Source: a virus. From it: a stretch of DNA of 33,426 nt. Location of the stretch: the IMG/VR virus record IMGVR_UViG_3300032288_002609, positions 1 through 33,426 of that record; one strand, 5' to 3'. Under the pieces are notes generated by a model. That model was not told the origin of the DNA. It made no database searches and saw only the letters and a program-made list of their open reading frames with translations. Positions 1-33,426 of this stretch are shown piece after piece. The translations under genes and the position numbers were made by a program. How positions within the stretch are numbered: position 1 is the first letter of the stretch; every line of letters begins with the position of its first letter.

Positions 1-899
1 GTACAAGTGGTAGTACTGGATCTACTGGTACAACTGGTACTGCGGGTGATGTTGGTGGTGCTGGTGGTAGTGGTTTGAGTCGAGTGAGTGGTGTAAGTGG
101 AACAAGTGGTAGCAGTGGTAGCACTGGATCTACTGGTACAAATGGTAATGTTGGTGGCACAGGTGCTGGCGGTTTGAGTCGATTGAGTGGTGTAAGTGGT
201 ACAAGTGGTACAAGTGGTAGCACTGGATCTACTGGTACAAGTGGTACTAATGGTGACATTGGTATCAATGGTCAAAATGGTTTAAGTAGATTAAGTGGTA
301 CGAGTGGTACAAGTGCTACTAGCGGATCCAGTGGTACTGATGGTACGGCTGGTGCTACAGGTGCTAATGGTCAAAATGGTTTAAGCAGAGTAAGTGGTAC
401 AAGTGGTACGAGTGGTAGTACTGGTTCTACCGGCACAAATGGTACCGCAGGTCTTGCAGGTGGTAATGGTGGAGCAAGTGGCAGTAATACAAGTGGTATA
501 GCTGGTACCAGTGGTACAACCGGATCTACTGGTACAAGTGGTTTATCTGCTCCAGCAGGTACAAGTGGCATTAGTGGTGGGTCATTTACAAATACTGATA
601 GAGTTATTTATAATACTAGTACGACATTAATAAAAGATAGCACATTCTTATATCACGATACTACAAATAGCAGATTTGGTGTTGGTGGTAGCGCTAATTC
701 TAATGCTAGACTTACGGTTGTTGGTGAAGGTACAAGTAACAATTTCTTATATATTAACACATGTAATGGTATTGCTACCACATTAAGTACTGGTAGAGGA
801 TTAGCTGGGTATATTAGAATTTATATAGATAGTAACGTCTCCAATGCCGGAGCGAGTGGATTTAGTGCTGGTACAAAATATATTGCTGTTTACTCATAA
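1..899 (+). CDS. Collagen-like tail fibre/adhesin protein, 5' end outside window
   Basis: The reading frame is open from base 3 with no start codon, so the gene begins upstream. About the first 185 residues are Gly-X-Y-type collagen-like repeats rich in Ser and Thr (GTSGSTGSTG type), which in other phages form trimeric shafts of tail or head fibres. Above the triplet there is a longer unit of 33-36 residues, each beginning GLSR(V/L)SG. From about base 570 the repeats stop and a roughly 105-residue C-terminal domain follows, containing a segment of the type NSRFGVGGSANSNARLTVVG, as seen at the ends of phage fibre proteins. This domain probably forms the tip or trimerisation head. Repeats and frame are seen directly; the fibre role is inferred from family knowledge. 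It could instead be a capsid decoration fibre. Confidence 0.75.
   Translation, partial: TSGSTGSTGTTGTAGDVGGAGGSGLSRVSGVSGTSGSSGSTGSTGTNGNVGGTGAGGLSRLSGVSGTSGTSGSTGSTGTSGTNGDIGINGQNGLSRLSGTSGTSATSGSSGTDGTAGATGANGQNGLSRVSGTSGTSGSTGSTGTNGTAGLAGGNGGASGSNTSGIAGTSGTTGSTGTSGLSAPAGTSGISGGSFTNTDRVIYNTSTTLIKDSTFLYHDTTNSRFGVGGSANSNARLTVVGEGTSNNFLYINTCNGIATTLSTGRGLAGYIRIYIDSNVSNAGASGFSAGTKYIAVYS
72..476 (+). repeat. Higher-order collagen-like repeat, units of 99-108 nt
   Basis: Units starting with codons for GLSR(V/L)SG begin at 72, 171, 279 and 378, so periods are 99, 108 and 99 nt. Within each unit the 9-nt Gly-X-Y pattern repeats with many GGTACAAGT/GGTAGTACT codon pairs. Near-identical copies allow expansion and contraction by recombination, so copy number in this assembly may be unreliable. 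Confidence 0.75.
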
Positions 900-904
900 G
901 ATAA

Positions 905-913
905 ATATTTATA
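905..913 (+). promoter_or_regulatory. ATATTTATA box before the 922 gene; overlaps GATAAATA
   Basis: The 9-mer ATATTTATA ends 8 nt before the ATG at 922. It overlaps GATAAATA at 900-907, which matches the NATAAATA form of T4-type late promoters. No Shine-Dalgarno lies between the box and the ATG. Promoter function is inferred from recurrence of the motif in this window. Confidence 0.4.
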
Positions 914-921
914 GATATATT

Positions 922-1203
922 ATGGACAATATCAGATTTAAAATAGCACGTTATGAACTTCAAACGGGGGCTGAAAATAGCACCAGAAGATGTGTTGGTT
1001 TTATTGTTGAAAGAGAAGATAATGTTGAAAAACAAATATATCATGAGATTGCATTGACCGGATCACAACATCTTGGCAAGACTACTGAAGAATGTGTTGA
1101 TCTCGCTTTTAATTTATTGAGCGGATCGATTTCTATTTCAGCACAAAAATTATTAAATTCATCATCGGATGTTATTAATTCTTATTATATACCAAATCTT
1201 TAA
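922..1203 (+). CDS. Small protein of unknown function (93 aa)
   Basis: I place the start at the ATG at 922, which follows an ATATTTATA box by 8 nt. The frame is open further upstream, but that would overlap the fibre gene by more than 50 nt. The product is a soluble, mixed-charge protein (MDNIRFKIARYELQTGAENS...) without membrane segments or a recognised motif. It lies directly between the fibre gene and a glycosyltransferase, so a fibre assembly or virion accessory role is possible, but nothing in the sequence shows this. Confidence 0.65.
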   Translation: MDNIRFKIARYELQTGAENSTRRCVGFIVEREDNVEKQIYHEIALTGSQHLGKTTEECVDLAFNLLSGSISISAQKLLNSSSDVINSYYIPNL

Positions 1204-1208
1204 TATTA

Positions 1209-2234
1209 GTGAAAAATGTTACATTAAGTTCGTTTTATAATTTTGGATCTGGATATGGGGAAGTGTTACGTACACTATTAGAAGAACTACCCAAGTATAA
1301 TTACAATATAATTCCTAGAACTTATAGCGTTATACATTCTGATTTTTTGCAGTACTTCAATAATAAAAAACTAAATGACCCGAATTGTTTAGATTTTAGT
1401 TTATTGAGTTTAACCAATGATATAGGTTCAACGAATCCATTCATGCAAATGAATTTTGATAGACCCCGCATATTATATACAATGTGGGAAAGTACCAGAA
1501 TAAATGATTTGATGATTGAAATATTGAGTAAATACAAACATATATTTGTACCAAATCATTATAATAAATTTAATTTTATTAATCAAGGTTTGAATACTAA
1601 TATTGATGTTCTTCCATTATTTTGTGACACAAATCATTATGTGTATAGTGAACACAAGGTTCGTGACAAATTTGTTTTTGGAGTATCAAATGAAGATCCT
1701 CGTAAAAATATATCAAAAGTTACGAAGTGTTTTCTTAAAGCATTTAAAGGTTATACTGATGTTGAGTTGCATATAAAAACAAATGAATCTATACAAAAAC
1801 ATTTTGATAATAAACTCAGATATGTAACACAAAAATTGTCAAAAAATGATCTTCGTGATTGGTATTATGATTTGGATGTTTATTTAAGTGGGGCTACGTG
1901 TGAAGGGTGGGGTATGATGCAACAAGAAAGCATGTGTTGTGGTAGACCGATTATATACACTAGTTATGGTGGACTAGCTGAATTTGCTAATTCAAAAAAT
2001 GGATTTGAAGTTGGATATGACGAGGTATATAGTGAAAGTTGTTGGGGCGATTATGGGGGTAAATGGAGTGAGTTTAAAGAGGATGAGTTTATAGACATGA
2101 TGAAATATTGTTATAATAATAGAGATATTGTTTTTGCTAGGGGGAAACAATCTTCTTTGGATGCATCTGTATATACCAAAGATCAATTTATAAAAAACAT
2201 AAATAAAGTTATAGATCTATATATAAACGTATGA
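1209..2234 (+). CDS. GT-B fold glycosyltransferase, GT4-like
   Basis: The 341-residue product begins with a GTG codon five bases after the previous stop. The N-terminal half starts with a beta strand and a Gly-rich loop (SFYNFGSGYGEVL), as in GT-B enzymes. The C-terminal half has EGWGMMQQES with Glu232 and Glu240 in the EX7E spacing of GT4 enzymes, followed by CCGRPIIYTSYGGLAEFA, the usual nucleotide-sugar binding region. Family knowledge predicts a retaining transferase using a nucleotide sugar. The target is unknown: it could modify the Ser/Thr-rich collagen-like fibre just upstream, phage DNA bases, or the host surface. The gene is very AT-rich and overlaps the next gene by 4 nt (ATGA). 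The function class is well supported; the substrate is not. Confidence 0.8.
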   Translation: MKNVTLSSFYNFGSGYGEVLRTLLEELPKYNYNIIPRTYSVIHSDFLQYFNNKKLNDPNCLDFSLLSLTNDIGSTNPFMQMNFDRPRILYTMWESTRINDLMIEILSKYKHIFVPNHYNKFNFINQGLNTNIDVLPLFCDTNHYVYSEHKVRDKFVFGVSNEDPRKNISKVTKCFLKAFKGYTDVELHIKTNESIQKHFDNKLRYVTQKLSKNDLRDWYYDLDVYLSGATCEGWGMMQQESMCCGRPIIYTSYGGLAEFANSKNGFEVGYDEVYSESCWGDYGGKWSEFKEDEFIDMMKYCYNNRDIVFARGKQSSLDASVYTKDQFIKNINKVIDLYINV

Positions 2235-2575
2235 TTGATAATAACAGAAAACCTTTGTTTGAATATTCCGATTTGGAGTTAAAAGCTCTTGGTTTTGATT
2301 TGTTGGAAATAATTGACAATTACAAAAATGACTTGACATTAATTCGAAATGAAATTACGCGCCGGAAAGCGTCTGGAGTTTTAACTTCTATTAAGGAAAA
2401 TGAATTGCCTAATATAATTAATAAAAATAAATCTGAAGTTAAAGAACAATCCGAGATGGTTACTTTTGATCCTGAAGAATATGCTGGACCATATAAGGTA
2501 TCTTCAAACGACGAAAGCGATTACAAAAATTTTGAAAGTGACAATAGTTTAATAACACCTTTGAGAAAAATATAA
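2231..2575 (+). CDS. Unknown protein, 114 aa
   Basis: This gene overlaps the glycosyltransferase stop by 4 nt (ATGA), so it is probably translationally coupled. The product is hydrophilic, with a helical N-terminal half (YSDLELKALGFDLLEIIDNY) and an acidic, Asn/Ser-rich, probably flexible C-terminal half. No cysteines, membrane segments or recognisable motifs are present. The next gene starts 3 nt after its stop, so both belong to one transcript. I do not recognise the family. Confidence 0.65.
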   Translation: MIDNNRKPLFEYSDLELKALGFDLLEIIDNYKNDLTLIRNEITRRKASGVLTSIKENELPNIINKNKSEVKEQSEMVTFDPEEYAGPYKVSSNDESDYKNFESDNSLITPLRKI

Positions 2576-2578
2576 TAT

Positions 2579-2857
2579 ATGGATAATACAATTAAATTCA
2601 CAGAACTAGAAATGGCTGAAATTGCTAAACTTCAAGAATCATATCAAGAGAAAATATTTGCTCTTGGTCAATTAGAGCTTGATGAAATTAATGCACAAAA
2701 TGTGCTTGATGATATTAAAAAAAGTAGAGAAGATGTGCTTAAAGGCTGGCAAGATTTGCAATCATTAGAACAGAAGCTTATTAACACATTGGCTGAAAAG
2801 TATGGTGATGGAAGCCTTAACTTGAAGGATGGAACATTCAAGCCTAATTTAAAATAA
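2579..2857 (+). CDS. Small helical/coiled-coil protein of unknown function (92 aa)
   Basis: The ATG lies 3 nt after the previous stop. Residues from about 8 to 75 look like one or two long amphipathic helices with repeated Leu/Ile and many Glu/Lys (LQESYQEKIFALGQLELDEI), consistent with a coiled-coil hairpin. The C-terminus (GDGSLNLKDGTFKPN) looks like a short beta hairpin. Small proteins of this shape are frequent in T4-like genomes and are usually uncharacterised. This is the last gene before the promoter and repeat region at 2858-2984. Confidence 0.65.
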   Translation: MDNTIKFTELEMAEIAKLQESYQEKIFALGQLELDEINAQNVLDDIKKSREDVLKGWQDLQSLEQKLINTLAEKYGDGSLNLKDGTFKPNLK

Positions 2858-2858
2858 C

Positions 2859-2886
2859 TTGACATCCTGAATATATAAAGTATAAG
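2859..2886 (+). promoter_or_regulatory. Sigma70-like promoter TTGACA-N16-TATAAG
   Basis: TTGACA at 2859-2864 is separated by 16 nt from TATAAG at 2881-2886, six of six and five of six matches to the sigma70 boxes. It lies immediately downstream of a gene and about 100 nt upstream of the HAD-nucleotidyltransferase gene. The same TTGACAT start appears before gp32 and before the AAA+ ATPase gene. Predicted from sequence only. Confidence 0.55.
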
Positions 2887-2892
2887 CAAATG

Positions 2893-2968
2893 CAAGCGCT
2901 ATGCTTAATTAACTATATTATTTTCTTTAAATATTCCTGTTAAATAAGCATAACAAGCGCTAAGCATG
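2893..2968. repeat. Nested inverted and direct repeats in the 2858-2984 intergenic region
   Basis: Two 14-nt arms, TATGCTTAATTAAC (2900-2913) and GTTAAATAAGCATA (2939-2952), pair at 13 of 14 positions around a 25-nt AT-rich loop. Overlapping them is a 12-nt direct repeat, CAAGCGCTATGC (2893-2904) and CAAGCGCTAAGC (2954-2965), with one mismatch. TAAGCAT occurs again at 2961-2967. The block lies between a sigma70-like promoter and the next start codon, so it could be an operator, an mRNA leader structure or a replication element. No T-run follows the stem, so a simple terminator is unlikely. Confidence 0.6.
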
Positions 2969-2971
2969 CTA

Positions 2972-2980
2972 ATATTTATT
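2972..2980 (+). promoter_or_regulatory. ATATTTATT box 4 nt before the 2985 ATG
   Basis: An ATATTTATA-like box with one change at the last base ends 4 nt before the ATG at 2985, and no Shine-Dalgarno is present. It resembles the boxes before the genes at 8941 and 16575, with the same 4-nt gap. Confidence 0.35.
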
Positions 2981-2984
2981 ATAA

Positions 2985-4148
2985 ATGATTAATAGCAAGT
3001 TTAAGATCTATGTTGATATGGATGGTGTGCTTACCGATTGGGAAAAGCAATTTAAGCGTTATAGTGGAGGCATACCTGTAGAAACTTATGAGTCAGAACA
3101 TGGGTCTGTTAAACGATATGAGTTTGTAAAAAATAATAGTCCTGGTTTTTATGCATCGATGGAGTGGATGCCTGATGGAAAGCTGTTGTATAGCTTTCTT
3201 AAAGATTTACCTATTGAAATTTTAAGCCATGCTACTGATGCTCAGTCTGCCGAAGGAAAATTGCAGTGGTTAAAAAGTAACAATATTAAGGCTAAACCAA
3301 ATTTAGTTCCAAATCGAGCGGATAAAAGCAAATTTGCTAATAAAGATGCTATATTGATTGATGACAAGACTGAAACTATTGATGAATTCAATAAGGCTGG
3401 CGGAATAGGTATACTTCATACTGATGCTGTTACAACCATCAATAAGCTTAAAGAAATACTTGGTGTAAAAGAAAAACATAGAATCTATAATAGTGTTTTA
3501 AATCCAGAAATATGGAATGGTGATGTTTTAAAACCTGAAGTGTTAGATAAGATGCTTAAGGTTGCTAATGCTTTTTACAAAGATACCGAGCTTAACGTAC
3601 CGATAGAAGACATTTATTTTTTGGGAAGTACTGCTGGTTACAATTGGACACCTAACAGCGATATAGATCTTCATATACTAGTTGATTTCAGCAAGATTGA
3701 TCCAAATAAAGAATTAGTGAAGAAATATGTTGACGGGTTAAAAAACAAGTGGAACCAAGAACATGATATTCATATAGGTGATCATCAAGTTGAAGTTTAT
3801 ATACAAGATATAAACGATGTTAACAGAAGCCAAGCAGTTTATAGTGTTCTTAAAAATAGCTGGGTTAAAAAACCAAATTATCAAGAAATAAAAATTGACA
3901 AGGAAAATATCAAGAAAAAATACGAGCAATATGTCAAAATGATTGATACGGCTATAAAAGAAGGAAATGTTGATTTGATGAAGAACATTATTAAACGTTT
4001 ATATGATATGAGAGAATCTGGTTTAAGTACAGGCGGCGAGTATAGTGTTGAGAATTTAGTATTTAAGTTGCTAAGATCAACTGGATACATATCCAAACTT
4101 AGACAAAACGTAAAAGCTATCTACGACATTCATCTCAACAAAGTTTAA
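2985..4148 (+). CDS. HAD-family phosphatase fused to a Pol-beta-type nucleotidyltransferase
   Basis: The 387-residue product has two enzyme domains. Residues 7-160 form a HAD domain of the 5'(3')-deoxyribonucleotidase type: motif I DMDGVLTD has nucleophile Asp11 and acid/base Asp13, and the late motif ILIDDKTETIDEF has the Asp126-Asp127 pair. Residues about 165-300 carry a nucleotidyltransferase core: Gly214-Ser215 followed by SDIDLHI with Asp226 and Asp228, and a plausible third carboxylate, Glu270, in VEVYI. All expected catalytic acids are present, so both halves could be active. The last 90 residues are helical. Substrates are unknown: nucleotide monophosphate hydrolysis plus NMP transfer to RNA, protein or a small molecule are all possible. 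An ATG start fits the box 4 nt upstream. Domains are well supported; the joint function is open. Confidence 0.8.
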   Translation: MINSKFKIYVDMDGVLTDWEKQFKRYSGGIPVETYESEHGSVKRYEFVKNNSPGFYASMEWMPDGKLLYSFLKDLPIEILSHATDAQSAEGKLQWLKSNNIKAKPNLVPNRADKSKFANKDAILIDDKTETIDEFNKAGGIGILHTDAVTTINKLKEILGVKEKHRIYNSVLNPEIWNGDVLKPEVLDKMLKVANAFYKDTELNVPIEDIYFLGSTAGYNWTPNSDIDLHILVDFSKIDPNKELVKKYVDGLKNKWNQEHDIHIGDHQVEVYIQDINDVNRSQAVYSVLKNSWVKKPNYQEIKIDKENIKKKYEQYVKMIDTAIKEGNVDLMKNIIKRLYDMRESGLSTGGEYSVENLVFKLLRSTGYISKLRQNVKAIYDIHLNKV

Positions 4149-4176
4149 AAAAAACGCCAAATATATAAAGTTTACT

Positions 4177-4189
4177 ATATTTATAAATA
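4177..4189 (+). promoter_or_regulatory. T4-type late promoter box TATAAATA before tail tube gene
   Basis: TATAAATA at 4182-4189 is an exact match to the T4 late promoter element recognised by gp55-type sigma. It overlaps ATATTTATA at 4177-4185. The spacing of 22 nt to the gp19 start leaves room for a short leader containing AAAGGA. T4 tail genes are likewise late-transcribed. TATATAAAGT just upstream (4162-4171) may be a second element. Confidence 0.65.
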
Positions 4190-4197
4190 AGAATCTT

Positions 4198-4203
4198 AAA
4201 GGA
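4198..4203 (+). promoter_or_regulatory. Shine-Dalgarno AAAGGA of the tail tube gene
   Basis: AAAGGA ends 8 nt before the ATG at 4212, close to ideal spacing. It is one of only about four clear Shine-Dalgarno sites in this window, fitting the high expression needed for a tube protein present in many copies. Confidence 0.6.
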
Positions 4204-4211
4204 AAAAACAT

Positions 4212-4703
4212 ATGGCAGAATTACTAAATCCATCAGAAATTTTTTACACAGCTTTTGAACCAAAAGTAAAGAATAGATTTATTCTATACGTCGATGGTAT
4301 CCCATCATTTGTTATCAAAAAGTGTGACCGTCCAAAAGTAACAAACGCTTCTAAGGAATTGGACCACATCAACATTAAGACCTATTATAAGGGTAAGACC
4401 ACATGGGGTACAATGGCATTGGAACTATACGATCCAATCGTTCCGTCTGGTGCTCAAGCAGTAATGGAATGGGTACGTTTGCACCATGAATCTGTCACTG
4501 GTCGTGATGGTTACCAAGACTTCTATAAGAAGGATCTAACTATCAATGTTCTAGGTCCAGTTGGTGACAAGGTAGAAGAATGGACACTAAAGGGTGCCTT
4601 CATCACCGAAGCAACATTTAACGAATTGGATTGGTCAAATGATGGTGATGCAGTTACCATCAGCATGACAATTCAACCAGATTATTGTATTCTCCAATAC
4701 TAA
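4212..4703 (+). CDS. 19: Tail tube protein, T4 gp19-like
   Basis: The product is 163 residues, the same length as T4 gp19. The sequence pattern fits the tail tube family: an N-terminal FEPKVKNRFILYVDGIPSFVIK strand pair, a KTTWGTMALELYDPI segment and a C-terminal ITEATFNELDWSNDGDAVTISMTIQPDY, matching the gp19-type ending in which the last strands close the beta-barrel. Hexameric rings of this protein form the inner tube through which DNA passes. The gene stands alone between a late promoter with a good Shine-Dalgarno and a strong terminator, fitting an abundantly made monocistronic transcript. Its codons end in C more often than those of its AT-rich neighbours, also typical of a highly expressed structural gene. 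I am confident of the family. Confidence 0.9.
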   Translation: MAELLNPSEIFYTAFEPKVKNRFILYVDGIPSFVIKKCDRPKVTNASKELDHINIKTYYKGKTTWGTMALELYDPIVPSGAQAVMEWVRLHHESVTGRDGYQDFYKKDLTINVLGPVGDKVEEWTLKGAFITEATFNELDWSNDGDAVTISMTIQPDYCILQY

Positions 4704-4722
4704 TACTTATACCATATGTTTT

Positions 4723-4750
4723 AAAACCCCACAAATAAATGTGGGGTTTT
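4723..4750 (+). terminator. Rho-independent terminator after tail tube gene
   Basis: AAAACCCCACA (4723-4733) and TGTGGGGTTTT (4740-4750) form a perfect 11-bp stem around the loop AATAAA, followed by more T residues. It ends the gp19 transcript before the next gene at 4774. Confidence 0.85.
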
Positions 4751-4761
4751 TTGTTTTATTG

Positions 4762-4770
4762 ATATTTATA
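4762..4770 (+). promoter_or_regulatory. ATATTTATA box 3 nt before the 4774 ATG
   Basis: The exact 9-mer ends 3 nt before the ATG at 4774, directly after a strong terminator. The downstream gene therefore needs its own promoter, and this box is the obvious candidate. If transcription starts a few bases after it, the mRNA would be leaderless. Confidence 0.45.
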
Positions 4771-4773
4771 TTC

Positions 4774-5553
4774 ATGGATCAAGTAACTGTACTTTTGCCA
4801 GGAGGATTTAAACCACCACACGCGGGACATCTGGGGTTAGCTAACAAATTTGCTAGTCGTGGTGACGTTAACAAAGTAATCGTAATGGTTGGTCCTGTTG
4901 AAAGAGACGGAATTAATCGTCAACAAAGTATGGCAATATGGAACCTTCTTTCGAAAAATCCAAAAATTGAAGTTGTAGCTGTACCGGATGATAATCCTAT
5001 GAACGCTGCTTTTGGATATGTATTTGGCTTACCAAAAGATAGTACAGAGAAAGTTGCTTTGGGTGCTAGTGCAAAAAGTCCAGAAGACGCAAAACGTAGC
5101 AAAATCTTTGCAGCTGCAATTGAAAGATACAAAGTTAAACCAACTAAAGATGGACTATCTGCACCAAAGGGTATACAAGTAGTTGATATGACAGATGATT
5201 CTCCTAGTAACTATGTGGGAAGAACCGATGACAAGAATGGTCAAAGTATCAGTGCTAGTACATTAAGAAAAGATTTAGCAAACGATGATTTTCAGAACTT
5301 TGCAACCAACTATCCAGGCCTTAAACCTCAAGTTGTTAAGAGTATATATAAAATTTTAAAACCTATGAATGAAGTAAAAAAACAAAAGATTAAAGCTATT
5401 ATCAGAAAGATGATAAAAGAAGAAGATGGTTTTATGGATGCATTAGTTGGACCAGAATCAAAGTTTAAGGATGCTATAAATAAGATCAAATTGAGAGCTG
5501 GAGTACTTACAAAAACAGCTCAAGATGCACAAAAGGCTGCTAAAATTAAATAA
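4774..5553 (+). CDS. HxGH-type nucleotidyltransferase, NMN adenylyltransferase-like
   Basis: I choose the ATG at 4774 (MDQVTVLLPGG) because longer versions would start inside the terminator. The 259-residue product begins with the nucleotidylyltransferase loop GGFKPPHAGH, in which His16 and His19 form the HxGH motif, and has ISASTLR at 159-165, equivalent to the ISxTxxR motif that binds nucleotide phosphates. This architecture is shared by NMN adenylyltransferases and phosphopantetheine/cytidylyl transferases. An NAD salvage role is most likely from similarity to NadM-type enzymes, but the substrate is not certain. About 60 C-terminal residues are Lys-rich and helical (KKQKIKAIIRKMIKEEDG) and are not part of the usual enzyme. 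It sits between tail genes, with no other NAD gene in view. Confidence 0.75.
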   Translation: MDQVTVLLPGGFKPPHAGHLGLANKFASRGDVNKVIVMVGPVERDGINRQQSMAIWNLLSKNPKIEVVAVPDDNPMNAAFGYVFGLPKDSTEKVALGASAKSPEDAKRSKIFAAAIERYKVKPTKDGLSAPKGIQVVDMTDDSPSNYVGRTDDKNGQSISASTLRKDLANDDFQNFATNYPGLKPQVVKSIYKILKPMNEVKKQKIKAIIRKMIKEEDGFMDALVGPESKFKDAINKIKLRAGVLTKTAQDAQKAAKIK

Positions 5554-5570
5554 AATAACTGAAAAAGTTA

Positions 5571-5598
5571 TATAAAGTTCTATATATTGTTATAAAGT
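5571..5598 (+). promoter_or_regulatory. Two TATAAAGT boxes before the gp26-like gene
   Basis: TATAAAGT occurs at 5571-5578 and again at 5591-5598, the second ending 1 nt before the ATG at 5600. The same 8-mer is found at 2874-2881 and 4164-4171, also in intergenic DNA. It could be a weak late promoter variant of TATAAATA. No Shine-Dalgarno is visible. Confidence 0.3.
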
Positions 5599-5599
5599 T

Positions 5600-6412
5600 A
5601 TGAGTGACGAAATTTCCATTACAAGACAATCATCTGTTAATCCAAAACCAGCAGCTCCAACGTTTCCAACAGAAATAGTTGATCTACCAAGTCAAGGACA
5701 CTTTTACCCATCAAATAGTAAATTGTCCACCGGTCAAGTGGAAGTTAAGCTGATGACTGCTAAAGAAGAAGATATTCTTACCAGCCCAAATCTACTTAAA
5801 AAAGGTATTGCGGTTGAAAAGCTGATTGAATCATTGGTAGTAGATAAAGATATTGACTTGGACCAGATTCTTGTGGGTGATAAAAATGCCTTGATTTTTG
5901 CAATTAGACGATTAGCATATGGTGATAATTATGGACCAGTAGAAATAACCTGTCCAAAATGTTCTGCGGTAAACAAACAAAACGTAGATCTATCAGAGAT
6001 TTCATACAAGGAAGTGGAGTTAGATAACTATCCAAGGGGTGTAAATGAATTTGAATACACACTGCCAACTTCAAAGATAGTAATTAAGTTTAAGTTATTG
6101 ACTGCTGCCGATGAAAAAGCAATTGAGCGTGATATTGAAGGATTTGCTAAGTTGAAGAAAGATTCATCGAGTGAAATTACAACACGTTTGAAGTATATGA
6201 TTACTTCAGTTAATGGAGATACTGATAAAGCCAAGATCAAGTCTTTCATTGATAACAATATGTTGGCAAGAGATAGTAATGCATTTAGACAATATGCAAA
6301 GACATTCTCTCCCGATGTTGATAGTCGATTTAACTTCTGCTGTTCTGAATGCTCTAACCAAGAAAGGGTAGCCGTACCAATGACGGTTCAATTTTTTTGG
6401 CCTAACTCCTGA
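5600..6412 (+). CDS. 26: Baseplate hub/tail assembly protein, T4 gp26-like (zero-frame product)
   Basis: The 270-residue product resembles the T4 gp26 baseplate hub family: an opening like LPSQGHFYP, the central block KLMTAKEEDILTSPNLLKKG and LIFAIRRLAYGDNYGPVEITCPKC. Two cysteine pairs, Cys118-Cys121 (CPKC) and Cys248-Cys251 (CSEC), look like a four-cysteine zinc site. In the family this protein acts in baseplate hub assembly or as a tail assembly chaperone; it is placed just before the tape measure gene. The zero-frame ORF ends shortly after a run of seven T at 6392-6398. A 70-codon open frame continues in the +1 (or -2) frame with chaperone-like sequence, so a longer frameshifted form is likely. 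The family assignment is fairly safe; the exact role is less so. Confidence 0.75.
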   Translation: MSDEISITRQSSVNPKPAAPTFPTEIVDLPSQGHFYPSNSKLSTGQVEVKLMTAKEEDILTSPNLLKKGIAVEKLIESLVVDKDIDLDQILVGDKNALIFAIRRLAYGDNYGPVEITCPKCSAVNKQNVDLSEISYKEVELDNYPRGVNEFEYTLPTSKIVIKFKLLTAADEKAIERDIEGFAKLKKDSSSEITTRLKYMITSVNGDTDKAKIKSFIDNNMLARDSNAFRQYAKTFSPDVDSRFNFCCSECSNQERVAVPMTVQFFWPNS

Positions 6413-6611
6413 ACACAGAGTTTACATACAACACATAATATTTGATCTGTGTTACTACGGTAACGGATTTACACCATCTGAGGTGTATGCTTTACCTATA
6501 CATTTACGTAACTTTTATTACAAAAAACTCGTAGATGTGAAGGAAAAAGAGAACAAACAATCAGAATCTAAACCTGCCAAGTCTAAAATAGATAAACCAT
6601 CTTTTAGATAA
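6392..6611 (+). CDS. Probable frameshift extension of gp26-like protein (tail chaperone C-terminal part)
   Basis: From 6399 a 70-codon frame runs to TAA at 6609-6611. It has no ATG and no usable GTG/TTG at its 5' side, and its frame is closed by a TGA at 6381-6383. Its product (GLTPEHRVYIQHIIFDLCYY..., ...TPSEVYALPIHLRNFYYKKL) looks like real protein with a charged tail and resembles the C-terminal part of tail chaperones. The zero frame reads CAA TTT TTT TGG; a +1 slip of tRNA-Phe from TTT to TTT over the T-run before TGG, or a -2 slip, joins the two parts into a protein of about 337-338 residues. Position directly before the tape measure is where tail chaperone frameshifts occur in other phages. 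The alternative is one extra T in the assembly. Confidence 0.6.
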
Positions 6612-6615
6612 GTGG

Positions 6616-6624
6616 ATATTTATT
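6616..6624 (+). promoter_or_regulatory. ATATTTATT box before tape measure gene
   Basis: ATATTTATT ends 12 nt before the ATG at 6637 in the 25-nt gap after the frameshift ORF. There is no Shine-Dalgarno in the gap. It is one base different from the ATATTTATA boxes at other starts. Confidence 0.3.
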
Positions 6625-6636
6625 ATTATATAATAT

Positions 6637-8928
6637 ATGGCAGCGACCACACCAACAGAAAAATCCGTAGCCGATTTAATCAAACAGCTAGAAAAAGCTA
6701 GAGCTGAAACCCAAGCATATTCTGAAACTTGGGACGATGTTGGTAGAAAGATTAAAAATTCTTTAAATCCAATAAAAGATGTGGAAAAGAAAATGGAAGC
6801 CACAAATATAGTGGTTTCTGATTTAAACAACCAGATTGCTGAACTAGAAAAGAAACAATCTGAGTTGGGTGATCAAAACCAACATGTTATAGATCAAAAA
6901 AGATATGAACTTGCAATTGCTGAAAAACAATTATCCGCACTAAAAAGACAAGCCACAGTGATGTCATTAATGTATGATACACTTATAAAACTTGTAGATG
7001 CATATGATAAGTACGATAAATTACTGGCAGATAATGCTGTAAAACAAGGAATCAGTAGAGTTCAGTCTGAAAAACAAGCAATTATAATGCAACGTATTGT
7101 TGCTTCTTCAACCAATCTTGTTGTAAATCTGACAGAAGCTCTTGAAGCTGTAGCTGAACTTAATAACAATCTAGGTGTGATGGCAGCCGAATATATGCCA
7201 TCCGTTGCAGAAAGAGCCGCTCAACTTTCACAATCTATCGGAATAAGTGCTACAGAAAGCGCTCAATTTTTTGCTACACTTGGAGAAATTGGTAACACTA
7301 GTTTACAAGCTCAACAAAATATGGCCGGTGTTGCAGACGCTGCCGCAAAAGCTGCTGGTGTACCATTGGGTAAGGTTATTAAAGATGTAAGTGGTGCTAG
7401 TTCTAATGTACGTACAATATTTAGAGGCAACACGATTGAGTTAATCAAACAAGCTGCTGAGTTAAGAAAGATTGGTAGTAGTCTTGATCAAGCTGCAAAA
7501 TCAGCGGAATCACTATTAAACTTTGAATCGTCGGTCGGCGCCGAGTTAAAAGCTAGTGCATTGTTGGGTCAGAACATCAATTTCAATCAATCTCGTAGAT
7601 TATTCTTTGAAGGTAAAATTGCAGAGGGTGAAAAAGCACTACAAAAAGAACTGGAACGTGTAGGAGATATTGACAAGCTAAATTATTTCCAGCGTAAAGC
7701 TTTGTCTGACTTAACCGGCAAAGACATTAATGAATTACAGAAAATTAGCTCATTAAAGAAAACACAACAAAAAATTGATCAAGATAATCCAGATTTAGCT
7801 AAGGAACGTTTAAAACTAGAAAAAGAGTTAGCAAAAGTAGCTGGGTCAGAAGTAGAACAAAAAAAGAGAGCTAATGAACTAGCAGCAATAGAAAATGTAG
7901 CAAAAACTAGAACTGCTATTTTGGATGCACAAAAAGAACAAGCCATGTTGGCTTTGGGCAAAGCTATGAAACCATTGATGGATTTGGTTAGAACTGTACA
8001 AATTGCCTTTTTCAAATTGTTGGCAACCATTGCAGATTTTGGTGGACCTGCCGGAGTAGTGATTGCTGGACTGGCTGGATTGACAATTGCATTTTTTGCA
8101 TTCAAGAAGGGTGTTAAAGTCGTGGCGGACTTTTTGGCTGATGCTATGGGTAATGCGGCTCAAAAGGTGGGTGAAGGTATTGGTAAAGGTTTAGAAGGCA
8201 TTGGTAAAGGACTAAGAAACTTCGGCAGATCTGTACAATTTTTGATTATACCACCACCAGCTATTCTTGCAATTGGTGTAATTACACTTGCTTTAATTGG
8301 TTTGGGATATGCTTTGAAACTAATTGGACAAGGAATTGGAGCAGCTGCACCTGCAATACAAGCAATATCAACATTATTTTTGGGTCTAGCATCAATACTG
8401 GCTGATACTCTAATGAAGGTTCTAGATAAACTACCTGAACTTTTGGGTTCTGTGGCCACAAACTTGTTTAAATTGGCGGTTGTTGGTCCAGGACTAATTG
8501 CTGCAGCAGTTGGAGTTGGAGCGTTTGGATATGCTTTGGCTGGACTAAATGTAAGTTTAAGACTATTTCCGTTGGATAGATTAACAAATATAACAACCCA
8601 ATTAACCGCAATGAGTGCGGCTGCTGAAGGTGTTTCATTAGCAGTATCCTCACTTAAAGAACTATCCGGTGTTAAACTTCCAAATCTAGATATCAGTATA
8701 GATACTGAAGCTATTAATTCACTGGCCAAGACCAATGAAGCTAAACGTGAAGAAACAGCAATGTTGAGACAAGGAATTGACTTAGTAGCTCAAAAAATCG
8801 ATGTTTTGACCAATATGATGGCTGCTGGAAAGATTGCCGTTTATATGGATAGAGTCAAGGTAAGTAAAGAATTAGCCGAAGGAACTTTAAAATTTGGCGT
8901 TTCTGGTCAAGCAACTAACGCAATCTGA
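6637..8928 (+). CDS. Tail tape measure protein
   Basis: The 763-residue product has the usual tape measure layout. Residues 1-130 are coiled coil (LIKQLEKARAETQAYSETWDD), about 130-440 are helical and Ala-rich, and four hydrophobic stretches follow at about 469-490, 535-562, 570-600 and 612-640. The C-terminal 100 residues are again helical. The position after the gp26-like/frameshift gene and before baseplate genes supports the assignment. In tailed phages the tape measure sets tail length at roughly 1.5 Å per residue, so a tail of about 115 nm is expected, slightly longer than that of T4, whose gp29 is shorter. The protein occupies the tube lumen and may form the membrane channel at DNA delivery. 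No lysozyme or peptidase domain is seen. Confidence 0.8.
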   Translation: MAATTPTEKSVADLIKQLEKARAETQAYSETWDDVGRKIKNSLNPIKDVEKKMEATNIVVSDLNNQIAELEKKQSELGDQNQHVIDQKRYELAIAEKQLSALKRQATVMSLMYDTLIKLVDAYDKYDKLLADNAVKQGISRVQSEKQAIIMQRIVASSTNLVVNLTEALEAVAELNNNLGVMAAEYMPSVAERAAQLSQSIGISATESAQFFATLGEIGNTSLQAQQNMAGVADAAAKAAGVPLGKVIKDVSGASSNVRTIFRGNTIELIKQAAELRKIGSSLDQAAKSAESLLNFESSVGAELKASALLGQNINFNQSRRLFFEGKIAEGEKALQKELERVGDIDKLNYFQRKALSDLTGKDINELQKISSLKKTQQKIDQDNPDLAKERLKLEKELAKVAGSEVEQKKRANELAAIENVAKTRTAILDAQKEQAMLALGKAMKPLMDLVRTVQIAFFKLLATIADFGGPAGVVIAGLAGLTIAFFAFKKGVKVVADFLADAMGNAAQKVGEGIGKGLEGIGKGLRNFGRSVQFLIIPPPAILAIGVITLALIGLGYALKLIGQGIGAAAPAIQAISTLFLGLASILADTLMKVLDKLPELLGSVATNLFKLAVVGPGLIAAAVGVGAFGYALAGLNVSLRLFPLDRLTNITTQLTAMSAAAEGVSLAVSSLKELSGVKLPNLDISIDTEAINSLAKTNEAKREETAMLRQGIDLVAQKIDVLTNMMAAGKIAVYMDRVKVSKELAEGTLKFGVSGQATNAI

Positions 8929-8936
8929 TATTTATA
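8928..8936 (+). promoter_or_regulatory. ATATTTATA box 4 nt before the 8941 ATG
   Basis: The exact 9-mer overlaps the final base of the tape measure stop codon and ends 4 nt before the next ATG. There is no Shine-Dalgarno, so the box accounts for most of the 12-nt gap between the two genes. Confidence 0.4.
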
Positions 8937-8940
8937 ATTA

Positions 8941-11439
8941 ATGGCAAATAGTCAAACATTCGTAGAGGGTTTTGGTGGAGCAGATGGTCAAGTCACCACT
9001 TTATCCCAGATTCAAGGAGCAGGTCTTTCATTACCTCCTAACGCTGCCACATTTATTAACATCAGACGGGGTGGCAAGTTAGAGACGTTGTTTTTAGCAA
9101 ATGGTAACGATCAAGTACTTTATACTAAAAACAAACCACAAGATCTGTATCTTAAAGGACTGGTAACATCCCAACAATATATTTATAAAAACCCAAATGA
9201 GGGACAAAGAACCAAAATTGGTGGTAATAGATCGTTGCCTGTAAGTTCTGCGGTTCAAGATACTACTAGAATAAGAAAGTTCTTGGGATCAACTGCTGGT
9301 GTTAAGTTTACTGGTAAACAGCTTATTCTACAAGGTTTTCAATCATTCGATGAAACTAAGGTTTATAACCCAGCGATGCCGTTAATTGCCGCTATACGTT
9401 CCGCTACATTCGGATTGGTTGATCGTCCAACCCGTCACATAGATACAAGTAATATATTAACAGGATTATTGGGTGGTACTGGTTTATCAAATGCCGTAAG
9501 TGCAGTAGGTCAATTATTGGGTAGCGCACCTCCACAACCAGCTCCACCACGTAGTAGCGTTGCTAGTGCTGCTAGTAATGGATTGGGACTATCAACATTA
9601 ACCTCTTTAGTTGGTGGTGGCGATAATTCAAGTAGAGTTGTTACCTCAATTGCTAGAGATGGTGTAAAGGACTTACTAAGAGGTAATACTGCTACAAATG
9701 CTTATAATAATCCTAGATATCAACGTTGGATGTCAAATGCTGGTGGTAACTTCTTTAGCAGATTACTAAGTGGTGTTGGTAGATTTTTTCAAAACAATAC
9801 TTTAATTGGTGGTATACTTCCACCAAAACAACCATGGCCAGCAACATATCGTGCTGATGAACAAACATACGAAATGATGTTGAATGCTGGTAAGTTGTTT
9901 AATCCAACTCAAACTGGTATTGCAGGCGGTGGTATATTAAGTGGTTTGTTGAATTCACTTGGATTTGGAAAAAAGGCTGATTACTCTCTAGCTGTAAATC
10001 AACGTTTTTATGGCAAGTCAAAGAATAAAACATCTTTGAACAGATTGATCATAGTAAAAAATATCAGAAATCAAGCTGTAGATTATACAAAAGAAATTGG
10101 TGTATTATCAAAAGATAAGAATAACTTACGTAGTAATAAATTAACTCAAAAAGCAATCACTCCATCTGGTGATTCTAATAGATATAGTGACGTAGTAAAA
10201 GTAGATGATGACAATGAATATTCAGATCAAATACTAAACTATAAAACTTATCTAGATAACCAATCTGGATTCAAGACAACTTATAGTGACCAACAAAATA
10301 ATAAGGTCAAAGAAATAATCGAAAATTTAGATAAAGCAATTAATGATATTGCTGGTGCAAATGATAGTAAGTATAGCACCAATAAAAAAAGTTTACAACC
10401 TTTACAATTTGCTAAATTTAGCAATGATGGAAAACGTATTGGTGCAAATTACCTAAAAGAACTTGACCCAACCAAGTTGAACGATCCATATCCTAATAAT
10501 GACACATATCAAGGACGTTTTCGTAGGGATGAAACCGCTGCAAATAAAGTACCAACACGTTTGGGTGAAGGATCAAATGATAGATACATATATCCAACCA
10601 ACAACGTTGATTATGTTAACTCTCTTCAAGTATTAGACCAAGAAGAATTTACTAAACAATATTCAACTACAGATAAATTTGGTGTGTATGGTCCTGATAT
10701 CGTAAAGTTTTACTTTTATGATATTGTTAACCAAAAATATATTCCATTTAACGCTACCGTAAAGTCTATTAACGACAACAACAATGCAACTTGGGAAACG
10801 GTGGAATATTTGGGTCGTCCAGACAAGTTATTTTACTACAAAGGATTTGAACGTCAAGTTAGCTTTAATTTTACCGTTAATGCACATAGTGTTAAAGAAT
10901 TGATGCCTATGTGGCAACGTATAAACTATTTGGTTGGATTAACCAGACCAGCAAATTACACATCTCAACAATATGGTGGATACATGGTGCCACCTATGGT
11001 TCAATTAACACTGGGTGATTTTTATAAGAATCATTTTGTTGTTATCACTAGTTGTAACGTTACTATACCAGATGATGCTTCGTGGGAAACAATACCAGAA
11101 GATGCATCGCAAAGTTGGTACTATGGTCCAAATAATGGTATACAATGGCTAAACTCAGATACTAGTATAGATCCAAGAGGAAACAAGGCTAGATCAAAAG
11201 GAAGATTTGCACAATTTCCAAGAACAGCAGATATCAGTTTACAAATGAATGTTCTTGAGAAAGATCGTCCTAAGACTGGTAGAGCAATCTGGGGAGACGC
11301 TCCAGTACCAACGTTTAATCTTTCTGAGATCGGAGAGGGTGTTGAAACTGCAGATAATTATGGTGGTAAATCATACACTGATCCTTCAAAGAACACATTC
11401 TCACAAAATGTTAGAACCGATGTGGATATTATAAAATAA
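8941..11439 (+). CDS. Large baseplate/tail structural protein (832 aa)
   Basis: I do not recognise a named T4 counterpart. The N-terminal 130 residues carry beta-rich sequence (SLPPNAATFINIRRGGKLET). Residues about 145-350 are Gly/Ser/Ala-rich with short hydrophobic pieces, and about 380-540 are Asn/Asp/Lys-rich and probably flexible. Residues about 570-770 form a compact domain with FYYKGFERQVSFNFTVNAHSV, a following MWQRINYLVGLTRP and MVPPMVQLTLGDFYKNHFVV. This pattern is found in tube-initiator and baseplate hub proteins of many contractile phages, where it caps or extends the tube. The next gene, a LysM-like protein, starts 1 nt after the stop, and the tape measure is just upstream. A baseplate hub or tube-initiator role is therefore likely; the Gly/Ser part is unusual. 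Confidence 0.65.
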   Translation: MANSQTFVEGFGGADGQVTTLSQIQGAGLSLPPNAATFINIRRGGKLETLFLANGNDQVLYTKNKPQDLYLKGLVTSQQYIYKNPNEGQRTKIGGNRSLPVSSAVQDTTRIRKFLGSTAGVKFTGKQLILQGFQSFDETKVYNPAMPLIAAIRSATFGLVDRPTRHIDTSNILTGLLGGTGLSNAVSAVGQLLGSAPPQPAPPRSSVASAASNGLGLSTLTSLVGGGDNSSRVVTSIARDGVKDLLRGNTATNAYNNPRYQRWMSNAGGNFFSRLLSGVGRFFQNNTLIGGILPPKQPWPATYRADEQTYEMMLNAGKLFNPTQTGIAGGGILSGLLNSLGFGKKADYSLAVNQRFYGKSKNKTSLNRLIIVKNIRNQAVDYTKEIGVLSKDKNNLRSNKLTQKAITPSGDSNRYSDVVKVDDDNEYSDQILNYKTYLDNQSGFKTTYSDQQNNKVKEIIENLDKAINDIAGANDSKYSTNKKSLQPLQFAKFSNDGKRIGANYLKELDPTKLNDPYPNNDTYQGRFRRDETAANKVPTRLGEGSNDRYIYPTNNVDYVNSLQVLDQEEFTKQYSTTDKFGVYGPDIVKFYFYDIVNQKYIPFNATVKSINDNNNATWETVEYLGRPDKLFYYKGFERQVSFNFTVNAHSVKELMPMWQRINYLVGLTRPANYTSQQYGGYMVPPMVQLTLGDFYKNHFVVITSCNVTIPDDASWETIPEDASQSWYYGPNNGIQWLNSDTSIDPRGNKARSKGRFAQFPRTADISLQMNVLEKDRPKTGRAIWGDAPVPTFNLSEIGEGVETADNYGGKSYTDPSKNTFSQNVRTDVDIIK

Positions 11440-11440
11440 T

Positions 11441-11731
11441 ATGAGATATCAATTTACGCCAGTATATAAGAGATTTGATGGTAAAAATGTTTATAGAACA
11501 ACATATTATCCAATCATTCCAGAATCGGTTGATGATACATATATCATAGCAAGTGAATCAGATTATTTAGACAGTTTGGCTAAAAGATATTATGGTGATG
11601 AAAGTTACTGGTGGATTATAGCTCAAGCTAATAATTTGGGTAAAGGTAAATTGTCAATACCTCAAGGTAAACAATTAAGAATACCAGGTAATGTTTCTCA
11701 GATACTAAATAGTCTTAAAGATTTAAATTAA
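11441..11731 (+). CDS. LysM-like baseplate protein (96 aa), gp53/gpX-like
   Basis: The product has the hallmarks of short phage LysM tail proteins: a beta hairpin start (RTTYYPIIPESVDDTYIIAS), then SDYLDSLAKRYYGDESYWW, IIAQANNLG and an IPQGKQLRIPG ending. In contractile phages these proteins, such as P2 gpX or the C-terminal part of T4 gp53, bind inside the baseplate and are often placed next to hub genes. It is encoded one base after the preceding stop and 3 nt before the next start, so the three proteins are probably made from one transcript in similar amounts. The LysM-like fold is well supported. Whether it also touches peptidoglycan is unknown. Confidence 0.75.
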   Translation: MRYQFTPVYKRFDGKNVYRTTYYPIIPESVDDTYIIASESDYLDSLAKRYYGDESYWWIIAQANNLGKGKLSIPQGKQLRIPGNVSQILNSLKDLN

Positions 11732-11734
11732 GTT

Positions 11735-14700
11735 ATGGCAACTAATACTCAGGAGATAGCGGGAAATGCACCAACATGGTGGGAAATACAAAATATCCCA
11801 AATGAGATGGTGAGAGAACTGCGTCGTCGTAACAATACCAACAATATTGGAATGGAAATTCCAAATCCATTTGTTAATGCTACGTTTGATTTTACAAACA
11901 ACCACAGCAAGTACAAAGGTCCGATGACTCCGTGGATTAGAATATTCTCAAATGGTACAGGTCAAATAGCTAATGGTTTGGTACCACGTAGCACATATCT
12001 AAATAAATCTGGAAATCAGGTTCCATATGATGGATTTATATTAAAAGGTGGAGATGGGTTTTATGATGCGTTTGGTTACAACAATACAACTCCATTGACT
12101 CAAAAAGGAGCAATAATTGGTTATCAAGCAACAGGAGAACCACACTTTATTGATCCATCTTTAAGATCTCCTACAAATTATCAATCAGGTATAGATAAAA
12201 CATTTCCACAAGATAACGTAGTTTCTTCTATATTACCACCACCAGGAATTGTATCTCTTCAATTAAGACAAAGCAGAGAGTTGTTGACATTTGCTTCGTT
12301 TAAATTCAATTGTTACAGCTTGGCTCAACTTGAATACATGATGCCATTCTTTTTGACTCCAGGCATCAACATGATAATTGAATTTGGTTGGAATTTGTAC
12401 AACCAAAAGTCGTTATTAAAACTAGATGAAAAATCGGATTGTTGGAAAATTATTTCAGAACCACAAACCGCATTGGATAGAGCTAATTTTTCTTATGGTA
12501 ATTATGGGTGTGTTAGTGGTATAGTTACAAAATATAACTTTACCACACAAAATGGATTTTTGTATGAATGTAACGTAGAATGTACATCAAGACAAGGGTT
12601 GTTTGCTGGGTTCAGAACAGATAATAATGCCACAAAAGACCAAGGTACTACAAGTACTGAATACATAAATCTTAAAGATTTCATCAAGATTTATCTTCCA
12701 TCTATAAATGACGTAGTAAAATCCAGAAGTAACTTTGTTGATTATGCTATTGATAATAGAGTTGCAATAGCTAACAAATATGCTGAAGTACAGAAACAAC
12801 AAGCCGAGGCTAATGCTAATGCTGAACAATTAGAAAAACAAAGACAACAAAATATACTAACAGCTATTAAAGCTAGTGCCGCTCCTACTGCAATAGGAAA
12901 GTCTTCATTTTATGGAGGATTGGCTGAAGATAGAGTTTTTCTTGGAAGAAGAGAAGACATATATGGTGCAAAGAAAGAACCAACATTAAGTAGTTTTGTA
13001 CAATCTCGTGCAGCCGCAGCTACGGCTGGTAGAGGGCAAACTCCACAGCCTGCCAACCCAACTCGTGCGGGAACACGTGCAGCCGCCGCTGCTGCCGCAG
13101 GACAAAGAGGAACTCAAACAACTTCAAATCCATCACCACCTGGATCCCGTGCAGCTGCCGCTGCAGCTGCTGGTCAACGTGGTAATCCGGTTGCTACTTC
13201 ACCCGTAATTCAATACGGATCGATTAAATTAAACAACAATCAATCGGTTAGCCAAATATCATTTGCTGATAAAACTACCGACTTTGATGCTAACGATACA
13301 AATGATGAAGTTTGGTTACAATTAGACTTTGTTTTTGAATTGATCAATTTATTTTGTTCAAATCCAGCAAACAATCTGTACGTCATAGATAATTCCGACA
13401 TTGTTATTAATGCACATCCGAATTTGATATCATGTGATAAAAACGTATTAATACCAAATCCAGTTGCACCAAAGGTAAACTTTGGACAGAAATTTTTGAC
13501 AGACGAACAAAAAGATTTAAAAAGCAATTTATTCAGAGATCGTAACAAACACGTTCCTGATTTAGAATTATATCAAACAAATATTACACCAGCTGATAGA
13601 AAAAACAAAAATATAGATCCTGAAAAATCTTTGATTATAGCCGCAACTGCAACAGCAAAAACATTTGGTACTCCTGGTTTATATCGTGATGACTTGGATA
13701 GTGTAATTAATTGGTTTTATTATAATGGTCCAAATAAAAGATCTCAAGGTACCGCATCATTTCCATTTTCTCAAAATATTGAAATCTATGATGATGAAGG
13801 TGTGCCATCAGCTATAAAGTACAAAAAATACTATTATGGATATTTAAAGAGTTTGTATATTTCGAAGAGCAGACTGATGGAAATTTCGGCCGACGAAAAT
13901 GTAAAAACATTAAAACAATTTGTTACCGCCATACTTAACACAATAAATAGTTCTGTAGATGACTTTTGGAAATTTGATATTGTAGATGGTCCAAATGGAA
14001 AACTATCGATTGTAGATAAAAACACCATGAACACGGGTATACTTAAAAAGGTATACATGTTTGATTTGGCAAGAACTAACAATGTTGTAAAATCTATAAA
14101 TTTTGATGTTAGTCTAACAACTGAACAAGCCAACAACGTTTTGTTTTCGGGAGCTAGTTCTCCAAGTTTAACAGAAACTTATGAACAAAAAATTACAAAA
14201 GCACAAACTGAAACTGAACTAGGCATCGTGATGACGCAGATTTCAAATACACCATTCATTAAGTTCAGAGATAGAATGGATATTTTTCAACTAAAACAAC
14301 TCGGCGAGTTAAAGGGTGAAGAACTAAAAAAGGCGTTACAAGCTGGTAATATTCCTGGCACAAACGTTGACTTTAAAGATGAAAACAGAGATATTGCCAA
14401 TATTCAAGTATATGGTGATGTTGCACGTAATGATATTCTATGCATGAGATTTTGGGATATTAGTGCGGATGATCGTGCCAAGTTAAGCGGAGGAGCCGAA
14501 TTAACCGAACCAAAATACAATTGGAAATATTTGTGTTTGCCACCTAATATGAAAGCTAAACTAAGAAGAATGTTGGATGATGGCGACGTATCCGGTAATA
14601 TTGCAAAGTATAGTGGGGTAGCTGATAATTTTCAAATATCAATGACTTTGGACGGTTTGTATGGATTTAGAAATCTACAAGTATTTGCTATAAGCAATTT

Positions 14701-14842
14701 GCCAAAACCATATGTTCCTGGTAATGTTATTTTTCAAATACTTGAAGTTGAACATAATTTAGCTTCGGGCAAATGGGAAACAAACATTACTGCTTTGTTA
14801 AGATGTATTGCTGGAACTGATATAGAGTATATAAACATATGA
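11735..14842 (+). CDS. Large baseplate hub-type protein with poly-Ala linker (1035 aa)
   Basis: The N-terminal part (1-330) has the sequence LPPPGIVSLQLRQSRELLTF and a LEYMMPFFLTPGINMIIEFGWN segment, as in large baseplate hub proteins. Residues about 345-380 form a Gln/Glu-rich coiled coil (AEVQKQQAEANANAEQLEKQ). Residues 425-490 hold three imperfect repeats of a poly-Ala unit ending AGQRG, a likely flexible linker. The rest is beta-rich and ends with GNVIFQILEVEHNLASGKWE and a short ITALLR strand, the typical end of phage hub or gpD-like proteins. It lies between the LysM-like protein and a 128-aa protein whose start overlaps its stop by 4 nt. The baseplate role is inferred from context and the C-terminus; no catalytic motif is seen. 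Confidence 0.65.
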   Translation: MATNTQEIAGNAPTWWEIQNIPNEMVRELRRRNNTNNIGMEIPNPFVNATFDFTNNHSKYKGPMTPWIRIFSNGTGQIANGLVPRSTYLNKSGNQVPYDGFILKGGDGFYDAFGYNNTTPLTQKGAIIGYQATGEPHFIDPSLRSPTNYQSGIDKTFPQDNVVSSILPPPGIVSLQLRQSRELLTFASFKFNCYSLAQLEYMMPFFLTPGINMIIEFGWNLYNQKSLLKLDEKSDCWKIISEPQTALDRANFSYGNYGCVSGIVTKYNFTTQNGFLYECNVECTSRQGLFAGFRTDNNATKDQGTTSTEYINLKDFIKIYLPSINDVVKSRSNFVDYAIDNRVAIANKYAEVQKQQAEANANAEQLEKQRQQNILTAIKASAAPTAIGKSSFYGGLAEDRVFLGRREDIYGAKKEPTLSSFVQSRAAAATAGRGQTPQPANPTRAGTRAAAAAAAGQRGTQTTSNPSPPGSRAAAAAAAGQRGNPVATSPVIQYGSIKLNNNQSVSQISFADKTTDFDANDTNDEVWLQLDFVFELINLFCSNPANNLYVIDNSDIVINAHPNLISCDKNVLIPNPVAPKVNFGQKFLTDEQKDLKSNLFRDRNKHVPDLELYQTNITPADRKNKNIDPEKSLIIAATATAKTFGTPGLYRDDLDSVINWFYYNGPNKRSQGTASFPFSQNIEIYDDEGVPSAIKYKKYYYGYLKSLYISKSRLMEISADENVKTLKQFVTAILNTINSSVDDFWKFDIVDGPNGKLSIVDKNTMNTGILKKVYMFDLARTNNVVKSINFDVSLTTEQANNVLFSGASSPSLTETYEQKITKAQTETELGIVMTQISNTPFIKFRDRMDIFQLKQLGELKGEELKKALQAGNIPGTNVDFKDENRDIANIQVYGDVARNDILCMRFWDISADDRAKLSGGAELTEPKYNWKYLCLPPNMKAKLRRMLDDGDVSGNIAKYSGVADNFQISMTLDGLYGFRNLQVFAISNLPKPYVPGNVIFQILEVEHNLASGKWETNITALLRCIAGTDIEYINI
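13007..13200 (+). repeat. Three in-frame poly-Ala linker repeats
   Basis: Units starting with an Arg codon followed by four to seven Ala codons begin at 13007, 13076 and 13148, giving periods of 69 and 72 nt. Units 2 and 3 encode RAAAAAAAGQRG exactly, with synonymous differences in the Ala codons. This shows selection on the protein rather than recent DNA duplication. Confidence 0.7.
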
Positions 14843-15225
14843 TTTACGATACCCCAGATCAAACAAGAAACATTGTTGGATTAGATGAGTACAATTATTT
14901 TGTTCCGTCTTCATATATTCCTACTATAACTCCAGACGAATACCAATATGGGTATATAACAAGATATTTTATAGGTAATATAAATTATTCAAAGATAATT
15001 GAGACAAACTCAAGAGACTATAATGTTACCAATTCTAACTTTTATAAGAAAACCAAGATAACTTGGAAAGTGTCTGGACCTGAGTACAATGTATACAATG
15101 GTAAGATGTTGGAAACAACCGGCGTTGTTGATTATAATATTCTTAGAATAAATCAAGCCGCAACAACATTTCCTCAGATTACGACTATATTAAATAATCC
15201 AAGACAATTTTGGCGTGGATTTTAA
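14839..15225 (+). CDS. Small tail/baseplate-cluster protein of unknown function (128 aa)
   Basis: The ATG overlaps the hub gene stop by 4 nt (ATGA), so translation is probably coupled. The product is rich in Tyr and Asn, mostly beta-strand in appearance (YGYITRYFIGNINYSKIIET), and ends with an aromatic tail (NNPRQFWRGF). It is the last gene of the tail block before a possible new transcript starts at 15226. The length is near that of T4 gp25, but the conserved gp25 motifs are not apparent, so I do not assign it. A baseplate role is inferred from position only. Confidence 0.6.
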   Translation: MIYDTPDQTRNIVGLDEYNYFVPSSYIPTITPDEYQYGYITRYFIGNINYSKIIETNSRDYNVTNSNFYKKTKITWKVSGPEYNVYNGKMLETTGVVDYNILRINQAATTFPQITTILNNPRQFWRGF

Positions 15226-15243
15226 TTGACATACTGATATAGT
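15226..15243 (+). promoter_or_regulatory. TTGACA element and TATAGT before the polymerase-like gene
   Basis: TTGACA at 15226-15231 begins 1 nt after the previous stop, and TATAGT lies at 15238-15243. The 6-nt gap is too short for a normal -35/-10 pair; a -10 at 15248-15253 (TAAATG) would give 16 nt but is weak. The TTGACAT start matches the elements at 2859, 18958 and 30177. Confidence 0.3.
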
Positions 15244-15260
15244 TGTGTAAATGTTGTAGT

Positions 15261-16553
15261 GTGCATCTATCGAATCAAATATATCTAAAGTTTATAACTC
15301 AGAACATCAATAAACACACTGCATGTGATGATGTTATTGCGGCTTTTGTATATGATTACAACACAAAAGAAAAGCACTATTTTAATTTCTCCCATCCAGA
15401 CGTATTGCCAAATAGTACTTTCAATGATTTTGTTAAGTTATTGAAGAAGATTGACCGAGAAATTTATGTAAATAATAAGAAGAGATACAAGTATTTTCTA
15501 AATGATTGTAATCTAATTGATGTAAATTTGTTTAGTTTTCTTAGGGATAATGAGATTCTAAACAAAGAAGAATCAGATGCATACTTTTCTATCAGAATCA
15601 GAACCGGAGACATAAATCAGTTCAACATCATATATCCATACGCAAATCATCAACGAGATTTTGATCAAGAATTGATTCATGTAGAGAACCTAAACTCCGA
15701 AAACAAGGATTCTTATTGTTTTAAATTTTTCAACAATATCATTGCAGATACCTTGTTTGAGGTAGAAAAAAATGGACTTAAAGTAGATACAAGTATATTC
15801 AGTAATCATTTTAAAGCACGTACTTACAATAAATTTGTATATACTGAGTATAACATATACAATCCAACTGGTAGACCAAGTAATCATTTTGACAATGTAA
15901 ACTACGTAGCTCTAAATAAAGAAGATGGGTGTAGGAAGAGCTTTATTTCTCGTTATAATAATGGATATTTAATGATGGTAGACTTCACAGGTTTTCATCC
16001 ATATATTGTTAGTAACTTGATAGACTACAAAGTGCCAGATGAAGAAACTATTTATGAACATCTAGCAAAACAATACTATAATGTTGACCAAGTTGATAGT
16101 GAACTTATGTCTAAGTCTAAGAAACTCACTATGGTCAACTTGTATGGTCAAATCAAGGATCAATACCTAAACATCCCATTTTTTGCTAAAACGGATGAAT
16201 TGAAGAACAAATATTGGGAAACCTTTACTAAGAAGGGATATGTTACTACACCAATCTATAAAAGAAAGATTACGGCTAAACACATAAGTGATCCAAACAA
16301 GAACAAGTTGTTTGCTTATATTATTCAAGCTACAGAAACCGAATATGGTTTGAATAGTTTGGGTAATGTATTAAAGTATGTTACTGGTAAACAGATTGTT
16401 CCGATCTTGTATGTTTATGATTCAATTGTATTTGATGTAGGACCGGACGTTGATCAACGAACACTTCAAGACGTTATTGACATAATAAAGAATAAAAAGT
16501 TCAAAGTTAAGGTGTACACTGGAAATAATTACAACGATTTGAAATTACGTTAA
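15261..16553 (+). CDS. Short divergent family A DNA polymerase-like protein
   Basis: An in-frame TAG at 15240-15242 limits the start to TTG 15243 or GTG 15261; I prefer GTG, giving about 430 residues. The C-terminal half shows family A polymerase motifs in order: NPTGRPSNHFDNVNY matches the TGRLSS...QNI segment; MMVDFTGFHPYIVS is motif A with its Asp; SKSKKLTMVNLYG is the fingers helix with Lys eight residues before Tyr; and ILYVYDSIVFDV is motif C with its Asp. HDE has become YDS, the motif A Glu is His, and the fingers Arg is missing. The two metal-binding Asp remain, so activity is possible. The N-terminal 240 residues lack visible 3'-5' exonuclease motifs. It may be the phage replicative enzyme, a specialised polymerase or a relic. 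Confidence 0.7.
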   Translation: MHLSNQIYLKFITQNINKHTACDDVIAAFVYDYNTKEKHYFNFSHPDVLPNSTFNDFVKLLKKIDREIYVNNKKRYKYFLNDCNLIDVNLFSFLRDNEILNKEESDAYFSIRIRTGDINQFNIIYPYANHQRDFDQELIHVENLNSENKDSYCFKFFNNIIADTLFEVEKNGLKVDTSIFSNHFKARTYNKFVYTEYNIYNPTGRPSNHFDNVNYVALNKEDGCRKSFISRYNNGYLMMVDFTGFHPYIVSNLIDYKVPDEETIYEHLAKQYYNVDQVDSELMSKSKKLTMVNLYGQIKDQYLNIPFFAKTDELKNKYWETFTKKGYVTTPIYKRKITAKHISDPNKNKLFAYIIQATETEYGLNSLGNVLKYVTGKQIVPILYVYDSIVFDVGPDVDQRTLQDVIDIIKNKKFKVKVYTGNNYNDLKLR

Positions 16554-16561
16554 TTTTATCT

Positions 16562-16570
16562 ATATTTATA
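16562..16570 (+). promoter_or_regulatory. ATATTTATA box 4 nt before the 16575 ATG
   Basis: The exact 9-mer ends 4 nt before the ATG at 16575, with no Shine-Dalgarno in the 21-nt gap after the polymerase-like gene. Arrangement and spacing match the 8941 start. Confidence 0.4.
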
Positions 16571-16574
16571 ATAG

Positions 16575-18545
16575 ATGAACTTTAGATCTATTGTAAATGA
16601 TATTTGTTGTGATTCCAGAATAAAGGATGGTGTTCTCAGACTAGAGAATGCAGAACACGTTTTTATTGTACAGGAGTATTTAGAAAAGGCTGGATATTCA
16701 GTCGATGAAATTGTTGATAAAACAGCAAATCTATTTGAAGCAGGTAGATTTCCAGAACGTCAGGCTTATAATAAAGATGGTATATTAGTAACTTTTCCAA
16801 GCAAAGAATACAGAGATCGTGCTGTAAACAAAGGCACACACTTTGCCGAAAATCCAAAAAAGGCTCAATCAAATATATTTTCTCAGCCAGGCGATTTGTC
16901 TACAGCTGGTGCTGACGAAGAAAAGCCAAAGGAAAAACAAGATACTGTATCAATAGACAAAGAAGTTCAAAAAGATGTCGAGGCCGATGACAATGCAGAC
17001 GATAGAACACCTAAAGAAAAACAACAAGACGCTGTTGCAAATGTTGCAATATTACAAGGTCAAACTCCATTAGTTAATTATAGTGTTGATGAAGCGGTGA
17101 AGTATGGGTTCTACAAGAAGGGAATGATGTGGTATGATAACGAGGGTAATTTGATTGGAGAACAAGTTTTTGATGAAGCTTCTGGTAAAAAAGTTATTAC
17201 TAAAGGTAAACCTGAATTAACAAAAAACGATTTATCTAATTTGGAAACCTTAAGATTACTTGGGTTAGAAAAATTTGAAGAAGAGGAAATTATGCAACAC
17301 TTAAACGATAACGTTGCTGGTGTGACTCTTTCTCCAGGCTCTAATAATAAGTATGGATTAACAACTCCTGTAAACAGAAACGGTTTACAAAACATTTTAA
17401 ATGATGAGGGTGAGTTAATAATTACATATTCAGGCGGTACTAAAAAAATTAGAACCAAGGATAACATAAGAATAGCACAATGGAGTACTGCTAAATCATA
17501 TAATGATGTTGATTTTAAAAGAGCACTGATGGTGTACGATTTTTATCAGAAAAATAAAAATAAAATTGAATTGGTTGCAAAACCAGCAAGAGGTATTGGT
17601 TATGAAAAAATGCAGGTTCAAAATCTGAATACTTGGTTTGATAAACACGATGTTGTAGAACCACTAAGATTATACATTTCAGACGAACTCAACAAATTTA
17701 GAGATACAGGAGTAAATGTAAATGGTGCCACCAAATTAGCTGGTACCGGAAAAGCCGATTTAGCTCTCACAGAAAACCAAACACCTAAATTTTGGATTTC
17801 ATATAAACATGGCAATTATTGGACCGAAGAAGGATCATCACTTGCTACAGTTCCATTCCAACAATATGGTAGTATAAAGACTTTACATAAAAAGTTAAGT
17901 ACTGAAAAAGGTAAGTGGAATCAAATAATAAACAACTTTTTAGATAAGCTTATACCAAACGTAAAGAGCACTTTTTCTATAAAAAGCGATGAAAAAATAG
18001 AAAAATTTGGACAGCTTAAACCAGATCAGATGGAGTTGTTTTCTGCAAACTTTCCAACTATTAAAAACGTATTTGTTAATCCAGCAAATGACCGACTAAA
18101 CAAAATGTTTTATTTCTTACCAAGCGGATTTAACGCTTGGATGGATATGTTGGATGGTACAGATGAAGCTAGACAAATTGCTGGTATGTCAATTTATGGT
18201 TTAGACTTTAAGTTAAACTCAACAAATTATGGTCCAGAGAATGTACAGTGTTTGATTCAAACCAACGAACCATTGTCTGTAGATTATAATTATGATCAAG
18301 ATAACGAACCAGATGGTGTAAAAGTTTCTACGGATAAAAGAGGACATATATTATTTAATCCAAACTTGCCTGCACCTAAAGATGCAGAAGATCCAATACT
18401 ACAATATAGACCTGTGTTAAATGCTAGATATACAGAAGTTGAAAACTTTGTATTTACAAGAAGCAACACTGTAATAATTTTGTTGGGTTGTAGAATATTA
18501 GTTATGCCTCATGGTAAAATTCCAGGCACATCAATTAAATTATGA
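16575..18545 (+). CDS. Unknown 656-aa protein with possible nuclease-like core
   Basis: The N-terminal 90 residues are folded (LENAEHVFIVQEYLEKAGYS). Residues about 95-160 are Lys/Glu/Asp-rich and probably disordered, and the rest looks globular. Near residues 390-412 there is GTGKADLAL followed by FWISYKHGNYW, which puts Asp395 and Lys411 in a D-x(n)-xK arrangement like that of PD-(D/E)XK nuclease cores, with Ser409 in place of the usual Glu. This is suggestive only. The gene follows the polymerase-like gene and overlaps the next ORF by 4 nt. It lies between tail and replication blocks, so a DNA-processing or virion role are both possible. I do not recognise a named family. Confidence 0.6.
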   Translation: MNFRSIVNDICCDSRIKDGVLRLENAEHVFIVQEYLEKAGYSVDEIVDKTANLFEAGRFPERQAYNKDGILVTFPSKEYRDRAVNKGTHFAENPKKAQSNIFSQPGDLSTAGADEEKPKEKQDTVSIDKEVQKDVEADDNADDRTPKEKQQDAVANVAILQGQTPLVNYSVDEAVKYGFYKKGMMWYDNEGNLIGEQVFDEASGKKVITKGKPELTKNDLSNLETLRLLGLEKFEEEEIMQHLNDNVAGVTLSPGSNNKYGLTTPVNRNGLQNILNDEGELIITYSGGTKKIRTKDNIRIAQWSTAKSYNDVDFKRALMVYDFYQKNKNKIELVAKPARGIGYEKMQVQNLNTWFDKHDVVEPLRLYISDELNKFRDTGVNVNGATKLAGTGKADLALTENQTPKFWISYKHGNYWTEEGSSLATVPFQQYGSIKTLHKKLSTEKGKWNQIINNFLDKLIPNVKSTFSIKSDEKIEKFGQLKPDQMELFSANFPTIKNVFVNPANDRLNKMFYFLPSGFNAWMDMLDGTDEARQIAGMSIYGLDFKLNSTNYGPENVQCLIQTNEPLSVDYNYDQDNEPDGVKVSTDKRGHILFNPNLPAPKDAEDPILQYRPVLNARYTEVENFVFTRSNTVIILLGCRILVMPHGKIPGTSIKL

Positions 18546-18940
18546 ACGAACAAAAACAACTACTCTGTACATTTACAGATAGCCAAAAATATCAATCTGT
18601 AATACAAGGAGTACAACAGACGTATACTTTGATAGACAATCGTATATTTGTTTTTGCTAATGAAAAGAATCTTCGGGAAGTATATTTGACATTCAATATC
18701 ATTAAGAATTTTGATAACAAATTGAAGTATCCTGGCACAATAGGTGTACATAGAAAAAAACAAACAAATACTCTATATACACTCAATGCTATGAATAAAT
18801 TAATAGCAGATGAAAACAACGGAGTGTTTGATAAAAACTTCCAATTGAACTGGGACTTGTACAAAGATAGTATCATTTTAACCAATGAAATCGGGGTTAA
18901 AATCGTCCCATTAAAATTATTTAATATCGTTTCTGTTTGA
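18542..18940 (+). CDS. Conserved-looking phage protein of unknown function (132 aa)
   Basis: The start overlaps the previous stop (ATGA). The product reads like a small alpha/beta protein: IDNRIFVFANEKNLREVYLT, then IHRKK-type basic residues within GVHRKKQTNTLYTLNAMNKL, and a C-terminal NWDLYKDSIILTN. From memory, proteins with this kind of HRK...NTLYT...NALN pattern are common in T4-like phages but have no known function. It is the last gene before the gp32 promoter, so it probably ends the transcript begun at the polymerase-like gene or at 16562. Confidence 0.65.
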   Translation: MNEQKQLLCTFTDSQKYQSVIQGVQQTYTLIDNRIFVFANEKNLREVYLTFNIIKNFDNKLKYPGTIGVHRKKQTNTLYTLNAMNKLIADENNGVFDKNFQLNWDLYKDSIILTNEIGVKIVPLKLFNIVSV

Positions 18941-18957
18941 TATATATTACATGACGC

Positions 18958-18986
18958 TTGACATTTCTCTGTACCTAGTATAGAGT
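18958..18986 (+). promoter_or_regulatory. Sigma70-like promoter for gp32
   Basis: TTGACA at 18958-18963 is followed by TAGAGT at 18981-18986 (17-nt spacer) or TATAGA at 18979-18984 (15-nt spacer). It would start an mRNA near 18992 with a leader of about 75 nt before gp32. The TTGACAT start is shared with the promoters at 2859 and 30177. Confidence 0.5.
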
Positions 18987-18989
18987 GAT

Positions 18990-19053
18990 TCAAGTTGGTT
19001 ACATCTTGATTTAAGTGAATTAAGAATTAACTAATTAACAATTAAACAATTAA
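18990..19053 (+). promoter_or_regulatory. gp32 mRNA leader: small hairpin plus six TTAA steps
   Basis: After a 5-bp stem (TCAAG 18990-18994 with CTTGA 19005-19009) come TTAA units at 19011, 19020, 19027, 19035, 19042 and 19050, spaced 9, 7, 8, 7 and 8 nt. The rest is A/T with almost no pairing potential. In T4 the gene 32 leader has a 5' pseudoknot and repeated UUAAA-type unstructured sites to which gp32 binds cooperatively, about 7 nt per monomer, to repress its own translation. The layout here is the same in outline, so autogenous control is a reasonable inference. Confidence 0.6.
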
Positions 19054-19066
19054 TAAATAAATAATT

Positions 19067-19912
19067 ATGGGACTAGACATTAGTAAGCTAAAGAGTCGTT
19101 TGAACTCGCTTTCAAACACAAACCAGAAATCCAATCTAATTTGGAAGCCAAAGCCTGGTAAGCAAGTTGTTCGTATTGTACCCTACAAGTATGCTCCAGA
19201 TAATCCTTTTATCGAACTCAAGTTTCACTATAACCTAAATGGTAAGAGTTATTTGAGTCCAGATAGTTTTGGTCGTCCAGATCCAATCGTTGAGTTTTCA
19301 AATCGTTTGAAGAAGACCGGCGATAAGGAAGAGTGGAAGATGGGTAAGAAGATGGAACCCAAGATGCGTACTTTTGCTCCTGTCATCGTTCGTGGTGAAG
19401 AGGGAGAAGGTGTAAAGTTCTGGGGATTTGGTAAGCAAGTTTACCAAGAACTTCTAAGCATCATCAGCGATCCTGATTTCGGTGATATTACCGATCTAAC
19501 AAGTGGTCGTGACATCGTTGTGGAATTCAAGACTGGTGACGAATCAGGCAAGAGTTTCCCAGAAACCAACATTCGTGTTAAGCCAAACACCAGTGTTGCT
19601 GTAGATCCAAATAATTCAAGTTTACTTGATGCTCTCAAGTCTCAAGTTAATATTTTGGATCTATTCCCAGAACTATCCTATGAAGAACTCAAGGATGTTA
19701 TGGATAAGTGGCTAAATCCAGATGAAACTGCTGCTGATCCTGCTGTGGCTGCAACCGCAACCGATGCAGATGATGAAGCTCCATTTTCAACCTCTGGAAA
19801 GACGGCAACAGCACCAAAAGCTGCTGTAACAGCATCCCCAACCGCAGTTAAGGCTAAGGCTGGAGCAAGTGATGATGTTAACAAAGCGTTTGATGATTTG
19901 TTTAACTCCTAA
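19067..19912 (+). CDS. 32: Single-stranded DNA-binding protein, T4 gp32-like
   Basis: The 281-residue product begins with the basic N-terminal region seen in gp32 (LKSRLNSLSNTNQKSNLIWK), which drives cooperativity. It continues with the OB-fold core (KPGKQVVRIVPYKYAPDNPF, FHYNLNGKSYLSP, and VKFWGFGKQVYQELLSIISD) and ends in an Ala/Pro/Thr-rich linker and an acidic tail, DDVNKAFDDLFNS, like the gp32 tail that recruits replication partners. There is no Cys at all, so the zinc site of T4 gp32 is missing. The gene has its own promoter and a 75-nt TTAA-rich leader, and is followed by a strong terminator. It would coat single-stranded DNA during replication and recombination with UvsX and the helicase encoded downstream. 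Confidence 0.9.
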   Translation: MGLDISKLKSRLNSLSNTNQKSNLIWKPKPGKQVVRIVPYKYAPDNPFIELKFHYNLNGKSYLSPDSFGRPDPIVEFSNRLKKTGDKEEWKMGKKMEPKMRTFAPVIVRGEEGEGVKFWGFGKQVYQELLSIISDPDFGDITDLTSGRDIVVEFKTGDESGKSFPETNIRVKPNTSVAVDPNNSSLLDALKSQVNILDLFPELSYEELKDVMDKWLNPDETAADPAVAATATDADDEAPFSTSGKTATAPKAAVTASPTAVKAKAGASDDVNKAFDDLFNS

Positions 19913-19923
19913 AAAATAAAAAT

Positions 19924-19959
19924 AAGCCGGTGGAGTTTTTATACCCCACCGGCTTTCTA
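19924..19959 (+). terminator. Rho-independent terminator between gp32 and uvsX
   Basis: AAGCCGGTGG (19924-19933) and CCACCGGCTT (19946-19955) form a perfect 10-bp GC-rich stem with a 12-nt loop, followed by TCTAG. The T-run is short, so some read-through into uvsX at 19972 is likely. This would give high gp32 and lower UvsX output from one promoter. Confidence 0.75.
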
Positions 19960-19971
19960 GTTATATACGTT

Positions 19972-21105
19972 ATGGCAAAGAAAACTACGGAAAAAGATGA
20001 TCTCCTAGAGAGATTGGCAGACGAACTCAACAAATCCAACAAAGAAGGTGGTAAGGTTGCGTTCTTCTTGGATGAACAAGAAGATCCATCATCAATTAGT
20101 GATTGGGTTAGCACTGGTTCATCAATGCTTGATTTAGCGATCAGTAATCGTCCTCATGGCGGTTTGCCGGTTGGACGTATTGTTGAATTAACAGGCCTTG
20201 AAGGCACTGGTAAGAGTTTGGTTTGCGCACATATTGTTGCAGACACACAAAGAAAAGGTGGTAAAGCACTTTTCATCGACACAGAAAATTCTGAGTCCAG
20301 AGAATTCTGGAAGAGTTTGGGGGTTGACTTGGCTAAAAGCAAGTTGATGTATTCTCAGGCTGAAACCGTTGAAGATATTTTCGACAGAATTGAAAAAGCA
20401 ATCACGTTCATTCGTAAGGATTATCCTGATTTGCTATTGACAATCATTGTTGATTCTGTCGCAGCTGCTTCTACAAAAGCAGAATTGGAAAGTGATCATG
20501 GTAAAGATGGTTATGCTACTGGTAAGTCAATTATTATCAGTAAGGCAATGCGTAAGATTACCAACATGATTGGTCGTCAAAAGGTATTGTTGATCTTCAC
20601 CAATCAGCTACGCCAAAACCTAAATGCTATGGCATTTGGTGACAAGTACGTAGTAAGTGGTGGTAAGGCTCTAGCATATCATTGTAGTGTACGTGTTCGT
20701 CTAAACAATACAGGCAAACTAAAGAAGGGTGAAGTGGTTATTGGTAACGAGTGTAAAGCTGTTGTTATCAAGAATCGTATGGGTCCACCACAACGTCAGG
20801 CTGCTTTTGATATCTACTATGACAGCGGAATCGCTGACTTTAGTAGTTGGATCAAGGTTATGAAAGATGCTGGTCTTGTTAAACAAGGCGGTGCTTACTA
20901 TACCTATCAAAAGAATGATGGTACTGAATGGAAGTTTCAATCAAAAGACTTCATTTCAACACTACAATCGGATTCAAATCTAAAGGAAGAAATTTACTTG
21001 AAGATTTGTGATGCTTGTATTATGAAATATAAAGATCCAAATAGTCAAATCGTTGAAGATGCACAGGTATCAACAGACGAAGGTGACGCTGGCGAAGAAC
21101 AATGA
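19972..21105 (+). CDS. uvsX: UvsX RecA-like recombinase
   Basis: I take the ATG at 19972 (MAKKTTEKDDLL); the frame is open further upstream, but there it would lie in the terminator stem. The 377-residue product is close to T4 UvsX length. Walker A is GLEGTGKS at 75-82, preceded by the RecA/UvsX lead-in STGSSMLDLAISNRPHGGLP; Walker B is within LLLTIIVDSVAA. FTNQLRQNLNAMAFGDKYVV covers the DNA-binding loop region. The C-terminal part has the UvsX-type YYDSGIADFSSWIKVMKDAG and ends in an acidic tail. It would catalyse strand exchange on gp32-coated DNA for recombination-dependent replication. The next gene starts inside its stop codon (ATGA). Confidence 0.9.
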   Translation: MAKKTTEKDDLLERLADELNKSNKEGGKVAFFLDEQEDPSSISDWVSTGSSMLDLAISNRPHGGLPVGRIVELTGLEGTGKSLVCAHIVADTQRKGGKALFIDTENSESREFWKSLGVDLAKSKLMYSQAETVEDIFDRIEKAITFIRKDYPDLLLTIIVDSVAAASTKAELESDHGKDGYATGKSIIISKAMRKITNMIGRQKVLLIFTNQLRQNLNAMAFGDKYVVSGGKALAYHCSVRVRLNNTGKLKKGEVVIGNECKAVVIKNRMGPPQRQAAFDIYYDSGIADFSSWIKVMKDAGLVKQGGAYYTYQKNDGTEWKFQSKDFISTLQSDSNLKEEIYLKICDACIMKYKDPNSQIVEDAQVSTDEGDAGEEQ

Positions 21106-22169
21106 GTGGATTCACTTCCAGTGAAAAACAAAGACTGTTCTCTCTTTTTGAGAACGTAAAAGGGGGTGTCGGCGATAGTGGTATTCAAAAAACTACTAAC
21201 TCCGACATCCTCTTAGTCGATGGATTAAACACCTTTATTCGTTCATTTATGGCAGTACCATCAATGAATGATGACGGAATGCATACCGGAGGAATTGCTG
21301 GATTCCTTAAGAGTATTGGTTATGCAATTAAATTAATTAATCCAACTAGAGTTATCGTTGTATTTGATGGAACAGGTGGTTCACAAAAACGACGTAAGAT
21401 TTATCCTGATTACAAAAAGGGACGTAAGACCAAGGTTAAGTTCAATAGAACATATGAAGAATTAAGTTCATCTGAACTTGAACAAAAGAATCTTCAAATT
21501 GAATTGATGCGATTGGTTAGTTATCTTGAAGTATTACCAGTAACCGTAATGGCTATTGATAATATTGAAGCCGATGACACAATTGCGTACTTGGCTGAAG
21601 ATACATTCAAAGATAGTAATGTTACTATCATGTCTACAGATAAAGACTTTTTACAATTGGCAAGCGAAAGAGTTAAGATCTGGAGTCCTGTCAAAAAGAA
21701 AATCTTTGGATGCAAAGAAATTGTAGACGAATATGGTATTACCTGCAATAATTTTATCTATTACAGAATTATGGAGGGTGATGTTAGTGATAACATTCCT
21801 GGTTTAGATGGCGTTGGAATTAAAAGAGTTCTACAAGCATATCCATTTTTGGGTGAAGATAAACAGGTAACAATGCAAGAAATCTATAACTACTCTGAAA
21901 ATTACAAGAGTAAGTATAAGATTTATGAACGTGTGTTAGATAACAAACTTCTATTGGAACGTAATTACGAATTGATGCAGTTGAAGAATACATGCATTCA
22001 ATCATTTACGCAGTTGAGAATAGAAGAAATAATTAAGAAACAAGTTCCTAAGATTGATAAGATGACATTCAGCAGACTTATCACTGAGGATAAAATGTGG
22101 AGTAACCTACCAAATTATATGGTATGGTTGAATGAAACTTGGGGCAAACTCAATAGTTTCGTATTGTAA
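21102..22169 (+). CDS. rnh: RNase H / 5'-3' flap exonuclease, T4 Rnh-like
   Basis: The 355-residue product has the FEN/5'-nuclease acid set in order: Asp40 in ILLVDGLNTF, then IVVFDGTGGSQKRRKIYPDY, the NIEADDTIAYLAED cluster, MSTDKDFLQL, and the helix-3-turn-helix block EGDVSDNIPGLDGVGIKR. This layout matches T4 RNase H, which removes RNA primers and flaps behind the fork and works with gp32. The start overlaps the uvsX stop (ATGA), indicating coupled translation. About 30 residues precede the first conserved strand, a little longer than T4. It is complete and should be active. Confidence 0.88.
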   Translation: MSGFTSSEKQRLFSLFENVKGGVGDSGIQKTTNSDILLVDGLNTFIRSFMAVPSMNDDGMHTGGIAGFLKSIGYAIKLINPTRVIVVFDGTGGSQKRRKIYPDYKKGRKTKVKFNRTYEELSSSELEQKNLQIELMRLVSYLEVLPVTVMAIDNIEADDTIAYLAEDTFKDSNVTIMSTDKDFLQLASERVKIWSPVKKKIFGCKEIVDEYGITCNNFIYYRIMEGDVSDNIPGLDGVGIKRVLQAYPFLGEDKQVTMQEIYNYSENYKSKYKIYERVLDNKLLLERNYELMQLKNTCIQSFTQLRIEEIIKKQVPKIDKMTFSRLITEDKMWSNLPNYMVWLNETWGKLNSFVL

Positions 22170-22197
22170 AACCAATAAATTATAAAATAAGTTGGAA

Positions 22198-22217
22198 TCT
22201 ACACACTTGGGTGTAGA
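22198..22217 (+). other. Hairpin in the helicase gene leader
   Basis: TCTACAC (22198-22204) and GTGTAGA (22211-22217) form a perfect 7-bp stem with loop ACTTGG. There is no T-run, so it is probably not a terminator. It lies 40 nt before the helicase start, with GGAG at 22222-22225 just after it, and could be an mRNA processing or stability element. Confidence 0.45.
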
Positions 22218-22257
22218 CTGGTGGAGTAGTATTAACAAAACATAGAAAGAATATATA

Positions 22258-23646
22258 ATGAGCGAAAAACATATTATTGATAACTTGAAGAAGTTTGGAA
22301 GTGAGTTTCAAGTTAAGTGTATCTCTGGTCTTGTATCCGATAGGCCTTTTATTGAACGTATTAGTGACATCGTAGAAGCAGACTTCTTTGAAAGTGATGC
22401 ACATCAATGGATCGTTAAAGAAAGTATCAAGTACTTTAACGAATATCGTGATCTTCCAACACTAAATGTATTTAAGATTAAGTTGGAAGTTGTTACAAAT
22501 GAAGTTCTTAAAAAGAGCATTGTTGACAACCTAAAACTCGTTTATCAAAAGATGAATGATGGTGATCTAAAATTCATCAAAGAAGAGTTTCTTGAGTTCT
22601 GTATCAATCAGAAACTAAAGAACGCAATCATGGAAAGCGTTGACTACTTGAAGGTTGGTCAATATGAAAAAATCAAAACCAAGTTTGATGAAGCTCTAAA
22701 AGCTGGCATGGAACGTAACATCGGTCACGATTATAGTGAAGATGTTGATAAACGAATGACCGTAATGGCTCGTAATGCAATCAAGACCAATTGGGAAGTT
22801 ATTGATGGTTTGATGGATGGCGGTCTTGGACCTGGCGAACTTGGTATTATTACAGCTTGTGCTGGTAGTGGTAAGTCTTGGGTATTGAGCAAGCTTGGTG
22901 CCGAAGCAATGAGACAAGGTAAAAATGTAGTTCACTTCACTCTTGAGTTGAATGAAAACTATGTGGGTTTACGTTATGATAGTTGTTTTACTGGTATTGA
23001 TTTCCAAAATATTCGTAACAATATCTCAACGGTTCGTGAGAAGATTGCACAAGTGCCTGGTAAACTAATTATTAAGTACTTCCCAATCAAGACTGTGTCA
23101 GCTCATAGCTTAAAAGCACATTGTGAACGATTGGCTATGTTGGGTACTAAGGTAGATATGATTATTGTTGACTACGCAGACATTCTACGTCCAATCAATA
23201 GTGATCGTAACAGCAATAGTTATCAAGAAGCCGGTGGTATTTATGAAGAACTTCGTGCTGTAGCTGGTGAATTACAAGTTCCAGTTTGGAGTGCTTCTCA
23301 AAGTAATCGTGCTGCTATGGAAGAAGACATTATTCAGGCTAACAACATTTCAGATAGTTATCGTAAGATTATGACCGCTGACTTTGTTATGTCACTAAGC
23401 CGTAAGGTTAATGATAAAGTCAGTAATACAGCTCGATTCCACGTAATTAAGAATCGATTTGGTCCAGATGGTTTGACTTTCCCAAGCAAGATGAATGCTG
23501 GTTGTGGTCAGATTGAGATTTATTCTGAATCATCTAGAGAAGGTTTGGCACTTCAAAATGAAATGATGAATGGTGAAAATCAAGTCAAGAAGTTGTTGAA
23601 AAACAAATGGAATGCACATAGTAGCTCTGATGACGATGGAGAATGA
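22258..23646 (+). CDS. 41: Replicative DNA helicase, T4 gp41 / DnaB-like
   Basis: The 462-residue product is near T4 gp41 length (475). Residues 1-150 are the helical N-terminal domain. Walker A is ACAGSGKS at 200-207, after GLMDGGLGPGELGIIT, a typical RecA-fold lead-in for DnaB-family enzymes. Walker B is VDMIIVDYADIL, followed by the PVWSASQSNRAAMEE sensor segment and the VIKNRFGPDG region with the arginine finger. The enzyme would form a hexamer on the lagging strand and unwind DNA ahead of the polymerase. No primase domain is present and no separate primase is encoded in the window. It is the last gene of the replication block and is followed by the 115-nt nrdA leader. Confidence 0.88.
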   Translation: MSEKHIIDNLKKFGSEFQVKCISGLVSDRPFIERISDIVEADFFESDAHQWIVKESIKYFNEYRDLPTLNVFKIKLEVVTNEVLKKSIVDNLKLVYQKMNDGDLKFIKEEFLEFCINQKLKNAIMESVDYLKVGQYEKIKTKFDEALKAGMERNIGHDYSEDVDKRMTVMARNAIKTNWEVIDGLMDGGLGPGELGIITACAGSGKSWVLSKLGAEAMRQGKNVVHFTLELNENYVGLRYDSCFTGIDFQNIRNNISTVREKIAQVPGKLIIKYFPIKTVSAHSLKAHCERLAMLGTKVDMIIVDYADILRPINSDRNSNSYQEAGGIYEELRAVAGELQVPVWSASQSNRAAMEEDIIQANNISDSYRKIMTADFVMSLSRKVNDKVSNTARFHVIKNRFGPDGLTFPSKMNAGCGQIEIYSESSREGLALQNEMMNGENQVKKLLKNKWNAHSSSDDDGE

Positions 23647-23658
23647 AGTAATTCATAG

Positions 23659-23709
23659 TTGAGACTATAAAAAAAGTGTCAAAAAAAACTTTAAAAAAGT
23701 TAGTCTCAA
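23659..23709. promoter_or_regulatory. Inverted repeat with phased A-tracts in the nrdA leader
   Basis: TTGAGACTA (23659-23667) and TAGTCTCAA (23701-23709) are perfect 9-bp inverted repeats. Between them lie A-runs at 23669-23675, 23681-23688 and 23693-23698, with centres about 11-12 nt apart, which should bend DNA. This may be an operator for RNR expression, a promoter UP-like region, or a replication element. As RNA, the arms could pair across a 33-nt A-rich loop. Confidence 0.45.
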
Positions 23710-23710
23710 T

Positions 23711-23725
23711 GTCTATCAAATAGAC
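23711..23725 (+). other. Second hairpin in the nrdA leader
   Basis: GTCTAT (23711-23716) and ATAGAC (23720-23725) form a 6-bp stem with loop CAA. It is followed by CCTAAAGGATAG, whose AGGA is more than 25 nt from the nrdA ATG, too far for a normal ribosome site unless the RNA folds. Confidence 0.4.
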
Positions 23726-23761
23726 TCCTAAAGGATAGTTATCTTTTACCAATATATTTTT

Positions 23762-26056
23762 ATGAACAAAGAAATTTTTATTAAGAAACGCAGCGGTAAG
23801 ACCGAGAAGTTCAACGCAGACAAAATCAATAAGGTTTTACAATGGGCAACTGAAGACATTAAAGGTGTTGGTTTTGAAGAGGTTGCTATGAATGCACACC
23901 TATCCTTCTTCGAAGGAATGAATTCAAAAGATATTCACAAGATGTTGATTGAAGCGGCAGCTAATTTGATTAACGAAGAAAGACCAAATTATCAATACGT
24001 TGCATCACGATTATTAAACTATCAACTTCGTAAAGAAGTTTGGGGTGGTAAGAATCCACCAAAGTTGTATGATCTTGTAAAAACTAATATTGACGCATTG
24101 GTTTACGATGATGAAATTCTAAACTGGTACTCTAAACAAGAGTTTGATAAGTTGGATGAATATCTGAAACACGATAGAGATTTTAACTTCACCTACGCAG
24201 GTATCAAACAATTGTGTGACAAGTACTTGGTACAGAATCGTTCAACCAAGAAGATCTATGAAACTCCTCAGTTTGCGTATATGTTGATCGCAATGACTTT
24301 CTTTAAAGACTATAAAGAAAATCGTATCGAATACGTAAAGAAAGCTTACAACTATTTCAGCAAACATAAGATCAATCTACCAACCCCAATTATGGCGGGT
24401 GTAAGAACGGTCATGAAGAGTTATGCTTCATGTTCACTCTTCACGGTTGAAGATGATTTACGTAGTATCTTCAGTAACAATAGTGCCGTAGGATTTGCTA
24501 CAGCTAGTCGTTATGGTATTGGATTGAATCTATCCAGACTACGTGCTACAAATGCTCCTATTCGTAATGGTGAAGTGATTCATACTGGACCAATTCCATT
24601 CAGCAAAGCATTTGAATCAACCGTAAAGAGTTGCCATCAAAATGGTATTCGTGGTGGTAGTGCCACCGTAAACTTTGCTTGGTTCCATTATGACATCATG
24701 GACATTTTGGTATTGAAGAATAATCAAGGTACCGATGATAACCGAGTTCGTAAGTTGGACTATTGCATTGGATTGGATAAACTAATCTTTGAACGTTTCT
24801 TGAAGAATCAAGACGTAACACTATTCAGTTACCACGAATGTCCTTCATTATGGAATACATTTGGCATGGAAGGATTCAAAGAGAAATACGAAAAGGCTGA
24901 AGCTAACAAGAACATTAAGTTCAAGAAAACAATACCTGCTCGTGAACTAATCGGACTATTGGCTAAGGAACGTATTGAAACTGGTCGTATTTATACAATG
25001 TTTGTTGATCATGCTAATGAACATGGTAGTTGGTTGGATCAGGTAGATACAAGCAATCTATGTCTTGAAGTAAATCATCCATTGACTCCAATTTATGACG
25101 TAAATGATCCAAATGGAGAAATTGGTGTATGTGTACTCGCCGCTGTAAACTGGCTTGAAATCAAGGACGATGAAGAAATGAAGAATGTTTGTGACGTTAT
25201 TGTCAGAATGTTGGACGCTCTCATCGAACATCAAAATTATTTCGTACCAGCCGCAGAAAACTTTGCTAAGAAGCGTCGTAGTCTTGGTGTAGGTGTAAGT
25301 AACTTGGCTGCTCTATTGGCTAAAGAAGGTTTGAAGTATTGGGATAAAGATGCTCCTAACTTTGTTGCTAAGTGGATGGAAAAGACCAGTTATTATTTGA
25401 TTGACGCTAGTGCTGAGATGGCAAAAGAATTGGGTGCATGTGAAAAGTTCAATCGTACTAAGTTTAGTCAAGGTATTTTACCAATTGACACTTATAAAAA
25501 AGATGTTGATGAATTCATTACTGAACCTCTACATTTGGATTGGGAAGCACTACGTGCTAAGATCAAACAATATGGAATGCGTCATAGTACTTTGACTGCT
25601 TGTATGCCTGTAGAATCTAGTAGTGTAATTCAGAGTTCAACGAATGGTATCGAACCGCCACGTAGTGCTATTAGTTTCAAGGGAAGCAAGAGCAATATTT
25701 TGCCAGTGGTTGTGCCAGGCATTGACAAGTATAAACAAGATTATACATTTGCTTTTGATATGCCAAGTAACGAAGGATACTTGAAGGTAGCAGCTGCTAT
25801 CCAAAAGTTTACTGATATGAGTATTAGTACAAACACATACTATATTCCATCACGTTATCCAGGCAATAAAGTACCTCTACAAGAGGTTATTAAAGACATC
25901 TTGACCGCATACAAATATGGATTGAAGAATCTATATTACGCTAACACCGATGACGGTGATAAGCAGACCGCAATGGAAACAAAACAAGTTGCATCTGAAC
26001 CAAAGATTCAATCACAAGAAGAAAGTGGTTGTGCTAGTGGTGCTTGTGCATTATGA
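23762..26056 (+). CDS. nrdA: Ribonucleotide reductase class Ia, large (alpha) subunit NrdA
   Basis: The 764-residue product has an N-terminal ATP-cone (FIKKRSGKTEKFNADKINKV, residues 3-90), so dATP inhibition may be retained. Catalytic residues are visible: Cys224 in YASCSLF and Cys457 in IGVCVLAAV form the active-site pair, and SNLCLEV holds Asn432, Cys434 and Glu436. The end ESGCASGACAL carries the C-terminal redox cysteine pair reduced by thioredoxin or glutaredoxin. It converts ribonucleoside diphosphates to deoxy forms with NrdB, encoded 12 nt downstream. An unusual leader with repeats precedes it, and no close Shine-Dalgarno is present. No intron, intein or frameshift is seen. Function is secure. 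Confidence 0.95.
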   Translation: MNKEIFIKKRSGKTEKFNADKINKVLQWATEDIKGVGFEEVAMNAHLSFFEGMNSKDIHKMLIEAAANLINEERPNYQYVASRLLNYQLRKEVWGGKNPPKLYDLVKTNIDALVYDDEILNWYSKQEFDKLDEYLKHDRDFNFTYAGIKQLCDKYLVQNRSTKKIYETPQFAYMLIAMTFFKDYKENRIEYVKKAYNYFSKHKINLPTPIMAGVRTVMKSYASCSLFTVEDDLRSIFSNNSAVGFATASRYGIGLNLSRLRATNAPIRNGEVIHTGPIPFSKAFESTVKSCHQNGIRGGSATVNFAWFHYDIMDILVLKNNQGTDDNRVRKLDYCIGLDKLIFERFLKNQDVTLFSYHECPSLWNTFGMEGFKEKYEKAEANKNIKFKKTIPARELIGLLAKERIETGRIYTMFVDHANEHGSWLDQVDTSNLCLEVNHPLTPIYDVNDPNGEIGVCVLAAVNWLEIKDDEEMKNVCDVIVRMLDALIEHQNYFVPAAENFAKKRRSLGVGVSNLAALLAKEGLKYWDKDAPNFVAKWMEKTSYYLIDASAEMAKELGACEKFNRTKFSQGILPIDTYKKDVDEFITEPLHLDWEALRAKIKQYGMRHSTLTACMPVESSSVIQSSTNGIEPPRSAISFKGSKSNILPVVVPGIDKYKQDYTFAFDMPSNEGYLKVAAAIQKFTDMSISTNTYYIPSRYPGNKVPLQEVIKDILTAYKYGLKNLYYANTDDGDKQTAMETKQVASEPKIQSQEESGCASGACAL

Positions 26057-26058
26057 TG

Positions 26059-26065
26059 AAGGAGG
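26059..26065 (+). promoter_or_regulatory. Shine-Dalgarno AAGGAGG of nrdB
   Basis: A full consensus AAGGAGG sits in the 12-nt gap between nrdA and nrdB, only 3 nt before the ATG, shorter than ideal. It is the strongest SD sequence in the window and stands out against the SD-poor background. Confidence 0.65.
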
Positions 26066-26068
26066 AAT

Positions 26069-27130
26069 ATGAAGACAGTACTAAATAAAACAAATATTGA
26101 TGCAGTTAAAAATCCAATGTTTCTCGGTGAAGATCTATCGCTACAGCGATATGATATTCAAAAGTATCCTAAGTTCTATGAACTTTATGATCAGCAACTA
26201 AACTTCTTTTGGAGACCACAGGAAGTTTCGTTGGTCAAGGATATTGCAGATTATAAGAACCTATCGGATGAAGAACGATTTGTGTTTGATAGTAATCTTA
26301 AGTTTCAGACTATGACTGATAGTATGTTGAGTCGTAGTATTCATCAGATGATGAAACATGTTACAAATCCAGAGTTAGAGATTTGTATGAATACATGGAG
26401 TTTCTTTGAAACTATTCATAGTAACTCTTACACATATATTCTAAATAACGTATACCCAGATGCTACCAAGTTTTTTGATAGTGTTCTACAAGATAAAGAA
26501 ATTGTTAAGAGAGCTAAGGCTATTAGTGAGAAGTATGATGCTTTATTGGCAACCGATAAGGATGACATTCGTCAACAGATCTTTGATGCTATTTTGGCAA
26601 CTCAGATTACTGAAGGATTGGTTTTCTATGTATCATTTGCTTGTAGTTTCTACTTTGGATATCGTGGAAAGATGGAGGGTAATGCTAAGATTATCAAGTT
26701 CATTAGCCGTGACGAGAATCTACACGTTGCTATTACCCAAAATATTCTTCGTTATTTGACTGAAAACAAGGAAGAAGGATTCCAAGATATCATCAAGAAA
26801 AGCGAAGATAAGGTATACGAAGCTTATAAAATTGCTGTAGAAGCAGAGAAAGATTGGGCCGATTATCTATTCAGTAAGGGCAACTTAGTTGGATTGACCA
26901 ACGAAAGTTTGAAGAACTATGTAGAGTGGTTGGCTAATAATCGTCTACAAAGTATTGGATATAAGAAACTATATCCAAATGTTAAGTCTAATTCATTGTC
27001 TGGATGGCTTGATAGTTACTATGATAGTAAGAAGTTACAGGTAGCCCCTCAAGAAACTGAATTGAGTAGTTATGTTAAAGGTGTAGATAACACAATTACA
27101 GAGGGAGCTTTTGATGACTTCAAACTATAA
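26069..27130 (+). CDS. nrdB: Ribonucleotide reductase class Ia, small (beta) subunit NrdB
   Basis: The 353-residue product carries the diiron/tyrosyl radical set. ETIHSNSYTYIL gives Glu114, His117 and the radical Tyr121 in the same spacing as Glu115-His118-Tyr122 of E. coli. ATQITEGLVFYVSF contains the next Glu, and SRDENLHVAITQ holds the last Glu-x-x-His pair. Because the radical Tyr is present, this is a standard class Ia enzyme rather than the Phe-type class Ic. The C-terminal tail should bind NrdA. It is co-transcribed with nrdA and followed by a strong terminator. Confidence 0.95.
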   Translation: MKTVLNKTNIDAVKNPMFLGEDLSLQRYDIQKYPKFYELYDQQLNFFWRPQEVSLVKDIADYKNLSDEERFVFDSNLKFQTMTDSMLSRSIHQMMKHVTNPELEICMNTWSFFETIHSNSYTYILNNVYPDATKFFDSVLQDKEIVKRAKAISEKYDALLATDKDDIRQQIFDAILATQITEGLVFYVSFACSFYFGYRGKMEGNAKIIKFISRDENLHVAITQNILRYLTENKEEGFQDIIKKSEDKVYEAYKIAVEAEKDWADYLFSKGNLVGLTNESLKNYVEWLANNRLQSIGYKKLYPNVKSNSLSGWLDSYYDSKKLQVAPQETELSSYVKGVDNTITEGAFDDFKL

Positions 27131-27160
27131 AAACAATTGTAAATAGTTGAAAAATGTAAC

Positions 27161-27187
27161 GGGTACTTTAAATAGTACCCTTTTTTT
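27161..27187 (+). terminator. Rho-independent terminator after nrdB
   Basis: GGGTACT (27161-27167) and AGTACCC (27174-27180) form a perfect 7-bp stem with loop TTAAAT, followed by seven T residues (27181-27187). It ends the nrdAB transcript. Confidence 0.88.
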
Positions 27188-27190
27188 ATT

Positions 27191-27199
27191 ATATTTATA
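27191..27199 (+). promoter_or_regulatory. ATATTTATA box after the nrdB terminator
   Basis: The exact 9-mer begins 4 nt after the terminator T-run and ends 12 nt before the ATG at 27212, with AGG at 27201-27203. Because it follows a terminator, a new promoter is needed here, and this box is the best candidate. Confidence 0.45.
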
Positions 27200-27211
27200 T
27201 AGGTCTTAATT

Positions 27212-27766
27212 ATGGAAATCGTATTTAAATATCTTGAACAAATATTAGTAATAAGTGCTGCTGGTGGTGTTCTTTTTGGAACATTCAAGTGGATATTTAC
27301 ATTAAACAAGAATGTAAAGGAAATCTTAAAAGAAGTTAAACCCAACTCCGGTACCTCTTTGAAAGATCAAGTGGCTAAGATAGAAAAACAAGTATGTCAT
27401 GATAGTAATTTAATTAATACTATATGTATGAGACAAAAGTGGATACTTGACAATAGACCCGAGCCAATATTTGAGTGTGATACTGATGGCAAATGTACGT
27501 GGGTAAATGAGAAGTATTGTCAATTATTGAAGCATGATGTGGATTATTTCTTGGGTAATGGATGGAAGAATGGTGTGCATGGAGAAGATTTAGAGATGGT
27601 AGAAAAAGAATGGGATAGAGCTATTAAAGATAAAAGAAGTAGTATTAGTACATATAGAGTGGTAGATAGAGAGGGTAAAGTATACGATGTTAAGGTAGTA
27701 GCTACCAGAAACGATAGCTATGGGTACATAGGACATATTGAAGTTTTAGATGATAAAAAAGAATAA
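27212..27766 (+). CDS. Membrane-anchored PAS domain protein
   Basis: The 184-residue product has one N-terminal membrane segment at about residues 8-28 (ILVISAAGGVLFGTFKWIF), a helical linker to about residue 75, and a PAS domain at about 80-180. The PAS part shows the usual order: RPEPIFECDTDGKCTWVNEK, then CQLLKHDVDYFLGNGW, a VHGEDLEMVEKEWDRAI stretch, and YRVVDREGKVYDVKV with a closing IGHIEVLDD strand, like the PAS_3 class. No kinase, cyclase or DNA-binding domain follows, so it would be a sensor or dimerisation module without an output domain. It may monitor the infected cell at the inner membrane or interact with a host signalling protein; holin-like action is another thought. Domains are clear; the role is unknown. 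Confidence 0.8.
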   Translation: MEIVFKYLEQILVISAAGGVLFGTFKWIFTLNKNVKEILKEVKPNSGTSLKDQVAKIEKQVCHDSNLINTICMRQKWILDNRPEPIFECDTDGKCTWVNEKYCQLLKHDVDYFLGNGWKNGVHGEDLEMVEKEWDRAIKDKRSSISTYRVVDREGKVYDVKVVATRNDSYGYIGHIEVLDDKKE

Positions 27767-27783
27767 TAATTGACCATCGATTA

Positions 27784-27792
27784 CTATTTATA
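27784..27792 (+). promoter_or_regulatory. CTATTTATA box before the 27804 gene
   Basis: This 9-mer differs from ATATTTATA only at its first base and ends 11 nt before the ATG at 27804. It overlaps the alternative ATG at 27792, which makes that ATG less likely as the start. Confidence 0.35.
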
Positions 27793-27803
27793 TGTATATT
27801 AAT

Positions 27804-28436
27804 ATGAAGCCTTCTAAACAATTCGTTAGTAAACTTGTAAAAGAAACATTGGAACAAAAATATACATGCGTTAAAGACTCATGGGCAGAAATGATAGAAG
27901 AATTATCCAAGGACATCAAGAAGCAAATCACTTTGGATGATGCTGGTAATTATAACATCTGTGATTGTGAACCACATCATATTAGTCTTCGTCCAATCGT
28001 TCATGATATTTTTGATGTACAAGCATTTCATGACGATACAGATCGTATGAAAAAAGTGTATGTGAAGTATGAAGATTTGAAGAAGTTTTTAAAAGACTAT
28101 TTGAAAGACGATAAAATGAACTATGTGGATAGTACATTTGAAAGAAACGTAGAAAATAGTAAAGATAAAGAAGGTGGTAAGAAGGCCGACAAAGCGGCTG
28201 ACGAACAAAACTTGGTTGATCCAGAAAAAAATAACAAGGTTGTCAAGAATATCAAAGCAAAAGATATGAATGATGAAAAAGATAACCCAGATCAACCAAT
28301 GCGTGCAGTAGGTAAATTTGAAACTCAATTACAACACAAGAGTCCAAAGCCAAGTTATACCCCACCTACACTACCAAAGAATCTACAAAAGTTGGTTATT
28401 AAATATACCAAGGGTGGTAAAGCAAAAAAGAAGTAA
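27804..28436 (+). CDS. Charged, partly disordered protein of unknown function (about 210 aa)
   Basis: Two in-frame ATGs exist, 27792 and 27804; I prefer the second (MKPSKQFVSKLVKETL) because the first lies inside the CTATTTATA box. Residues 1-100 look globular, with CDCEPHHISLRPIVHDIFDV giving a Cys/His-rich patch that might bind metal. Residues about 105-180 are dominated by Lys, Asp, Glu and Asn (NSKDKEGGKKADKAADEQN) and are probably disordered. The C-terminus is basic (KYTKGGKAKKK), which could contact nucleic acid. I do not recognise the family. It lies in the accessory cluster between two small membrane proteins. Confidence 0.65.
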   Translation: MKPSKQFVSKLVKETLEQKYTCVKDSWAEMIEELSKDIKKQITLDDAGNYNICDCEPHHISLRPIVHDIFDVQAFHDDTDRMKKVYVKYEDLKKFLKDYLKDDKMNYVDSTFERNVENSKDKEGGKKADKAADEQNLVDPEKNNKVVKNIKAKDMNDEKDNPDQPMRAVGKFETQLQHKSPKPSYTPPTLPKNLQKLVIKYTKGGKAKKK

Positions 28437-28447
28437 TTTAATGTGTT

Positions 28448-28756
28448 ATGAGCGAAAAAGAGTTTAATCCCAATAGTCATGATGCGTTATTTTCTAGTAT
28501 AAGAACAGAACTAGCACAAATTAACGGGTCGTTGAAAGAATTAAAAGAAACAGAAAAATCTAATAATACAGCCGTTATGACTGAAATTGGATCGGTTAAA
28601 ACTTCCGTTACAAATAGCATCACAGATGTAAATAATAAAGTTGTTGCTTTGGAATACTTTAAGTGGTATCTTACTGGTATAGCCACCGCCGCAGCAACGG
28701 CTGGTTCGCTTTTACTAACATTTTTAATACAAAAGTATTTTAAAGGCGGTAATTAA
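28448..28756 (+). CDS. Small coiled-coil protein with C-terminal membrane anchor (102 aa)
   Basis: Residues about 10-65 form a helical, coiled-coil-like segment with heptad hydrophobics (IRTELAQINGSLKELKETEK), and residues about 70-95 form a single membrane span (YLTGIATAAATAGSLLLTFL) followed by a short basic tail. This layout resembles XhlA-type holin-associated proteins, in which a soluble coil precedes a C-terminal anchor, but the sequence match is not strong. With the PAS membrane protein and the exported protein next door, this cluster is directed at the cell envelope. Lysis involvement is a guess; no endolysin gene is visible in the window. Confidence 0.65.
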   Translation: MSEKEFNPNSHDALFSSIRTELAQINGSLKELKETEKSNNTAVMTEIGSVKTSVTNSITDVNNKVVALEYFKWYLTGIATAAATAGSLLLTFLIQKYFKGGN

Positions 28757-28757
28757 T

Positions 28758-28774
28758 TTTGTTAGTATAACAAA
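28758..28774 (+). other. Short hairpin between 28756 and the exported protein gene
   Basis: TTTGTTA (28758-28764) and TAACAAA (28768-28774) pair perfectly around a 3-nt GTA loop. It is AT-rich, with no T-run after it, and the Shine-Dalgarno of the next gene lies just downstream, so it may influence translation or mRNA stability. Confidence 0.35.
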
Positions 28775-28775
28775 C

Positions 28776-28782
28776 AAAAGGA
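28776..28782 (+). promoter_or_regulatory. Shine-Dalgarno AAAAGGA of the exported protein gene
   Basis: AAAAGGA ends 5 nt before the ATG at 28788, followed by AACAT. It is one of the few clear Shine-Dalgarno sites in the window and is almost identical in context to that of the tail tube gene (AGGAAAAAACATATG against AGGAAACATATG). Confidence 0.55.
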
Positions 28783-28787
28783 AACAT

Positions 28788-29114
28788 ATGAAAAAAGTAA
28801 TTATCGGTGCCGTTCTAGCCTCATTGATGTCACTACAAGTCGTAAAGGCCGGCGATAGAGAATGGGCAACGGTTGGTAAAGTATTGACAGGTGTAGTTGC
28901 GATTGAAGCTATTGGTAGAATTGTTAATCCCCCAACACAAGTTGTATATGTTCAACCACAACCAGTGGTTTATGCGCAACCAGTAGTAGTACATCCTCAA
29001 CCAGTTGTTTATTATCAACCTGCTCCTGTTGTATATGTACAACCACAACCAGCAGTAGTGGTATATGGTTCTTGGGGTCGTCCAGTGCAGCACTACCATC
29101 ACCACCATCATTAA
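28788..29114 (+). CDS. Exported Val/Pro/Gln/Tyr-repeat protein with His-rich C-terminus
   Basis: The 108-residue product begins with a signal peptide, MKKVIIGAVLASLMSLQVVK followed by AGD, with a probable cut after Ala22. A short helical part follows (VGKVLTGVVAIEAIGRIV), and then five related PQPVVY-type repeats with YVQ/YAQ/VHPQ spacers. It ends GSWGRPVQHYHHHHH, a natural His tail. Similar Val-Tyr-Pro repeat proteins with His-rich ends occur in bacterial genomes as exported proteins of unknown function, so the gene may come from a host. A periplasmic or outer-membrane site is likely, and metal binding by the His end is possible. The stop overlaps that of the convergent gene by 3 nt. Confidence 0.7.
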   Translation: MKKVIIGAVLASLMSLQVVKAGDREWATVGKVLTGVVAIEAIGRIVNPPTQVVYVQPQPVVYAQPVVVHPQPVVYYQPAPVVYVQPQPAVVVYGSWGRPVQHYHHHHH

Positions 29115-30118
29115 TAAAATTCTATTGTGTTTTTTGTAGAAAAAACATCGTCTCTTGATAATGTGATAGTTTGATCATCAATCTGAATTTCAACATTTAT
29201 AATATCATTCTCAACCACAACCCACGCAGTACTCTTGAGTGGGTTTTGTATTTCATTACCAATTGATCTGTTGTTCATGTATTGATAAAGAGCTAGTTTA
29301 TCTGGAAATTTTTCACAATTTGAATTGTTCACAGCAAAAAATATTTGTCCAGTTGGAGACTTAAAAAAGTCAACATACAAGTGTGAATCGACGAATTTTC
29401 TGGTTTCTTTATATCTTAATCCTTTTAAGTATGTAATTTTTAGTTCATTGTCGAACGTAAGATAATCGTCTTTATTTGTTTTTAAAATTTTACCAAGTAT
29501 TATTTCTAACAAGTCGTCTGATAAATTATTATTTTTTACAAATTCAAACCAATCATTCTCAGTTCTTACGTTACCAACTTTTGATAAAAACCAATTTATA
29601 TCACAAAATAAGATATTAGTAGAGACATATTCGGTAGAGATAGAATTATCTATAGTTGATAAAACAGATCTTTTACCCAAAGATATACACTCGTTTACTT
29701 TATTTTTAATCAGTTCAATATGTTCATCTGTAATGATGGCATCACACTCAAGTCTGATTATATATTTATAACCAATCGTTCTTGCTAAATTAAAAGTTTT
29801 AGTTATGGTGTACAAAATATTCAATTCATGTACAGGATGATTAATACATGGATATGTTAATTTAACATTATCTGATAACACATAGTGATTGATATAATAA
29901 TTGTCATATTTGTGATTTACAAACAATCGGTTTTCTTTATCATAAAGATAATAATCACACAAATTTAGATAATCAAATTTTGTTTGACATACCGAACTAT
30001 CTGCGATCATGATTTTACATCCTAATTTTTTTAATTGTCTTACACAATTTTCATAAATTTGGATATCATCCTCGGTTTTTGCGTATATTTGACCAACAAC
30101 CAAAACATCATTATTCAT
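29111..30118 (-). CDS. Glycosyltransferase-like protein, GT-A type (minus strand)
   Basis: This is the only minus-strand gene. I choose the start at 30118 (MNNDVLVVGQIYAKTEDDIQ); an upstream ATG is possible but would add a hydrophobic stretch. The 335-residue product begins with a Rossmann-like VLVVGQIY strand and has YKYIIRLECDAIITDEHIEL with RLECDAII at 122-129, resembling the DxD-type nucleotide-sugar site of GT-A enzymes such as capsule and LPS transferases. The C-terminal third is beta-rich and unassigned. It is very AT-rich and is inserted against the direction of all neighbours, which suggests recent acquisition as an accessory gene. The substrate is unknown; surface or phage component glycosylation is the natural guess. 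Confidence 0.6.
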   Translation of the reverse strand: MNNDVLVVGQIYAKTEDDIQIYENCVRQLKKLGCKIMIADSSVCQTKFDYLNLCDYYLYDKENRLFVNHKYDNYYINHYVLSDNVKLTYPCINHPVHELNILYTITKTFNLARTIGYKYIIRLECDAIITDEHIELIKNKVNECISLGKRSVLSTIDNSISTEYVSTNILFCDINWFLSKVGNVRTENDWFEFVKNNNLSDDLLEIILGKILKTNKDDYLTFDNELKITYLKGLRYKETRKFVDSHLYVDFFKSPTGQIFFAVNNSNCEKFPDKLALYQYMNNRSIGNEIQNPLKSTAWVVVENDIINVEIQIDDQTITLSRDDVFSTKNTIEFY

Positions 30119-30176
30119 ATCTATAAGTATTATATAAATTGTGTATAAAACATATGGTATTTTTTTATTTTCCATG

Positions 30177-30204
30177 TTGACATTCAAAAAAGTCGTGGTA
30201 GACT
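30177..30204 (+). promoter_or_regulatory. Sigma70-like promoter TTGACA-N16-TAGACT for the AAA+ gene
   Basis: TTGACA at 30177-30182 and TAGACT at 30199-30204 have a 16-nt spacer. The predicted transcript starts near 30211, about 18 nt before the ATG at 30229. It is divergent from the minus-strand gene and shares TTGACAT with the promoters at 2859 and 18958. Confidence 0.55.
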
Positions 30205-30228
30205 GATCTTAGTTGAGAAACATTTAAT

Positions 30229-31203
30229 ATGAAGAACACAAAAAACGTCGCTAAATTGACCACCGCAACTGACTTTGATCTAAAGTCTTATTTGAACACC
30301 TGCGTCAACCTTCGTCCGGATTCGTTGATTATGGATGATATTAAGTGGAAGTACATGGTACGATCCGCTCTTCGTGGCAAGAACATTTTGCTTCTTGGTC
30401 CAACTGGTTGTGGCAAGACTCTTGCTGCTCAGACCGTTGCTAAAGTACTTGGCAAGGATAACAACTTTTTCTATTTCAACCTCGGTGCTACTCAAGACGC
30501 ACGTAGTGCTTTGATCGGTAATACTCACTTTGATAAGAACACTGGCACATTGTTTAAGGAGTCTTCTTTTATTAAGGCTATCAAGACTCCAAATGCTGTT
30601 ATTCTTCTTGATGAAATTAGCCGTGCCCACCATGATGGTGTAAATATTCTAATGACGGTTCTTGATGATTTACAACGTTATCTTCGTCTTGATGAAAAGG
30701 AAGACAATGAAGTAGTCAAGGTCGCTGATGGTGTAACATTCATTGCTACTGCAAACGTTGGTAATGAGTACACCGCTACCCGTGTTATGGATCGTGCTCT
30801 TCTTTCACGTTTTCCTGTAAAGATTGAGATGAATCCTCTTGACAAGGACACTGAGTTTAATCTACTCAAGAATCGATTCAACCTATCTGATGCAGAACAA
30901 CTAGACATTTTGAAGGCTGTTTGTGAAATTGCTGATCATACACGTAAACAGGTCAAGCAAGAAGACAGCAAGTTGACCAATTTTATTCCAACTCGTAGCA
31001 CTGTGGAAATCGCAGAATTGATCATGGATGGATTTAATTTACTTGAAATTGCAGAGACTACGATATATCCTAATTTTAACGACGATGGTGGTGTTGATAG
31101 TGAACGCACTTATCTACGTCAGTTGGTACAGAAGTATGTAAAGACCAATGCAAAGGAAACATTGTTTGCTGATCCTCTAAAGACAGAACAACCTCCTTTT
31201 TAA
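30229..31203 (+). CDS. CobS/MoxR-like AAA+ ATPase
   Basis: The 324-residue product is a single AAA+ module. Walker A is GPTGCGKT at 57-64, and Walker B is ILLDEIS at about 125-131. Sensor 1 lies in FIATANVGNEYTATRVMDRA, and an arginine finger candidate follows in DRALLSRF. This order and the DEISRA...LMTVLDD segment place it in the MoxR/CobS group. Such ATPases usually act with a VWA-domain protein as chaperone or metal-chelatase partners, and a VWA protein is encoded next, 33 nt downstream. CobS-like genes occur in many T4-like phages without the rest of cobalamin synthesis, so a remodelling role is more likely than B12 synthesis. It has its own sigma70-like promoter. Confidence 0.88.
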   Translation: MKNTKNVAKLTTATDFDLKSYLNTCVNLRPDSLIMDDIKWKYMVRSALRGKNILLLGPTGCGKTLAAQTVAKVLGKDNNFFYFNLGATQDARSALIGNTHFDKNTGTLFKESSFIKAIKTPNAVILLDEISRAHHDGVNILMTVLDDLQRYLRLDEKEDNEVVKVADGVTFIATANVGNEYTATRVMDRALLSRFPVKIEMNPLDKDTEFNLLKNRFNLSDAEQLDILKAVCEIADHTRKQVKQEDSKLTNFIPTRSTVEIAELIMDGFNLLEIAETTIYPNFNDDGGVDSERTYLRQLVQKYVKTNAKETLFADPLKTEQPPF

Positions 31204-31236
31204 TAATTAAACAATAAATAACAGACGATAACTAAT

Positions 31237-33345
31237 ATGAGTAACCACAGCGACTTTTGGTATAAAGACTACGATATTGGATGGGATTTCAGCGATGATT
31301 CCGATATGGTAGACGTTTCATCTTCTGAAACAGAAGCAACCGCTGATCTTATTCGGTTGTCGTCTGCTCGTCGTGCAATTTCAAATTATGTCACTATTCT
31401 TACTGGTAAGTCTATTCCAGTGATGTTTAATGATAGTAATATGAGTTGCACTGATGGTGAGGTTGTATATATTGGTAGTGATGTACATGAGAAGGATAAC
31501 TTCGATGTTGCCGTAGGATTGGCACTACATGAAGCTAGCCACATTGTTTATAGTGACATGGAGTTGTACAAGAATATAAATGTCAATGTACCCCGTAGTA
31601 TTTACAACCTCACCGAACCTTTGAATATTTCAAAGCAAGAGGTGGCAGAGTTTTGTAAGATGATTTTCAATTATATCGAAGATCGATATATCGATTATAG
31701 TATTTACAAGTCTGCTCCTGGTTATCGTGGATATTACGAATCTTTATATGATAAGTACTTCAACAATAAAGTCATTGATGATGGACTGAAGAGTCAACTA
31801 TATCGTACTACAACTCCAGATTCATACTCATATCGTATTATCAATCTAACAAATCTTAATACGGATCTAAGAGCTTTGCCCGGATTGTATGATATTGCGA
31901 AGCTTATTGATTTGACAAACATCTCACGTTTGGACACATCAGCTAGTCGCTACGAGTTGTCTTTTAAGATCGCTGAGATTGTTTTTTCTAATATCACAGA
32001 AGCATCTAAAAAGACAACTGAACAATCAGTTGGGTCTGGCTCTGGAGAAGGTGCTGAAGAAGAATCACAAGATGGTGATAGTAATACTACTATAGGTGGA
32101 ACGGAATTATCTAATGATACTGGAAACGCATCTAGCAGTTTGGATGATATCCTCGGAGGTGATACAACTTCTGTAAAGTCAGAATCCGATGCAACAAAAG
32201 AAATTGGAAGTGATCCAAAAGTAAGCAAGACTAAACAAGGTAAGATTGCTAAGGCTTTTTCTAAACAGAAGGATTTTCTAAATGGGAAAATTTCCAAGAA
32301 GAAAGTTACTAAGAAAGAAAAGACTTTGCTTGATGTACTAGAAAAAAGTCAGGTTGAAATTACAGATGTAGCTCAAGACTATATTCGCAACTATGGTGGC
32401 GTTGGTGCTATTGAGTGCATTGTGGTAAAGAATTTGACCCGTGAACTGATGGATTCTTCTGAATTCGTATTGAAGAAAATCAAGGGTCATGATTATTATA
32501 GTCGTACTAGTGTTGATACCCGTGCTTTATACAACGATGATGTAGCTAACTATGTTAACTTGGGAATTGTGATGGGAGTCAAACTTGCTAAACGTATTCA
32601 GTTTCGTAATGAAGTGAATATTGATAAGTTCAGCCGTCGTCAGATTGGTAAGATTGACAAACGAATTCTTCATGAACTTGGTGCTGATGTAGAAAATATT
32701 TTTTACACCACCGCTGTACATAAGTACAAGAAGATGAACTTTCATATTACATTGGATGGCAGTTCTAGTATGGGTGGTGTTAAATGGTTAAACACAATCA
32801 AATTGTGTACCACTATTGCTAAGGCTGCTTCTATGTTGGATAATATTAATGTATCTATTAGTATTAGATCTACATATGGTAAGAATCCTTATGTTGTAAT
32901 TGCATACGATTCTCGTAAAGATAAGTTTAGTAAGATTAAAAATCTATTTCCTTATATCGTCCCATCTGGATCAACTCCTGAGGGTCTATGTTACGAGGCT
33001 ATTATGAAACACGTTACAAAATGTGATGTTGAGAGTGAAAACTACTTTATCAATATCAGTGATGGAGAACCATGCTTTATGATTGCAACTACAAATGGAT
33101 CATATAGTTATAGTGGACCTGCCGCTGCACAACACACTCGTAAGCAGGTAAGTAAGATTACATCATCTGGATATAAAGTTATTTCTTATTTCATTACAGA
33201 ATATGATAATAATTCTTATAGTAATGCCCATCGTGATAACTTTAAAATCATGTATGGTAAGGATAGTAATTTTATTAACTTCAACAATCTAAATCAAATC
33301 GTATCAACTCTTAATAAAAAGATGTTGGAAAGTGTTGACGAATAA
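31237..33345 (+). CDS. HExxH plus VWA domain protein, partner of the AAA+ ATPase
   Basis: The 702-residue product combines two modules. Near the N-terminus LALHEASHIVYSDM gives an HExxH site (His98, Glu99, His102), and FNYIEDRYID supplies Glu148 as a likely third zinc ligand, as in gluzincin-type proteases. Residues about 260-365 are a Ser/Gly/Glu/Lys-rich linker. Residues about 500-690 form a VWA domain with a full MIDAS: Asp507, Ser509 and Ser511 in DGSSSMGG, Thr580 in PSGSTPEG, and Asp609 in ISDGEP. Organisation is like CobT or other VWA partners of MoxR ATPases, but the HExxH domain suggests proteolysis or a metal-dependent task. It is in an operon with the ATPase. Role in infection is unknown; maturation or remodelling of a phage or host complex is an inference. 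Confidence 0.85.
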   Translation: MSNHSDFWYKDYDIGWDFSDDSDMVDVSSSETEATADLIRLSSARRAISNYVTILTGKSIPVMFNDSNMSCTDGEVVYIGSDVHEKDNFDVAVGLALHEASHIVYSDMELYKNINVNVPRSIYNLTEPLNISKQEVAEFCKMIFNYIEDRYIDYSIYKSAPGYRGYYESLYDKYFNNKVIDDGLKSQLYRTTTPDSYSYRIINLTNLNTDLRALPGLYDIAKLIDLTNISRLDTSASRYELSFKIAEIVFSNITEASKKTTEQSVGSGSGEGAEEESQDGDSNTTIGGTELSNDTGNASSSLDDILGGDTTSVKSESDATKEIGSDPKVSKTKQGKIAKAFSKQKDFLNGKISKKKVTKKEKTLLDVLEKSQVEITDVAQDYIRNYGGVGAIECIVVKNLTRELMDSSEFVLKKIKGHDYYSRTSVDTRALYNDDVANYVNLGIVMGVKLAKRIQFRNEVNIDKFSRRQIGKIDKRILHELGADVENIFYTTAVHKYKKMNFHITLDGSSSMGGVKWLNTIKLCTTIAKAASMLDNINVSISIRSTYGKNPYVVIAYDSRKDKFSKIKNLFPYIVPSGSTPEGLCYEAIMKHVTKCDVESENYFINISDGEPCFMIATTNGSYSYSGPAAAQHTRKQVSKITSSGYKVISYFITEYDNNSYSNAHRDNFKIMYGKDSNFINFNNLNQIVSTLNKKMLESVDE

Positions 33346-33402
33346 TATATTCGTGTTAAACTTTTATTAAATCGCAGTATAACAATAAAACAAGGATAAA
33401 AA

Positions 33403-33426
33403 ATGAAAAAGACAGATCGTAAGAAC
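33403..33426 (+). CDS. Start of next gene, cut by the window end
   Basis: An ATG at 33403 follows AAGGA (33392-33396) at 6 nt and opens a frame encoding MKKTDRKN to the window edge. The Lys/Arg-rich start gives no functional hint. The 57-nt gap before it, from 33346, contains no hairpin or terminator, so it may be part of the AAA+/VWA transcript. Confidence 0.55.

Follow-up and report, generated by a model that had tools for sequence, protein, structure and literature searches.

A TATTTAT[AT] box close to start codons points to near-leaderless, probably late messages in relatives of phage T4

Late transcription in phage T4 is a textbook system: promoters carrying TATAAATA are read by gp55-RNA polymerase and activated by gp33 and gp45, and the leadered messages are started at Shine-Dalgarno sites. 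Leaderless mRNAs occur in many bacteria. Near-leaderless late messages look unusual for T4-related phages, and a search of a library of open-access papers found nothing describing a TATTTAT[AT] box or leaderless late mRNA in this group. The window analyzed here is the whole of a 33,426 nt stretch (IMG/VR record IMGVR_UViG_3300032288_002609), a ~33 kb fragment of an uncultured T4-related phage. From the observations below we infer, with a probability of roughly three in four, that the box (A/C)TATTTAT(A/T) is the -10-type element of a phage promoter class, most likely late and read by a gp55-like sigma, that transcription starts ~4-5 nt downstream of it, and that many of the mRNAs are near-leaderless.

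The exact 9-mer ATATTTATA occurs eight times in the window, always on the + strand (positions 905, 4177, 4762, 8928, 9179, 16562, 27191 and 29762); whole-window dinucleotide shuffles contained 1.73 copies on average, and eight were reached in 1 of 100. Six of the eight copies precede a start by no more than 40 nt, and the window-wide count confirmed the view of the first-pass annotation that only those at 9179 and 29762 are intragenic. Starts were counted in a hand-picked set of 28, which includes 922, missed by the gene caller, and excludes a 5'-open ORF, an uncertain TTG gene (15243/15405) and the alternative ATGs 844, 4741 and 27792. Within 40 nt upstream, the 9-mer was found at 6 of these 28 starts (Markov mean 0.20, maximum 3) and TATTTAT[AT] at 9 (first-order Markov mean 0.89, maximum 6 in 2000).

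The motif count against background that the first-pass annotation had proposed was also run on 1012 non-redundant starts from the window and its IMG/VR relatives, and enrichment was found in both sets. Redundant rows were removed before counting. In a separate grouping by contig, one of six groups (3300047550) joined two different contigs and was set aside. TATTTAT[AT] lies upstream of 253 of the 1012 starts, compared with a mean of 39 and a maximum of 51 in dinucleotide-preserving shuffles. The enrichment is strand-specific: the antisense form precedes 61 starts against a shuffle mean of 50.9, i.e. background, which rules out a T4 box read in either direction. A gap of 3-6 nt between box and ATG was found at 99 starts in 32 gene families (shuffle mean 1.85), with 54 starts in 20 families at exactly 4 and none at 0-2. 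The gap is 7 nt or less at 103 of the 253 box starts, and all 103 start codons are ATG. In 19 of these 103 ORFs an in-frame ATG, GTG or TTG lies upstream before a stop, and some of the starts are uncertain. Beyond the 8-mer no position exceeds 0.25 bits except the preceding base (A/C), and a family-weighted profile of positions -40 to -5 contained no conserved -35 element (0.22 bits at most). In LR756508, the gp19 of which is 56% identical, TATTTATA is absent from the 50 kb tested of 484 kb (39 starts).

The box is conserved in a specific class of genes. It was found in 80 of 89 orthologous upstream regions of box genes, compared with 0 of 102 for replication and nucleotide genes and 1 of 127 for others; matches lacking the N-terminus or 60 nt of upstream sequence were excluded as unusable. 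As virion genes carry the box and replication genes do not, the class is read as probably late. Genes 2985, 4774 and 27212, which also carry the box, are not clearly virion genes. The earlier reading of the box as a -10 element is therefore upheld in silico as promoter-like behavior in one gene class, and its 'late' label is a likely assignment that fits these three genes less clearly.

In leadered genes, the fourth nt after the box is a purine at 72 of 85 sites in a first set and at 0.81 of 124 in a larger one. The signal is weaker without gp19 (0.76 of 94) and with families counted once (31 families average 0.71, compared with 0.50-0.65 elsewhere). In the phage immuto the peak falls at nt 4-5 (0.87 and 0.90 of 30). 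A T4 control using TATAAATA gave a purine peak at nt 6 (16 of 21); the mapped T4 late start has its box at -13 to -6, i.e. a start at nt 6 (PMC2988020). With the peak at nt 4 here and at nt 6 in the control, the AUG of close-box genes would lie at or within ~3 nt of the 5' end, a conclusion supported in silico. TATTTATA is the exact reverse complement of TATAAATA, a closer relation than the 'reverse complement-like form' first noted, and enrichment upstream of genes is limited to the TATTTATA orientation (110 against 12 for TATAAATA upstream of 488 starts). A simple overlap with the T4 element, which had also been suggested, is not supported, given this lack of coding-orientation enrichment of TATAAATA and a predicted start at nt 4-5 instead of 6.

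All nine window boxes lie on the + strand, and their gaps to the start codon had been given correctly, both for exact copies of the 9-mer (8 nt before 922, 3 before 4774, 4 before 8941, 4 before 16575, 12 before 27212 and 26 before gp19 at 4212) and for its one-base variants (4 before 2985, 12 before 6637 and 11 before 27804). For four of the nine genes the predicted start is at the AUG or one nt before it, as supported in silico: 2985 (TATTTATT at 2973..2980, start 2984-2985, box in 14/16 orthologous upstream regions), 4774 (TATTTATA at 4763..4770, start at the A of the ATG, 3/3, gaps 3-4), 8941 (TATTTATA at 8929..8936, start 8940-8941, 5/5, all at gap 4) and 16575 (TATTTATA at 16563..16570, start 16574-16575, 11/14, nine at gap 4). 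Four more would have leaders of ~4-9 nt, which leaves no room for a Shine-Dalgarno site: 922 (TATTTATA at 906..913, start 917-918, leader ~4-5 nt, box in 2/5 non-redundant orthologous upstream regions), 6637 (TATTTATT at 6617..6624, ~8-9 nt, 2/2), 27212, encoding a PAS-domain protein (TATTTATA at 27192..27199, ~8-9 nt, 4/4), and 27804 (TATTTATA at 27785..27792, 9/9). The last box overlaps the alternative ATG 27792, which would sit upstream of the predicted start. The tail tube gene gp19 has its box (TATTTATA) at 4178..4185, a predicted start at 4189-4190 and a leader of ~22 nt that contains the Shine-Dalgarno-like site AAAGGA; 30 of 31 orthologous upstream regions carry the box, at gaps of 19-50, and the gp19 upstream regions of 54 of 80 loci were inspected. 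The leaderless late mRNAs proposed by the first-pass annotation are thus predicted for four of the nine genes, with short leaders for another four and a true leader for gp19.

Two boxes directly follow candidate terminators, as had been noted. The + strand candidates are a hairpin at 4723..4750 (11 bp stem and T run) directly before the 4763 box, and one at 27161..27180, after nrdB and directly before the 27192 box. Canonical sigma-70 scans gave only shuffle-level scores.

A Shine-Dalgarno 4-mer was found at 1 of 103 starts with a gap of 7 nt or less, 0 of 26 at 8-14 nt and 48 of 97 at 15-60 nt, so the earlier remark that close-box genes lack such a site and gp19 has one holds well beyond the window. 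A phage-encoded ribosomal protein S21 was considered as a partner in leaderless translation and dropped: it was detected in 3 of 16 records, none of them a contig with many close boxes. The proposed mechanism is that host RNA polymerase, equipped with a gp55-like sigma that the phage encodes, would read the box and begin transcription ~4-5 nt past it. In many genes the start codon would be placed at this point, giving an mRNA with no leader or one of a few nt that is translated without a Shine-Dalgarno site; a box at least 15 nt upstream would give a real leader, often with such a site.

Profile A1 detects a candidate gp55-like sigma in immuto, Mel-JY01, RM378 and eight large IMG/VR contigs; the candidate is gp118 in immuto and ORF 17032-17826 in RM378. 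Five contigs (L189, L192, L203, L245 and L249) were picked because they carry it, and the independent occurrences are those in gp19-chosen contigs (3/10) and the named phages. The profile found no candidate in the 33 kb window, or in two large gp19-bearing relatives (fragments of 109 and 114.5 kb). An AlphaFold2 model of the candidate (pTM 0.43) aligned best with T4 gp55 in 7d7c (Z 10.6, rmsd 2.9, 108 residues), although Z below ~13 for helical models may reflect a common arrangement; Foldseek gave no match at E 0.001 or better. Sequence profiles linked candidate and gp55 at E 0.008-0.5, the hhalign value (E 0.084) was non-significant, and links in PHROG, Pfam, PDB-sequence and hhalign searches were weak or empty. 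The divergent late sigma anticipated from the window thus has a candidate in relatives, not in the fragment itself, and its link to the box is putative. A first syntenic guess for the Mel-JY01 sigma (L096:7744-8424) turned out to be a head maturation protease, and the annotated sigma of RM378 (128329-128928) is a separate ECF-like protein (phrog_1740), the A1 homologue being 17116-17640.

The TATTTAT[AT] box of the window lineage recurs in Flavobacterium phage immuto and Microcystis phage Mel-JY01. In Rhodothermus phage RM378, which has genes on both strands, TATTTAA[AT] precedes 32 of 115 starts (0.67 expected). Ten of the 32 boxes lie exactly 5 nt before the ATG (genes 29547, 35631 and 54965 are examples) and none closer, a Shine-Dalgarno site is found at 0 of 17 starts with a gap of 8 nt or less, and annotated CDS agree with the gene caller at the starts compared.

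Other explanations account for parts of this pattern. The phage may have borrowed a promoter element that a housekeeping or alternative sigma of its host recognizes, with leaderless starts as a host habit, and leaderless mRNAs do exist in many bacteria. The flavobacterial sigma-A element TAnnTTTG, at -12 to -5 (PMC9723704), has the same register as the predicted start; however, TATTTAT[AT] mismatches this -7 box in its last three bases, and the same 8-mer recurs in phages recorded from Flavobacterium and Microcystis. A housekeeping promoter would also not explain the 0 of 102 replication-gene upstream regions with a box, and leaderless mRNAs make up 5.5% in F. psychrophilum (PMC9723704), compared with 103 of 253 boxes within 7 nt of the ATG. 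Borrowing from the host is accordingly considered unlikely.

It is more doubtful still that the box acts in the 5' UTR of transcripts starting further upstream, as an A/U-rich ribosome or S1 site for translation initiation or as an mRNA-stability element. Its fixed distance to the ATG in many genes that lack a Shine-Dalgarno site would suit such a role, and bacteria without Shine-Dalgarno sites use A/U-rich upstream signals (PMC5397173, PMC6847099). However, at 97 starts the same box lies 15-60 nt from the ATG, and half of these have a Shine-Dalgarno site. Many boxes come immediately after a terminator, a place that calls for a promoter and offers little space, and the purine peak keeps a fixed distance from the box however far away the ATG is. 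AT-rich chance combined with gene-caller bias could draw on the A+T-rich upstream regions and the 19 of 103 close-box ORFs with a possible start further upstream, but is refuted by the shuffle and Markov counts (253 against 39, maximum 51; 99 against 1.85 at gaps of 3-6; antisense at background) and by the agreement of annotated RM378 starts with the caller, and is scarcely credible. The preferred explanation remains a phage promoter class whose -10-type box often lies almost against the start codon.

A broader reading is given somewhat better than even odds: that in a T4-related branch reaching from the window lineage to the thermophile phage RM378, promoter and start signal are fused (TATTTATAnnnnATG; in RM378 TATTTAAAnnnnnATG), with much late-class expression leaderless beside Shine-Dalgarno-led genes, a start that has moved 1-2 nt towards the box relative to T4, and gp55-like sigmas that form a new branch. 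If true, a clade related to T4 begins many of its late messages at the AUG and the core T4 late system has been rewired there; a sequence rule could then be applied to many uncultured phages to identify their late genes and genuine start codons. A cultured relative would allow a test of the leaderless reading, and RM378 on Rhodothermus marinus and immuto on Flavobacterium sp. LMO8 would form an experimental pair for studying leaderless-message competition during infection.

Compared with T4 late promoters, the box is likewise an 8-bp, A+T-only, -10-type element without a strong -35, placed before virion genes in T4-related phages, and a gp55-like sigma candidate is present in relatives of the window. 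In T4 the start lies 6 nt after TATAAATA, and the nearest box in the set examined is 13 nt from an ATG; here the box is TATTTAT[AT], the start is predicted at nt 4-5 and the gap is often 3-6 nt. T4 has gp45 and gp33, and no member of these families was detected in the other records searched (phrog_223 in 1 of 12 and phrog_254 in 1 of 16, T4 only), a search that could miss divergent members. Immuto, Mel-JY01 and RM378 share with the window lineage a related gp19, a TATTTA-type box enriched in the gene direction and a homologous sigma candidate. Unlike in the window lineage, few boxes lie close to the ATG in immuto (gaps mostly 10-34) or Mel-JY01 (mostly 23-52), and RM378 differs in its TATTTAA[AT] box and gap of 5. 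The leaderless mRNAs of bacteria and some phages likewise have a -10 element about one helical turn before the AUG, no Shine-Dalgarno site and AUG as the only start codon. In contrast to those, the 5' ends proposed here are predictions from sequence, the arrangement is tied to one phage promoter class, and the same promoter type also appears to drive Shine-Dalgarno-led genes in the same genome.

The 33,426-bp IMG/VR virus fragment carries T4-related genes, including those for the tail tube protein gp19 (4212), a baseplate hub protein (5600), a single-strand binding protein (19067), UvsX (19930/19972), a DnaB-type helicase (22258), NrdA (23762) and NrdB (26069). The first-pass annotation had placed a short box 3-13 nt before start codons and suggested that, if it is a -10 element, it would give leaderless late mRNAs. 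Its eight exact boxes and their gaps (nt from box end to ATG) were confirmed on the window sequence, and TATTTAT[AT] lay within 40 nt upstream of 9 of the 28 window starts, against 0.89 expected under a Markov model. The first-pass observation is thus genuine. At 27792-27804, the ATG of a longer reading frame (27792) overlaps the box and would precede the inferred transcription start; 27804 is therefore the likelier start codon.

Orthologous upstream regions were gathered for 24 window genes, and only those in which at least 15% of 40 nt differed were kept. The nine box genes retained the box in 80 of 89 such regions: 922 (2/5), 2985 (14/16), 4212 (30/31), 4774 (3/3), 6637 (2/2), 8941 (5/5, always at gap 4), 16575 (11/14, of which nine have gap 4), 27212 (4/4) and 27804 (9/9). 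It occurred in 0/102 regions for six genes of the replication and nucleotide-metabolism region (19067, 19972, 21102, 22258, 23762 and 26069), and in 1/127 for nine other window genes. The box therefore marks a fixed gene set, which its virion members suggest is the late class.

Other elements were seen at individual genes. The baseplate hub gene at 5600 had the box in 0/9 orthologous upstream regions; TATATTGTTATAA is kept near the ATG of its orthologs (window 5565-5600; relatives L010, L011, L012, L018, L045 and L046), possibly as a second promoter class. Across relatives, AATTAACAATTAAACAATTAA runs abut the ATG of the single-strand binding protein gene (window 19020-19066), a conserved GC-rich hairpin followed by TAGTTATATACGTT is located 16-50 nt upstream of the UvsX start codon (19924-19971), and ATAGTTATTTTTTACC is kept upstream of NrdA (23720-23761). 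Ribosomal protein S21 is encoded by Mel-JY01 (L089:22183-22410) and by two IMG/VR relatives (G007 and G010).

Near relatives of gp19 in IMG/VR yielded 80 loci; named phages with a relative were Microcystis phage Mel-JY01 (63%), uncultured LR756508 (56%), Flavobacterium phage immuto (54%) and Rhodothermus phage RM378 (42%). Two further locus sets were retrieved from the sigma candidate described below and from the helicase. After removal of redundancy, a simple codon-usage gene caller gave 1012 starts, belonging to 184 protein families, from the window and loci L009-L088 and L188-L347. The box lay within 90 nt upstream of 253 of them (68 families), whereas 20 dinucleotide shuffles of those stretches averaged 39 and never exceeded 51; its reverse form was about as frequent as in the shuffles (61 vs 50.9). 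The gaps were bimodal, with no starts at 0-2, 14 at 3, 54 at 4, 23 at 5 and 8 at 6, few at 7 to 10, and the remainder scattered widely between 11 and about 55. Gaps of 3-6 accounted for 99 starts in 32 families (shuffles 1.85, maximum 5). Within a cluster at 68-70 nt, gaps 68 and 70 held 20 starts, one family per gap; the starts in this cluster may be mis-called, and the true start codon may lie nearer the box.

A Shine-Dalgarno 4-mer at -20 to -4 was present at 1/103 starts with a gap of 7 or less, 0/26 at gap 8-14, 48/97 at gap 15-60, 3/27 beyond 60 and 146/759 without a box. All 103 close-box starts (gap 7 or less) were ATG. An in-frame stop separated box start and ATG in 46/103, an in-frame start codon lay upstream, ahead of any stop, in 19/103, and a start codon a short way downstream had a Shine-Dalgarno in 2/103; most, not all, of these start calls are therefore secure.

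At genes with the box farther upstream, nt 4 after the box was a purine in 72/85 sites of a first set and in 0.81 of 124 sites of a larger one. With gp19 left out the fraction was 0.76 of 94 and the mean over 31 families 0.71, the highest of twelve positions by a modest margin. The peak fell at nt 4-5 in immuto (0.87 and 0.90 of 30 sites) and at nt 4, tied with nt 9, in Mel-JY01 (0.70 of 20 sites). As a control, 21 T4 TATAAATA sites peaked at nt 6 (0.76), the known start of T4 late RNA (PMC2988020 places that box at -13 to -6). The minimum gap seen, 3, puts the A of the ATG exactly at nt 4, and two independent features thus concur on the start. For the gap 3-6 genes, leaderless transcription is the best-supported prediction; the gap 8-12 genes would be transcribed with a leader some 4-9 nt long.

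The gp55-like sigma that was sought is represented by a candidate in relatives of the window. Immuto gp118 was first picked up by a weak gp55-family match (E 0.008) and bears a sigma region 2-like segment, an assignment then tested by fold. A profile built from 42 IMG/VR relatives found the candidate in 11 of 20 records, five of the 20 being contigs chosen for carrying it; the matches included immuto, Mel-JY01 and RM378 (17116-17640, E 2e-11), with none in T4 or in the window fragment. The RM378 homologue is hypothetical protein p020 (L095:17032-17826), distinct from the protein annotated as a sigma factor (128329-128928). On contig 3300036770_003021 the candidate occurs together with gp19, and 8 of the 40 starts sampled there were close-box starts. 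The AlphaFold2 model of the candidate (pLDDT 75.5, pTM 0.43) best matched T4 gp55 as it stands in 7d7c, a gp55-dependent open complex (Z 10.6, rmsd 2.9, 108 residues, 12% identity), a match subject to the tool's caution on helical models, and nearly all of the 50 structural matches listed were sigma factors or sigma-polymerase complexes. Pfam Sigma70_r2 scores were comparable, and below threshold, for T4 gp55 (0.004) and for the candidates (about 0.03). Members of the gp45 and gp33 families were seen in T4 and in none of the other records searched, though divergent ones could have been missed.

Among cultured phages, TATTTATA was one of the most enriched upstream 8-mers in immuto (22, with 0.3 expected) and in Mel-JY01 (15, with 1.0 expected); most copies stood far enough from the start to leave a leader. 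In RM378, TATTTAA[AT] preceded 32/115 starts, where 0.67 were expected. It occurred on both strands and was usually oriented with the gene; the antisense form, at 16 starts, had scattered distances and fell partly between divergent gene pairs. Ten RM378 gaps were exactly 5, none was smaller and 17 were 8 or less, and the starts of these 17 had a Shine-Dalgarno in 0/17 cases vs 21/115 of all starts. In T4, TATAAATA lay mostly 13-34 nt before starts and never nearer than 13. The box would work in the manner of a T4 late promoter, but misses two defining T4 features, the sequence and the start spacing, and it is therefore classed as a T4-type variant rather than a member.

Follow-up and report, generated by a model that had tools for sequence, protein, structure and literature searches.

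A gp26-like tail assembly chaperone gene of T4-like phages, probably read two ways by +1 programmed frameshifting at a YUU_U site

Gene content of the locus

The DNA examined is the viral IMG/VR record IMGVR_UViG_3300032288_002609, positions 1-33,426 (hereafter the window, meaning the whole of this 33,426-base contig), on which T4-like tail genes are present. The features considered here are the following:

4212..4703, + strand: tail tube protein gene (phrog_4542, 1e-29; 54% identity with the immuto tail tube)
5600..6412, + strand: gp26-like gene, encoding the short form TAC-N of 270 amino acids (PF12322, 3e-13; phrog_150, 2e-16)
6370..6388, + strand: candidate 5' stimulatory RNA hairpin (fold of -5.5 kcal/mol; family-wide resampling and arm-swap tests)
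6392..6400, + strand: putative slip site UUU UUU UGG (codon statistics on 247 loci; avoidance of T at the position equivalent to 6391)
6399..6611, + strand: +1-frame extension (TAC-C domain), about 70 amino acids plus stop (conserved motif, dN/dS, predicted helices)
5600..6608, + strand: predicted frameshift product TAC-NC of 336 amino acids (translation with one 4-base step)
6637..8928, + strand: tape measure protein gene, 763 amino acids (match to the annotated immuto tape measure)

The gp26-like gene sits between the tail tube and tape measure genes, and one extra ORF intervenes. This ORF (4741-5553, in the interval between the tail tube and gp26-like genes) displays a weak cytidyltransferase-like match (phrog_395, 3.5e-6), and no gene is annotated at its place in immuto. 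The tape measure gene directly follows, as a preliminary description of this DNA had proposed, and its product shares 26% identity over 559 amino acids (E 1e-11) with the tape measure of Flavobacterium phage immuto. Together with Microcystis phage Mel-JY01, immuto is the nearest annotated phage to the window, and the genome matches with a named taxon are mostly Flavobacteriales MAGs.

The protein encoded by the gp26-like gene matches PF12322 above the cut-off, as well as phrog_150, and thus belongs to the T4 gp26 family. It contains two Cys-X2-Cys motifs and its C-terminus is FFWPNS. The zero frame, 5600-6412, terminates in TTT TTT TGG CCT AAC TCC TGA, where the seven T occupy 6392-6398 and the single Trp codon is 6398-6400; the earlier reading that this frame ends shortly after the T run was correct. 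Structure models were obtained with the gp26-like part and the extension folded separately. The short form was modelled by AlphaFold2 with a pLDDT of 91, and its best PDB folds, at weak Z scores below 5, are those of YqbN (3klu, Z 4.8) and of the tail assembly chaperone from HK97 (2ob9, Z 4.7). The extension alone is modelled as three helices, for which no convincing match was found among PDB folds. These weak chaperone matches, the three-helix extension and the position ahead of the tape measure gene support the assignment of a short and a long tail assembly chaperone.

The +1-frame extension

In the window, the +1 frame is open from 6384 to 6611 and encodes FFGLTPEHRVYIQHIIFDLCYYGNGFTPSEVYALPIHLRNFYYKKL... 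The preliminary description had claimed that this second frame encodes protein-like residues and has no start codon. From scans covering viral contigs and genomes, 258 distinct related loci with a readable gene end were collected, and 253 of them have the +1 frame open through the gp26 stop. The consensus sequence of the extension is FGLxPxYxxxLHxQIFxLxxxGxGGFxxxxxYNMPxxLRxFY, of which the leading conserved residues, FGLxP, have their codons within and just 3' of the slip site. Over 55 non-overlapping pairs, the pooled dN/dS of the extension amounts to 0.11, compared with 1.7 and 2.2 for the two wrong frames; this identifies it as a protein-coding region and bears out the first part of the claim. 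The second part holds for the stretch ahead of the conserved N-terminal half, where no start codon occurs, but an in-frame GTG is present at 6483. A relation of the extension to the C-terminal part of gp51 is tentative: hhalign gave 53% (E 1e-4) against the C-termini of T4/Acinetobacter gp51 and of cyanophage proteins, and 97% (E 1e-10) against the extensions of Thornevirus and jumbo phages.

Putative slip site and direction of the shift

The motif of the family is TTY YUU U(GG or AC) CCU. In some relatives a +1 stop is located only 2 nt 5' of this motif and the zero-frame stop is found as early as 15 nt past the motif start, so that the frame change is confined to the motif, within 17 nt. The same frame break is common to the 253 loci; the conservation of seven T, which had been suggested as a mark of a programmed event, is not universal, TTT CTT TGG being found as well. 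Codon statistics were obtained on 247 loci (other second codons, for instance those of L206 and L108, are outside this set) and on 115 representatives sharing less than 80% identity. When the second codon encodes Phe it is TTT in 151/151 cases (background 0.76), and when it encodes Leu it is CTT in 92/96 (background 0.22, p=1e-55), or 19/22 among the representatives (p=5e-11). YUU_U, namely CUU_U or UUU_U, is in the P site in 243 of the 253 loci, and the A-site codon is UGG (or UAC), not the UGA stop of release factor 2 (RF2). On these codon data, only a +1 re-pairing of the YUU-bound tRNA onto UUU would fit both TTT and CTT. In four loci the second codon is CTA (CTA TGG, CTA TTC); slippage there would need the first UUU (UUU_C), and therefore no single exact slip codon fits all loci.

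A T preceding TTT TTT T would turn the site into T_TTT_TTT, a -1 heptamer. Such a T is present in only 2 of 105 cases versus 58 expected from the codon use of each gene; ahead of the remaining TTT codons in these genes, T is found in 483 of 1222 cases versus 610 expected. No conserved downstream structure (stem or pseudoknot) was found across the family (z -0.31). A Shine-Dalgarno tetramer upstream of the site is present in only 29 of the 115 representatives, with no enrichment particular to the lineages devoid of hairpin. An internal Shine-Dalgarno stimulator was considered and not adopted, its frequency being weakly raised chiefly where a GGG-containing hairpin is present. Slippage on the proline codon CCT was also rejected, since this position is also occupied by CCA, GTT and AAT whereas YUU_U is kept.

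A hairpin upstream of the slip site

The codons directly 5' of the site are strongly biased towards G- or C-ending synonyms, and GGG accounts for 38 of the 66 Gly codons at codon -3 (background 6%). This bias is explained by an extra-stable fold ahead of the site, as revealed by synonymous resampling: the stability of the 27 nt 5' of the site exceeds that of the resamplings (p<0.05) in 53 of the 115 representatives, against 2-10% for control segments further upstream. Stems with at least 5 Watson-Crick pairs are found in 43% of sequences versus 16% after swapping of the arms (0/200 swaps reach 43%), and the 76 hairpins comprise 68 distinct arm pairs. Usually, 1-5 nt separate the 3' edge of the hairpin from the first T, which puts this edge next to the E-site codon. 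The same resampling yields p=0.39 to 1.0 in the three loci that lost the +1 arrangement and p=0.12 to 0.51 in three -1 relatives. At the family level, these comparisons reveal selection on the hairpin for about half the lineages. The hairpin of the window, AGCCGU-ACCAAUG-ACGGUU, has its 3' edge 3 nt ahead of the first T. Taken alone it is not significant by synonymous resampling (p=0.11), as is also the case in the isolates immuto and Mel-JY01, so that it is only a candidate on this contig.

Lineages with other arrangements

The locus L206 (IMGVR_UViG_3300035698_007534) groups near the window (99/97 clade of the tree); its site reads TTC TTC TGG CCC and it is devoid of hairpin. Immediately downstream (2252-3142), a second, tandem-duplicate gp26-like gene is fused in frame to the extension, the same logic as that of T4 genes 26 and 51. 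Relatives with both parts in one continuous frame had been named beforehand as an observation to look for; L206 is the only one, and there the fused gene is an extra copy beside a gp26 gene that has lost the slip site, an outcome in favour of the frameshift. In L108 and L113, which form one 100/100 clade and have the site TTC TTG TAT or TTC CTT TGG, the extension forms a distinct ORF, which starts at an ATG 2-4 nt past the gp26 stop (2230-2560 in L108, from about 2220 in L113); no second gp26 copy was found in the L108 genome. In the tree, where the placement of T4 depends on long branches, both L206 and L108/L113 are nested inside the +1 clade, which indicates that the frameshift was replaced at least two times by another expression of the extension.

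Among distant homologues, LR756511, Atu_ph07, PA5oct, S-RIM8 and Bakedbeans have a -1 extension with a T_TTT_TTC junction, and RM378, SP-15, LIS04 and GXN1 keep +1; at one and the same point of the gene, the direction of the shift has thus switched. Synechococcus phage S-SCSM1 (L093, 3155-3374) has a gp51-like extension in +1 despite T_TTT_TTC, the -1 type of S-RIM8; this placement may reflect an indel, an own start or a real switch. Two further distant loci (L289 and L290, about 3330-3400) have no YUU_U (TTC CTC AAT ATA), although their +1 frame encodes a sequence resembling the extension.

Discussion

The gp26-like gene is, with high probability, a tail assembly chaperone gene read two ways via a +1 programmed frameshift at YUU_U. 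The relatives strongly support the programmed frameshift that the preliminary description had put forward to join the gp26-like protein to a chaperone-type extension. The extension might instead be a separate small gene, independently started by reinitiation or at an internal start, without any fusion. The own ATG of the extension in L108 and L113, the separate annotation of the small ORFs in the database entries of immuto and Mel-JY01 and the GTG at 6483 would agree with such a gene. However, 102 of the 247 loci contain no ATG, GTG or TTG between the upstream +1 stop and the 12th codon beyond the site, and FGLxP is encoded in or just after the slip site. Moreover, a separate gene needs no YUU_U, yet the motif persists, and its decay is observed in L108 and L206, for which a frameshift fusion is unneeded. 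We consider independent initiation very unlikely.

The seven consecutive T of the window could also favour transcriptional slippage, with the fusion made in the mRNA, or, homopolymers being error prone, a sequencing or assembly error. The 92 loci with TTT CTT T and the 15 with TTC TTT T contain no T run longer than 4 and have the same +1 frame, and these non-homopolymer variants argue against both polymerase slippage and a sequencing artefact; they dispose of the variation between six and seven T that the preliminary description had considered. Selection on the 5' hairpin and avoidance of the -1 heptamer further point to ribosomes, and slippage of the polymerase appears extremely improbable. 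The frame break is common to independent metagenomes and to isolated phages, non-homopolymer versions included, and a decayed gene is contradicted by the strong purifying selection on the extension, so that error or decay can practically be dismissed. The shift had been described as either +1 or -2, which on seven T alone lead to the same frame. At TTT CTT TGG and TTC TTT TGG a -2 move creates mismatched codon-anticodon pairs, whereas +1 pairs properly; the shift is narrowed to +1, and we hold a -2 slippage to be of exceedingly low probability.

Comparison of the sequences establishes the coding in two frames, the place of the shift to within 17 nt, the constraint on the codons, the selection on the hairpin across the family and the replacement of the frameshift by duplication or by split genes. 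From these data we infer that ribosomes do shift, how efficiently they would do so, what UGG contributes and that the products act as chaperones, and propose the following scheme. Most ribosomes would terminate at 6410 and yield the short TAC-N. In a fraction of ribosomes, the peptidyl-tRNA would be on the second codon of UUU UUU UGG (6395-6397, in the P site), with 6392-6394 in the E site and the still unread UGG (6398-6400) in the A site, and its anticodon would re-pair one base forward, on 6396-6398, from YUU_U onto UUU, as at the RF2 site CUU_UGA. This +1 step would produce the long TAC-NC, which carries the three helices in addition. The upstream hairpin of many lineages, and plausibly that of the window, may form again behind the ribosome, at its E-site edge, and thereby promote the forward step and oppose -1. 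By analogy with lambda gpG and gpGT, which would guide both their ratio and their action, the two forms may cover the tape measure and bring in the subunits of the tail tube.

Frameshifted tail chaperones are a classical feature of phages. In lambda, likewise, a short and a long chaperone come from one gene ahead of the tape measure; the lambda shift is -1 at an unrelated slip site and its chaperone is not a gp26-type zinc-finger-like protein. Vladimirov, Gautam and Davidson (2022, Virology 566:9) are said to have recognized gp26 and gp51 as the T4-like tail assembly chaperones. Contrary to the preliminary description, which knew of no case for a gp26-type protein, gp26/gp51 frameshifting in some T4-like groups had already been described by Vladimirov et al. 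2022, as cited in later papers (PMC12846349, PMC10885494 and others). As far as these citing papers tell, the common traits are a gp26-type TAC-N, a long form with a C-terminal domain and frameshifting in some groups. S-RIM8, Atu_ph07 and PA5oct have T_TTT_TTC junctions with a -1 extension, whereas the window family would shift by +1 at YUU_U, with a 5' hairpin selected in many lineages.

The RF2 gene (prfB) uses CUU_U, and UUU_U in a minority of species (PMC5009743). In both systems the P-site slip occurs on YUU_U and UG begins the next codon, so that the phage site resembles an RF2 counterpart where UGG replaces UGA. RF2 differs by its UGA stop and its autoregulation, while the phage family has a sense codon (UGG or UAC), no conserved Shine-Dalgarno stimulator and a product ratio as the likely purpose. 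Other +1 shifts are reported in the chaperone of the haloarchaeal myovirus HSTV-2 and in the capsid and tail proteins of Listeria phage PSA (PMC5009743). These cases share +1 shifting in phage structural or assembly genes, and differ by the genes and hosts involved and, for PSA, by a shift on a proline codon.

To our knowledge, stimulation of +1 by a 5' hairpin is known mainly from engineered constructs. With E. coli 70S ribosomes, an upstream hairpin adjoining the E site stimulates +1 and hinders -1, the stimulation being seen at CUU_UGA and at the hungry codon of CUU_UGU (PMC6321510). These stimulators (Huang, Cho & Chang 2018, PMC6321510; Cho 2013, PMC3639245) have in common with the phage site a hairpin on the E-site side, CUU_U and a sense codon, there hungry, in the A site; they are designed reporters, whereas the phage hairpin would be natural and covarying. 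We lean, with modest confidence, towards a natural +1 cassette combining a covarying 5' hairpin at the E-site edge with YUU_UGG, which would be the wild equivalent of the engineered upstream hairpins, in a family of chaperones having switched among +1, -1, split genes and duplication. No description of the +1 YUU_U version, of the 5' hairpin or of the swaps among these arrangements was found in the literature searched, although Vladimirov et al. 2022 may mention a +1 group. The cassette, the hairpin and the swaps of mechanism would thus be the new elements, frameshifted tail chaperones being already known.

The extension represents a widespread unannotated coding region in phages that are mostly linked to Bacteroidota, and it would be tied to the control of tail length. 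With a sense codon where RF2 has a stop, and a 5' hairpin, the family may serve as a natural system for the study of +1 frameshifting by bacterial ribosomes. A single protein need appears to be met in one family by four decoding or gene arrangements, two of which arose within the +1 clade.
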